From Sinohyriopsis cumingii (taxonomy: Eukaryota; Mollusca; Bivalvia; Unionida; Unionidae), in the NCBI GenBank assembly GCA_028554795.2, contig CM068839.1, positions 87,751,540-87,815,539 of the forward strand: a DNA stretch of 64,000 nucleotides. Reading direction: 5' to 3'. The position numbers and the translations under genes were made by a program. Below, piece after piece: positions 1-64,000 of the stretch. The notes beneath the pieces are model-generated. The model was given only the letters and a program-made list of their open reading frames with translations, did not search any database and was not told where the DNA came from. Each line of letters opens with the position of its first letter. Within the stretch, counting starts at the first letter, position 1.

Positions 1-713
1 TTTTTAAATATAAATTATTACAAAAAGTGCACGTGTAAGATTTATAAATTCTTTGATTGATCTTTTTATTCTGGCTGTGTCATACAGCAGTTGGATATTT
101 AAAATCAGTTATAATCCTTATTACTGCAGCATATATACTTGTTAATTATTCTGACCAAGCATTATGCTATGAGAATTGCATTGCATAAATGGAAATATAT
201 TGTACTGCAAACCCACTTCCTCACATCCGACACTGTTATCTGTTCAATGAATGTATTCTACAAGTATGCTCAGTGGCATGAATATGTGTTTTCTCTGAAA
301 TGTTTCAAACTTAATGCAAAATAATGGTGAAAGACAAACGTTAATTCAAATAAAGCATCACACACATACACACGAATGCAACAAGTGTATACAGACAGGA
401 TGTCTTTCTTTGTCATACTATTTACACCGATAAATCAACAATAACTACTTAAAAGTGTTTTATTCAATCTTTAAATTCGGAAAAATGTGAGAAATACAAT
501 AAAACTCAAGAAATATTTATTTGTTGGTATTCCGCAGCGTGACAAATGGAACGTAACGCTCAGTGTAATTTCGACAATTTAGAACAAATGTTCATAACCG
601 ACAAAAAGATTTCAAAGAAACTATATATGTAATCTTTACTTTTTCGATCTACAAGTAAATAGCTGCAGGATACAGCTAATGGTGTACATTTCAAAAGGGA
701 AATGGGATGAAAT
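1..713. repeat. AT-rich left block, A type (no gene seen)
   Basis: This gene-free AT-rich stretch opens every A monomer (equivalents begin at each unit start). Compared with C it lacks about 23 net bases just after CATACAG near 101. In C the missing segment is flanked by ACAG on both sides, so a slippage or microhomology deletion is likely. A 61-codon open stretch (139-324, + strand) recurs in every A monomer. It begins with TTG, not ATG, and resembles nothing I recognise, so I do not call it a gene. The origin of this block is unknown. Confidence 0.8.
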
Positions 714-1088
714 TGTCTCGAAGTAATTGTAACCAAAGTGTACTAAAAGATTACATAGCTCGCCTCTTTGAAGTAATTATAAAAAATGTAAAAACCGAGT
801 ATGTATCTCAACAATTTGGTGTAATTTTAACCAGAGTACTAAAGCCGAGTAAATATCTCAACTCGTTGAAGCAACTGTATAACTGTAACAAGAGTAATAA
901 ATGAGTATATATCTCAACTCTCTGAAGTAATTGTAACCAAAGTACAATAAATGATTACATAGCTCATCTCTTAGAGGTAATTGTAACTAGTCTAATAAAC
1001 TATTACATATCTCAGCTCTTCCAAGCAATTGTAAACAAAATGTAATAAATAACAGCTTAGATGACCTCTTCGATGCATGTAATAGTCT
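714..1088 (+). repeat. ~50-bp minisatellite, A, U1 (beta)
   Basis: Eight diverged head-to-tail repeats are seen. The shared GTAATT-like core starts at 723, 773, 821, 871, 927, 977, 1025 and 1075, giving spacings of 50, 48, 50, 56, 50, 48 and 50. The typical unit reads GAAGTAATTGTAACCAAAG, then AATAAATGATTACATA and a GCTCATCTCTT-like end. This copy has AAAAAATGTAAAAACC and TTAGAGG. Repeats at the same rank in different monomers match better than neighbouring repeats. The minisatellite is therefore older than the HOR. Confidence 0.9.
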
Positions 1089-1118
1089 TCAGTTTACATA
1101 ATAAAACTAATTATCATG

Positions 1119-1696
1119 CAGGTCAAAGGTCTTGGTGAGGTCGATGCACATCATGTAGAGTGGTTGACCTTGCTCTGTGTTCTTCTCTTGGAGTTGTCGT
1201 ATGGAAAATATCCTGTCTGTCGTCGACCTGCCTGCATTAAAGCCGCACTGGGATTCCAGGTGCACACTGTCCGCCAGCAACTGCAGCCTGTTGAATATAA
1301 TGCGGGCATACACGTTGCCAACGATGCTCAGAAGCGAGATCAAGCGAGATCCCTCTGTAATTATTACAGTCACTGAGGTCGCCATTGTTTTTGTAAACGG
1401 TATCTCGCGCATGTCTTGGGGATCCGCTCCTTCCTCCCAGCAGAGACAAAGTAGCTCATGCAGTGGCTGAAGCAATGTTTGTTTCCCACGTTCGATAGCT
1501 TCGGGCGGGATGATGTCACTACCTGGTGCTTTGTCGTTTGGGAGGGAGTCGATTGCTTTGCTGAGCTCCTCTAAGGTGGGCACTTTGTCGAACTCATCCA
1601 TGGTGGGCAGTTTTTATGCTGCTAGGGGCCGCATCGGTGACTGACATTTCTTGGGAGTATAGCTCTAGGTAGTGTTCCACCCATCTGGCCATCTGT
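1119..1696 (-). mobile_element. LINE RT fragment, A type, U1
   Basis: Antisense piece of a non-LTR retrotransposon ORF2. The longest frame (1601 down to 1107, 164 codons) shows the pre-RT motif KAPGSD (res 24-29), RT blocks LLSIVGNVYARIIFNRLQ (90-107) and SQCGFNAGRSTTDRIFS (117-133), and motif A as CIDLTKTFD (152-160) with the first catalytic Asp (res 154) intact. It stops four codons later where LINE homology ends. Motifs B-E with the YADD box and the endonuclease are absent. Residues ~66-85 are read out of the family frame, between a frame loss shared by all copies and an A-only 10-base duplication that restores it. The linker is deleted by the A|B junction. The family wording (YKN-GD, CNNYRGISLLS) is widespread in metazoan LINEs. 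I do not assign a clade. Confidence 0.9.
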
Positions 1697-1703
1697 CATA
1701 CTT
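1690..1703. other. Fixed A|B deletion junction
   Basis: LINE sequence reads CCATCTGT to 1696, where C continues with TGCTCACAG. Here it jumps to CATACTTAATGC, which is left-block sequence equivalent to A position ~308. About three bases (CAT) fit neither parent, as in end-joining. Roughly 0.71 kb of monomer end and 0.31 kb of the next monomer start are lost. The identical junction is present at 12699, 18892, 25088, 31282, 35074, 38868, 47463, 53656, 57451 and 63587, so it predates HOR amplification. Confidence 0.93.
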
Positions 1704-2105
1704 AATGCAAAATAATGGTGAAAGACAAACGTTAATTGACATAAATCATCGCACACATACACACGAATGCAACAAGTGTATACAGACATGATGTCTTCCG
1801 TCGTCATACTATATACACCGGCTAATCAACAATAACTACTTAAAAGTGTTTAATTCAATTTTTAAATTCACAAAAAATGTGAGAAATACAATAAAACTCA
1901 AGAAATCTTTATTTGTTGGTATTCCGCAGCGTAACAAATGGAACGTAACGCCCAGTGTAATTTCGACAATTTAGAACAAATCTTCATATGCGACAAAAAG
2001 ATTTCAAAGAAACTATATATGTAATCTTTACTGGTTCGATCTACAAGTAAATAACTCCAGGATTCAGTTTATGGTGTACATTTCAAAAGGGAAATGGGAT
2101 GAAAT
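1697..2105. repeat. AT-rich left block, B type, 5'-truncated
   Basis: B monomers begin directly with CATACTTAATGC and align to A from about position 308 onward, so their first ~0.31 kb is missing. B is recognised by TTCATATGCGAC, AACTCCAGGATTCAG and, in the adjacent tract, GTAAGCAAAG. Equivalents start at 12700, 18893, 25089, 31283, 35075, 38869, 47464, 53657, 57452 and 63588. I see no gene in it. Confidence 0.85.
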
Positions 2106-2480
2106 TATCTCGAAGTAATTGTAAGCAAAGTGTACTAAAAGATTACATAGCTCGCCTCTTTGAAGTAATTATAAACAATGTAATAAACGAGTATGTATCT
2201 CAACTATTTGATGTAATTGAAACCAGAGTATTAAAGCCGAGTAAATATCTCAACTCGTTGAAGTAACTGTATAACTGTAAAAAGAGTAATAAATAAGTAT
2301 ATATCTCAATTCTCTGAAGTAATTGTAACCAAAATACAATAAATGATTACATAGCTCATCTCTTCAAGGTAATTGTAACTAGTCTAATAAACTATTACAT
2401 ATCTCAGCTCTTCCAAGCAATTGTTAACAAAATGTAATAAATAACAGCTTAGATGACCTCTTCGATGCATTTAATAGTCT
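2106..2480 (+). repeat. ~50-bp minisatellite, B, U1
   Basis: B copy with GTAAGCAAAG in repeat 1, TTGAAACCAGAG in repeat 3 and the B variant GCAATTGTTAAC in repeat 7. Confidence 0.88.
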
Positions 2481-2511
2481 TCAGTTTACATAATAAAAAC
2501 TAATTATCATG

Positions 2512-3497
2512 CAGGTCAATGCTCTTGGTGAGTTCAATGAACATCATGTAGAGTGGTTGACCTTGCTCTGTGTTCTTCTCTTGGAGTTGTCGTATGGAAA
2601 AGATCATGTCTGTCGTCGACCTGCCTGCTTTAAAGCCGCACTGGGATTCCAGGTGCACACGGTCCACCAGCAACTGCAGCCTGTTGAGCATAATGCGGGA
2701 ATACACTTTGCCAACGATGCTCAGAAGCGAGATCCCTCTGTAATTATTACAGTTACTGAGGTCGCCATTGTTTTTGTAAACGGTATCTCGCGCATATCTT
2801 GGAGGACCGCTCCTTTCCTTCCAGCAGAGACAAAGTAGCTCATGCAGCAGCTGAAGCAATGTTGGTTTCCCACGTTCGATAGCTTTGGGCGGGATGCTGT
2901 CACTACATGGTGCTTTGTCGTTTGGGACGGAGTCGATTGCTTTGTTGAGCTCCTCTAAGGTGGGCACTTTGTCGAGCTCCTCTATGGTGGGCAGTTTTTA
3001 TGCTGTTAGGGCTGCATCGGTGACTGACATTTCTTGGGAGCATAGCTCTGAGTAGTGTTCCACCCATCTGGCCATCTGTTGCTCACAGTCAGTGATCTCC
3101 TCTCCCGTCAGAGATTTCTGGCGGACGATCCCTTTCACCATAGGGCCTAGAGCCTTCTTGATATCACAGTACATACCTTGGATGTTTCCGGATTCGGCAC
3201 TGCGCTGGAGTCCTTCACATAGTTGTTACCAGTACTCGTTCGCGCACTGTCTAGCGATGTGTTGGGTGTTGCTTCGAGCGCTTCTGAGATCAGCAAGCAT
3301 CCGTTCATTAGGGCATTTTTTGTAAGCTTTGAAGGCTTTTCATTTGTCTTCGATTATTGGTTCTATCCTTGATAGATGTGCGCTGAACTAGTGCCAAACG
3401 TGGCCATGGCTGTGCTGTAGATGACACCCTTCATGGCGCTCCACATGGCTGTGGCATCGTGATCTGGCAGGTCTTGGAGTGCCTGGTCCAGGGCTAG
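2512..3497 (-). mobile_element. LINE linker-RT fragment, B type, U1
   Basis: Reading right to left there are three parts. The first is a linker (LALDQALQDLPDHDATAMW, then YSTAMATFG) with a 22-base B-only deletion near 3391 that removes the region C encodes as ERPSQDWFN. The second is the ALGP-K/RWVEHYSEL region, ending in a stop just before PTIEELDK. The third is the RT start (2967-2500, 155 codons). Motif A reads FIELTKSID, with Glu for the catalytic Asp. VYSRIMLNRL is shared with U8B. Confidence 0.9.
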
Positions 3498-3766
3498 TAT
3501 GAGAATACAAGAGTATATCACAATTATGCTCATGCAGCTCTGAGATTTTTTCAGAGACGTACGAAAATTCAATCAAAATCCAATTAAACATTTTATAATT
3601 TCATTTGTATTAAATGTTCTAATTCGAGGTTATTAAAAGCTTATTACATGAATAAACTGCACAATTTTGCAGGTGCCACATTTTACTTAAATAAAAACAG
3701 ACACCATGAAAAAGGAAAAATCAGCCAAATATATTCATATATTACCAAAACATAATGCAAATAGAC
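3498..3766. repeat. AT-rich right flank, B type
   Basis: This stretch lies between the 5' end of the antisense LINE piece and the next monomer. It contains TTTCATTTGTATTAAATG, AAAAGCTTATTACATG and ACTTAAATAAAAACAG, and ends in ATGCAAATAGAC. Equivalents end at 8576, 14769, 20962, 27158, 40938, 49532 and 59521. The exact LINE/flank boundary is uncertain by tens of bases, and no gene is seen. Confidence 0.75.
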
Positions 3767-4504
3767 TTTTTTTTATATAAATTATTACAAAAAGTGCACA
3801 TGTAAGATTTATAAATTCTTTGGTTGATCTTTTTTATTCTGGCTGTGTCATACAGGAAATGTTTTTTAAACTAAACAGGCATTGGATATTGAAAATCAAT
3901 TATAATCCTTATTATTGCAGCATATATACTTGTCAATTATTCTGGCCAAGCATTATGCCATAAGAATTGCATTGCATAAATGGAAATATATTGTACTGCA
4001 AACCCACTTCCTCACATCCGACCCTGTTATCTGTTCAATGAATGTATTCTACAAGTATCCTCAATGGCATGAATATCGGTTTTCTTTGAAATCTTTCAAA
4101 CTTAATGCAAAATAACGGTGAAAGACAAACGTTAATTCAAATAAAGCATCACACACATACACACGAATGCAACAAGTGTATACAGACATGATGTCTTCCT
4201 TCGTTATACTATATACAAGGGCTGATCAACAATAACTACTTAAAAGTGTTTTATTCAATTGTTAAATTTGTAAAACATTTGAGAAATACAATAAAACCCA
4301 AGAAATTTGTATTTGTTGGTATTCCACAGCGTGACAAATGGAACGTAATTCCCAGTGTAATTTCGACAATTTAGAACAAATCTTCATAACCAACAAAAAG
4401 ATTTCAAAGAAACTATATATGTAATCTTTACTGGTTCGATCTACAAGTAAATAGCTGCAGGATTCAGTTAATGGTGTACATTTCAAAAGGAAATGGGATG
4501 AAAT
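3767..4504. repeat. AT-rich left block, C type (no gene seen)
   Basis: This is the full-length version of the left block. It is marked by GCATTGGATATTG, CAATGGCATGAATATCGG and TTGTAAAACATTTGAG. Equivalents start at 8577, 14770, 20963, 27159, 40939, 49533 and 59522. It probably best preserves the ancestral monomer start, since it carries the segments that A (near 101) and B (first 0.31 kb) lack. I see no convincing gene on either strand. Confidence 0.82.
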
Positions 4505-4879
4505 TATCTCGAAGTAATTGTAACCAAAGTGTTCTAAAAGATTACATAGCTCGCCTCTTTGAAGTAATTATAAACAATGTAATAAACGAGCATGTATCTC
4601 AACTATTTGATGTAATTGAAACCAGAGTATTAAAGCCGAGTAAATATCTCAACTCGTTGAAGTAACTGTATAACTGTAAAAAGAGTAATGAATAAGTATA
4701 TATCTCAATTCTCTGAAGTAATTGTAACCAAAATACAATAAATGATTACATAGCTCATCTCTTCAAGGTAATTGTAACTAGTCTAATAAACTATTACATA
4801 TCTCAGCTCTTCCAAGCAATTGTAAACAAAATGTAATAAATAACAGCTTAGATGACCTCTTCGATGCATTTAATAGTCT
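4505..4879 (+). repeat. ~50-bp minisatellite, C, U1
   Basis: C copy with TGTTCTAAAAG and GTAATGAATAAG, variants shared only with U2C and U8C. Confidence 0.88.
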
Positions 4880-4910
4880 TCAGTTTACATAATAAAAACT
4901 AATTATCATG

Positions 4911-5920
4911 CAGGTCAATGGTCTTGGTGAGTTCAATGAACATCATGTAGAGTGGTTGACCTTGCTCTGTGTTCTTCTCTTGGAGTTGTCGTATGGAAAA
5001 GATCATGTCTGTTGTCGACCTGCCTGCTTTAAAGCCGCACTGGGATTCCAGGTGCACACGGTCCGCCAGCAACTGCAGCCTGTTGAGTATAATGCGGGCA
5101 TACACTTTGCCAACGATGCTCAGAAGCGAGATCCCTCTGTAGTTATTACAGTCACTGAGGTCGCCATTGTTTTTGTAAACGGTATCTCGCGCATATCTTG
5201 GGGGACCGCTCCTTTCCTTCCAGCAGAGACAAAGTAGCTCATGCAGCGGCTGAAGCAATGTTGGTTTCCCACGTTCTATAGCTTTGGGCGGGATGCTGTC
5301 ACTACCTGGTGCTTTGTCGTTTGGGTGGGAGTCGATTGCTTTGCTGAGCTCCTCTAAGGTGGGCACTTTGTCGAGCTCATCCATGGTGGGCAGTTTTTAT
5401 GCTGCTAGGGGCCGCATCGGTGACTAGCATATCCTGGGAGTATAGCTCTGAGTAGTGTTCCACCCATCTGGCCATCTGTTGCTCACAGTCAGTGATCTCC
5501 TCTCCCCTCAGAGATTTCCGGGGAACGGCCCCCTTCACCGTAGGGCCTAGAGCCTTCTTGATACCACAGTACATACCTTGGATGTTTCCGGACTCGGCAG
5601 TGTGCTGGAGTCCTTCACATAGTTGTTACCAGTACTCGTTCGCGCACTGTCTAGCGATTGTGTTGGGTGTTGCTTCGAGCACTTCTGAGATCAGCAAGCG
5701 TCCGTTCATTAAGGCATTTTTTGTAACGTTTGAAGGCTTTTCGTTTGTCTTCGATTATTGGTTCCATCCTTGATAGATGTGCGTTGAACCAGTCCTGGCT
5801 GGGCCGTTCCTTTGTGCCAAACATGGCCATGGCTGTGCTGTAGATTGCACCCTTCATGGCGTTCCACATGGCTGTGGCATCGTGGTCTGGCAGGTCCTGG
5901 AGTGTCTGGTCCAGGGCTAG
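4911..5920 (-). mobile_element. LINE linker-RT fragment, C type, U1 (most complete form)
   Basis: This is the longest LINE form in the array. The linker frame 5995-5651 has DHDATAMWNAMKGAIYSTAM, QDWFNAHLSRMEPIIEDKRK and LADLRSARSNTQH. Next come the frame 5574-5377 (GIKKALGPTVKG, RWVEHYSELYSQ) and the RT frame 5384-4899 (161 codons). RT has KAPGSD 24-29, CNNYRGISLLSIVGK 79-93, QCGFKAGRSTTDMIFS 115-130 and FIELTKTID 149-157, Glu replacing the motif-A Asp at 151. An extra T near 5659 and a one-base shift at the A-run near 5394 separate the frames. The run before GTAACG at 5715 has six T here, so the linker frame stays open through it. No endonuclease and no YADD half. Confidence 0.92.
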
Positions 5921-6190
5921 TATGACAATACAAGAGTATATCACAATTCTACTAGTACAGCTCTGGGATTGTTTCAGAGACGTACGACCATTCAATCAAA
6001 ATGCAATTAAACATTTTATAATTTGATTGGTATTGAATGTTCTAGTTCGAGGTTATCAAAAGCAAATTACATGAAAGAACTGCACAATTCTGCAGGTGCC
6101 ACATTTTACTTATATAAACACATGTACCATGGAAAAGGAAAAAAATAGCCAAATAGATTCATATATTACCAAAACATAATGCAAATAGAC
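5921..6190. repeat. AT-rich right flank, C type
   Basis: This flank is homologous to the B right flank but has TTTGATTGGTATTGAATG, AAAAGCAAATTACATG and ACTTATATAAACACATG. It ends at the unit boundary. Equivalents end at 11000, 17193, 23389, 29583, 33376, 37170, 43362, 45764, 51957, 55752 and 61888, including all hybrids whose right part is C. No gene is seen. Confidence 0.75.
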
Positions 6191-6906
6191 TTTTTTTAAA
6201 CATAAATTATTACAAAAAGTGCACGTGTAAGATTTATAAATTCTTTGATTGATCTTTTTTATTCTGGCTGTGTCATACAGCAGTTGGATATTTAAAATCA
6301 GTTATAATCCTTATTACTGCAGCATATATACTTGTTAATTATTCTGACCAAGCATTATGCTATGAGAATTGCATTGCATAAATGGAAATATATTGTACTG
6401 CAAACCCACTTCCTCACATCCGACCCTGTTATCTGTTCAATGAATGTATTCTACAAGTATGCTCAGTGGCATGAATATGTGTTTTCTCTGAAATGTTTCA
6501 AACTTAATGCAAAATAATGGTGAAAGACAAACGTTAATTCAAATAAAGCATCACACACATACACACGAATGCAACAAGTGTATACAGACAGGATGTCTTT
6601 CTTTGTCATACTATTTACACCGATAAATCAACAATAACTACTTAAAAGTGTTTTATTCAATTTTTAAATTCGGAAAAATGTGAGAAATACAATAAAACTC
6701 AAGAAATATTTATTTGTTGGTATTCCGCAGCGTGACAAATGGAACGTAACGCTCAGTGTAATTTCGACAATTTAGAACAAATGTTCATAACCGACAAAAA
6801 GATTTCAAAGAAACTATATATGTAATCTTTACTTTTTCGATCTACAAGTAAATAGCTGCAGGATTCAGCTAATGGTGTACATTTCAAAAGGGAAATGGGA
6901 TGAAAT

Positions 6907-7281
6907 TGTCTCGAAGTAATTGTAACCAAAGTGTACTAAAAGATTACATAGCTCGCCTCTTTGAAGTAATTATAAACAATGTAATAAACGAGTATGTATC
7001 TCAACAATTTGATGCAATTGTAACCAGAGTACTAAAGCCGAGTAAATATCTCAACTCGTTGAAGCAACTGTATAACTGTAACAAGAGTAATAAATGAGTA
7101 TATATCTCAACTCTCTGAAGTAATTGTAACCAAAGTACAATAAATGATTACATAGCTCATCTCTTCAAGGTAATTGTAACTAGTCTAATAAACTATTACA
7201 TATCTCAGCTCTTCCAAGCAATTGTAAACAAAATGTAATAAATAACAGCTTAGATGACCTCTTCGATGCATTTAATAGTCT
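6907..7281 (+). repeat. ~50-bp minisatellite, A, U2 (alpha)
   Basis: Alpha copy (CTTCAAGG in repeat 6) with GATGCAATTG in repeat 3, shared only with U3A. Confidence 0.88.
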
Positions 7282-7311
7282 TCAGTTTACATAATAAAAC
7301 TAATTATCATG

Positions 7312-8307
7312 CAGGTCAAAGGTCTTGGTGAGGTCGATGAACATCATGTAGAGTGGTTGACCTTGCTCTGTGTTCTTCTCTTGGAGTTGTCGTATGGAAA
7401 AGATCATGTCTGTCGTCGACCTGCCTGCTTTAAAGCCGCACTGGGATTCCAGGTGCACACTGTCCGCCAGCAACTGCAGCCTGTTGAATATAATGCGGGC
7501 ATACACGTTGCCAACGATGCTCAGAAGCGAGATCAAGCGAGATCCCTCTGTAATTATTACAGTTACTGAGGTCGCCATTGTTTTTGTAAACGGTATCTCG
7601 CGCATATCTTGGAGGACCGCTCCTTTCCTCCCAGCAGAGACAAAGTAGCTCATGCAGCAGCTGAAGCAATGTTGGTTTCCCACGTTCGATAGCTTTGGGC
7701 GGGATGCTGTCACTACATGGTGCTTTGTCGTTTGGGACGGAGTCGATTGCTTTGTTGAGCTCCTCTAAGGTGGGCACTTTGTCGAGCTCCTCTATGGTGG
7801 GCAGTTTTTATGCTGTTAGGGCTGCATCGGTGACTGACATTTCTTGGGAGCATAGCTCTGAGTAGTGTTCCACCCATCTGGCCATCTGTTGCTCACAGTC
7901 AGTGATCTCCTCTCCCGTCAGAGATTTCTGGCGGACGATCCCTTTCACCATAGGGCCTAGAGCCTTCTTGATATCACAGTACATACCTTGGATGTTTCCG
8001 GATTCGGCACTGCGCTGGAGTCCTTCACATAGTTGTTACCAGTACTCGTTCGCGCACTGTCTAGCGATGTGTTGGGTGTTGCTTCGAGCGCTTCTGAGAT
8101 CAGCAAGCATCCGTTCATTAGGGCATTTTTTGTAAGCTTTGAAGGCTTTTCATTTGTCTTCGATTATTGGTTCTATCCTTGATAGATGTGCGCTGAACTA
8201 GTGCCAAACGTGGCCATGGCTGTGCTGTAGATGACACCCTTCATGGCGCTCCACATGGCTGTGGCATCGTGATCTGGCAGGTCTTGGAGTGCCTGGTCCA
8301 GGGCTAG
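7312..8307 (-). mobile_element. LINE fragment, A/B hybrid, U2
   Basis: The RT end (low coordinates) is A type with motif A FIDLTKTFD. The rest is B type. It inherits both the A-only 10-base duplication and the B/C-only one-base insertion, so the RT frame that is open in pure A and pure B copies is broken into two overlapping frames (7713-7300 and 7777-7430). It keeps GFKAGRSTTDMIFS, closer to the family pattern than the common A reading GFNAGRSTTDRIFS. Confidence 0.9.
7547..7563. other. A-to-B crossover interval in U2
   Basis: The last A-specific signal is the 10-base duplication ending at about 7546. The first B-specific base is T at 7564 (AGTTACTG rather than AGTCACTG). The switch therefore lies in about 17 bases that A and B share. 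Confidence 0.9.
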
Positions 8308-9314
8308 TATGAGAATACAAGAGTATATCACAATTATGCTCATGCAGCTCTGAGATTTTTTCAGAGACGTACGAAAATTCAATCAAAATCCAATTAAACA
8401 TTTTATAATTTCATTTGTATTAAATGTTCTAATTCGAGGTTATTAAAAGCTTATTACATGAATAAACTGCACAATTTTGCAGGTGCCACATTTTACTTAA
8501 ATAAAAACAGACACCATGAAAAAGGAAAAATCAGCCAAATATATTCATATATTACCAAAACATAATGCAAATAGACTTTTTTTTATATAAATTATTACAA
8601 AAAGTGCACATGTAAGATTTATAAATTCTTTGGTTGATCTTTTTTATTCTGGCTGTGTCATACAGGAAATGTTTTTTAAACTAAACAGGCATTGGATATT
8701 GAAAATCAATTATAATCCTTATTATTGCAGCATATATACTTGTCAATTATTCTGGCCAAGCATTATGCCATAAGAATTGCATTGCATAAATGGAAATATA
8801 TTGTACTGCAAACCCACTTCCTCACATCCGACCCTGTTATCTGTTCAATGAATGTATTCTACAAGTATCCTCAATGGCATGAATATCGGTTTTCTTTGAA
8901 ATCTTTCAAACTTAATGCAAAATAACGGTGAAAGACAAACGTTAATTCAAATAAAGCATCACACACATACACACGAATGCAACAAGTGTATACAGACATG
9001 ATGTCTTCCTTCGTTATACTATATACAAGGGCTGATCAACAATAACTACTTAAAAGTGTTTTATTCAATTGTTAAATTTGTAAAACATTTGAGAAATACA
9101 ATAAAACCCAAGAAATTTGTATTTGTTGGTATTCCACAGCGTGACAAATGGAACGTAATTCCCAGTGTAATTTCGACAATTTAGAACAAATCTTCATAAC
9201 CAACAAAAAGATTTCAAAGAAACTATATATGTAATCTTTACTGGTTCGATCTACAAGTAAATAGCTGCAGGATTCAGTTAATGGTGTACATTTCAAAAGG
9301 AAATGGGATGAAAT

Positions 9315-9689
9315 TATCTCGAAGTAATTGTAACCAAAGTGTTCTAAAAGATTACATAGCTCGCCTCTTTGAAGTAATTATAAACAATGTAATAAACGAG
9401 CATGTATCTCAACTATTTGATGTAATTGAAACCAGAGTATTAAAGCCGAGTAAATATCTCAACTCGTTGAAGTAACTGTATAACTGTAAAAAGAGTAATG
9501 AATAAGTATATATCTCAATTCTCTGAAGTAATTGTAACCAAAATACAATAAATGATTACATAGCTCATCTCTTCAAGGTAATTGTAACTAGTCTAATAAA
9601 CTATTACATATCTCAGCTCTTCCAAGCAATTGTAAACAAAATGTAATAAATAACAGCTTAGATGACCTCTTCGATGCATTTAATAGTCT
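9315..9689 (+). repeat. ~50-bp minisatellite, C, U2
   Basis: Matches the U1C copy at offset 4810 with no difference that I noticed. Confidence 0.88.
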
Positions 9690-9720
9690 TCAGTTTACAT
9701 AATAAAAACTAATTATCATG

Positions 9721-10730
9721 CAGGTCAATGGTCTTGGTGAGTTCAATGAACATCATGTAGAGTGGTTGACCTTGCTCTGTGTTCTTCTCTTGGAGTTGTC
9801 GTATGGAAAAGATCATGTCTGTTGTCGACCTGCCTGCTTTAAAGCCGCACTGGGATTCCAGGTGCACACGGTCCGCCAGCAACTGCAGCCTGTTGAGTAT
9901 AATGCGGGCATACACTTTGCCAACGATGCTCAGAAGCGAGATCCCTCTGTAGTTATTACAGTCACTGAGGTCGCCATTGTTTTTGTAAACGGTATCTCGC
10001 GCATATCTTGGGGGACCGCTCCTTTCCTTCCAGCAGAGACAAAGTAGCTCATGCAGCGGCTGAAGCAATGTTGGTTTCCCACGTTCTATAGCTTTGGGCG
10101 GGATGCTGTCACTACCTGGTGCTTTGTCGTTTGGGTGGGAGTCGATTGCTTTGCTGAGCTCCTCTAAGGTGGGCACTTTGTCGAGCTCATCCATGGTGGG
10201 CAGTTTTTATGCTGCTAGGGGCCGCATCGGTGACTAGCATATCCTGGGAGTATAGCTCTGAGTAGTGTTCCACCCATCTGGCCATCTGTTGCTCACAGTC
10301 AGTGATCTCCTCTCCCCTCAGAGATTTCCGGGGAACGGCCCCCTTCACCGTAGGGCCTAGAGCCTTCTTGATACCACAGTACATACCTTGGATGTTTCCG
10401 GACTCGGCAGTGTGCTGGAGTCCTTCACATAGTTGTTACCAGTACTCGTTCGCGCACTGTCTAGCGATTGTGTTGGGTGTTGCTTCGAGCACTTCTGAGA
10501 TCAGCAAGCGTCCGTTCATTAAGGCATTTTTTGTAACGTTTGAAGGCTTTTCGTTTGTCTTCGATTATTGGTTCCATCCTTGATAGATGTGCGTTGAACC
10601 AGTCCTGGCTGGGCCGTTCCTTTGTGCCAAACATGGCCATGGCTGTGCTGTAGATTGCACCCTTCATGGCGTTCCACATGGCTGTGGCATCGTGGTCTGG
10701 CAGGTCCTGGAGTGTCTGGTCCAGGGCTAG
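9721..10730 (-). mobile_element. LINE linker-RT fragment, C type, U2
   Basis: Matches U1C at offset 4810, including the otherwise private GTTGTCGACC at 9824 and the six-T run at 10524. RT frame 10194-9709 is open for 161 codons. Confidence 0.91.
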
Positions 10731-11716
10731 TATGACAATACAAGAGTATATCACAATTCTACTAGTACAGCTCTGGGATTGTTTCAGAGACGTACGACCA
10801 TTCAATCAAAATGCAATTAAACATTTTATAATTTGATTGGTATTGAATGTTCTAGTTCGAGGTTATCAAAAGCAAATTACATGAAAGAACTGCACAATTC
10901 TGCAGGTGCCACATTTTACTTATATAAACACATGTACCATGGAAAAGGAAAAAAATAGCCAAATAGATTCATATATTACCAAAACATAATGCAAATAGAC
11001 TTTTTTTAAACATAAATTATTACAAAAAGTGCACGTGTAAGATTTATACATTCTTTGATTGATCTTTTTTATTCTGGCTGTGTCATACAGCAGTTGGATA
11101 TTTAAAATCAGTTATAATCCTTATTACTGCAGCATATATACTTGTTAATTATTCTGACCAAGCATTATGCTATGAGAATTGCATTGCATAAATGGAAATA
11201 TATTGTACTGCAAACCCACTTCCTCACATCCGACCCTGTTATCTGTTCAATGAATGTATTCTACAAGTATGCTCAGTGGCATGAATATGTGTTTTCTCTG
11301 AAATGTTTCAAACTTAATGCAAAATAATGGTGAAAGACAAACGTTAATTCAAATAAAGCATCACACACATACACACGAATGCAACAAGTGTATACAGACA
11401 GGATGTCTTTCTTTGTCATACTATTTACACCGATAAATCAACAATAACTACTTAAAAGTGTTTTATTCAATTTTTAAATTCGGAAAAATGTGAGAAATAC
11501 AATAAAACTCAAGAAATATTTATTTGTTGGTATTCCGCAGCGTGACAAATGGAACGTAACGCTCAGTGTAATTTCGACAATTTAGAACAAATGTTCATAA
11601 CCGACAAAAAGATTTCAAAGAAACTATATATGTAATCTTTACTGGTTCGATCTACAAGTAAATAGCTGCAGGATTCAGCTAATGGTGTACATTTCAAAAG
11701 GGAAATGGGATGAAAT

Positions 11717-12091
11717 TGTCTCGAAGTAATTGTAACCAAAGTGTACTAAAAGATTACATAGCTCGCCTCTTTGAAGTAATTATAAACAATGTAATAAACG
11801 AGTATGTATCTCAACAATTTGATGCAATTGTAACCAGAGTACTAAAGCCGAGTAAATATCTCAACTCGTTGAAGCAACTGTATAACTGTAACAAGAGTAA
11901 TAAATGAGTATATATCTCAACTCTCTGAAGTAATTGTAACCAAAGTACAATAAATGATTACATAGCTCATCTCTTCAAGGTAATTGTAACTAGTCTAATA
12001 AACTATTACATATCTCAGCTCTTCCAAGCAATTGTAAACAAAATGTAATAAATAACAGCTTAGATGACCTCTTCGATGCATTTAATAGTCT
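11717..12091 (+). repeat. ~50-bp minisatellite, A, U3 (alpha)
   Basis: Alpha copy with GATGCAATTG, the product of the 4,810-bp tandem duplication from U2A. Confidence 0.88.
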
Positions 12092-12121
12092 TCAGTTTAC
12101 ATAATAAAACTAATTATCATG

Positions 12122-12699
12122 CAGGTCAAAGGTCTTGGTGAGGTCGATGAACATCATGTAGAGTGGTTGACCTTGCTCTGTGTTCTTCTCTTGGAGTTGT
12201 CGTATGGAAAAGATCATGTCTGTCGTCGACCTGCCTGCTTTAAAGCCGCACTGGGATTCCAGGTGCACACTGTCCGCCAGCAACTGCAGCCTGTTGAATA
12301 TAATGCGGGCATACACGTTGCCAACGATGCTCAGAAGCGAGATCAAGCGAGATCCCTCTGTAATTATTACAGTCACTGAGGTCGCCATTGTTTTTGTAAA
12401 CGGTATCTCGCGCATGTCTTGGGGATCCGCTCCTTCCTCCCAGCAGAGACAAAGTAGCTCATGCAGTGGCTGAAGCAATGTTTGTTTCTCACGTTCGATA
12501 GCTTCGGGCGGGATGATGTCACTACCTGGTGCTTTGTCGTTTCGGAGGGAGTCAATTGCTTTGCTGAGCTCCTCTAAGGTGGGCACTTTGTTGAGCTCGT
12601 CCATGATTAGCAGTTTTTATGCTGCTAGGGGCCGCATCGGTGACTGACATTTCTTGGGAGTATAGCTCTAGGTAGTGTTCCACCCATCTGGCCATCTGT
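12122..12699 (-). mobile_element. LINE RT fragment, A type, U3
   Basis: Frame 12604-12110, 164 codons, motif A FIDLTKTFD. It reads SLRNDKAPGSD like U4A and U5A but GFKAGRSTTDMIFS like U2. U3A is therefore a mosaic between the U2-like left half and the U4/U5-like right half. Confidence 0.9.
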
Positions 12700-13108
12700 C
12701 ATACTTAATGCAAAATAATGGTGAAAGACAAACGTTAATTCAAATAAAGCATCGCACACATACACACGAATGCAACAAGTGTATACAGACATGATGTCTT
12801 CCGTCGTCATACTATATACACCGGCTAATCAACAATAACTACTTAAAAGTGTTTAATTCAATTTTTAAATTCACAAAAAATGTGAGAAATACAATAAAAC
12901 TCAAGAAATCTTTATTTGTTGGTATTCCGCAGCGTAACAAATGGAACCTAACGCCCAGTGTAATTTCGACAATTTAGAACAAATCTTCATATGCGACAAA
13001 AAGATTTCAAAGAAACTATATATGTAATCTTTACTGGTTCGATCTACAAGTAAATAACTCCAGGATTCAGTTTATGGTGTACATTTCAAAAGGGAAATGG
13101 GATGAAAT

Positions 13109-13483
13109 TATCTCGAAATAATTGTAAGCAAAGTGTACTAAAAGATTACATAGCTCGCCTCTTTGAAGTAATTATAAACAATGTAATAAACGAGTATGTA
13201 TCTCAACTATTTGATGTAATTGAAACCAGAGTAATAAAGCCGAGTAAATATCTCAACTCGTTGAAGTAACTGTATAACTGTAAAAAGAGTAATAAATAAG
13301 TATATATCATAATTCTCTGAAGTAATTGTAACCAAAATACAATAAATGATTACATAGCTCATCTCTTCAAGGTAATTGTAACTAGTCTAATAAACTATTA
13401 CATATCTCAGCTCTTCCAAGCAATTGTTAACAAAATGTAATAAATAACAGCTTAGATGACCTCTTCGATGCATTTAATAGTCT
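13109..13483 (+). repeat. ~50-bp minisatellite, B, U3
   Basis: B copy with private CGAAATAATTG in repeat 1 and ATATATCATAATTC in repeat 5. It carries AGAGTAATAAAG like U4B and U5B. Confidence 0.88.
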
Positions 13484-13514
13484 TCAGTTTACATAATAAA
13501 AACTAATTATCATG

Positions 13515-14500
13515 CAGGTCAATGGTCTTGGTGAGTTCAATGAACATCATGTAGAGTGGTTGACCTTGCTCTGTGTTCTTCTCTTGGAGTTGTCGTATGG
13601 AAAAGATCATGTCTGTCGTCGACCTGCCTGCTTTAAAGCCGCACTGGGATTCCAGGTGCACACGGTCCACCAGCAACTGCAGCCTGTTGAGTATAATGCG
13701 GGAATACACTTTGCCAACGATGCTCCGAAGCGAGATCCCTCTGTAATTATTACAGTTACTGAGGTCGCCATTGTTTTTGTAAACGGTATCTCGCGCATAT
13801 CTTGGAGGACCGCTCCTTTCCTCCCAGCAGAGACAAAGTAGCTCATGCAGCAGCTGAAGCAATGTTGGTTTCCCACGTTCGATAGCTTTGGGCGGGATGC
13901 TGTCACTACATGGTGCTTTGTCGTTTGGGACAGAGTCGATTGCTTTGTTGAGCTCCTCTAAGGTGGGCACTTTGTCGAGCTCCTCTATGGTGGGCAGTTT
14001 TTATGCTGTTAGGGCTGCATCGGTGACTGACATTTCTTGGGAGCATAGCTCTGAGTAGTGTTCCACCCATCTGGCCATCTGTTGCTCACAGTCAGTGATC
14101 TCCTCTCCCGTCAGAGATTTCTGGCGGACGATCCCTTTCACCATAGGGCCTAGAGCCTTCTTGATATCACAGTACATACCTTGGATGTTTCCGGATTCGG
14201 CACTGCGCTGGAGTCCTTCACATAGTTGTTACCAGTACACGTTCGCGCACTGTCTAGCGATGTGTTGGGTGTTGCTTCGAGCGCTTCTGAGATCAGCAAG
14301 CATCCGTTCATTAGGGCATTTTTTGTAAGCTTTGAAGGCTTTTCATTTGTCTTCGATTATTGGTTCTATCCTTGATAGATGTGCGCTGAACTAGTGCCAA
14401 ACGTGGCCATGGCTGTGCTGTAGATGACACCCTTCATGGCGCTCCACATGGCTGTGGCATCGTGATCTGGCAGGTCTTGGAGTGCCTGGTCCAGGGCTAG
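13515..14500 (-). mobile_element. LINE linker-RT fragment, B type, U3
   Basis: RT frame 13970-13503 with private ISLRSIVGK (Arg for Leu) and VYSRIILNRL. It carries the B-only linker deletion near 14394 and CAGTACACG variants shared with U4B and U5B. Confidence 0.9.
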
Positions 14501-15506
14501 TATGAGAATACAAGAGTATATCACAATTATGCCCATGCAGCTCTTAGATTTTTTCAGAGACGTACGAAAATTCAATCAAAATCCATTTAAACATTTTATA
14601 ATTTCATTTGTATTAAATGTTCTAATTCGAGGTTATTAAAAGCTTATTACATGAATAAACTGCACAATTTTGCAGGTGCCACATTTTACTTAAATAAAAA
14701 CAGACATCATGAAAAAGGAAAAATCAGCCAAATATATTCATATATTACCAAAACATAATGCAAATAGACTTTTTTTATATTAATTATTACAAAAAGTGCA
14801 CATGTAAGATTTATAAATTCTTTGGTTGATCTTTTTTATTCTGGCTGTGTCATACAGGAAATGTTTTTTAAACTAAACAGGCATTGGATATTGAAAATCA
14901 ATTATAATCCTTATTATTGCAGCATATATACTTGTCAATTATTCTGGCCAAGCATTATGCTATAAGAATTGCATTGCATAAATGGAAATATATTGTACTG
15001 CAAACCCACTTCCTCACATCCGACCCTGTTATCTGTTCAATGAATGTATTCTACAAGTATCCTCAATGGCATGAATATCGGTTTTCTTTGACATGTTTCA
15101 AACTTAATGCAAAATAACGGTGAAAGACAAACGTTAATTCAAATAAAGCATCACACACATACACACGAATGCAACAAGTGTATACAGACATGATGTCTTC
15201 CTTCGTCATACTATATACACCGGCTGATCAACAATAACTACTTAAAAGTGTTTTATTCAATTGTTAAATTTGTAAAACATTTGAGAAATACAATAAAACC
15301 CAAGAAATTTGTATTTGTTGGTATTCCACAGCGGGACAAATGGAACGTAATTCCCAGTGTAATTTCGACAATTTAGAACAAATCTTCATAACCAACAAAA
15401 AGATTTCAAAGAAACTATATATGTAATCTTTACTGGTTCGATCTACAAGTAAATAGCTGCAGGATTCAGTTAATGGTGTAGATTTCAAAAGGAAATGGGA
15501 TGAAAT

Positions 15507-15881
15507 TATCTCGAAGTAATTGTAACCAAAGTGTACTAAAAGATTACATAGCTCGCCTCTTTGAAGTAATTATAAACAATGTAATAAACGAGCATGTATC
15601 TCAACTATTTGATGTAATTGAAACCAGAGTATTAAAGCCGAGTAAATATCTCAACTCGTTGAAGTAACTGTATAACTGTAAAAAGAGTAATAAATAAGTA
15701 TATATCTCAATTCTCTGAAGTAATTGTAACCAAAATACAATAAATGATTACATAGCTCATCTCTTCAAGGTAATTGTAACTAGTCTAATAAACTATTACA
15801 TATCTCAGCTCTTCCAAGCAATTGTAAACAAAATGTAATAAATAACAGCTTAGATGACCTCTTCGATGCATTTAATAGTCT
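15507..15881 (+). repeat. ~50-bp minisatellite, C, U3
   Basis: C copy with CGAGCATGTATC and TGTACTAAAAG. The preceding block has the private GGTGTAGATTTC. Confidence 0.88.
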
Positions 15882-15912
15882 TCAGTTTACATAATAAAAA
15901 CTAATTATCATG

Positions 15913-16923
15913 CAGGTCAATGGTCTTGGTGAGTTCAATGAACATCATGTAGAGTGGTTGACCTTGCTCTGTGTTCTTCTCTTGGAGTTGTCGTATGGAA
16001 AAGATCATGTCTGTCGTCGACCTGCCTGCTTTAAAGCCGCACTGGGATTCCAGGTGCACACGGTCCGCCAGCAACTGCAGCCTGTTGAGTATAATGCGGG
16101 CATACACTTTGCCAACGATGCTCAGAAGCGAGATCCCTCTGTAGTTATTACAGTCACTGAGGTCGCCATTGTTTTTGTAAACGGTATCTCGCGCATATCT
16201 TGGGGGACCGCTCCTTTCCTTCCAGCAGAGACAAAGTAGCTCATGCAGCGGCTGAAGCAATGTTGGTTTCCCACGTTCTATAGCTTTGGGCGGGATGCTG
16301 TCACTACCTGGTGCTTTGTCGTTTGGGTGGGAGTCGATTGCTTTGCTGAGCTCCTCTAAGGTGGGCACTTTGTCGAGCTCATCCATGGTGGGCAGTTTTT
16401 ATGCTGCTAGGGTCCGCATCGGTGACTAGCATATCCTGGGAGTATAGCTCTGAGTAGTGTTCCACCCATCTGGCCATCTGTTGCTCACAGTCAGTGATCT
16501 CCTCTCCCCTCAGAGATTTCCGGGGAACGGCCCCTTTCACCGTAGGGCCTAGAGCCTTCTTGATACCACAGTACATACCTTGGATGTTTCCGGACTCGGC
16601 AGTGTGCTGGAGTCCTTCACATAGTTGTTACCAGTACTCGTTCGCGCACTGTCTAGCGATTGTGTTGGGTGTTGCTTCGAGCACTTCTGAGATCAGCAAG
16701 CGTCCGTTCATTAAGGCATTTTTTTGTAACGTTTGAAGGCTTTTCGTTTGTCTTCGATTATTGGTTCCATCCTTGATAGATGTGCGTTGAACCAGTCCTG
16801 GCTGGGCCGTTCCTTTTTGCCAAACATGGCCATGGCTGTGCTGTAGATTGCACCCTTCATGGCGTTCCACATGGCTGTGGCATCGTGGTCTGGCAGGTCC
16901 TGGAGTGTCTGGTCCAGGGCTAG
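15913..16923 (-). mobile_element. LINE linker-RT fragment, C type, U3
   Basis: RT frame 16386-15901, 161 codons. The linker run near 16718 has seven T, so the linker frame ends at KRYKKMP. FGKKERPSQ replaces FGTKERPSQ of U1C/U2C. Confidence 0.91.
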
Positions 16924-17909
16924 TATGACAATACAAGAGTATGTCACAATTCTACTAGTACAGCTCTGGGATTGTTTCAGAGACGTACGACCATTCAATC
17001 AAAATGCAATTAAACATTTTATAATTTGATTGGTATTGAATGTTCTAGTTCGAGGTTATCAAAAGCAAATTACATGAAAGAACTGCACAATTCTGCAGGT
17101 GCCACATTTTACTTATATAAACACATGTACCATGGAAAAGGAAAAAAATAGCCAAATAGATTCATATATTACCAAAACATAATGCAAATAGACTTTTTTT
17201 AAATATAAATTATTACAAAAAGTGCACGTGTAAGATTTATAAATTCTTTGATTGATCTTTTTTATTCTGGCTGTGTCATACAACAGTTGGATATTTAAAA
17301 TCAGTTATAATCCTTATTACTGCAGCATATATACTTGTTAATTATTCTGACCAAGCATTATGCTATGAGAATTGCATTGCATAAATGGAAATATATTGTA
17401 CTGCAAACCCACTTCCTCACATCCGACCCTGTTATCTGTTCAATGAATGTATTCTACAAGTATGCTCAGTGGCATGAATATGTGTTTTCTCTGAAATGTT
17501 TCAAACTTAATGCAAAATAATGGTGAAAGACAAACGTTAATTCAAATAAAGCATCACACACATACACACGAATGCAACAAGTGTATACAGACAGGATGTC
17601 TTTCTTTGTCATACTATTTACACCGATAAATCAACAATAACTACTTAAAAGTGTTTTATTCAATTTTTAAATTCGGAAAAATGTGAGAAATACAATAAAA
17701 CTCAAGAAATATTTATTTGTTGGTATTCCGCAGCGTGACAAATGGAACGTAACGCTCAGTGTAATTTCGACAATTTAGAACAAATGTTCATAACCGACAA
17801 AAAGATTTCAAAGAAACTATATATGTAATCTTTACTGGTTCGATCTACAAGTAAATAGCTGCAGGATTCAGCTAATGGTGTACATTTCAAAAGGGAAATG
17901 GGATGAAAT

Positions 17910-18284
17910 TGTCTCGAAGTAATTGTAACCAAAGTGTACTAAAAGATTACATAGCTCGCCTCTTTGAAGTAATTATAAACAATGTAATAAACGAGTATGT
18001 ATCTCAACAATTTGATGTAATTGTAACCAGAGTACTAAAGCCGAGTAAATATCTCAACTCGTTGAAGCAACTGTATAACTGTAACAAGAGTAATAAATGA
18101 GTATATATCTCAACTCTCTGAAGTAATTGTAACCAAAGTACAATAAATGATTACATAGCTCATCTCTTCAAGGTAATTGTAACTAGTCTAATAAACTATT
18201 ACATATCTCAGCTCTTCCAAGCAATTGTAAACAAAATGTAATAAATAACAGCTTAGATGACCTCTTCGATGCATTTAATAGTCT
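17910..18284 (+). repeat. ~50-bp minisatellite, A, U4 (alpha)
   Basis: Alpha copy with CTTCAAGG and GATGTAATTG in repeat 3. Confidence 0.88.
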
Positions 18285-18314
18285 TCAGTTTACATAATAA
18301 AACTAATTATCATG

Positions 18315-18892
18315 CAGGTCAAAGGTCTTGGTGAGGTCGATGAACATCATGTAGAGTGGTTGACCTTGCTCTGTGTTCTTCTCTTGGAGTTGTCGTATGG
18401 AAAATATCCTGTCTGTCGTCGACCTGCCTGCATTAAAGCCGCACTGGGATTCCAGGTGCACACTGTCCGCCAGCAACTGCAGCCTGTTGAATATAATGCG
18501 GGCATACACGTTGCCAACGATGCTCAGAAGCGAGATCAAGCGAGATCCCTCTGTAATTATTACAGTCACTGAGGTCGCCATTGTTTTTGTAAACGGTATC
18601 TCGCGCATGTCTTGGGGATCCGCTCCTTCCTCCCAGCAGAGACAAAGTAGCTCATGCAGTGGCTGAAACAATGTTTGTTTCTCACGTTCGATAGCTTCGG
18701 GCGGGATGATGTCACTACCTGGTGCTTTGTCGTTTCGGAGGGAGTCAATTGCTTTGCTGAGCTCCTCTAAGGTGGGCACTTTGTTGAGCTCGTCCATGAT
18801 TAGCAGTTTTTATGCTGCTAGGGGCCGCATTGGTGACTGACATTTCTTGGGAGTATAGCTCTAGGTAGTGTTCCACCCATCTGGCCATCTGT
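18315..18892 (-). mobile_element. LINE RT fragment, A type, U4
   Basis: Frame 18797-18303, 164 codons, motif A FIDLTKTFD, with private TLFQPLHE. It has the common A reading GFNAGRSTTDRIFS. Confidence 0.9.
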
Positions 18893-19301
18893 CATACTTA
18901 ATGCAAAATAATGGTGAAAGACAAACGTTAATTCAAATAAAGCATCGCACACATACACACGAATGCAACAAGTGTATACAGACATGATGTCTTCCGTCGT
19001 CATACTATATACACCGGCTAATCAACAATAACTACTTAAAAGTGTTTAATTCAATTTTTAAATTCACAAAAAATGTGAGAAATACAATAAAACTCAAGAA
19101 ATCTTTATTTGTTGGTATTCCGCAGCGTAACAAATGGAACGTAACGCCCAGTGTAATTTCGACAATTTAGAACAAATCTTCATATGCGACAAAAAGATTT
19201 CAAAGAAACTATATATGTAATCTTTACTGGTTCGATCTACAAGTAAATAACTCCAGGATTCAGTTTATGGTGTACATTTCAAAAGGGAAATGGGATGAAA
19301 T

Positions 19302-19676
19302 TATCTCGAAGTAATTGTAAGCAAAGTGTACTAAAAGATTACATAGCTCGCCTCTTTGAAGTAATTATAAACAATGTAATAAACGAGTATGTATCTCAAC
19401 TATTTGATGTAATTGAAACCAGAGTAATAAAGCCGAGTAAATATCTCAACTCGTTGAAGTAACTGTATAACTGTAAAAAGAGTAATAAATAAGTATATAT
19501 CTCAATTCTCTGAAGTAATTGTAACCAAAATACAAAAAATGATTACATAGCTCATCTCTTCAAGGTAATTGTAACTAGTCTAATAAACTATTACATATCT
19601 CAGCTCTTCCAAGCAATTGTTAACAAAATGTAATAAATAACAGCTTAGATGACCTCTTCGATGCATTTAATAGTCT
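19302..19676 (+). repeat. ~50-bp minisatellite, B, U4
   Basis: B copy with GTTAAC in repeat 7 and a private TACAAAAAATG in repeat 5. Confidence 0.88.
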
Positions 19677-19707
19677 TCAGTTTACATAATAAAAACTAAT
19701 TATCATG

Positions 19708-20693
19708 CAGGTCAATGGTCTTGGTGAGTTCAATGAACATCATGTAGAGTGGTTGACCTTGCTCTGTGTTCTTCTCTTGGAGTTGTCGTATGGAAAAGAT
19801 CATGTCTGTCGTCGACCTGCCTGCTTTAAAGCCGCACTGGGATTCCAGGTGCACACGGTCCACCAGCAACTGCAGCCTGTTGAGTATAATGCGGGAATAC
19901 ACTTTGCCAACGATGCTCAGAAGCGAGATCCCTCTGTAATTATTACAGTTACTGAGGTCGCCATTGTTTTTGTAAACGGTATCTCGCGCATATCTTGGAG
20001 GACCGCTCCTTTCCTCCCAGCAGAGACAAAGTAGCTCATGCAGCAGCTGAAGCAATGTTGGTTTCCCACGTTCGATAGCTTTGGGCGGGATGCTGTCACT
20101 ACATGGTGATTTGTCGTTTGGGACGGAGTCGATTGCTTTGTTGAGCTCCTCTAAGGTGGGCACCTTGTCGAGCTCCTCTATGGTTTGCAGATTTTATGCT
20201 GTTAGGGCTGCATCGGTGACTGACATTTCTTGGGAGCATAGCTCTGAGTAGTGTTCCACCCATCTGGCCATCTGTTGCTCACAGTCAGTGATCTCCTCTC
20301 CCGTCAGAGATTTCTGGCGGACGATCCCTTTCACCATAGGGCCTAGAGCCTTCTTGATATCACAGTACATACCTTGGATGTTTCCGGATTCGGCACTGCG
20401 CTGGAGTCCTTCACATAGTTGTTACCAGTACACGTTCGCGCACTGTCTAGCGATGTGTTGGGTGTTGCTTCGAGCGCTTCTGAGATCAGCAAGCATCCGT
20501 TCATTAGGGCATTTTTTGTAAGCTTTGAAGGCTTTTCATTTGTCTTCGATTATTGGTTCTATCCTTGATAGATGTGCGCTGAACTAGTGCCAAACGTGGC
20601 CATGGCTGTGCTGTAGATGACACCCTTCATGGCGCTCCACATGGCTGTGGCATCGTGATCTGGCAGGTCTTGGAGTGCCTGGTCCAGGGCTAG
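19708..20693 (-). mobile_element. LINE linker-RT fragment, B type, U4
   Basis: RT frame 20163-19696 with private NDKSPCSD. The CCSD-type change next to KAP (Cys for Gly) is typical of B copies. Motif A reads FIELTKTID. Confidence 0.9.
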
Positions 20694-21702
20694 TATGAGA
20701 ATACAAGAGTATATCACAATTATGCCCATGCAGCTCTTAGATTTTTTCAGAGACGTACGAAAATTCAATCAAAATCCATTTAAACATTTTATAATTTCAT
20801 TTGTATTAAATGTTCTAATTCGAGGTTATTAAAAGCTTATTACATGAATAAACTGCACAATTTTGCAGGTGCCACATTTTACTTAAATAAAAACAGACAT
20901 CATGAAAAAGGAAAAATCAGCCAAATATATTCATATATTACCAAAACATAATGCAAATAGACTTTTTTTTTATATTAATTATTACAAAAAGTGCACATGT
21001 AAGATTTATAAATTCTTTGGTTGATCTTTTTTATTCTGGCTGTGTCATACAGGAAATGTTTTTTTAAACTAAACAGGCATTGGATATTGAAAATCAATTA
21101 TAATCCTTATTATTGCAGCATATATACTTGTCAATTATTCTGGCCAAGCATTATGCTATAAGAATTGCATTGCATAAATGGAAATATATTGTACTGCAAA
21201 CCCACTTCCTCACATCCGACCCTGTTATCTGTTCAATGAATGTATTCTACAAGTATCCTCAATGGCATGAATATCGGTTTTCTTTGACATGTTTCAAACT
21301 TAATGCAAAATAACGGTGAAAGACAAACGTTAATTCAAATAAAGCATCACACACATACACACGAATGCAACAAGTGTATACAGACATGATGTCTTCCTTC
21401 GTCATACTATATACACCGGCTGATCAACAATAACTACTTAAAAGTGTTTTATTCAATTGTTAAATTTGTAAAACATTTGAGAAATACAATAAAACCCAAG
21501 AAATTTGTATTTGTTGGTATTCCACAGCGGGACAAATGGAACGTAATTCCCAGTGTAATTTCGACAATTTAGAACAAATCTTCATAACCAACAAAAAGAT
21601 TTCAAAGAAACTATATATGTAATCTTTACTGGTTCGATCTACAAGTAAATAGCTGCAGGATTCAGTTAATGGTGTACATTTCAAAAGGAAATGGGATGAA
21701 AT

Positions 21703-22077
21703 TATCTCGAAGTAATTGTAACCAAAGTGTACTAAAAGATTACATAGCTCGCCTCTTTGAAGTAATTATAAACAATGTAATAAACGAGCATGTATCTCAA
21801 CTATTTGATGTAATTGAAACCAGAGTATTAAAGCCGAGTAAATATCTCAACTCGTTGAAGTAACTGTATAACTGTAAAAAGAGTAATAAATAAGTATATA
21901 TCTCAATTCTCTGAAGTAATTGTAACCAAAATACAATAAATGATTACATAGCTCATCTCTTCAAGGTAATTGTAACTAGTCTAATAAACTATTACATATC
22001 TCAGCTCTTCCAAGCAATTGTAAACAAAATGTAATAAATAACAGCTTAGATGACCTCTTCGATGCATTTAATAGTCT
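21703..22077 (+). repeat. ~50-bp minisatellite, C, U4
   Basis: C copy with CGAGCATGTATC and AGAGTAATAAATAAG, like U3C. Confidence 0.88.
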
Positions 22078-22108
22078 TCAGTTTACATAATAAAAACTAA
22101 TTATCATG

Positions 22109-23119
22109 CAGGTCAATGGTCTTGGTGAGTTCAATGAACATCATGTAGAGTGGTTGACCTTGCTCTGTGTTCTTCTCTTGGAGTTGTCGTATGGAAAAGA
22201 TCATGTCTGTCGTCGACCTGCCTGCTTTAAAGCCGCACTGGGATTCCAGGTGCACACGGTCCGCCAGCAACTGCAGCCTGTTGAGTATAATGCGGGCATA
22301 CACTTTGCCAACGATGCTCAGAAGCGAGATCCCTCTGTAGTTATTACAGTCACTGAGGTCGCCATTGTTTTTGTAAACGGTATCTCGCGCATATCTTGGG
22401 GGACCGCTCCTTTCCTTCCAGCAGAGACAAAGTAGCTCATGCAGCGGCTGAAGCAATGTTGGTTTCCCACGTTCTATAGCTTTGGGCGGGATGCTGTCAC
22501 TACCTGGTGCTTTGTCGTTTGGGTGGGAGTCGATTGCTTTGCTGAGCTCCTCTAAGGTGGGCACTTTGTCGAGCTCATCCATGGTGGGCAGTTTTTATGC
22601 TGCTAGGGGCCGCATCGGTGACTAGCATATCCTGGGAGTATAGCTCTGAGTAGTGTTCCACCCATCTGGCCATCTGTTGCTCACAGTCAGTGATCTCCTC
22701 TCCCCTCAGAGATTTCCGGGGAACGGCCCCTTTCACCGTAGGGCCTAGAGCCTTCTTGATACCACAGTACATACCTTGGATGTTTCCGGACTCGGCAGTG
22801 TGCTGGAGTCCTTCACATAGTTGTTACCAGTACTCGTTCGCGCACTGTCTAGCGATTGTGTTGGGTGTTGCTTCGAGCACTTCTGAGATCAGCAAGCGTC
22901 CGTTCATTAAGGCATTATTTTGTAACGTTTGAAGGCTTTTCGTTTGTCTTCGATTATTGGTTCCATCCTTGATAGATGTGCGTTGAACCAGTCCTGGCTG
23001 GGCCGTTCCTTTTTGCCAAACATGGCCATGGCTGTGCTGTAGATTGCACCCTTCATGGCGTTCCACATGGCTGTGGCATCGTGGTATGGCAGGTCCTGGA
23101 GTGTCTGGTCCAGGGCTAG
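22109..23119 (-). mobile_element. LINE linker-RT fragment, C type, U4
   Basis: RT frame 22582-22097, 161 codons. The T-run is interrupted (GCATTATTTTG at 22912), with the same length as the seven-T copies. Private LPYHDATAMW. Confidence 0.91.
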
Positions 23120-24105
23120 TATGACAATACAAGAGTATATCACAATTCTACTAGTACAGCTCTGGGATTGTTTCAGAGACGTACGACCATTCAATCAAAA
23201 TGCAATTAAACATTTTATAATTTGATTGGTATTGAATGTTCTAGTTCGAGGTTATCAAAAGCAAATTACATGAAAGAACTGCACAATTCTGCAGGTGCCA
23301 CATTTTACTTATATAAACACATGTACCATGGAAAAGGAAAAAAATAGCCAAATAGATTCATATATTACCAAAACATAATGCAAATAGACTTTTTTTAAAT
23401 ATAAATTATTACAAAAAGTGCACGTGTAAGATTTATAAATTCTTTGATTGATCTTTTTTATTCTGGCTGTGTCATACAGCAGTTGGATATTTAAAATCAG
23501 TTATAATCCTTATTACTGCAGCATATATACTTGTTAATTATTCTGACCAAGCATTATGCTATGAGAATTGCATTGCATAAATGGAAATATATTGTACTGC
23601 AAACCCACTTCCTCACATCCGACCCTGTTATCTGTTCAATGAATGTATTCTACAAGTATGCTCAGTGGCATGAATATGTGTTTTCTCTGAAATGTTTCAA
23701 ACTTAATGCAAAATAATGGTGAAAGACAAACGTTAATTCAAATAAAGCATCACACACATACACACGAATGCAACAAGTGTATACAGACAGGATGTCTTTC
23801 TTTGTCATACTATTTACACCGATAAATCAACAATAACTACTTAAAAGTGTTTTATTCAATTTTTAAATTCGGAAAAATGTGAGAAATACAATAAAACTCA
23901 AGAAATATTTATTTGTTGGTATTCCGCAGCGTGACAAATGGAACGTAACGCTCAGTGTAATTTCGACAATTTAGAACAAATGTTCATAACCGACAAAAAG
24001 ATTTCAAAGAAACTATATATGTAATCTTTACTGGTTCGATCTACAAGTAAATAGCTGCAGGATTCAGCTAATGGTGTACATTTCAAAAGGGAAATGGGAT
24101 GAAAT

Positions 24106-24480
24106 TGTCTCGAAGTAATTGTAACCAAAGTGTACTAAAAGATTACATAGCTCGCCTCTTTGAAGTAATTATAAACAATGTAATAAACGAGTATGTATCT
24201 CAACAATTTGATGTAATTGTAACCAGAGTACTAAAGCCGAGTAAATATCTCAACTCGTTGAAGCAACTGTATAACTGTAACAAGAGTAATAAATGAGTAT
24301 ATATCTCAACTCTCTGAAGTAATTGTAACCAAAGTACAATAAATGATTACATAGCTCATCTCTTCAAGGTAATTGTAACTAGTCTAATAAACTATTACAT
24401 ATCTCAGCTCTTCCAAGCAATTGTAAACAAAATGTAATAAATAACAGCTTAGATGACCTCTTCGATGCATTTAATAGTCT
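24106..24480 (+). repeat. ~50-bp minisatellite, A, U5 (alpha)
   Basis: Alpha copy that looks the same as U4A by eye. Confidence 0.88.
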
Positions 24481-24510
24481 TCAGTTTACATAATAAAACT
24501 AATTATCATG

Positions 24511-25088
24511 CAGGTCAAAGGTCTTGGTGAGGTCGATGAACATCATGTAGAGTGGTTGACCTTGCTCTGTGTTCTTCTCTTGGAGTTGTCGTATGGAAAA
24601 TATCCTGTCTGTCGTCGACCTGCCTGCATTAAAGCCGCACTGGGATTCCAGGTGCACACTGTCCGCCAGCAACTGCAGCCTGTTGAATATAATGCGGGCA
24701 TACACGTTGCCAACGATGCTCAGAAGCGAGATCAAGCGAGATCCCTCTGTAATTATTACAGTCACTGAGGTCGCCATTGTTTTTGTAAACGGTATCTCGC
24801 GCATGTCTTGGGGATCCGCTCCTTCCTCCCAGCAGAGACAAAGTAGCTCATGCAGTGGCTGAAGCAATGTTTGTTTCTCACGTTCGATAGCTTCGGGCGG
24901 GATGATGTCACTACCTGGTGCTTTGTCGTTTCGGAGGGAGTCAATTGCTTTGCTGAGCTCCTCTAAGGTGGGCACTTTGTTGAGCTCGTCCATGATTAGC
25001 AGTTTTTATGCTGCTAGGGGCCGCATTGGTGACTGACATTTCTTGGGAGTATAGCTCTAGGTAGTGTTCCACCCATCTGGCCATCTGT
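24511..25088 (-). mobile_element. LINE RT fragment, A type, U5
   Basis: Frame 24993-24499, 164 codons, FIDLTKTFD. It differs from U4A mainly in TLLQPLHE. Confidence 0.9.
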
Positions 25089-25497
25089 CATACTTAATGC
25101 AAAATAATGGTGAAAGACAAACGTTAATTCAAATAAAGCATCGCACACATACACACGAATGCAACAAGTGTATACAGACATGATGTCTTCCGTCGTCATA
25201 CTATATACACCGGCTAATCAACAATAACTACTTAAAAGTGTTTAATTCAATTTTTAAATTCACAAAAAATGTGAGAAATACAATAAAACTCAAGAAATCT
25301 TTATTTGTTGGTATTCCGCAGCGTAACAAATGGAACGTAACGCCCAGTGTAATTTCGACAATTTAGAACAAATCTTCATATGCGACAAAAAGATTTCAAA
25401 GAAACTATATATGTAATCTTTACTGGTTCGATCTACAAGTAAATAACTCCAGGATTCAGTTTATGGTGTACATTTCAAAAGGGAAATGGGATGAAAT

Positions 25498-25872
25498 TAT
25501 CTCGAAGTAATTGTAAGCAAAGTGTACTAAAAGATTACATAGCTCGCCTCTTTGAAGTAATTATAAACAATGTAATAAACGAGTATGTATCTCAACTATT
25601 TGATGTAATTGAAACCAGAGTAATAAAGACGAGTAAATATCTCAACTCGTTGAAGTAACTGTATAACTGTAAAAAGAGTAATAAATAAGTATATATCTCA
25701 ATTCTCTGAAGTAATTGTAACCAAAATACAATAAATGATTACATAGCTCATCTCTTCAAGGTAATTGTAACTAGTCTAATAAACTATTACATATCTCAGC
25801 TCTTCCAAGCAATTGTTAACAAAATGTAATAAATAACAGCTTAGATGACCTCTTCGATGCATTTAATAGTCT
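25498..25872 (+). repeat. ~50-bp minisatellite, B, U5
   Basis: B copy with a private AATAAAGACGAG in repeat 3/4 and GTTAAC in repeat 7. Confidence 0.88.
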
Positions 25873-25903
25873 TCAGTTTACATAATAAAAACTAATTATC
25901 ATG

Positions 25904-26889
25904 CAGGTCAATGGTCTTGGTGAGTTCAATGAACATCATGTAGAGTGGTTGACCTTGCTCTGTGTTCTTCTCTTGGAGTTGTCGTATGGAAAAGATCATG
26001 TCTGTCGTCGACCTGCCTGCTTTAAAGCCGCACTGGGATTCCAGGTGCACACGGTCCACCAGCAACTGCAGCCTGTTGAGTATAATGCGGGAATACACTT
26101 TGCCAACGATGCTCAGAAGCGAGATCCCTCTGTAATTATTACAGTTACTGAGGTCGCCATTGTTTTTGTAAACGGTATCTCGCGCATATCTTGGAGGACC
26201 GCTCCTTTCCTCCCAGCAGAGACAAAGTAGCTCATGCAGCAGCTGAAGCAATGTTGGTTTCCCACGTTCGATAGCTTTGGGCGGGATGCTGTCACTACAT
26301 GGTGCTTTGTCGTTTGGGACGGAGTCGATTGCTTTGTTGAGCTCCTCTAAGGTGGGCACTTTGTCGAGCTCCTCTATGGTGGGCAGTTTTTATGCTGTTA
26401 GGGCTGCATCGGTGACTGACATTTCTTGGGAGCATAGCTCTGAGTAGTGTTCCACCCATCTGGCCATCTGTTGCTCACAGTCAGTGATCTCCTCTCCCGT
26501 CAGAGATTTCTGGCGGACGATCCCTTTCACCATAGGGCCTAGAGCCTTCTTGATATCACAGTACATACCTTGGATGTTTCCGGATTCGGCACTGCGCTGG
26601 AGTCCTTCACATAGTTGTTACCAGTACACGTTCGCGCACTGTCTAGCGATGTGTTGGGTGTTGCTTCGAGCGCTTCTGAGATCAGCAAGCATCCGTTCAT
26701 TAGGGCATTTTTTGTAAGCTTTGAAGGCTTTTCATTTGTCTTCGATTATTGGTTCTATCCTTGATAGATGTGCGCTGAACTAGTGCCAAACGTGGCCATG
26801 GCTGTGCTGTAGATGACACCCTTCATGGCGCTCCACATGGCTGTGGCATCGTGATCTGGCAGGTCTTGGAGTGCCTGGTCCAGGGCTAG
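25904..26889 (-). mobile_element. LINE linker-RT fragment, B type, U5
   Basis: RT frame 26359-25892, 155 codons, VYSRIILNRL, FIELTKTID. The linker has MSIIVIYSC like U1B/U8B rather than MGIIVIYSC of U3B/U4B. Confidence 0.9.
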
Positions 26890-27896
26890 TATGAGAATAC
26901 AAGAGTATATCACAATTATGCTCATGCAGCTCTGAGATTTTTTCAGAGACGTACGAAAATTCAATCAAAATCCATTTAAACATTTTATAATTTCATTTGT
27001 ATTAAATGTTCTAATTCGAGGTTATTAAAAGCTTATTACATGAATAAACTGCACAATTTTGCAGGTGCCACATTTTACTTAAATAAAAACAGACATCATG
27101 AAAAAGGAAAAATCAGCCAAATATATTCATATATTACCAAAACATAATGCAAATAGACTTTTTTTTATATAAATTATTACAAAAAGTGCACATGTAAGAT
27201 TTATAAATTCTTTGGTTGATCTTTTTTATTCTGGCTGTGTCATACAGGAAATGTTTTTTAAACTAAACAGGCATTGGATATTGAAAATCAATTATAATCC
27301 TTATTATTGCAGCATATATACTTGTCAATTATTCTGGCCAAGCATTATGCTATAAGAATTGCATTGCATAAATGGAAATATATTGTACTGCAAACCCACT
27401 TCCTCACATCCGACCCTGTTATCTGTTCAATGAATGTATTCTACAAGTATCCTCAATGGCATGAATATCGGTTTTCTTTGACATGTTTCAAACTTAATGC
27501 AAAATAACGGTGAAAGACAAACGTTAATTCAAATAAAGCATCACACACATACACACGAATGCAACAAGTGTATACAGACATGATGTCTTCCTTCGTCATA
27601 CTATATACACCGGCTGATCAACAATAACTACTTAAAAGTGTTTTATTCAATTGTTAAATTTGTAAAACATTTGAGAAATACAATAAAACCCAAGAAATTT
27701 GTATTTGTTGGTATTCCACAGCGGGACAAATGGAACGTAATTCCCAGTGTAATTTCGACAATTTAGAACAAATCTTCATAACCAACAAAAAGATTTCAAA
27801 GAAACTATATATGTAATCTTTACTGGTTCGATCTACAAGTAAATAGCTGCAGGATTCAGTTAATGGTGTACATTTCAAAAGGAAATGGGATGAAAT

Positions 27897-28271
27897 TATC
27901 TCGAAGTAATTGTAACCAAAGTGTACTAAAAGATTACATAGCTCGCCTCTTTGAAGTAATTATAAACAATGTAATAAACGAGCATGTATCTCAACTATTT
28001 GATGTAATTGAAACCAGAGTATTAAAGCCGAGTAAATATCTCAACTCGTTGAAGTAACTGTATAACTGTAAAAAGAGTAATAAATAAGTATATATCTCAA
28101 TTCTCTGAAGTAATTGTAACCAAAATACAATAAATGATTACATAGCTCATCTCTTCAAGGTAATTGTAACTAGTCTAATAAACTATTACATATCTCAGCT
28201 CTTCCAAGCAATTGTAAACAAAATGTAATAAATAACAGCTTAGATGACCTCTTCGATGCATTTAATAGTCT
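27897..28271 (+). repeat. ~50-bp minisatellite, C, U5
   Basis: C copy of the U3C/U4C kind. Confidence 0.88.
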
Positions 28272-28302
28272 TCAGTTTACATAATAAAAACTAATTATCA
28301 TG

Positions 28303-29313
28303 CAGGTCAATGGTCTTGGTGAGTTCAATGAACATCATGTAGAGTGGTTGACCTTGCTCTGTGTTCTTCTCTTGGAGTTGTCGTATGGAAAAGATCATGT
28401 CTGTCGTCGACCTGCCTGCTTTAAAGCCGCACTGGGATTCCAGGTGCACACGGTCCACCAGCAACTGCAGCCTGTTGAGTATAATGCGGGCATACACTTT
28501 GCCAACGATGCTCAGAAGCGAGATCCCTCTGTTGTTATTACAGTCACTGAGGTCGCCATTGTTTTTGTAAACGGTATCTCGCGCATATCTTGGGGGACCG
28601 CTCCTTTCCTTCCAGCAGAGACAAAGTAGCTCATGCAGCGGCTGAAGCAATGTTGGTTTCCCACGTTCTATAGCTTTGGGCGGGATGCTGTCACTACCTG
28701 GTGCTTTGTCGTTTGGGTGGGAGTCGATTGCTTTGCTGAGCTCCTCTAAGGTGGGCACTTTGTCGAGCTCATCCATGGTGGGCAGTTTTTATGCTGCTAG
28801 GGGCCGCATCGGTGACTAGCATATCCTGGGAGTATAGCTCTGAGTAGTGTTCCACCCATCTGGCCATCTGTTGCTCACAGTCAGTGATCTCCTCTCCCCT
28901 CAGAGATTTCCGGGGAACGGCCCCTTTCACCGTAGGGCCTATAGCCTTCTTGATACCACAGTACATACCTTGGATGTTTCCGGACTCGGCAGTGTGCTGG
29001 AGTCCTTCACATAGTTGTTACCAGTACTCGTTCGCGCACTGTCTAGCGATTGTGTTGGGTGTTGCTTCGAGCACTTCTGAGATCAGCAAGCGTCCGTCCA
29101 TTAAGGCATTTTTTTGTAACGTTTGAAGGCTTTTCGTTTGTCTTCGATTATTGGTTCCATCCTTGATAGATGTGCGTTGAACCAGTCCTGGCTGGGCCGT
29201 TAATTTTTGCCAAACATGGCCATGGCTGTGCTGTAGATTGCACCCTTCATGGCGTTCCACATGGCTGTGGCATCGTGGTCTGGCAGGTCCTGGAGTGTCT
29301 GGTCCAGGGCTAG
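28303..29313 (-). mobile_element. LINE linker-RT fragment, C type, U5
   Basis: RT frame 28776-28291 with private CNNNRGISLLS (Tyr to Asn in the most conserved RT block) and B-like LLVDRVHLES. A stop follows FGKN in the linker (GTTAATTTTT near 29201), shared only with U10C. Confidence 0.9.
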
Positions 29314-30299
29314 TATGACAATACAAGAGTATATCACAATTCTACTAGTGCAGCTATGAGATTGTTTCAGAGACGTACGACCATTCAATCAAAATGCAAT
29401 TAAACATTTTATAATTTGATTGGTATTGAATGTTCTAGTTCGAGGTTATCAAAAGCAAATTACATGAAAGAACTGCACAATTCTGCAGGTGCCACATTTT
29501 ACTTATATAAACACATGCACCATGGAAAAGGAAAAAAATAGCCAAATAGATTCATATATTACCAAAACATAATGCAAATAGACTTTTTTTAAATATAAAT
29601 TATTACAAAAAGTGCACGTGTAAGATTTATAAATTCTTTGATTGATCTTTTTTATTCTGGCTGTGTCATACAGCAGTTGGATATTTAAAATCAGTTATAA
29701 TCCTTATTACTGCAGCATATATACTTGTTAATTATTCTGACCAAGCATTATGCTATGAGAATTGCATTGCATAAATGGAAATATATTGTACTGCAAACCC
29801 ACTTCCTCACATCCGACCCTGTTATCTGTTCAATGAATGTATTCTACAAGTATGCTCAGTGGCATGAATATGTGTTTTCTCTGAAATGTTTCAAACTTAA
29901 TGCAAAATAATGGTGAAAGACAAACGTTAATTCAAATAAAGCATCACACACATACACACGAATGCAACAAGTGTATACAGACAGGATGTCTTTCTTTGTC
30001 ATACTATTTACACCGATAAATCAACAATAACTACTTAAAAGTGTTTTATTCAATTTTTAAATTCGGAAAAATGTGAGAAATACAATAAAACTCAAGAAAT
30101 ATTTATTTGTTGGTATTCCGCAGCGTGACAAATGGAACGTAACGCTCAGTGTAATTTCGACAATTTAGAACAAATGTTCATAACCGACAAAAAGATTTCA
30201 AAGAAACTATATATGTAATCTTTACTGGTTCGATCTACAAGTAAATAGCTGCAGGATTCAGCTAATGGTGTACATTTCAAAAGGGAAATGGGATGAAAT

Positions 30300-30674
30300 T
30301 GTCTCGAAGTAATTGTAACCAAAGCGTACTAAAAGATTACATAGCTCGCCTCTTTGAAGTAATTATAAACAATGTAATAAACGAGTATGTATCTCAACAA
30401 TTTGATGTAATTGTAACCAGAGTACTAAAGCCGAGTAAATATCTCAACTCGTTGAAGCAACTGTATAACTGTAACAAGAGTAATAAATGAGTATATATCT
30501 CAACTCTCTGAAGTAATTGTAACCAAAGTACAATAAATGATTACATAGCTCATCTCTTAGAGGTAATTGTAACTAGTCTAATAAACTATTACATATCTCA
30601 GCTCTTCCAAGCAATTGTAAACAAAATGTAATAAATAACAGCTTATATGACCTCTTCGATGCATTTAATAGTCT
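30300..30674 (+). repeat. ~50-bp minisatellite, A, U6 (gamma)
   Basis: Gamma copy, TTAGAGG plus GCTTATATGACC, with private AAAGCGTACT in repeat 1. Confidence 0.88.
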
Positions 30675-30704
30675 TCAGTTTACATAATAAAACTAATTAT
30701 CATG

Positions 30705-31282
30705 CAGGTCAAAGGTCTTGGTGAGGTCGATGAACATCATGTAGAGTGGTTGACCTTGCTCTGTGTTCTTCTCCTGGAGTTGTCGTATGGAAAATATCCT
30801 GTCTGTCGTCGACCTGCCTGCATTAAAGCCGCACTGGGATTCCAGGTGCACACTGTCCGCCAGCAACTGCAGCCTGTTGAATATAATGCGGGCATACACT
30901 TTGCCAATGATGCTCAGAAGCGAGATCAAGCGAGATCCCTCTGTAATTATTACAGTCACTGAGGTCGCCATTGTTTTTGTAAACGGTATCTCGCGCATGT
31001 CTTGGGGATCCGCTCCTTCCTCCCAGCAGAGACAAAGTAGCTCATGCAGTGGCTGAAGCAATGTTTGTTTCTCACGTTCGATAGCTTCGGGCGGGATGAT
31101 GTCACTACCTGGTGCTTTGTCGTTTGGGAGGGAGTCAATTGCTTTGCTGAGCTCCTCTAAGGTGGGCACTTTGTCGAACTCATCCATGGTGGGCAGTTTT
31201 TATGCTGCTAGGGGCCGCATCGGTGACTGACATTTCTTGGGAGTATAGCTCTAGGTAGTGTTCCACCCATCTGGCCATCTGT
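30705..31282 (-). mobile_element. LINE RT fragment, A type, U6
   Basis: Frame 31187-30693, 164 codons, with LLSIIGKVYARIIF (Lys retained in GKV, where most A copies have GNV) and DEFDKVPTL. Confidence 0.9.
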
Positions 31283-31690
31283 CATACTTAATGCAAAATA
31301 ATGGTGAAAGACAAACGTTAATTCAAATAAAGCATCGCACACATACACACGAATGCAACAAATGTATACAGACATGATATCTTCCGTCGTCATACTATAT
31401 ACACCGGCTAATCAACAATAACTACTTAAAAGTGTTTAATTCACTTTTTAAATTCACAAAAAATGTGAGAAATACAATAAAACTCAAGAAATCTTTATTT
31501 GTTGGTATTCCGCAGCGTAACAAATGGAATGTAACGCCCAGTGTAATTTCGACAATTTAGAACAAATCTTCATATGCGACAAAAAGATTTCAAAGAAACT
31601 ATATATGTAATCTTTACTGGTTCGATCTACAAGTAAATAACTCCAGGATTCAGTTTATGGTGTACATTTCAAAAGGAAATGGGATGAAAT

Positions 31691-32065
31691 TATCTCGAAG
31701 TAATTGTAAGCAAAGTGTACTAAAAGATTACATAGCTCGCCTCTTTGAAGTAATTATAAACAATGTAATAAACGAGTATGTATCTCAACTATTTGATGTA
31801 ATTGAAACCAGAGTATTAAAGCCGAGTAAATATCTCAACTCGTTGAAGTAACTGTATAACTGTAAAAAGAGTAATAAATAAGTATATATCTCAATTCTCT
31901 GAAGTAATTGTAACCAAAATACAATAAATGATTACATAGCTCATCTCTTCAAGGTAATTGTAACTAGTCTAATAAACTATTACATATCTCAGCTCTTCCA
32001 AGCAATTGTAAACAAAATGTAATAAATAACAGCTTAGATGACCTCTTCGATGCATTTAATAGTCT
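31691..32065 (+). repeat. ~50-bp minisatellite, B part of B/C, U6
   Basis: B copy that has GTAAAC in repeat 7, where most B copies have GTTAAC. U10B shares this. Confidence 0.88.
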
Positions 32066-32096
32066 TCAGTTTACATAATAAAAACTAATTATCATG

Positions 32097-33106
32097 CAGG
32101 TCAATGGTCTTGGTGAGTTCAATGAACATCATGTAGAGTGGTTGACCTTGCTCTGTGTTCTTCTCTTGGAGTTGTCGTATGGAAAAGATCATGTCTGTCG
32201 TCGACCTGCCTGCTTTAAAGCCGCACTGGGATTCCAGGTGCACACGGTCCACCAGCAACTGCAGCCTGTTGAGTATAATGCGGGAATACACTTTGCCAAC
32301 GATGCTCAGAAGCGAGATCCCTCTGTAATTATTACAGTTACTGAGGTCGCCATTGTTTTTGTAAACGGTATCTCGCGCATATCTTGGAGGACCGCTCCTT
32401 TCCTCCCAGCAGAGACAAAGTAGCTCATGCAGCAGCTGAAGCAATGTTGGTTTCCCACGTTCGATAGCTTTGGGCGGGATGCTGTCACTACATTGTGCTT
32501 TGTCGTTTGGGGCGGAGTCGATTGCTTTGTTGAGCTCCTCTAAGGTGGGCACTTTGTGGAGCTCCTCTATGGTGGGCAGTTTTTATGCTGCTAGGGCTGC
32601 ATCGGTGACTGACATTTCTTGGGAGCATAGCTCTGAGTAGTGTTCCACCCATCTAGCCATCTGCTGCTCGCAGTCAGTGATCTCCTCTCCCGTCAGAGAT
32701 TTCTGGCGGACGATCCCTTTCACCATAGGGCCTAGAGCCTTCTTGATACCACAATACATCCCTTGGATGTTTCCGGACTCGGCAGTGTGCTGGAGTCCTT
32801 CACATAGTTGTTACCAGTACTCGTTCGCGCACTGTCTAGCGATTGTGTTGGGTGTTGCTTCGAGCACTTCTGAGATCAGCAAGCGTCCGTCCATTAAGGC
32901 ATTTTTTTGTAACGTTTGAAGGCTTTTCGTTTGTCTTCGATTATTGGTTCCATCCTTTATAGATGTGCGTTGAACCAGTCCTGGCTGGGCCGTTCCTTTT
33001 TGCCAAACATGGCCATGGCTGTGCTGTAGATTGCACCCTTCATGGCGTTCCACATGGCTGTGGCATCGTGGTCTGGCAGGTCCTGGAGTGTCTGGTCCAG
33101 GGCTAG
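32097..33106 (-). mobile_element. LINE fragment, B/C hybrid, U6
   Basis: The RT part is B type (frame 32552-32085, SAPNDKAQCSD). The linker part right of 32749 is C type with seven T. It lacks the B-only 22-base linker deletion because that part is C. Confidence 0.9.
32726..32748. other. B-to-C crossover interval in U6
   Basis: B-specific ACCATAGGG ends at 32725 and C-specific GATACCAC begins at 32749. The exchange lies within the LINE linker region in about 23 shared bases. Confidence 0.88.
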
Positions 33107-34091
33107 TATGACAATACAAGAGTATATCACAATTCTACTAGTACAGCTCTGGGATTGTTTCAGAGACGTACGACCATTCAATCAAAATGCAATTAAACAT
33201 TTTATAATTTGATTGGTATTGAATGTTCTAGTTCGAGGTTATCAAAAGCAAATTACATGAAAGAACTGCACAATTCTGCAGGTGCCACATTTTACTTATA
33301 TAAACACATGTACCATGGAAAAGGAAAAAAATAGCCAAATAGATTCATATATTACCAAAACATAATGCAAATAGACTTTTTTTAAATATAAATTATTACA
33401 AAAAGTGCACGTGTAAGATTTATAAATTCTTTGATTGATCTTTTTATTCTGGCTGTGTCATACAGCAGTTGGATATTTAAAATCAGTTATAATCCTTATT
33501 ACTGCAGCATATATACTTGTTAATTATTCTGACCAAGCATTATGCTATGAGAATTGCATTGCAGAAATGGAAATATATTGTACTGCAAACCCACTTCCTC
33601 ACATCCGACCCTGTTATCTGTTCAATGAATGTATTCTACAAGTATGCTCAGTGGCATGAATATGTGTTTTCTCTGAAATGTTTCAAACTTAATGCAAAAT
33701 AATGGTGAAAGACAAACGTTAATTCAAATAAAGCATCACACACATACACACGAATGCAACAAGTGTATACAGACAGGATGTCTTTCTTTGTCATACTATT
33801 TACACCGATAAATCAACAATAACTACTTGAAAGTGTTTTATTCAATTTTTAAATTCGGAAAAATGTGAGAAATACAATAAAACTCAAGAAATATTTATTT
33901 GTTGGTATTCCGCAGCGTGACAAATGGAACGTAACGCTCAGTGTAATTTCGACAATTTAGAACAAATGTTCATAACCGACAAAAAGATTTCAAAGAAACT
34001 ATATATGTAATCTTTACTGGTTCGATCTACAAGTAAATAGCTGCAGGATTCAGCTAATGGTGCACATTTCAAAAGGGAAATGGGATGAAAT

Positions 34092-34466
34092 TGTCTCGAA
34101 GTAATTGTAACCAAAGTGTACTAAAAGATTACATAGCTCGCCTCTTTGAAGTAATTATAAACAATGTAATAAACGAGTATGTATCTCAACAATTTGATGT
34201 AATTGTAACCAGAGTACTAAAGCCGAGTAAATATCTCAACTCGTTGAAGCAACTGTATAACTGTAACAAGAGTAATAAATGAGTATATATCTCAACTCTC
34301 TGAAGTAATTGTAACCAAAGTACAATAAATGATTACATAGCTCATCTCTTAGAGGTAATTGTAACTAGTCTAATAAACTATTACATATCTCAGCTCTTCC
34401 AAGCAATTGTAAACAAAATGTAATAAAAAGCAGCTTAGATGACCTCTTCGATGCATTTAATAGTCT
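34092..34466 (+). repeat. ~50-bp minisatellite, A, U7 (beta)
   Basis: TTAGAGG copy without the AAAAAATGTAAAAACC change of U1 and U8, and with a private TAATAAAAAGCAGC. Confidence 0.88.
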
Positions 34467-34496
34467 TCAGTTTACATAATAAAACTAATTATCATG

Positions 34497-35074
34497 CAGG
34501 TCAAAGGTCTTGTTGAGGTCGATGCACATCATGTAGAGTGGTTGACCTTGCTCTGTGTTCTTCTCTTGGAGTTGTCGTATGGAAAATATCCTGTCTGTCG
34601 TCGACCTGCCTGCATTAAAGCCGCACTGGGATTCCAGGTGCACACTGTCCGCCAGCAACTGCAGCCTGTTGAATATAATGCGGGCATAAACGTTGCCAAC
34701 GATGCTCAGAAGCGAGATCAAGCGAGATCCCTCTGTAATTATTACAGTCACTGAGGTCGCCATTGTTTTTGTAAACGGTATCTCGCGCATGTCTTGGGGA
34801 TCCGCTCCTTCCTCCCAGCAGAGACAAAGTAGCTCATGCAGTGGCTGAAGCAATGTTTGTTTCCCACGTTCGATAGCTTCGGGCGGGATGATGTCACTAC
34901 CTGGTGCTTTGTCGTTTGGGAGGGAGTCGATTGCTTTGCTGAGCTCCTCTAAGGTGGGCACTTTGTCGAACTCATCCATGGTGGGCAGTTTTTATGCTGC
35001 TAGGGGCCGCATCGGTGACTGACATTTCTTGGGAGTATAGCTCTAGGTAGTGTTCCACCCATCTGGCCATCTGT
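34497..35074 (-). mobile_element. LINE RT fragment, A type, U7
   Basis: Frame 34979-34485, 164 codons, motif A CIDLNKTFD (Asn for Thr) shared with U8A. The plus-strand base behind it is CTTGTTGAGG. Confidence 0.9.
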
Positions 35075-35483
35075 CATACTTAATGCAAAATAATGGTGAA
35101 AGACAAACGTTAATTCAAATAAAGCATCGCACACATACACACGAATGCAACAAGTGTATACAGACATGATGTCTTCCGTCGTCATACTATATACACCGGC
35201 TAATCAACAATAACTACTTAAAAGTGTTTAATTCAATTTTTAAATTCACAAAAAATGTGAGAAATACAATAAAACTCAAGAAATCTTTATTTGTTGGTAT
35301 TCCGCAGCGTAACAAATGGAACCTAACGCCCAGTGTAATTTCGACAATTTAGAACAAATCTTCATATGCGACAAAAAGATTTCAAAGAAACTATATATGT
35401 AATCTTTACTGGTTCGATCTACAAGTAAATAACTCCAGGATTCAGTTTATGGTGTACATTTCAAAAGGGAAATGGGATGAAAT

Positions 35484-35858
35484 TATCTCGAAGTAATTGT
35501 AAGCAAAGTGTACTAAAAGATTACATAGCTCGCCTCTTTGAAGTAATTATAAACAATGTAATAAACGAGTATGTATCTCAACTATTTGATGTAATTGAAA
35601 CCAGAGTATTAAAGCCGAGTAAATATCTCAACTCGTTGAAGTAACTGTATAACTGTAAGAAGAGTAATAAATAAGTATATATCTCAATTCTCTGAAGTAA
35701 TTGTAACCAAAATACAATAAATGATTACATAGCTCATCTCTTCAAGGTAATTGTAACTAGTCTAATAAACTATTACATATCTCAGCTCTTCCAAGCAATT
35801 GTAAACAAAATGTAATAAATAACAGCTTAGATGACCTCTTCGATGCATTTAATAGTCT
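35484..35858 (+). repeat. ~50-bp minisatellite, B/C switch region, U7
   Basis: Starts B type (GTAAGCAAAG, GAGTATG) and becomes indistinguishable from C. It has a private CTGTAAGAAGAG. Confidence 0.86.
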
Positions 35859-36043
35859 TCAGTTTACATAATAAAAACTAATTATCATGCAGGTCAATGG
35901 TCTTGGTGAGTTCAATGAACATCATGTAGAGTGGTTGACCTTGCTCTGTGTTCTTCTCTTGGAGTTGTCGTATGGAAAAGATCATGTCTGTCGTCGACCT
36001 GCCTGCTTTAAAGCCGCACTGGGATTCCAGGTGCACACGGTCC
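35571..36043. other. B-to-C crossover interval in U7
   Basis: B-specific ACGAGTATGTATC is followed by sequence common to B and C until C-specific GTCCGCC at 36044. The interval covers most of the minisatellite and the start of the LINE piece. Confidence 0.85.
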
Positions 36044-36900
36044 GCCAGCAACTGCAGCCTGTTGAATATAATGCGGGCATACACTTTGCCAACGATGCTC
36101 AGAAGCGAGATCCCTCTGTAGTTATTACAGTCACTGAGGTCGCCATTGTTTTTGTAAACGGTATCTCGCGCTTATCTTGGATGACCGCTCCTTTCCTTCC
36201 AGCAGAGACAAAGTATCTCATGCAGCGGCTGAAGCAATGTTGGTTTCCCACGTTCTATAGCTTTGGGCGGGATGCTGTCACTACCTGGTGCTTTGTCGTT
36301 TGGGTGGGAGTCGATTGCTTTGCTGAGCTCCTCTAAGGTGGGCACTTTGTCGAGCTCATCCATGGTGGGCAGTTTTTATGCTGCTAGGGGCCGCATCGGT
36401 GACTAGCATATCCTGGGAGTATAGCTCTGAGTAGTGTTCCACCCATCTGGCCATCTGTTGCTCACAGTCAGTGATCTCCTCTCCCCTCAGAGATTTCCGG
36501 GGAACGGCCCCCTTCACCGTAGGGCCTAGAGCCTTCTTGATACCACAGTACATACCTTGGATGTTTCCGGACTCGGCAGTGTGCTGGAGTCCTTCACATA
36601 GTTGTTACCAGTACTCGTTCGCGCACTGTCTAGCGATTGTGTTGGGTGTTGCTTCGAGCACTTATGAGATCAGCAAGCGTCCGTTCATTAAGGCATTTTT
36701 TTGTAACGTTTGAAGGCTTTTCGTTTGTCTTCGATTATTGGTTCCATCCTTGATAGATGTGCGTTGAACCAGTCCTGGCTGGGCCGTTCCTTTTTGCCAA
36801 ACATGGCCATGGTTGTGCTGTAGATTGCACCCTTCATGGCGTTCCACATGGCTGTGGCATCGTGGTCTGGCAGGTCCTGGAGTGTCTGGTCCAGGGCTAG
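35890..36900 (-). mobile_element. LINE fragment, B/C hybrid, U7
   Basis: The linker and most of RT are C type. A private nonsense codon (CGCTTATCTTGG near 36173) splits the RT frame into 36363-36172 and 36084-35878. IIFNRLQ is A-like at one position, a possible small conversion patch. Confidence 0.88.
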
Positions 36901-37885
36901 TATGACAATACAAGAGTATATCACAATTCTACTAGTGCAGCTCTGGGATTGTTTCAGAGACGTACGACCATTCAATCAAAATGCAATTAAACATTTTATA
37001 ATTTGATTGGTATTGAATGTTCTAGTTCGAGGTTATCAAAAGCAAATTACATGAAAGAACTGCACAATTCTGCAGGTGCCACATTTTACTTATATAAACA
37101 CATGTACCATGGAAAAGGAAAAAAATAGCCAAATAGATTCATATATTACCAAAACATAATGCAAATAGACTTTTTTTAAATATAAATTATTACAAAAAGT
37201 GCACGTGTAAGATTTATAAATTCTTTGATTGATCTTTTTATTCTGGCTGTGTCATACAGCAGTTGGATATTTAAAATCAGTTATAATCCTTATTACTGCA
37301 GCATATATACTTGTTAATTATTCTGACCAAGCATTATGCTATGAGAATTGCATTGCATAAATGGAAATATATTGTACTGCAAACCCACTTCCTCACATCC
37401 GACCCTGTTATCTGTTCAATGAATGTATTCTACAAGTATGCTCAGTGGCATGAATATGTGTTTTCTCTGAAATGTTTCAAACTTAATGCAAAATAATGGT
37501 GAAAGACAAACGTTAATTCAAATAAAGCATCACACACATACACACGAATGCAACAAGTGTATACAGACAGGATGTCTTTCTTTGTCATACTATTTACACC
37601 GATAAATCAACAATAACTACTTAAAAGTGTTTTATTCAATCTTTAAATTCGGAAAAATGTGAGAAATACAATAAAACTCAAGAAATATTTATTTGTTGGT
37701 ATTCCGCAGCGTGACAAATGGAACGTAACGCTCAGTGTAATTTCGACAATTTAGAACAAATGTTCATAACCGACAAAAAGATTTCAAAGAAACTATATAT
37801 GTAATCTTTACTTTTTCGATCTACAAGTAAATAGCTGCAGGATTCAGCTAATGGTGTACATTTCAAAAGGGAAATGGGATGAAAT

Positions 37886-38260
37886 TGTCTCGAAGTAATT
37901 GTAGCCAAAGTGTACTAAAAGATTACATAGCTCGCCTCTTTGAAGTAATTATAAAAAATGTAAAAACCGAGTATGTATCTCAACAATTTGGTGTAATTTT
38001 AACCAGAGTACTAAAGCCGAGTAAATATCTCAACTCGTTGAAGCAACTGTATAACTGTAACAAGAGTAATAAATGAGTATATATCTCAACTCTCTTAAGT
38101 AATTGTAACCAAAGTACAATAAATGATTACATAGCTCATCTCTTAGAGGTAATTGTAACTAGTCTAATAAACTATTACATATCTCAGCTCTTCCAAGCAA
38201 TTGTAAACAAAATGTAATAAATAACAGCTTAGATGACCTCTTCGATGCATTTAATAGTCT
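37886..38260 (+). repeat. ~50-bp minisatellite, A, U8 (beta)
   Basis: Beta copy with AAAAAATGTAAAAACC like U1A, and private TTGTAGCC and CTCTTAAGTAATT. Confidence 0.88.
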
Positions 38261-38290
38261 TCAGTTTACATAATAAAACTAATTATCATG

Positions 38291-38868
38291 CAGGTCAAAG
38301 GTCTTGTTGAGGTCGATGCACATCATGTAGAGTGGTTGACCTTGCTCTGTGTTCTTCTCTTGGAGTTGTCGTATGGAAAATATCCTGTCTGTCGTCGACC
38401 TGCCTGCATTAAAGCCGCACTGGGATTCCAGGTGCACACTGTCCGCCAGCAACTGCAGCCTGTTGAATATAATGCGGGCATACACGTTGCCAACGATGCT
38501 CAGAAGCGAGATCAAGCGAGATCCCTCTGTAATTATTACAGTCACTGAGGTCGCCATTGTTTTTGTAAACGGTATCTCGCGCATGTCTTGGGGATCCGCT
38601 CCTTCCTCCCAGCAGAGACAAAGTAGCTCATGCAGTGGCTGAAGCAATGTTTGTTTCCCACGTTCGATAGCTTCGGGCGGGATGATGTCACTACCTGGTG
38701 CTTTGTCGTTTGGGAGGGAGTCGATTGCTTTGCTGAGCTCCTCTAAGGTGGGCACTTTGTCGAACTCATCCATGGTGGGCAGTTTTTATGCTGCTAGGGG
38801 CCGCATCGGTGACTGACATTTCTTGGGAGTATAGCTCTAGGTAGTGTTCCACCCATCTGGCCATCTGT
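38291..38868 (-). mobile_element. LINE RT fragment, A type, U8
   Basis: Frame 38773-38279, 164 codons, CIDLNKTFD and DEFDKVPTL. Closest to U1A and U7A. Confidence 0.9.
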
Positions 38869-39277
38869 CATACTTAATGCAAAATAATGGTGAAAGACAA
38901 ACGTTAATTGACATAAATCATCGCACACATACACACGAATGCAACAAGTGTATACAGACATGATGTCTTCCGTCGTCATACTATATACACCGGCTAATCA
39001 ACAATAACTACTTAAAAGTGTTTAATTCAATTTTTAAATTCACAAAAAATGTGAGAAATACAATAAAACTCAAGAAATCTTTATTTGTTGGTATTCCGCA
39101 GCGTAACAAATGGAACGTAACGCCCAGTGTAATTTCGACAATTTAGAACAAATCTTCATATGCGACAAAAAGATTTCAAAGAAACTATATATGTAATCTT
39201 TACTGGTTCGATCTACAAGTAAATAACTCCAGGATTCAGTTTATGGTGTACATTTCAAAAGGGAAATGGGATGAAAT

Positions 39278-39652
39278 TATCTCGAAGTAATTGTAAGCAA
39301 AGTGTACTAAAAGATTACATAGCTCGCCTCTTTGAAGTAATTATAAACAATGTAATAAACGAGTATGTATCTCAACTATTTGATGTAATTGAAACCAGAG
39401 TATTAAAGCCGAGTAAATATCTCAACTCGTTGAAGTAACTGTATAACTGTAAAAAGAGTAATAAATAAGTATATATCTCAATTCTCTGAAGTAATTGTAA
39501 CCAAAATACAATAAATGATTACATAGCTCATCTCTTCAAGGTAATTGTAACTAGTCTAATAAACTATTACATATCTCAGCTCTTCCAAGCAATTGTTAAC
39601 AAAATGTAATAAATAACAGCTTAGATGACCTCTTCGATGCATTTAATAGTCT
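39278..39652 (+). repeat. ~50-bp minisatellite, B, U8
   Basis: B copy with GTTAAC in repeat 7 and AGAGTATTAAAG, like U1B. Confidence 0.88.
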
Positions 39653-39683
39653 TCAGTTTACATAATAAAAACTAATTATCATG

Positions 39684-40669
39684 CAGGTCAATGGTCTTGG
39701 TGAGTTCAATGAACATCATGTAGAGTGGTTGACCTTGCTCTGTGTTCTTCTCTTGGAGTTGTCGTATGGAAAAGATCATGTCTGTCGTCGACCTGCCTGC
39801 TTTAAAGCCGCACTGGGATTCCAGGTGCACACGGTCCACCAGCAACTGCAGCCTGTTGAGCATAATGCGGGAATACACTTTGCCAACGATGCTCAGAAGC
39901 GAGATCCCTCTGTAATTATTACAGTTACTGAGGTCGCCATTGTTTTTGTAAACGGTATCTCGCGCATATCTTGGAGGACCGCTCCTTTCCTCCCAGCAGA
40001 GACAAAGTAGCTCATGCAGCAGCTGAAGCAATGTTGGTTTCCCACGTTCGATAGCTTTGGGCGGGATGCTGTCACTACATGGTGCTTTGTCGTTTGGGAC
40101 GGAGTCGATTGCTTTGTTGAGCTCCTCTAAGGTGGGCACTTTGTCGAGCTCCTCTATGGTGGGCAGTTTTTATGCTGTTAGGGCTGCATCGGTGACTGAC
40201 ATTTCTTGGGAGCATAGCTCTGAGTAGTGTTCCACCCATCTGGCCATCTGTTGCTCACAGTCAGTGATCTCCTCTCCCGTCAGAGATTTCTGGCGGACGA
40301 TCCCTTTCACCATAGGGCCTAGAGCCTTCTTGATATCACAGTACATACCTTGGATGTTTCCGGATTCGGCACTGCGCTGGAGTCCTTCACATAGATGTTA
40401 CCAGTACTCGTTCGCGCACTGTCTAGCGATGTGTTGGGTGTTGCTTCGAGCGCTTCTGAGATCAGCAAGCATCCGTTCATTAGGGCATTTTTTGTAAGCT
40501 TTGAAGGCTTTTCATTTGTCTTCGATTATTGGTTCTATCCTTGATAGATGTGCGCTGAACTAGTGCCAAACGTGGCCATGGCTGTGCTGTAGATGACACC
40601 CTTCATGGCGCTCCACATGGCTGTGGCATCGTGATCTGGCAGGTCTTGGAGTGCCTGGTCCAGGGCTAG
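39684..40669 (-). mobile_element. LINE linker-RT fragment, B type, U8
   Basis: RT frame 40139-39672, 155 codons, VYSRIMLNRL shared only with U1B. Private ATAGATGTTACC in the linker near 40394. Confidence 0.9.
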
Positions 40670-41675
40670 TATGAGAATACAAGAGTATATCACAATTATG
40701 CTCATGCAGCTCTGAGATTTTTTCAGAGACGTACGAAAATTCAATCAAAATCCAATTAAACATTTTATAATTTCATTTGTATTAAATGTTCTAATTCGAG
40801 GTTATTAAAAGCTTATTACATGAATAAACTGCACAATTTTGCAGGTGCCACATTTTACTTAAATAAAAACAGACACCATGAAAAAGGAAAAATCAGCCAA
40901 ATATATTCATATATTACCAAAACATAATGCAAATAGACTTTTTTTATATAAATTATTACAAAAAGTGCACATGTAAGATTTATAAATTCTTTGGTTGATC
41001 TTTTTTATTCTGGCTGTGTCATACAGGAAATGTTTTTTAAACTAAACAGGCATTGGATATTGAAAATCAATTATAATCCTTATTATTGCAGCATATATAC
41101 TTGTCAATTATTCTGGCCAAGCATTATGCCATAAGAATTGCATTGCATAAATGGAAATATATTGTACTGCAAACCCACTTCCTCACATCCGACCCTGTTA
41201 TCTGTTCAATGAATGTATTCTACAAGTATCCTCAATGGCATGAATATCGGTTTTCTTTGAAATCTTTCAAACTTAATGCAAAATAACGGTGAAAGACAAA
41301 CGTTAATTCAAATAAAGCATCACACACATACACACGAATGCAACAAGTGTATACAGACATGATGTCTTCCTTCGTTATACTATATACAAGGGCTGATCAA
41401 CAATAACTACTTAAAAGTGTTTTATTCAATTGTTAAATTTGTAAAACATTTGAGAAATACAATAAAACCCAAGAAATTTGTATTTGTTGGTATTCCACAG
41501 CGTGACAAATGGAACGTAATTCCCAGTGTAATTTCGACAATTCAGAACAAATCTTCATAACCAACAAAAAGATTTCAAAGAAACTATATATGTAATCTTT
41601 ACTGGTTCGATCTACAAGTAAATAGCTGCAGGATTCAGTTAATGGTGTACATTTCAAAAGGAAATGGGATGAAAT

Positions 41676-42050
41676 TATCTCGAAGTAATTGTAACCAAAG
41701 TGTTCTAAAAGATTACATAGCTCGCCTCTTTGAAGTAATTATAAACAATGTAATAAACGAGCATGTATCTCAACTATTTGATGTAATTGAAACCAGAGTA
41801 TTAAAGCCGAGTAAATATCTCAACTCGTTGAAGTAACTGTATAACTGTAAAAAGAGTAATGAATAAGTATATATCTCAATTCTCTGAAGTAATTGTAACC
41901 AAAATACAATAAATGATTACATAGCTCATCTCTTCAAGGTAATTGTAACTAGTCTAATAAACTATTACATATCTCAGCTCTTCCAAGCAATTGTAAACAA
42001 AATGTAATAAATAACAGCTTAGATGACCTCTTCGATGCATTTAATAGTCT
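41676..42050 (+). repeat. ~50-bp minisatellite, C, U8
   Basis: C copy with TGTTCTAAAAG and GTAATGAATAAG, as in U1C and U2C. Confidence 0.88.
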
Positions 42051-42081
42051 TCAGTTTACATAATAAAAACTAATTATCATG

Positions 42082-43092
42082 CAGGTCAATGGTCTTGGTG
42101 AGTTCAATGAACATCATGTAGAGTGGTTGACCTTGCTCTGTGTTCTTCTCTTGGAGTTGTCGTATGGAAAAGATCATGTCTGTCGTCGACCTGCCTGCTT
42201 TAAAGCCGCACTGGGATTCCAGGTGCACACGGTCCGCCAGCAACTGCAGCCTGTTGAGTATAATGCGGGCATACACTTTGCCAACGATGCTCAGAAGCGA
42301 GATCCCTCTGTAGTTATTACAGTCACTGAGGTCGCCATTGTTTTTGTAAACGGTATCTCGCGCATATCTTGGGGGACCGCTCCTTTCCTTCCAGCAGAGA
42401 CAAAGTAGCTCATGCAGCGGCTGAAGCAATGTTGGTTTCCCACGTTCTATAGCTTTGGGCGGGATGCTGTCACTACCTGGTGCTTTGTCGTTTGGGTGGG
42501 AGTCGATTGCTTTGCTGAGCTCCTCTAAGGTGGGCACTTTGTCGAGCTCATCCATGGTGGGCAGTTTTTATGCTGCTAGGGGCCGCATCGGTGACTAGCA
42601 TATCCTGGGAGTATAGCTCTGAGTAGTGTTCCACCCATCTGGCCATCTGTTGCTCACAGTCAGTGATCTCCTCTCCCCTCAGAGATTTCCGGGGAACGGC
42701 CCCTTTCACCGTAGGGCCTAGAGCCTTCTTGATACCACAGTACATACCTTGGATGTTTCCGGACTCGGCAGTGTGCTGGAGTCCTTCACATAGTTGTTAC
42801 CAGTACTCGTTCGCGCACTGTCTAGCGATTGTGTTGGGTGTTGCTTCGAGCACTTCTGAGATCAGCAAGCGTCCGTCCATTAAGGCATTTTTTTGTAACG
42901 TTTGAAGGCTTTTCGTTTGTCTTCGATTATTGGTTCCATCCTTGATAGATGTGCGTTGAACCAGTCCTGCCTGGGCCGTTCCTTTTTGCCAAACATGGCC
43001 ATGGCTGTGCTGTAGATTGCACCCTTCATGGCGTTCCACATGGCTGTGGCATCGTGGTCTGGCAGGTCCTGGAGTGTCTGGTCCAGGGCTAG
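42082..43092 (-). mobile_element. LINE linker-RT fragment, C type, U8
   Basis: RT frame 42555-42070, 161 codons. Seven-T run near 42890 and the GTCCGTCC variant. Private CCTGCCTGGG at 42965 changes PSQDW to PRQDW. Confidence 0.91.
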
Positions 43093-44078
43093 TATGATAA
43101 TACAAGAGTATATCACAATTCTACTAGTACAGCTCTGGGATTGTTTCAGAGACGTACGACCATTCAATCAAAATGCAATTAAACATTTTATAATTTGATT
43201 GGTATTGAATGTTCTAGTTCGAGGTTATCAAAAGCAAATTACATGAAAGAACTGCACAATTCTGCAGGTGCCACATTTTACTTATATAAACACATGTACC
43301 ATGGAAAAGGAAAAAAATAGCCAAATAGATTCATATATTACCAAAACATAATGCAAATAGACTTTTTTTAAATATAAATTATTACAAAAAGTGCACGTGT
43401 AAGATTTATAAATTCTTTGATTGATCTTTTTTATTCTGGCTGTGTCATACAGCAGTTGGATATTTAAAATCAGTTATAATCCTTATTACTGCAGCATATA
43501 TACTTGTTAATTATTCTGACCAAGCATTATGCTATGAGAATTGCATTGCATAAATGGAAATATATTGTACTGCAAACCCACTTCCTCACATCCGACCCTG
43601 TTATCTGTTCAATGAATGTATTCTACAAGTATGCTCAGTGGCATGAATATGTGTTTTCTCTGAAATGTTTCAAACTTAATGCAAAATAATGGTGAAAGAC
43701 AAACGTTAATTCAAATAAAGCATCACACACATACACACGAATGCAACAAGTGTATACAGACAGGATGTCTTTCTTTGTCATACTATTTACACCGATAAAT
43801 CAACAATAACTACTTAAAAGTGTTTTATTCAATTTTTAAATTCGGAAAAATGTGAGAAATACAATAAAACTCAAGAAATATTTATTTGTTGGTATTCCGC
43901 AGCGTGACAAATGGAACGTAACGCTCAGTGTAATTTCGACAATTTAGAACAAATGTTCATAACCGACAAAAAGATTTCAAAGAAACTATATATGTAATCT
44001 TTACTGGTTCGATCTACAAGTAAATAGCTGCAGGATTCAGCTAATGGTGTACATTTCAAAAGGGAAATGGGATGAAAT

Positions 44079-44453
44079 TGTCTCGAAGTAATTGTAACCA
44101 AAGTGTACTAAAAGATTACATAGCTCGCCTCTTTGAAGTAATTATAAACAATGTAATAAACGAGTATGTATCTCAACAATTTGATGTAATTGTAACCAGA
44201 GTACTAAAGCCGAGTAAATATCTCAACTCGTTGAAGCAACTGTATAACTGTAACAAGAGTAATAAATGAGTATATATCTCAACTCTCTGAAGTAATTGTA
44301 ACCAAAGTACAATAAATGATTACATAGCTCATCTCTTCAAGGTAATTGTAACTAGTCTAATAAACTATTACATATCTCAGCTCTTCCAAGCAATTGTAAA
44401 CAAAATGTAATAAATAACAGCTTAGATGACCTCTTCGATGCATTTAATAGTCT
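44079..44453 (+). repeat. ~50-bp minisatellite, A part of A/C, U9 (alpha)
   Basis: Alpha copy (CTTCAAGG, GATGTAATTG) in front of the A/C hybrid LINE piece. Confidence 0.88.
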
Positions 44454-44483
44454 TCAGTTTACATAATAAAACTAATTATCATG

Positions 44484-45494
44484 CAGGTCAAAGGTCTTGG
44501 TGAGGTCGATGAACATCATGTAGAGTGGTTGACCTTGCTCTGTGTTCTTCTCTTGGAGTTGTCGTATGGAAAAGATCATGTCTGTCGTCGACCTGCCTGC
44601 TTTAAAGCCGCACTGGGATTCCAGATGCACACGGTCCGATAGCAACTGCAGCCTGTTGAGTATAATGCGGGCATACACTTTGCCAACGATGCTCAGAAGC
44701 GAGATCCCTCTGTAGTTATTACAGTCACTGAGGTCGCCATTGTTTTTGTAAACGGTATCTCGCGCATATCTTGGGGGACCGCTCCTTTCCTTCCAGCAGA
44801 GACAAAGTAGCTCATGCAGCGGCTGAAGCAATGTTGGTTTCCCACGTTCTATAGCTTTGGGCGGGATGCTGTCTCTACCTGGTGCTTTGTCGTTTGGGTG
44901 GGAGTCGATTGCTTTGCTGAGCTCCTCTAAGGTGGGCACTTTGTCGAGCTCATCCATGGTGGGCAGTTTTTATGCTGCTAGGGGCCGCATCGGTGACTAG
45001 CATATCCTGGGAGTATAGCTCTGAGTAGTGTTCCACCCATCTGGCCATCTGTTGCTCACAGTCAGTGATCTCCTCTCCCCTCAGAGATTTCCGGGGAACG
45101 GCCCCTTTCACCGTAGGGCCTAGAGCCTTCTTGATACCACAGTACATACCTTGGATGTTTCCGGACTCGGCAGTGTGCTGGAGTCCTTCACATAGTTGTT
45201 ACCAGTACTCGTTCGCGCACTGTCTAGCGATTGTGTTGGGTGTTGCTTCGAGCACTTCTGAGATCAGCAAGCGTCCGTTCATTAAGGCATTTTTTTGTAA
45301 CGTTTGAAGGCTTTTCGTTTGTCTTCGATTATTGGTTCCATCCTTGATAGATGTGCGTTGAACCAGTCCTGGCTGGGCCGTTCCTTTTTGCCAAACATGG
45401 CCATGGCTGTGCTGTAGATTGCACCCTTCATGGCGTTCCACATGGCTGTGGCATCGTGGTCTGGCAGGTCCTGGAGTGTCTGGTCCAGGGCTAG
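44484..45494 (-). mobile_element. LINE fragment, A/C hybrid, U9
   Basis: RT frame 44957-44472, 161 codons. It ends with the A motif FIDLTKTFD but is otherwise C type. It is the only copy with a full linker-to-motif-A C body and an intact motif-A Asp. The switch lies outside the 10-base duplication, so the frame stays open. Private LLSDRVHLES and PGRDSIPP. Confidence 0.9.
44509..44632. other. A-to-C crossover interval in U9
   Basis: A-specific GAGGTCGATG ends at 44508 and C-specific ACGGTCC is present from 44633. If the A parent was of the common GAAAATATCCTG kind, the interval narrows to before about 44568. Confidence 0.86.
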
Positions 45495-46480
45495 TATGAC
45501 AATACAAGAGTATATCACAATTCTACTAGTACAGCTCTGGGATTGTTTCAGAGACGTACGACCATTCAATCAAAATGCAATTAAACATTTTATAATTTGA
45601 TTGGTATTGAATGTTCTAGTTCGAGGTTATCAAAAGCAAATTACATGAAAGAACTGCACAATTCTGCAGGTGCCACATTTTACTTATATAAACACATGTA
45701 CCATGGAAAAGGAAAAAAATAGCCAAATAGATTCATATATTACCAAAACATAATGCAAATAGACTTTTTTTAAATATAAATTATTACAAAAAGTGCACGT
45801 GTAAGATTTATAAATTCTTTGATTGATCTTTTTTATTCTGGCTGTGTCATACAGCAGTTGGATATTTAAAATCAGTTATAATCCTTATTACTGCAGCATA
45901 TATACTTGTTAATTATTCTGACCAAGCATTATGCTATGAGAATTGCATTGCATAAATGGAAATATATTGTACTGCAAACCCACTTCCTCACATCCGACCC
46001 TGTTATCTGTTCAATGAATGTATTCTACAAGTATGCTCAGTGGCATGAATATGTGTTTTCTCTGAAATGTTTCAAACTTAATGCAAAATAATGGTGAAAG
46101 ACAAACGTTAATTCAAATAAAGCATCACACACATACACACGAATGCAACAAGTGTATACAGACAGGATGTCTTTCTTTGTCATACTATTTACACCGATAA
46201 ATCAACAATAACTACTTAAAAGTGTTTTATTCAATTTTTAAATTCGGAAAAATGTGAGAAATACAATAAAACTCAAGAAATCTTTATTTGTTGGTATTCC
46301 GCAGCGTGACAAATGGAACGTAACGCTCAGTGTAATTTCGACAATTTAGAACAAATGTTCATAACCGACAAAAAGATTTCAAAGAAACTATATATGTAAT
46401 CTTTACTGGTTCGATCTACAAGTAAATAGCTGCAGGATTCAGCTAATGGTGTACATTTCAAAAGGGAAATGGGATGAAAT

Positions 46481-46855
46481 TGTCTCGAAGTAATTGTAAC
46501 CAAAGTGTACTAAAAGATTACATTGCTCGCCTCTTTGAAGTAATTATAAACAATGTAATAAACGAGTATGTATCTCAACAATTTGATGTAATTGTAACCA
46601 GAGTACTAAAGCCGAGTAAATATCTCAACTCGTTGAAGCAACTGTATAACTGTAACAAGAGTAATAAATGAGTATATATCTCAACTCTCTGAAGTAATTG
46701 TAAAAAAAGTACAATAAATGATTACATAGCTCATCTCTTAGAGTTAATTGTAACTAGTCTAATAAACTATTACATATCTCAGCTCTTCCAAGCAATTGTA
46801 AACAAAATGTAATAAATAACAGCTTATATGACCTCTTCGATGCATTTAATAGTCT
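46481..46855 (+). repeat. ~50-bp minisatellite, A, U10 (gamma)
   Basis: Gamma copy with private TTGTAAAAAAAG in repeat 5 and TTAGAGTTAATT in repeat 6. Confidence 0.88.
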
Positions 46856-46885
46856 TCAGTTTACATAATAAAACTAATTATCATG

Positions 46886-47463
46886 CAGGTCAAAGGTCTT
46901 GGTGAGGTCGATGAACATCATGTAGAGTGGTTGACCTTGCTCTGTGTTCTTCTCTTGGAGTTGTCGTATGGAAAATATCCTGTCTGTCGTCGACCTGCCT
47001 GCATTAAAGCCGCACTGGGATTCCAGGTGCACACTGTCCGCCAGCAACTGCAGCCTGTTGAATATAATGCGGGCATACACTTTGCCAACGATGCTCAGAA
47101 GCGAGATCAAGCGAGATCCCTCTGTAATTATTACAGTCACTGAGGTCGCCATTGTTTTTGTAAACGGTATCTCGCGCATGTCTTGGGGATCCGCTCCTTC
47201 CTCCCAGCAGAGACAAAGTAGCTCATGCAGTGGCTGAAGCAATGTTTGATTCTCACGTTCGATAGCTTCGGGCGGGATGATGTCACTACCTGGTGCTTTG
47301 TCGTTTGGGAGGGAGTCAATTGCTTTGCTGAGCTCCTCTAAGGTGGGCACTTTGTTGAGCTCGTCCATGGTTAGCAGTTTTTATGCTGCTAGGGGCCGCA
47401 TCGGTGACTGACATTTCTTGGGAGTATAGCTCTAGGTAGTGTTCCACCCATCTGGCCATCTGT
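46886..47463 (-). mobile_element. LINE RT fragment, A type, U10
   Basis: Frame 47368-46874, 164 codons, GKVYARIIF as in U6A and private ERENQTLL. Confidence 0.9.
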
Positions 47464-47871
47464 CATACTTAATGCAAAATAATGGTGAAAGACAAACGTT
47501 AATTCAAATAAAGCATCGCACACATACACACGAATGCAACAAGTGTATACAGACATGATGTCTTCCGTCGTCATACTATATACACCGGCTAATCAACAAT
47601 AACTACTTAAAAGTGTTTAATTCACTTTTTAAATTCACAAAAAATGTGAGAAATACAATCAAACTCAAGAAATCTTTATTTGTTGGTATTCCGCAGCGTA
47701 ACAAATGGAACGTAACGCCCAGTGTAATTTCGACAATTTAGAACAAATCTTCATATGCGACAAAAAGATTTCAAAGAAACTATATATGTAATCTTTACTG
47801 GTTCGATCTACAAGTAAATAACTCCAGGATTCAGTTTATGGTGTACATTTCAAAAGGAAATGGGATGAAAT

Positions 47872-48246
47872 TATCTCGAAGTAATTGTAAGCAAAGTGTA
47901 CTAAAAGATTACATAGCTCGCCTCTTTGAAGTAATTATAAACAATGTAATAAACGAGTATGTATCTCAACTATTTGATGTAATTGAAACCAGAGTATTAA
48001 AGCCGAGTAAATATCTCAACTCGTTGAAGTAACTGTATAACTGTAAAAAGAGTAATAAATAAGTATATATCTCAATTCTCTGAAGTAATTGTAACCAAAA
48101 TACAATAAATGATTACATAGCTCATCTCTTCAAGGTAATTGTAACTAGTCTAATAAACTATTACATATCTCAGCTCTTCCAAGCAATTGTAAACAAAATG
48201 TAATAAATAACAGCTTAGATGACCTCTTCGATGCATTTAATAGTCT
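47872..48246 (+). repeat. ~50-bp minisatellite, B, U10
   Basis: B copy with GTAAAC in repeat 7, shared with U6. Confidence 0.88.
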
Positions 48247-48277
48247 TCAGTTTACATAATAAAAACTAATTATCATG

Positions 48278-49263
48278 CAGGTCAATGGTCTTGGTGAGTT
48301 CAATGAACATCATGTAGAGTGGTTGACCTTGCTCTGTGTTCTTCTCTTGGAGTTGTCGTATGGAAAAGATCATGTCTGTCGTCGACCTGCCTGCTTTAAA
48401 GCCGCACTGGGATTCCAGGTGCACACGGTCCACCAGCAACTGCAGCCTGTTGAGTATAATGCGGGAATACACTTTGCCAACGATGCTCAGAAGCGAGATC
48501 CCTCTGTAATTATTACAGTTACTGAGGTCGCCATTGTTTTTGTAAACGGTATCTCGCGCATATCTTGGAGGACCGCTCCTTTCCTCCCAGCAGAGACAAA
48601 GTAGCTCATGCAGCAGCTGAAGCAATGTTGGTTTCCCACGTTCGATAGCTTTGGGCGGGATGCTGTCACTACCTGGTGCTTTGTCGTTTGGGGCGGAGTC
48701 GATTGCTTTGTTGAGCTCCTCTAAGGTGGGCACTTTGTGGAGCTCCTCTATGGTGGGCAGTTTTTATGCTGCTAGGGCTGCATCGGTGACTGACATTTCT
48801 TGGGAGCATAGCTCTGAGTAGTGTTCCACCCATCTGGCCATCTGTTGCTCGCAGTCAGTGATCTCCTCTCCCGTCAGAGATTTCTGGCGGACGATCCCTT
48901 TCACCATAGGGCCTAGAGCCTTCTTGATATCACAGTACATACCTTGGATGTTTCCGGATTCGGCACTGCGCTGGAGTCCTTCACATAGTTGTTACCAGTA
49001 CTCGTTCGCGCACTGTCTAGCGATGTGTTGGGTGTTGCTTCGAGCGCTTCTGAGATCAGCAAGCATCCGTTCATTAGGGCATTTTTTGTAAGCTTTGAAG
49101 GCTTTTCATTTGTCTTCGATTATTGGTTCTATCCTTGATAGATGTGCGCTGAACTAGTGCCAAACGTGGCCATGGCTGTGCTGTAGATGACACCCTTCAT
49201 GGCGCTCCACATGGCTGTGGCATCGTGATCTGGCAGGTCTTGGAGTGCCTGGTCCAGGGCTAG
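48278..49263 (-). mobile_element. LINE linker-RT fragment, B type, U10
   Basis: RT frame 48733-48266, SAPNDKAPGSD. The Gly of KAPGSD is retained, unlike other B copies, which suggests conversion from C or retention. It has the B-only linker deletion. Confidence 0.9.
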
Positions 49264-50270
49264 TATGAGAATACAAGAGTATATCACAATTATGCTCATG
49301 CAGCTCTGAGATTTTTTCAGAGACGTACGAAAATTCAATCAAAATCCATTGAAACATTTTATAATTTCATTTGTATTAAATGTTCTAATTCGAGGTTATT
49401 AAAAGCTTATTACATGAATAAACTGCACAATTTTGCAGGTGCCACATTTTACTTAAATAAAAACAGACATCATGAAAAAGGAAAAATCATCCAAATATAT
49501 TCATATATTACCAAAACATAATGCAAATAGACTTTTTTTTATATAAATTATTACAAAAAGTGCACATGTAAGATTTATAAATTCTTTGGTTGATCTTTTT
49601 TATTCTGGCTGTGTCATACAGGAAATGTTTTTTAAACTAAACAGGCATTGGATATTGAAAATCAATTATAATCCTTATTATTGCAGCATATATACTTGTC
49701 AATTATTCTGGCCAAGCATTATGCTATAAGAATTGCATTGCATAAATGGAAATATATTGTACTGCAAACCCACTTCCTCACATCCGACCCTGTTATCTGT
49801 TCAATGAATGTATTCTACAAGTATCCTCAATGGCATGAATATCGGTTTTCTTTGACATGTTTCAAACTTAATGCAAAATAACGGTGAAAGACAAACGTTA
49901 ATTCAAATAAAGCATCACACACATACACACGAATGCAACAAGTGTATACAGACATGATGTCTTCTTTCGTCATACTATATACACCGGCTGATCAACAATA
50001 ACTACTTAAAAGTGTTTTATTCAATTGTTAAATTTGTAAAACATTTGAGAAATACAATAAAACCCAAGAAATTTGTATTTGTTGGTATTCCACAGCGGGA
50101 CAAATGGAACGTAATTCCCAGTGTAATTTCGACAATTTAGAACAAATCTTCATAACCAACAAAAAGATTTCAAAGAAACTATATATGTAATCTTTACTGG
50201 TTCGATCTACAAGTAAATAGCTGCAGGATTCAGTTAATGGTGTACATTTCAAAAGGAAATGGGATGAAAT

Positions 50271-50645
50271 TATCTCGAAGTAATTGTAACCAAAGTGTAC
50301 TAAATGATTACATAGCTCGCCTCTTTGAAGTAATTATAAACAATGTAATAAACGAGCATGTATCTCAACTATTTGATGTAATTGAAACCAGAGTATTAAA
50401 GCCGAGTAAATATCTCAACTCGTTGAAGTAACTGTATAACTGTAAAAAGAGTAATAAATAAGTATATATCTCAATTCTCTGAAGTAATTGTAACCAAAAT
50501 ACAATAAATGATTACATAGCTCATCTCTTCAAGGTAATTGTAACTAGTCTAATAAACTATTACATATCTCAGCTCTTCCAAGCAATTGTAAACAAAATGT
50601 AATAAATAACAGCTTAGATGACCTCTTCGATGCATTTAATAGTCT
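50271..50645 (+). repeat. ~50-bp minisatellite, C, U10
   Basis: C copy with a private TACTAAATGATTAC in repeat 1. Confidence 0.88.
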
Positions 50646-50676
50646 TCAGTTTACATAATAAAAACTAATTATCATG

Positions 50677-51687
50677 CAGGTCAATGGTCTTGGTGAGTTC
50701 AATGAACATCATGTAGAGTGGTTGACCTTGCTCTGTGTTCTTCTCTTGGAGTTGTCGTATGGAAAAGATCATGTCTGTCGTCGACCTGCCTGCTTTAAAG
50801 CCGCACTGGGATTCCAGGTGCACACGGTCCGCCAGCAACTGCAGCCTGTTGAGTATAATGCGGTCATACACTTTGCCAACGATGCTCAGAAGCGAGATCC
50901 CTCTGTAGTTATTACAGTCACTGAGGTCGCCATTGTTTTTGTAAACGGTATCTCGCGCATATCTTGGGGGACCGCTCCTTTCCTTCCAGCAGAGACAAAG
51001 TAGCTCATGCAGCGGCTGAAGCAATGTTGGTTTCCCACGTTCTATAGCTTTGGGCGGGATGCTGTCACTACCTGGTGCTTTGTCGTTTGGGTGGGAGTCG
51101 ATTGCTTTGCTGAGCTCCTCTAATGTGGGCACTTTGTCGAGCTCATCCATGGTGGGCAGTTTTTATGCTGCTAGGGGCCGCATCGGTGACTAGCATATCC
51201 TGGGAGTATAGCTCTGAGTAGTGTTCCACCCATCTGGCCATCTGTTGCTCACAGTCAGTGATCTCCTCTCCCCTCAGAGATTTCCGGGGAACGGCCCCTT
51301 TCACCGTATGGCCTATAGCCTTCTTGATACCACAGTACATACCTTGGATGTTTCCGGACTCGGCAGTGTGCTGGAGTCCTTCACATAGTTGTTACCAGTA
51401 CTCGTTCGCGCACTGTCTAGCGATTGTGTTGGGTGTTGCTTCGAGCACTTCTGAGATCAGCAAGCGTCCGTCCATTAAGGCATTTTTTTGTAACGTTTGA
51501 AGGCTTTTCGTTTGTCTTCGATTATTGGTTCCATCCTTGATAGATGTGCGTTGAACCAGTCCTGGATGGGCCGTTAATTTTTGCCAAACATGGCCATGGC
51601 TGTGCTGTAGATTGCACCCTTCATGGCGTTCCACATGGCTGTGGCATCGTGGTCTGGCAGGTCCTGGAGTGTCTGGTCCAGGGCTAG
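50677..51687 (-). mobile_element. LINE linker-RT fragment, C type, U10
   Basis: RT frame 51150-50665 with private VYDRIILNRL and KAIGHTVKG. It shares the linker stop after FGKN and GCAGCTATGAGATT with U5C. Confidence 0.9.
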
Positions 51688-52673
51688 TATGACAATACAA
51701 GAGTATATCACAATTCTACTAGTGCAGCTATGAGATTGTTTCAGAGACGTACGACCATTCAATCAAAATGCAATTAAACATTTTATAATTTGATTGGTAT
51801 TGAATGTTCTAGTTCGAGGTTATCAAAAGCAAATTACATGAAAGAACTGCACAATTCTGCAGGTGCCACATTTTACTTATATAAACACATGTACCATGGA
51901 AAAGGAAAAAAATAGCCAAATAGATTCATATATTACCAAAACATAATGCAAATAGACTTTTTTTAAATATAAATTATTACAAAAAGTGCACGTGTAAGAT
52001 TTATAAATTCTTTGATTGATCTTTTTTATTCTGGCTGTGTCATACAGCAGTTGGATATTTAAAATCAGTTATAATCCTTATTACTGCAGCATATATACTT
52101 GTTAATTATTCTGACCAAGCATTATGCTATGAGAATTGCATTGCATAAATGGAAATATATTGTACTGCAAACCCACTTCCTCACATCCGACCCTGTTATC
52201 TGTTCAATGAATGTATTCTACAAGTATGCTCAGTGGCATGAATATGTGTTTTCTCTGAAATGTTTCAAACTTAATGCAAAATAATGGTGAAAGACAAACG
52301 TTAATTCAAATAAAGCATCACACACATACACACGAATGCAACAAGTGTATACAGACAGGATGTCTTTCTTTGTCATACTATTTACACCGATAAATCAACA
52401 ATAACTACTTAAAAGTGTTTTATTCAATTTTTAAATTCGGAAAAATGTGAGAAATACAATAAAACTCAAGAAATATTTATTTGTTGGTATTCCGCAGCGT
52501 GACAAATGGAACGTAACGCTCAGTGTAATTTCGACAATTTAGAACAAATGTTCATAACCGACAAAAAGATTTCAAAGAAACTATATATGTAATCTTTACT
52601 GGTTCGATCTACAAGTAAATAGCTGCAATATTCAGCTAATGGTGTACATTTCAAAAGGGAAATGGGATGAAAT

Positions 52674-53048
52674 TGTCTCGAAGTAATTGTAACCAAAGTG
52701 TACTAAAAGATTACATTGCTCGCCTCTTTGAAGTAATTATAAACAATGTAATAAACGAGTATGTATCTCAACAATTTGATGTAATTGTAACCAGAGTACT
52801 AAAGCCGAGTAAATATCTCAACTCGCTGAAGCAACTGTATAACTGTAACAAGAGTAATAAATGAGTATATATCTCAACTCTCTGAAGTAATTGTAACCAA
52901 AGTACAATAAATGATTACATAGCTCATCTCTTAGAGGTAATTGTAACTAGTCTAATAAACTATTACATATCTCAGCTCTTCCAAGCAATTGTAAACAAAA
53001 TGTAATAAATAACAGCTTATATGACCTCTTCGATGCATTTAATAGTCT
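52674..53048 (+). repeat. ~50-bp minisatellite, A, U11 (gamma)
   Basis: Gamma copy with ATTGCTCGCC (shared with U10A) and private ACTCGCTGAAGC. Confidence 0.88.
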
Positions 53049-53078
53049 TCAGTTTACATAATAAAACTAATTATCATG

Positions 53079-53656
53079 CAGGTCAAAGGTCTTGGTGAGG
53101 TCGATGAACATCATGTAGAGTGGTTGACCTTGCTCTGTGTTCTTCTCTTGGAGTTGTCGTATGGAAAATATCCTGTCTGTCGTCGACCTGCCTGCATTAA
53201 AGCCGCACTGGGATTCCAGGTGCACACTGTCCGCCAGCAACTGCAGCCTGTTGAATATAATGCGGGCACACACGTTGCCAACGATGCTCAGAAGCGAGAT
53301 CAAGCGAGATCCCTCTGTAATTATTACAGTCACTGAGGTCGCCATTGTTTTTGTAAACGGTATCTCGCGCATGTCTTGGGGATCCGCTCCTTCCTCCCAG
53401 CAGAGACAAAGTAGCTCATGCAGTGGCTGAAGCAATGTTTGTTTCTCACGTTCGATAGCTTCGGGCGGGATGATGTCACTACCTGGTGCTTTGTCGTTTG
53501 GGAGGGAGTCAATTGCTTTGCTGAGCTCCTCTAAGGTGGGCACTTTGTTGAGCTCGTCCATGGTTAGCAGTTTTTATGCTGCTAGGGGCCGCATCGGTGA
53601 CTGACATTTCTTGGGAGTATAGCTCTAGGTAGTGTTCCACCCATCTGGCCATCTGT
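53079..53656 (-). mobile_element. LINE RT fragment, A type, U11
   Basis: Frame 53561-53067, 164 codons, with private GNVCARIIF (Cys for Tyr). Motif A FIDLTKTFD. Confidence 0.9.
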
Positions 53657-54064
53657 CATACTTAATGCAAAATAATGGTGAAAGACAAACGTTAATTCAA
53701 ATAAAGCATCGCACACATACACACGAATGCAACAAGTGTATACAGACATGATGTCTTCCGTCGTCATACTATATACACCGGCTAATCAACAATAACTACT
53801 TAAAAGTGTTTAATTCACTTTTTAAATTCACAAAAAATGTGAGAAATACAATAAAACTCAAGAAATCTTTATTTGTTGGTATTCCGCAGCGTAACAAATG
53901 GAACGTAACGCCCAGTGTAATTTCGACAATTTAGAACAAATCTTCATATGCGACAAAAAGATTTCAAAGAAACTATATATGTAATCTTTACTGGTTCGAT
54001 CTACAAGTAAATAACTCCAGGATTCAGTTTATGGTGTACATTTCAAAAGGAAATGGGATGAAAT

Positions 54065-54439
54065 TATCTCGAAGTAATTGTAAGCAAAGTGTACTAAAAG
54101 ATTACATAGCTCGCCTCTTTGAAGTAATTATAAACAATGTAATAAACGAGTATGTATCTCAACTATTTGATGTAATTGAAACCAGAGTATTAAAGCCGAG
54201 TAAATATCTCAACTCGTTGAAGTAACTGTATAACTGTAAAAAGAGTAATAAATAAGTATATATCTCAATTCTCTGAAGTAATTGTAACCAAAATACAATA
54301 AATGATTACATAGCTCATCTCTTCAAGGTAATTGTAACTAGTCTAATAAACTATTACATATCTCAGCTCTTCCAAGCAATTGTAAACAAAATGTAATAAA
54401 TAACAGCTTAGATGACCTCTTCGATGCATTTAATAGTCT
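54065..54439 (+). repeat. ~50-bp minisatellite, B/C switch region, U11
   Basis: Begins B type (GTAAGCAAAG, GAGTATG). The rest is common to B and C. Confidence 0.86.
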
Positions 54440-54624
54440 TCAGTTTACATAATAAAAACTAATTATCATGCAGGTCAATGGTCTTGGTGAGTTCAATGAA
54501 CATCATGTAGAGTGGTTGACCTTGCTCTGTGTTCTTCTCTTGGAGTTGTCGTGTGGAAAAGATCATGTCTGTCGTCGACCTGCCTGCTTTAAAGCCGCAC
54601 TGGGATTCCAGGTGCACACGGTCC
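54152..54624. other. B-to-C crossover interval in U11
   Basis: B-specific CGAGTATG ends at 54151 and C-specific GTCCGCC starts to be diagnostic at 54625. It overlaps the equivalent interval of U7, but flanking variants differ (CACTTTTTAAATT on the left here, GTCCGTCC on the right). Confidence 0.85.
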
Positions 54625-55482
54625 GCCAGCAACTGCCAGCCTGTTGACTATAATGCGGGCATACACTTTGCCAACGATGCTCAGAAGCGAGATCCCTCTG
54701 TAGTTATTACAGTCACTGAGGTCGCCATTGTTTTTGTAAACGGTATCTCGCGCATATCTTGGGGGACCGCTCCTTTCCTTCCAGCAGAGACAAAGTAGCT
54801 CATGCAGCGGCTGAAGCAATGTTGGTTTCCCACGTTCTATAGCTTTGGGCGGGATGCTGTCACTACCTGGTGCTTTGTCGTTTGGGTGGGAGTCGATTGC
54901 TTTGCTGAGCTCCTCTAAGGTGGGCACTTTGTCGAGCTCATCCATGGTGGGCAGTTTTTATGCTGCTAGGGGCCGCATCGGTGACTAGCATATCCTGGGA
55001 GTATAGCTCTGAGTAGTGTTCCACCCATCTGGCCATCTGTTGCTCACAGTCAGTGATCTCCTCTCCCCTCAGAGATTTCCGGGGAACGGCCCCTTTCACC
55101 GTAGGGCCTAGAGCCTTCTTGATACCACAGTACATACCTTGGATGTTTCCGGACTCGGCAGTGTGCTGGAGTCCTTCACATAGTTGTTACCAGTACTCGT
55201 TCGCGCACTGTCTAGCGATTGTGTTGGGTGTTGCTTCGAGCACTTCTGAGATCAGCAAGCGTCCGTCCATTAAGGCATTTTTTTGTAATGTTTGAAGGCT
55301 TTTCGTTTGTCTTCGATTATTGGTTCCATCCTTGATAGATGTGCGTTGAACCAGTCCTGGCTGGGCCGTTCCTTTTTGCCAAACATGGCCATGGCTGTGC
55401 TGTAGATTGCACCCTTCATGGCGTTCCACATGGCTGTGGCATCGTGGTCTGGCAGGTCCTGGAGTGTCTGGTCCAGGGCTAG
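54471..55482 (-). mobile_element. LINE fragment, B/C hybrid, U11
   Basis: C type through the visible LINE part. A one-base insertion near 54638 shifts the RT frame, so the open stretch (54945-54589) is 118 codons and loses the block with QCGF and motif A. Confidence 0.89.
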
Positions 55483-56468
55483 TATGACAATACAAGAGTA
55501 TATCACAATTCTACTAGTGCAGCTCTGAGATTGTTTCAGAGACGTACGACCATTCAATCAAAATGCAATTAAACATTTTATAATTTGATTGGTATTGAAT
55601 GTTCTAGTTCGAGGTTATCAAAAGCAAATTACATGAAAGAACTGCACAATTCTGCAGGTGCCACATTTTACTTATATAAACACATGTACCATGGAAAAGG
55701 AAAAAAATAGCCAAATAGATTCATATATTACCAAAACATAATGCAAATAGACTTTTTTTAAATATAAATTATTACAAAAAGTGCACGTGTAAGATTTATA
55801 AATTCTTTGATTGATCTTTTTTATTCTGGCTGTGTCATACAGCAGTTGGATATTTAAAATCAGTTATAATCCTTATTACTGCAGCATATATACTTGTTAA
55901 TTATTCTGACCAAGCATTATGCTATGAGAATTGCATTGCATAAATGGAAATATATTGTACTGCAAACCCACTTCCTCACATCCGACCCTGTTATCTGTTC
56001 AATGAATGTATTCTACAAGTATGCTCAGTGGCATGAATATGTGTTTTCTCTGAAATGTTTCAAACTTAATGCAAAATAATGGTGAAAGACAAACGTTAAT
56101 TCAAATAAAGCATCACACACATACACACGAATGCAACAAGTGTATACAGACAGGATGTCTTTCTTTGTCATACTATTTACACCGATAAATCAACAATAAC
56201 TACTTAAAAGTGTTTTATTCAATTTTTAAATTCGGAAAAATGTGAGAAATACAATAAAACTCAAGAAATATTTATTTGTTGGTATTCCGCAGCGTGACAA
56301 ATGGAACGTAACGCTCAGTGTAATTTCGACAATTTAGAACAAATGTTCATAACCGACAAAAAGATTTCAAAGAAACTATATATGTAATCTTTACTGGTTC
56401 GATCTACAAGTAAATAGCTGCAGGATTCAGCTAATGGTGTACATTTCAAAAGGGAAATGGGATGAAAT

Positions 56469-56843
56469 TGTCTCGAAGTAATTGTAACCAAAGTGTACTA
56501 AAAGATTACATAGCTCGCCTCTTTGAAGTAATTATAAACAATGTAATAAACGAGTATGTATCTCAACAATTTGATGTAATTGTAACCAGAGTACTAAAGC
56601 CGAGTAAATATCTCAACTCGTTGAAGCAACTGTATAACTGTAACAAGAGTAATAAATGAGTATATATCTCAACTCTCTGAAGTAATTGTAACCAAAGTAC
56701 AATAAATGATTACATAGCTCATCTCTTAGAGGTAATTGTAACTAGTCTAATAAACTATTACATATCTCAGCTCTTCCAAGCAATTGTAAACAAAATGTAA
56801 TAAATAACAGCTTATATGACCTCTTCGATGCATTTAATAGTCT
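56469..56843 (+). repeat. ~50-bp minisatellite, A, U12 (gamma)
   Basis: Gamma copy, TTAGAGG plus GCTTATATGACC. Confidence 0.88.
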
Positions 56844-56873
56844 TCAGTTTACATAATAAAACTAATTATCATG

Positions 56874-57451
56874 CAGGTCAAAGGTCTTGGTGAGGTCGAT
56901 GAACATCATGTAGAGTGGTTGACCTTGCTCTGTGTTCTTCTCTTGGAGTTGTCGTATGGAAAATATCCTGTCTGTCGTCGACCTGCCTGCATTAAAGCCG
57001 CACTGGGATTCCAGGTGCACACTGTCCGCCAGCAACTGCAGCCTGTTGAATATAATGCGGGCATACACGTTGCCAACGATGCTCAGAAGCGAGATCAAGC
57101 GAGATCCCTCTGTAATTATTACAGTCACTGAGGTCGCCATTGTTTTTGTAAACGGTATCTCGCGCATGTCTTGGGGATCCGCTCCTTCCTCCCAGCAGAG
57201 ACAAAGTAGCTCATGCAGTGGCTGAAGCAATGTTTGTTTCTCACGTTCGATAGCTTCGGGCGGGATGATGTCACTACCTGGTGCTTTGTCGTTTGGGAGG
57301 GAGTCAATTGCTTTGCTGAGCTCCTCTAAGGTGGGCACTTTGTTGAGCTCGTCCATGGTTAGCAGTTTTTATGCTGCTAGGGGCCGCATCGGTGACTGAC
57401 ATTTCTTGGGAGTATAGCTCTAGGTAGTGTTCCACCCATCTGGCCATCTGT
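56874..57451 (-). mobile_element. LINE RT fragment, A type, U12
   Basis: Frame 57356-56862, 164 codons, FIDLTKTFD, GNVYARIIF. It looks like the gamma consensus, with no private change noticed. Confidence 0.9.
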
Positions 57452-57860
57452 CATACTTAATGCAAAATAATGGTGAAAGACAAACGTTAATTCAAATAAA
57501 GCATCGCACACATACACACGAATGCAACAAGTGTATACAGACATGATGTCTTCCGTCGTCATACTATATACACCGGCTAATCAACAATAACTACTTAAAA
57601 GTGTTTAATTCAATTTTTAAATTCACAAAAAATGTGAGAAATACAATAAAACTCAAGAAATCTTTATTTGTTGGTATTCCGCAGCGTAACAAATGGAACG
57701 TAACGCCCAGTGTAATTTCGACAATTTAGAACAAATCTTCATATGCGACAAAAAGATTTCAAAGAAACTATATATGTAATCTTTACTGGTTCGATCTACA
57801 AGTAAATAACTCCAGGATTCAGTTTATGGTGTACATTTCAAAAGGGAAATGGGATGAAAT

Positions 57861-58235
57861 TATCTCGAAGTAATTGTAAGCAAAGTGTACTAAAAGATTA
57901 CATAGCTCGCCTCTTTGAAGTAATTATAAACAATGTAATAAACGAGTATGTATCTCAACTATTTGATGTCATTGAAACCAGAGTATTAAAGCCGAGTAAA
58001 TATCTCAACTCGTTGAAGTAACTGTATAACTGTAAAAAGAGTAATAAATAAGTATATATCTCAATTCTCTGAAGTAATTGTAACCAAAATACAATAAATG
58101 ATTACATAGCTCATCTCTTCAAGGTAATTGTAACTAGTCTAATAAACTATTACATATCTCAGCTCTTCCAAGCAATTGTTAACAAAATGTAATAAATAAC
58201 AGCTTAGATGACCTCTTCGATGCATTTAATAGTCT
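57861..58235 (+). repeat. ~50-bp minisatellite, B, U12
   Basis: B copy with GTTAAC in repeat 7 and private GATGTCATTG in repeat 3. C' of the same unit shares that change. Confidence 0.88.
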
Positions 58236-58266
58236 TCAGTTTACATAATAAAAACTAATTATCATG

Positions 58267-59252
58267 CAGGTCAATGGTCTTGGTGAGTTCAATGAACATC
58301 ATGTAGAGTGGTTGACCTTGCTCTGTGTTCTTCTCTTGGAGTTGTCGTATGGAAAAGATCATGTCTGTCGTCGACCTGCCTGCTTTAAAGCCGCACTGGG
58401 ATTCCAGGTGCACATGGTCCACCAGCAACTGCAGCCTGTTGAGTATAATGCGGGAATACACTTTGCCAACGATGCTCAGAAGCGAGATCCCTCTGTAATT
58501 ATTACAGTTACTGAGGTCGCCATTCTTTTTGTAAACGGTATCTCGCGCATATCTTGGAGGACCGCTCCTTTCCTCCCAGCAGAGACAAAGTAGCTCATGC
58601 AGCAGCTGAAGCAATGTTGGTTTCCCACGTTCGATAGCTTTGGGCGGGATGCTGTCACTACATTGTGCTTTGTCGTTTGGGGCGGAGTCGATTGCTTTGT
58701 TGAGCTCCTCTAAGGTGGGCACTTTGTCGAGCTCCTCTATGGTGGGCAGTTTTTATGCTGCTAGGGCTGCATCGGTGACTGACATTTCTTGGGAGCATAG
58801 CTCTGAGTAGTGTTCCACCCATCTGGCCATCTGTTGCTCGCAGTCAGTGATCTCCTCTCCCGTCAGAGATTTCTGGCGGACGATCCCTTTCACCATAGGG
58901 CCTAGAGCCTTCTTGATATCACAGTACATACCTTGGATGTTTCCGGATTCGGCACTGCGCTGGAGTCCTTCACATAGTTGTTACCAGTACTCGTTCGCGC
59001 ACTGTCTAGCGATGTGTTGGGTGTTGCTTCGAGCGCTTCTGACATCAGCAAGCATCCGTTCATTAGGGCATTTTTTGTAAGCTTTGAAGGCTTTTCATTT
59101 GTCTTCGATTATTGGTTCTATCCTTGATAGATGTGCGCTGAACTAGTGCCAAACGTGGCCATGGCTGTGCTGTAGATGACACCCTTCATGGCGCTCCACA
59201 TGACTGTGGCATCGTGATCTGGCAGGTCTTGGAGTGCCTGGTCCAGGGCTAG
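58267..59252 (-). mobile_element. LINE linker-RT fragment, B type, U12
   Basis: RT frame 58722-58255 with private VYKKNGDLSN and VDHVHLES. SAPNDKAQCSD is shared with U6. It has the B-only linker deletion. Confidence 0.9.
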
Positions 59253-60009
59253 TATGAGAATACAAGAGTATATCACAATTATGCTCATGCAGCTCTGAGA
59301 TTTTTTCAGAGACGTACGAAAATTCAATCAAAATCCAATTAAACATTTTATAATATCATTTGTATTAAATGTTCTAATTCGAGGTTATTAAAAGCTTATT
59401 ACATGAATAAACTGTACAATTTTGCAGGTGCCACATTTTACTTAAATAAAAACAGACACCATGAAAAAGGAAAAATCAGCCAAATATATTCATATATTAC
59501 CAAAACATAATGCAAATAGACTTTTTTTATATAAATTATTACAAAAAGTGCACATGTAAGATTTATAAATTCTTTGGTTGATCTTTTTTATTCTGGCTGT
59601 GTCATACAGGAAATGTTTTTTAAACTAAACAGGCATTGGATATTGAAAATCAATTATAATCCTTATTATTGCAGCATATATACTTGTCAATTATTCTGGC
59701 CAAGCATTATGCTATAAGAATTGCATTGCATAAATGGAAATATATTGTACTGCAAACCCACTTCCTCACATCCGACCCTGTTATCTGTTCAATGAATGTA
59801 TTCTACAAGTATCCTCAATGGCATGAATATCGGTTTTCTTTGACATGTTTCAAACTTAATGCAAAATAATGGTGAAAGACAAACGTTAATTCAAATAAAG
59901 CATCACACACATACACACGAATGCAACAAGTGTATACAGACATGATGTCTTCCTTCGTCATTCTATATACACCGGCTGATCAACAATAACTACTTAAAAG
60001 TGTTTTATT

Positions 60010-60710
60010 CAATTGTTAAATTTGTAAAACATTTGAGAAATACAATAACACCCAAGCAATTTGTATTTGTTGGTATTCCACAGCGTGACAAATGGAACGT
60101 AATTCCCAGTGTAATTTCGACAATTTAGAACAAATCTTCATAACCAACAACAAGATTTCAAAGAAACTATATATGTAATCTTTACTGGTTCGATCTACAA
60201 GTAAATAGCTGCAGGATTCAGTTAATGGTGTACATTTCAAAAGGGAAATGGCATGAGAATGTCTCGAAGTAATTGCAACCAAAGTGTACTAAAAGATCAC
60301 ATAGCTCGCCTCTTTGAAGTAATTCTAAACAATGTAATAAACAAGTACGTATCTCAACTATTTGATGTCATTGAAACCAGAGTACTAAAGCCGAGTAAAT
60401 ATCTCAACTCGGTGAAGTAATTGTAACCAAAGTACAATAAATGATTACATAGCTCATCTCTTCAAGGTAATGGTAACTAGTCTAATAAACTATTACATAT
60501 CTCAGCTCTTCCAAGCAATTGTAAACAAAATGTAATAAATAACAGCTTAGATCACCTCTACGATGCATTTAATAGTCTTCAATTTACATAATAAAAACTA
60601 ATTATCATGCAGGTCAAAGGTCTTGGTGATTTCGATGAACATCATGTAGAGTGGTTGACCTTGCTCTGTGTTCTTCTCTTGGAGTTGTCGTATGAAAAAA
60701 TCCTGTCTGT
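60010..60710. repeat. Highly diverged tract inside C' of U12
   Basis: Private bases cluster here: AACACCCAAGC, AACAACAAGAT, GGCATGAGAATG, AAAGATCACAT, ATTCTAAAC, CAAGTACGTATC, GGTAATGGTAAC, AGATCACCTCTACG and GTATGAAAAAATCC. To the right, normal C sequence resumes. The LINE start reads like A (CAAAGGTC, TTCGATGAAC), but the preceding AATAAAAACTAATT is B/C-like. It may be a patch of an older or fourth monomer type. Confidence 0.85.
60260..60578 (+). repeat. ~50-bp minisatellite, C', U12, seven repeats
   Basis: This copy has seven repeats where all others have eight. The 56-base interval containing CTGTATAACTG is absent and CTCGGTGAAGTAATTG joins directly. It is either a one-repeat contraction or a survivor of the state before that interval expanded. 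Base changes are dense throughout. Confidence 0.87.
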
Positions 60711-61618
60711 CGTCGACCTGCCTGCTTTAAAGCCGCACTGGGATTCCAGGTGCACACGGTCCGCCAGCAACTGCAGCCTGTTGAGTATAATGCGGGCATA
60801 CACTTTGCCAACGATGCTCAGAAGCGAGATCCCTCTGTAGTTATTACAGTCACTGAGGTCGCCATTGTTTTTGTAAACGGTATCTCGCGCATATCTTGGG
60901 GGACCGCTCCTTTCCTTCCAGCAGAGACAAAGTAGCTCATGCAGCGGCTGAAGCAATGTTGGTTTCCCACGTTCTATAGCTTTGGGCGGGATGCTGTCAC
61001 TACCTGGTGCTTTGTCGTTTGGGTGGGAGTCGATTGCTTTGCTGAGCTCCTCTAAGGTGGGCACTTTGTCGAGCTCATCCATGGTGGGCAGTTTTTATGC
61101 TGCTAGGGGCCGCATCGGTGGCTAGCATATCCTGGGAGTATAGCTCTGAGTAGTGTTCCACCCATCTGGCCATCTGTTGCTCACAGTCAGTGATCTCCTC
61201 TCCCCTCAGAGATTTCCGGGGAACGGCCCCTTTCACCGTAGGGCCTAGAGCCTTCTTGATACCACAATACATACCTTGGATGTTTCCGGACTCGGCAGTG
61301 TGCTGGAGTCCTTCACATAGTTGTTACCAGTACTCGTTCGCGCACTGTCTAGCGATGTGTTGGGTGTTGCTTCGAGCACTTCTGAGATCAGCAAGCGTCC
61401 GTCCATTAAGGCATTTTTTTGTAACGTTTGAAGGCTTTTCGTTTGTCTTCGATTATTGGTTCCATCCTTGATAGATGTGCGTTGAACCAGTCCTGGCTGG
61501 GCCGTTCCTTTTTGCCAAACATGGCCATGGCTGTGCTGTAGATTGCACCCTTCATGGCGTTCCACATGGCTGTGGCATCGTGGTCTGGCAGGTCCTGGAG
61601 TGTCTGGTCCAGGGCTAG
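60610..61618 (-). mobile_element. LINE linker-RT fragment, diverged C', U12
   Basis: The right part is C type with seven T but lacks the extra T that other C copies have in GCGATTGTG (here GCGATGTG at 61355, as in B). A one-base loss near 60695 (ATGAAAAAATCC) breaks the frame after RIFS, leaving 61082-60642 open. On the low-coordinate side it belongs to the diverged tract. Confidence 0.89.
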
Positions 61619-62604
61619 TATGACAATACAAGAGTATATCACAATTCTACTAGTGCAGCTCTGAGATTGTTTCAGAGACGTACGACCATTCAATCAAAAT
61701 GCAATTAAACATTTTATAATTTGATTGGTATTGAATGTTCTAGTTCGAGGTTATCAAAAGCAAATTACATGAAAGAACTGCACAATTCTGCAGGTGCCAC
61801 ATTTTACTTATATAAACACATGTACCATGGAAAAGGAAAAAAATAGCCAAATAGATTCATATATTACCAAAACATAATGCAAATAGACTTTTTTTAAATA
61901 TAAATTATTACAAAAAGTGCACGTGTAAGATTTATAAATTCTTTGATTGATCTTTTTTATTCTGGCTGTGTCATACAGCAGTTGGATATTTAAAATCAGT
62001 TATAATCCTTATTACTGCAGCATATATACTTGTTAATTATTCTGACCAAGCATTATGCTATGAGAATTGCATTGCATAAATGGAAATATATTGTACTGCA
62101 AACCCACTTCCTCACATCCGACCCTGTTATCTGTTCAATGAATGTATTCTACAAGTATGCTCAGTGGCATGAATATGTGTTTTCTCTGAAATGTTTCAAA
62201 CTTAATGCAAAATAATGGTGAAAGACAAACGTTAATTCAAATAAAGCATCACACACATACACACGAATGCAACAAGTGTATACAGACAGGATGTCTTTCT
62301 TTGTCATACTATTTACACCGATAAATCAACAATAACTACTTAAAAGTGTTTTATTCAATTTTTAAATTCGGAAAAATGTGAGAAATAGAATAAAACTCAA
62401 GAAATATTTATTTGTTGGTATTCCGCAGCGTGACAAATGGAACGTAACGCTCAGTGTAATTTCGACAATTTAGAACAAATGTTCATAACCGACAAAAAGA
62501 TTTCAAAGAAACTATATATGTAATCTTTACTGGTTCGATCTACAAGTAAATAGCTGCAGGATTCAGCTAATGGTGTACATTTCAAAAGGGAAATGGGATG
62601 AAAT

Positions 62605-62979
62605 TGTCTCGAAGTAATTGTAACCAAAGTGTACTAAAAGATTACATAGCTCGCCTCTTTGAAGTAATTATAAACAATGTAATAAACGAGTATGTATCTC
62701 AACAATTTGATGTAATTGTAACCAGAGTACTAAAGCCGAGTAAATATCTCAACTCGTTGAAGCAACTGTATAACTGTAACAAGAGTAATAAATGAGTATA
62801 TATCTCAACTCTCTGAAGTAATTGTAACCAAAGTACAATAAATGATTACATAGCTCATCTCTTAGAGGTAATTGTAACTAGTCTAATAAACTATTACATA
62901 TCTCAGCTCTTCCAAGCAATTGTAAACAAAATGTAATAAATAACAGCTTAGATGACCTCTTCGATGCATTTAATAGTCT
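62605..62979 (+). repeat. ~50-bp minisatellite, A, U13
   Basis: TTAGAGG with GCTTAGATGACC. The left block has a private GAAATAGAATAAAAC. Confidence 0.88.
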
Positions 62980-63009
62980 TCAGTTTACATAATAAAACTA
63001 ATTATCATG

Positions 63010-63587
63010 CAGGTCAAAGGTCTTGGTGAGGTCGATGAACATCATGTAGAGTGGTTGACCTTGCTCTGTGTTCTTCTCTTGGAGTTGTCGTATGGAAAAT
63101 ATCCTGTCTGTCGTCGACCTGCCTGCATTAAAGCCGCACTGGGATTCCAGGTGCACACTGTCCGCCAGCAACTGCAGCCTGTTGAATATAATGCGGGCAT
63201 ACACGTTGCCAACGATGCTCAGAAGCGAGATCAAGCGAGATCCCTCTGTAATTATTACAGTCACTGAGGTCGCCATTGTTTTTGTAAACGGTATCTCGCG
63301 CATGTCTTGGGGATCCGCTCCTTCCTCCCAGCAGAGACAAAGTAGCTCATGCAGTGGCTGAAGCAATGTTTGTTTCTCACGTTCGATAGCTTCGGGCGGG
63401 ATGATGTCACTACCTGGTGCTTTGTCGTTTGGGAGGGAGTCAATTGCTTTGCTGAGCTCCTCTAAGGTGGGCACTTTGTCGAGCTCATCCATGGTTAGCA
63501 GTTTTTATGCTGCTAGGGGCCGCATCGGTGACTGACATTTCTTGGGAGTATAGCTCTAGGTAGTGTTCCACCCATCTGGCCATCTGT
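63010..63587 (-). mobile_element. LINE RT fragment, A type, U13
   Basis: Frame 63492-62998, 164 codons, DELDKVPTL with LPNDKAPGSD and FIDLTKTFD. Last LINE piece in the window. Confidence 0.9.
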
Positions 63588-64000
63588 CATACTTAATGCA
63601 AAATAATGGTGAAAGACAAACGTTAATTCAAATAAAGCATCGCACACATACACACGAATGCAACAAGTGTATACAGACATGATGTCTTCCGTCGTCATAC
63701 TATATACACCGGCTAATCAACAATAACTACTTAAAAGTGTTTAATTCAATTTTTAAATTCACAAAAAATGTGAGAAATACAATAAAACTCAAGAAATCTT
63801 TATTTGTTGGTATTCCGCAGCGTAACAAATGGAACGTAACGCCCAGTGTAATTTCGACAATTTAGAACAAATCTTCATATGCGACAAAAAGATTTCAAAG
63901 AAACTATATATGTAATCTTTACTGGTTCGATCTACAAGTAAATAACTCCAGGATTCAGTTTATGGTGTACATTTCAAAAGGGAAATGGGATGAAATTATC

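Follow-up and report, generated by a model that had tools for sequence, protein, structure and literature searches.

A trimeric higher-order satellite array whose monomers carry an antisense LINE-like reverse transcriptase fragment

Analysis of the window, the whole 64,000-bp stretch of DNA, revealed a single unbroken head-to-tail satellite array with no boundary within 64 kb. The array is very probably a non-coding eukaryotic satellite (macrosatellite) organised as a trimeric higher-order repeat (HOR): a composite founder would first have multiplied and split into three diverging types, and a trimer of these would then have been amplified anew and homogenised by exchange. Self-comparison of the window identified 6,193 bp as the most frequent self-match spacing. 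Painting with 150-mers showed that a consensus HOR covers the window on the plus strand with a mean best identity of 99.4% (minimum 78.7%) and a match of at least 95% in 99.1% of 2,555 150-bp windows. These results bear out the original prediction of an array that fills the window with a period of about 6.19 kb, for which a periodicity check had been proposed. Because both ends of the window fall inside the array, its length is at least 64 kb.

1 to 64000, no strand: HOR satellite array, consensus HOR 6,194 bp (self-match spacing and painting)

Three types of monomer make up the array, X of 1.39 kb and Y and Z of 2.40 kb each; complete monomers span 1,392-2,409 bp. As anticipated, the types are diverged, with identities of 91-95% between types compared with 98-100% within a type. 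Thus the monomers within a unit are clearly more diverged than copies of the unit, which is the signature of an HOR. The order X-Y-Z was kept in 25 of 30 adjacent steps and broken in five, compared with a mean of 10.2 steps and a maximum of 21 in 100,000 shuffles (all 31 units taken in, recombinants scored by body type). The multi-monomer period and order are therefore regular though not strict; the order had been predicted to be locked, and it is real, but the five breaks show that it is not locked. The monomers, all on the plus strand, are arranged as follows.

1 to 1106, plus: partial monomer of Z type, tail only (painting)
1107 to 2499, plus: monomer X, Z-like tract at unit 435-518
2500 to 4898, plus: monomer Y
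4899 to 7299, plus: monomer Z
7300 to 9708, plus: recombinant whose head, up to unit ~243, is mostly X-like but mosaic in itself, with a Y body, following Z; break 1
9709 to 12109, plus: monomer Z
12110 to 30692, plus: nine monomers in series (X Y Z X Y Z X Y Z), equal to three regular HORs
30693 to 32084, plus: monomer X, Z-like tract at unit 473-518
32085 to 34484, plus: recombinant with a Y head and a Z body, switch at unit 640 to 664; break 2
34485 to 35877, plus: monomer X, Z-like tract at unit 435-518
35878 to 38278, plus: monomer Z immediately after X, Y absent; break 3
38279 to 44471, plus: monomers X (with Z-like tract), Y and Z
44472 to 46873, plus: recombinant with an X head (unit 20-36) and a Z body, following Z; break 4
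46874 to 53066, plus: monomers X, Y and Z
53067 to 54458, plus: monomer X
54459 to 56861, plus: monomer Z immediately after X, Y absent; break 5
56862 to 58254, plus: monomer X
58255 to 60597, plus: monomer Y of 2,343 bp, minisatellite block altered and shorter
60598 to 62997, plus: monomer Z beginning with a short head that is partly X-like; order intact
62998 to 64000, plus: partial monomer X (painting)

The register was preserved at all five breaks, each of which can be read from the sequence as the loss of one or two monomers, yielding variant HORs. Mosaic monomers, also in register, begin at 7300, 32085, 44472 and 60598, and Z-like tracts were identified in four of the ten complete X monomers. 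The units at the two X-to-Z junctions differ from each other at 14 of 1,392 and 23 of 2,401 bases, and both junctions may reflect a single event that was copied; the X tails before them, candidates for Y-type tails, carry an allele that is also present in two other X monomers preceding Y heads. Four of the five order-breaking junctions lay between unit position ~2091 and position ~254 of the next monomer, and the fifth lay at 640-664. A junction hotspot is not claimed, because the pattern was noticed after the fact and the X-to-Z pair may trace to one copied event. By-hand P values for this zone of ~560 bp ran from ~0.01 (2.4-kb target) to 0.09 (1.39-kb target); values of 0.013 or 0.002 were discounted, since the zone fractions used (0.24 or 0.14) are too small for X-to-Z junctions. 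The apparent breaks could also have been created by an assembler that expanded or shuffled a shorter array, and near-exact long copies are present (for example, 3,418 bp identical between 2821-6238 and 7631-11048). However, 26 of the 30 complete units carry at least one diagnostic site that departs from the consensus of their painted type, the breakpoints are distinct in three of the breaks, and the nine monomers in series are regular, which makes an assembly artefact highly improbable.

The block composition of the unit is illustrated by a Z monomer.

15904 to 16398, minus: LINE reverse transcriptase (RT) fragment, 165 codons open, RVT_1 from near the start to motif A
16399 to 16980, minus: LINE linker on the N-terminal side of the RT, in different frames; outer end put at the shift in G+C
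16981 to 17860, no strand: AT-rich block, ~29% G+C (G+C; Rfam and Pfam scans)
17917 to 18302, no strand: seven-unit minisatellite and monomer end

The antisense RT fragment matched Pfam RVT_1 in one example of each of the three types (E 7.5e-8 to 3.5e-7), over profile positions 5-77 or 8-80 of 205, and ended at motif A. The predicted antisense half-RT is thus an antisense RT fragment, but nearer a third of the domain. The fragment also matched residues 447-593 of a LINE-1 ORF2p chain (E 1.8e-5), giving RT homology to LINE ORF2, and in Y and Z it is preceded on its N-terminal side by LINE linker sequence. The fragment may be RTE-like in look. The RT is incomplete and no endonuclease was recognised: nine further frames of Y and Z monomers gave weak Pfam matches, all below cut-off and rejected. 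With its outer border taken from G+C, the LINE-like share (RT block plus linker) amounts to ~1.06 of 2.4 kb in Y and Z and 0.58 of 1.39 kb in X. The description of the array as a LINE-derived HOR satellite therefore stands for its HOR logic and its LINE-like RT fragment, but only the RT block and linker are LINE-like. The expectation that every monomer holds the same blocks failed for X, which lacks ~1.0 kb relative to Y and Z, comprising most of the linker and more than half of the AT-rich block. The AT-rich block held no Rfam family at gathering score, and the scanned frames of Y gave no Pfam match above cut-off. An Rfam scan over 12400-19000 gave nothing at gathering score; its single sub-threshold match, mir-52, scored 19.4 bits where the gathering score is 50 and was rejected. 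Outside the RT block and linker, the satellite unit appears to hold no family recognised by the Rfam and Pfam scans.

We also examined possible relatives of the unit. None of five pattern matches to the RT protein in IMG/VR was confirmed, one plasmid record encodes a distant RT (33%), and GTDB contigs yielded five distant RT loci among 44 pattern matches (26-41%). Z monomer DNA gave no match to phages, and an exact 35-base minisatellite pattern had no matches in IMG/VR. With RT homology in every type, and LINE-related tandem families such as mouse TR-L1 described in outline elsewhere, the 2.4-kb unit might be a transposable element or a non-autonomous derivative, with the array arising by nested or tandem insertion instead of satellite amplification. 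We consider this improbable, as the LINE piece is internal and without the later RT motifs, and the fixed-phase unit joins, three-type order and in-register switches are not expected from tandem insertion.

An antisense open frame of 155-164 amino acids was present in 27 of the 31 units, and among seven dN/dS comparisons a single one, X-Z on the N side, gave a dN of 0.074 below a dS of 0.136, with few changes and scattered values. In contrast, dN (0.029) and dS (0.028) were equal between Y and Z over 165 codons (14 changes only, low power), dN was similar to or above dS in the other five piecewise comparisons (few changes each), and two indels are present in the RT block of X, an insertion of 10 bp and a deletion of 1 bp. 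By dN/dS the RT fragment thus showed, at low power, no sign of selection such as the purifying selection expected of a D4Z4-like coding unit. Because the later motifs are missing, X has indels and no selection is visible, a working RT was rejected; the fragment yields no working enzyme.

The predicted 50-bp minisatellite was confirmed: each consensus monomer carries seven units of 48-56 bp, of which the last reaches into the unit end. It is the block that diverged least between types (X-Y, 4/389 compared with 65/992 differences, nominal P = 3e-6). Diversity was grouped over 26 of the 30 complete monomers, excluding the recombinants at 7300, 32085, 44472 and 60598; for fixed and polymorphic sites the monomer at 58255 was also excluded, leaving 25 of 30. 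Fixed and polymorphic sites numbered 8 and 26 in the minisatellite, 19 and 42 in the RT block, and 110 and 52 in linker plus AT-rich block (minisatellite and RT versus the latter, nominal P = 3.8e-6 and 9e-7). Few fixed and many polymorphic sites in the minisatellite and RT fit exchange between types. The minor allele was common to another type at 1 of 26 sites in the minisatellite, 5 of 30 in the AT-rich block, 3 of 22 in the linker and 15 of 42 in the RT block; the single shared allele in the minisatellite suggests that exchange there was old or that its low divergence has another cause. The open frame and the little-diverged minisatellite could instead mark a functional macrosatellite, in which either is kept by selection as protein, RNA or binding sites. 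However, polymorphic columns within types were not reduced in the minisatellite (6.7%, compared with 3.5% in the AT-rich block and 3.8% in the linker), which speaks for homogenisation and against constraint; together with the dN/dS values and indels above, this leaves a functional macrosatellite a slim chance. A further reading, which we regard as unlikely, makes the minisatellite and adjoining RT end the exchange hub of a centromeric or heterochromatic satellite: this hub would homogenise kilobase-scale monomers, so that HOR order would come from one recombination-prone block and not from uniform unequal crossing-over.

The array was expected to resemble alphoid HOR logic, and the likeness holds in its diverged types, homogenised unit copies and in-register order breaks. 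Alpha-satellite HORs are characterised by diverged monomers in set order, homogenised HOR copies and variant HORs formed by monomer loss; their monomer is ~171 bp, and a subset of monomers carries a CENP-B box. The monomers here are 1.4-2.4 kb with a LINE fragment, far from 171 bp, and the two are likened by organisation, with no homology claimed. The CENP-B core had no match on either strand of the window; allowing up to four mismatches gave 30 minus-strand matches, about one per monomer and near chance for one 2.4-kb unit by a by-hand expectation. Four telomere motifs likewise had no match in the window.

Tandem arrays that include part of LINE ORF2, as here, are described in outline for PROsat (Phodopus), Pvc20 (harbour seal), HinfI/SCR1 (chicken) and mouse TR-L1. 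Their parentage is reported as L1 or CR1, the likeness is by description only, and these outlines mention neither a three-type HOR nor an attached ~50-bp minisatellite. The Solanum 2D8 pericentric satellite, in the excerpted account, has a 5.9-kb repeat that is a dimer of ~3-kb diverged monomers of unequal AT content; it is likewise a kilobase multi-monomer repeat, but dimeric, from a plant and homologous to the rDNA spacer (PMC8122249). Solanum Sobo, potato centromeric and rye B-chromosome satellites share kilobase monomers (0.9-5.4 kb, mostly retrotransposon-like or complex), and the excerpt does not mention a three-type HOR (PMC5895790). Maize CRM1TR and CRM4TR are, in summary form, retrotransposon-derived tandem repeats with a proposed origin by illegitimate recombination and growth by gene conversion; their source lies in the LTR and UTR of an LTR element instead of in a LINE ORF2. 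CRM1TR is, in that summary, a published model of the kind proposed below. No satellite with exactly this make-up was found among the open-licence literature matches listed (titles and abstract openings). The novelty implied at the outset is nevertheless weak, since publications already describe LINE-ORF2 satellites, monomers of kilobase length and a dimeric HOR at that scale.

The founder of the trimeric satellite would have combined a decayed piece from inside a non-LTR retrotransposon ORF2 (linker and RT to motif A) with adjoining AT-rich DNA and a ~50-bp minisatellite of seven units. This ~2.4-kb composite may have been duplicated in tandem, and its copies would have drifted ~6% apart into three types. 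X then probably lost its ~1.0 kb, the length difference being observed and its direction presumed. Unequal crossing-over and gene conversion would next have multiplied the X-Y-Z trimer and homogenised its copies, in keeping with the 98-100% identity, and later in-register exchanges may have removed single monomers or a pair to leave variant HORs, as the mosaics and junctions suggest. We infer this origin and the direction of its steps from this one window. The array appears to behave as a passive, selfishly expanding block, with a centromeric or heterochromatic role only putative.

Taken together, the array looks like a clean new example of known repeat evolution and not a new system. It neatly illustrates that a monomer of nucleosome size is no requirement for HOR structure. 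The contrast in fixed differences, few in the minisatellite and RT and many in the linker and AT-rich block, could serve to test where unequal exchange starts. The likely stages of satellite birth, from composite founder through divergence, internal deletion and trimer amplification to in-register loss, are legible in one 64-kb stretch.

The most frequent self-match spacing in the window was 6,193 bp, and a 6,194-bp consensus of the higher-order repeat (HOR), a trimer of the related monomer types X, Y and Z, was derived from the three regular HORs. Painting with this consensus matched all 150-mers on the plus strand (2,555/2,555), with a mean best identity of 99.4% (minimum 78.7%; at least 95% in 99.1%); the window therefore holds no foreign insert of at least 150 bp and no array edge. 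Landmarks placed 31 unit starts, giving 30 complete monomers, and together with the painting identified a partial monomer at each edge.

Monomer census of the window
Left window edge: partial Z monomer
Right window edge: partial X monomer
X monomers: 10 complete, 1,392-1,393 bp
Y monomers: 7 complete, 2,398-2,401 bp except for a single 2,343-bp copy
Z monomers: 9 complete, 2,401-2,403 bp
Recombinant monomers: 4 complete, 2,400-2,409 bp

Identity of anchor-to-anchor monomers was 98-100% within types and 91-95% between types. The Y monomer at 58255-60597 had an altered, shorter minisatellite and 20 diagnostic-site mismatches. The longest exact repeat of the window (2821-6238 and 7631-11048; 3,418 bp identical, shift 4,810 bp) is probably the most recent duplication.

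The monomer was divided into four blocks, with positions counted from its LINE end and the linker/AT-rich border placed by the shift in G+C.

Blocks of the monomer (unit positions)
0-498, antisense: reverse-transcriptase (RT) fragment, 49% G+C
498-1080: LINE linker, 48% G+C
1080 to about 1960: AT-rich block, 29% G+C
About 2010 to 2399: minisatellite, 29% G+C

The minisatellite comprised seven units of 48-56 bp. These were 68-78% identical to each other (TRF rows, 48-50 bp) compared with 96.7-98.4% for the block across types, so the minisatellite predates the types. X lacked about 1.0 kb, the gap running from the linker into the AT-rich block. This difference would have arisen as a deletion in X, and the TGT common to both borders of the gap in the Y/Z sequence would fit joining by microhomology.

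Ordered by body type, the array read XYZ YZ XYZ XYZ XYZ XZ XZ XYZ Z XYZ XZ XYZ X (31 units, final X partial). The order X>Y>Z>X was obeyed in 25 of 30 steps (mean 10.2 and maximum 21 in 100,000 shuffles). The five exceptions are read as in-register losses, each removing a single monomer or two together, and at three of the five the type switched inside a monomer.

Recombinant monomers at these three exceptions (named by start coordinate; unit positions)
7300: X-like to Y near 250; head itself mosaic, Y/Z-like at 102-129
32085: Y to Z at 640-664
44472: X to Z at 36-102

The other two exceptions were X-to-Z junctions, which fell somewhere in the stretch from position ~2091 of the X monomer to position ~166 of the unit that follows, and may be a single event copied. 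Z monomer 60598 had a short, partly X-like head, and four of the 10 complete X monomers carried a Z-like tract from unit position 435 or 473 to 518; both look like gene conversion. The X monomers starting at 1107, 30693, 34485 and 38279 formed a subgroup in which each Z-like tract ended at 518, likely a conversion common by descent.

Exchange between types was also examined block by block; P values are nominal because the copies are related. The minisatellite differed less than the rest of the monomer between X and Y (4/389 versus 65/992, P = 3e-6), X and Z (10/388 versus 59/993, P = 0.009) and Y and Z (9/388 versus 127/1986, P = 8e-4). Columns polymorphic within types made up a larger part of the minisatellite (26/389, 6.7%) than of the AT-rich block (30/858) or linker (22/583), and a smaller part than of the RT block (42/498). 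Fixed:polymorphic ratios were 8:26 in the minisatellite (P = 3.8e-6) and 19:42 in the RT block (P = 9e-7), each compared with 110:52 in linker plus AT-rich block. Low between-type difference alongside polymorphism that was not low, as in the minisatellite (e.g. 17917-18302), is better explained by earlier homogenisation across types than by constraint. Minor alleles common to another type numbered 15/42 in the RT block, which supports recent exchange there, 3/22 in the linker, 5/30 in the AT-rich block and 1/26 in the minisatellite, where recent exchange is thus unsupported and any exchange would be older.

The RT fragment is truncated. One example per type matched Pfam RVT_1 (profile 5-77 or 8-80 of 205), and the Z frame matched residues 447-593 of a LINE-1 ORF2p chain (E = 1.8e-5). 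Y was homologous to a longer non-LTR-type RT frame from ~14291 down to 13497 (coordinates calculated by hand; 274 aligned positions, 29%, E = 5e-33), ending just beyond motif A. That frame is 962 residues long; its contig (locus L001, region of interest 1874-2695) is labelled as an Oligoflexales MAG and may be eukaryotic DNA in the bin. The translated fragments end in FIDLTKTFD (X) or FIELTKTID (Y, Z), so in Y and Z another residue replaces the motif-A aspartate. Although X carries two indels in its RT block (10 bp inserted, 1 bp deleted), 27 of 31 units retained an open frame of 155-164 aa. Of 14 changes between Y and Z over 165 codons, 3 were synonymous and 11 nonsynonymous (dS 0.028, dN 0.029). 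Piecewise dN/dS pairs for the motif-A side and the N side, respectively, were 0.054/0.042 and 0.106/0.077 (X-Y), 0.042/0.042 and 0.074/0.136 (X-Z), and 0.012/0 and 0.058/0.025 (Y-Z). These low-power comparisons gave no consistent sign of selection on the fragment.

Two reviews (PMC9659126, PMC6947457) name LINE ORF2 parts in satellites, as does a mouse tandem-repeat survey (PMC3218096). A paper on Vicia faba satellites describes kilobase monomers of up to 5.4 kb, most retrotransposon-related (PMC5895790). Solanum 2D8 is a 5.9-kb dimer of diverged ~3-kb monomers (PMC8122249), whereas the present array is an X-Y-Z trimer. No paper listed in the literature searches, which went by description rather than by sequence, showed trimer, LINE RT and internal minisatellite combined; with LINE ORF2-bearing satellites, kilobase-sized monomers and a dimeric repeat of that scale in print, the array is a further case within an established class of repeats. 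A founder composite of LINE ORF2 fragment, AT-rich DNA and minisatellite would have been amplified, diverged into three types and been re-amplified as a trimer, with unequal crossing-over and conversion as the putative agents. The non-LTR RT and the satellite organisation suggest that the DNA is eukaryotic. For maize CRM1TR, the published proposal invokes illegitimate recombination followed by gene conversion, and by analogy such a process could yield the present picture. The array is most likely a satellite born by chance and maintained by exchange.
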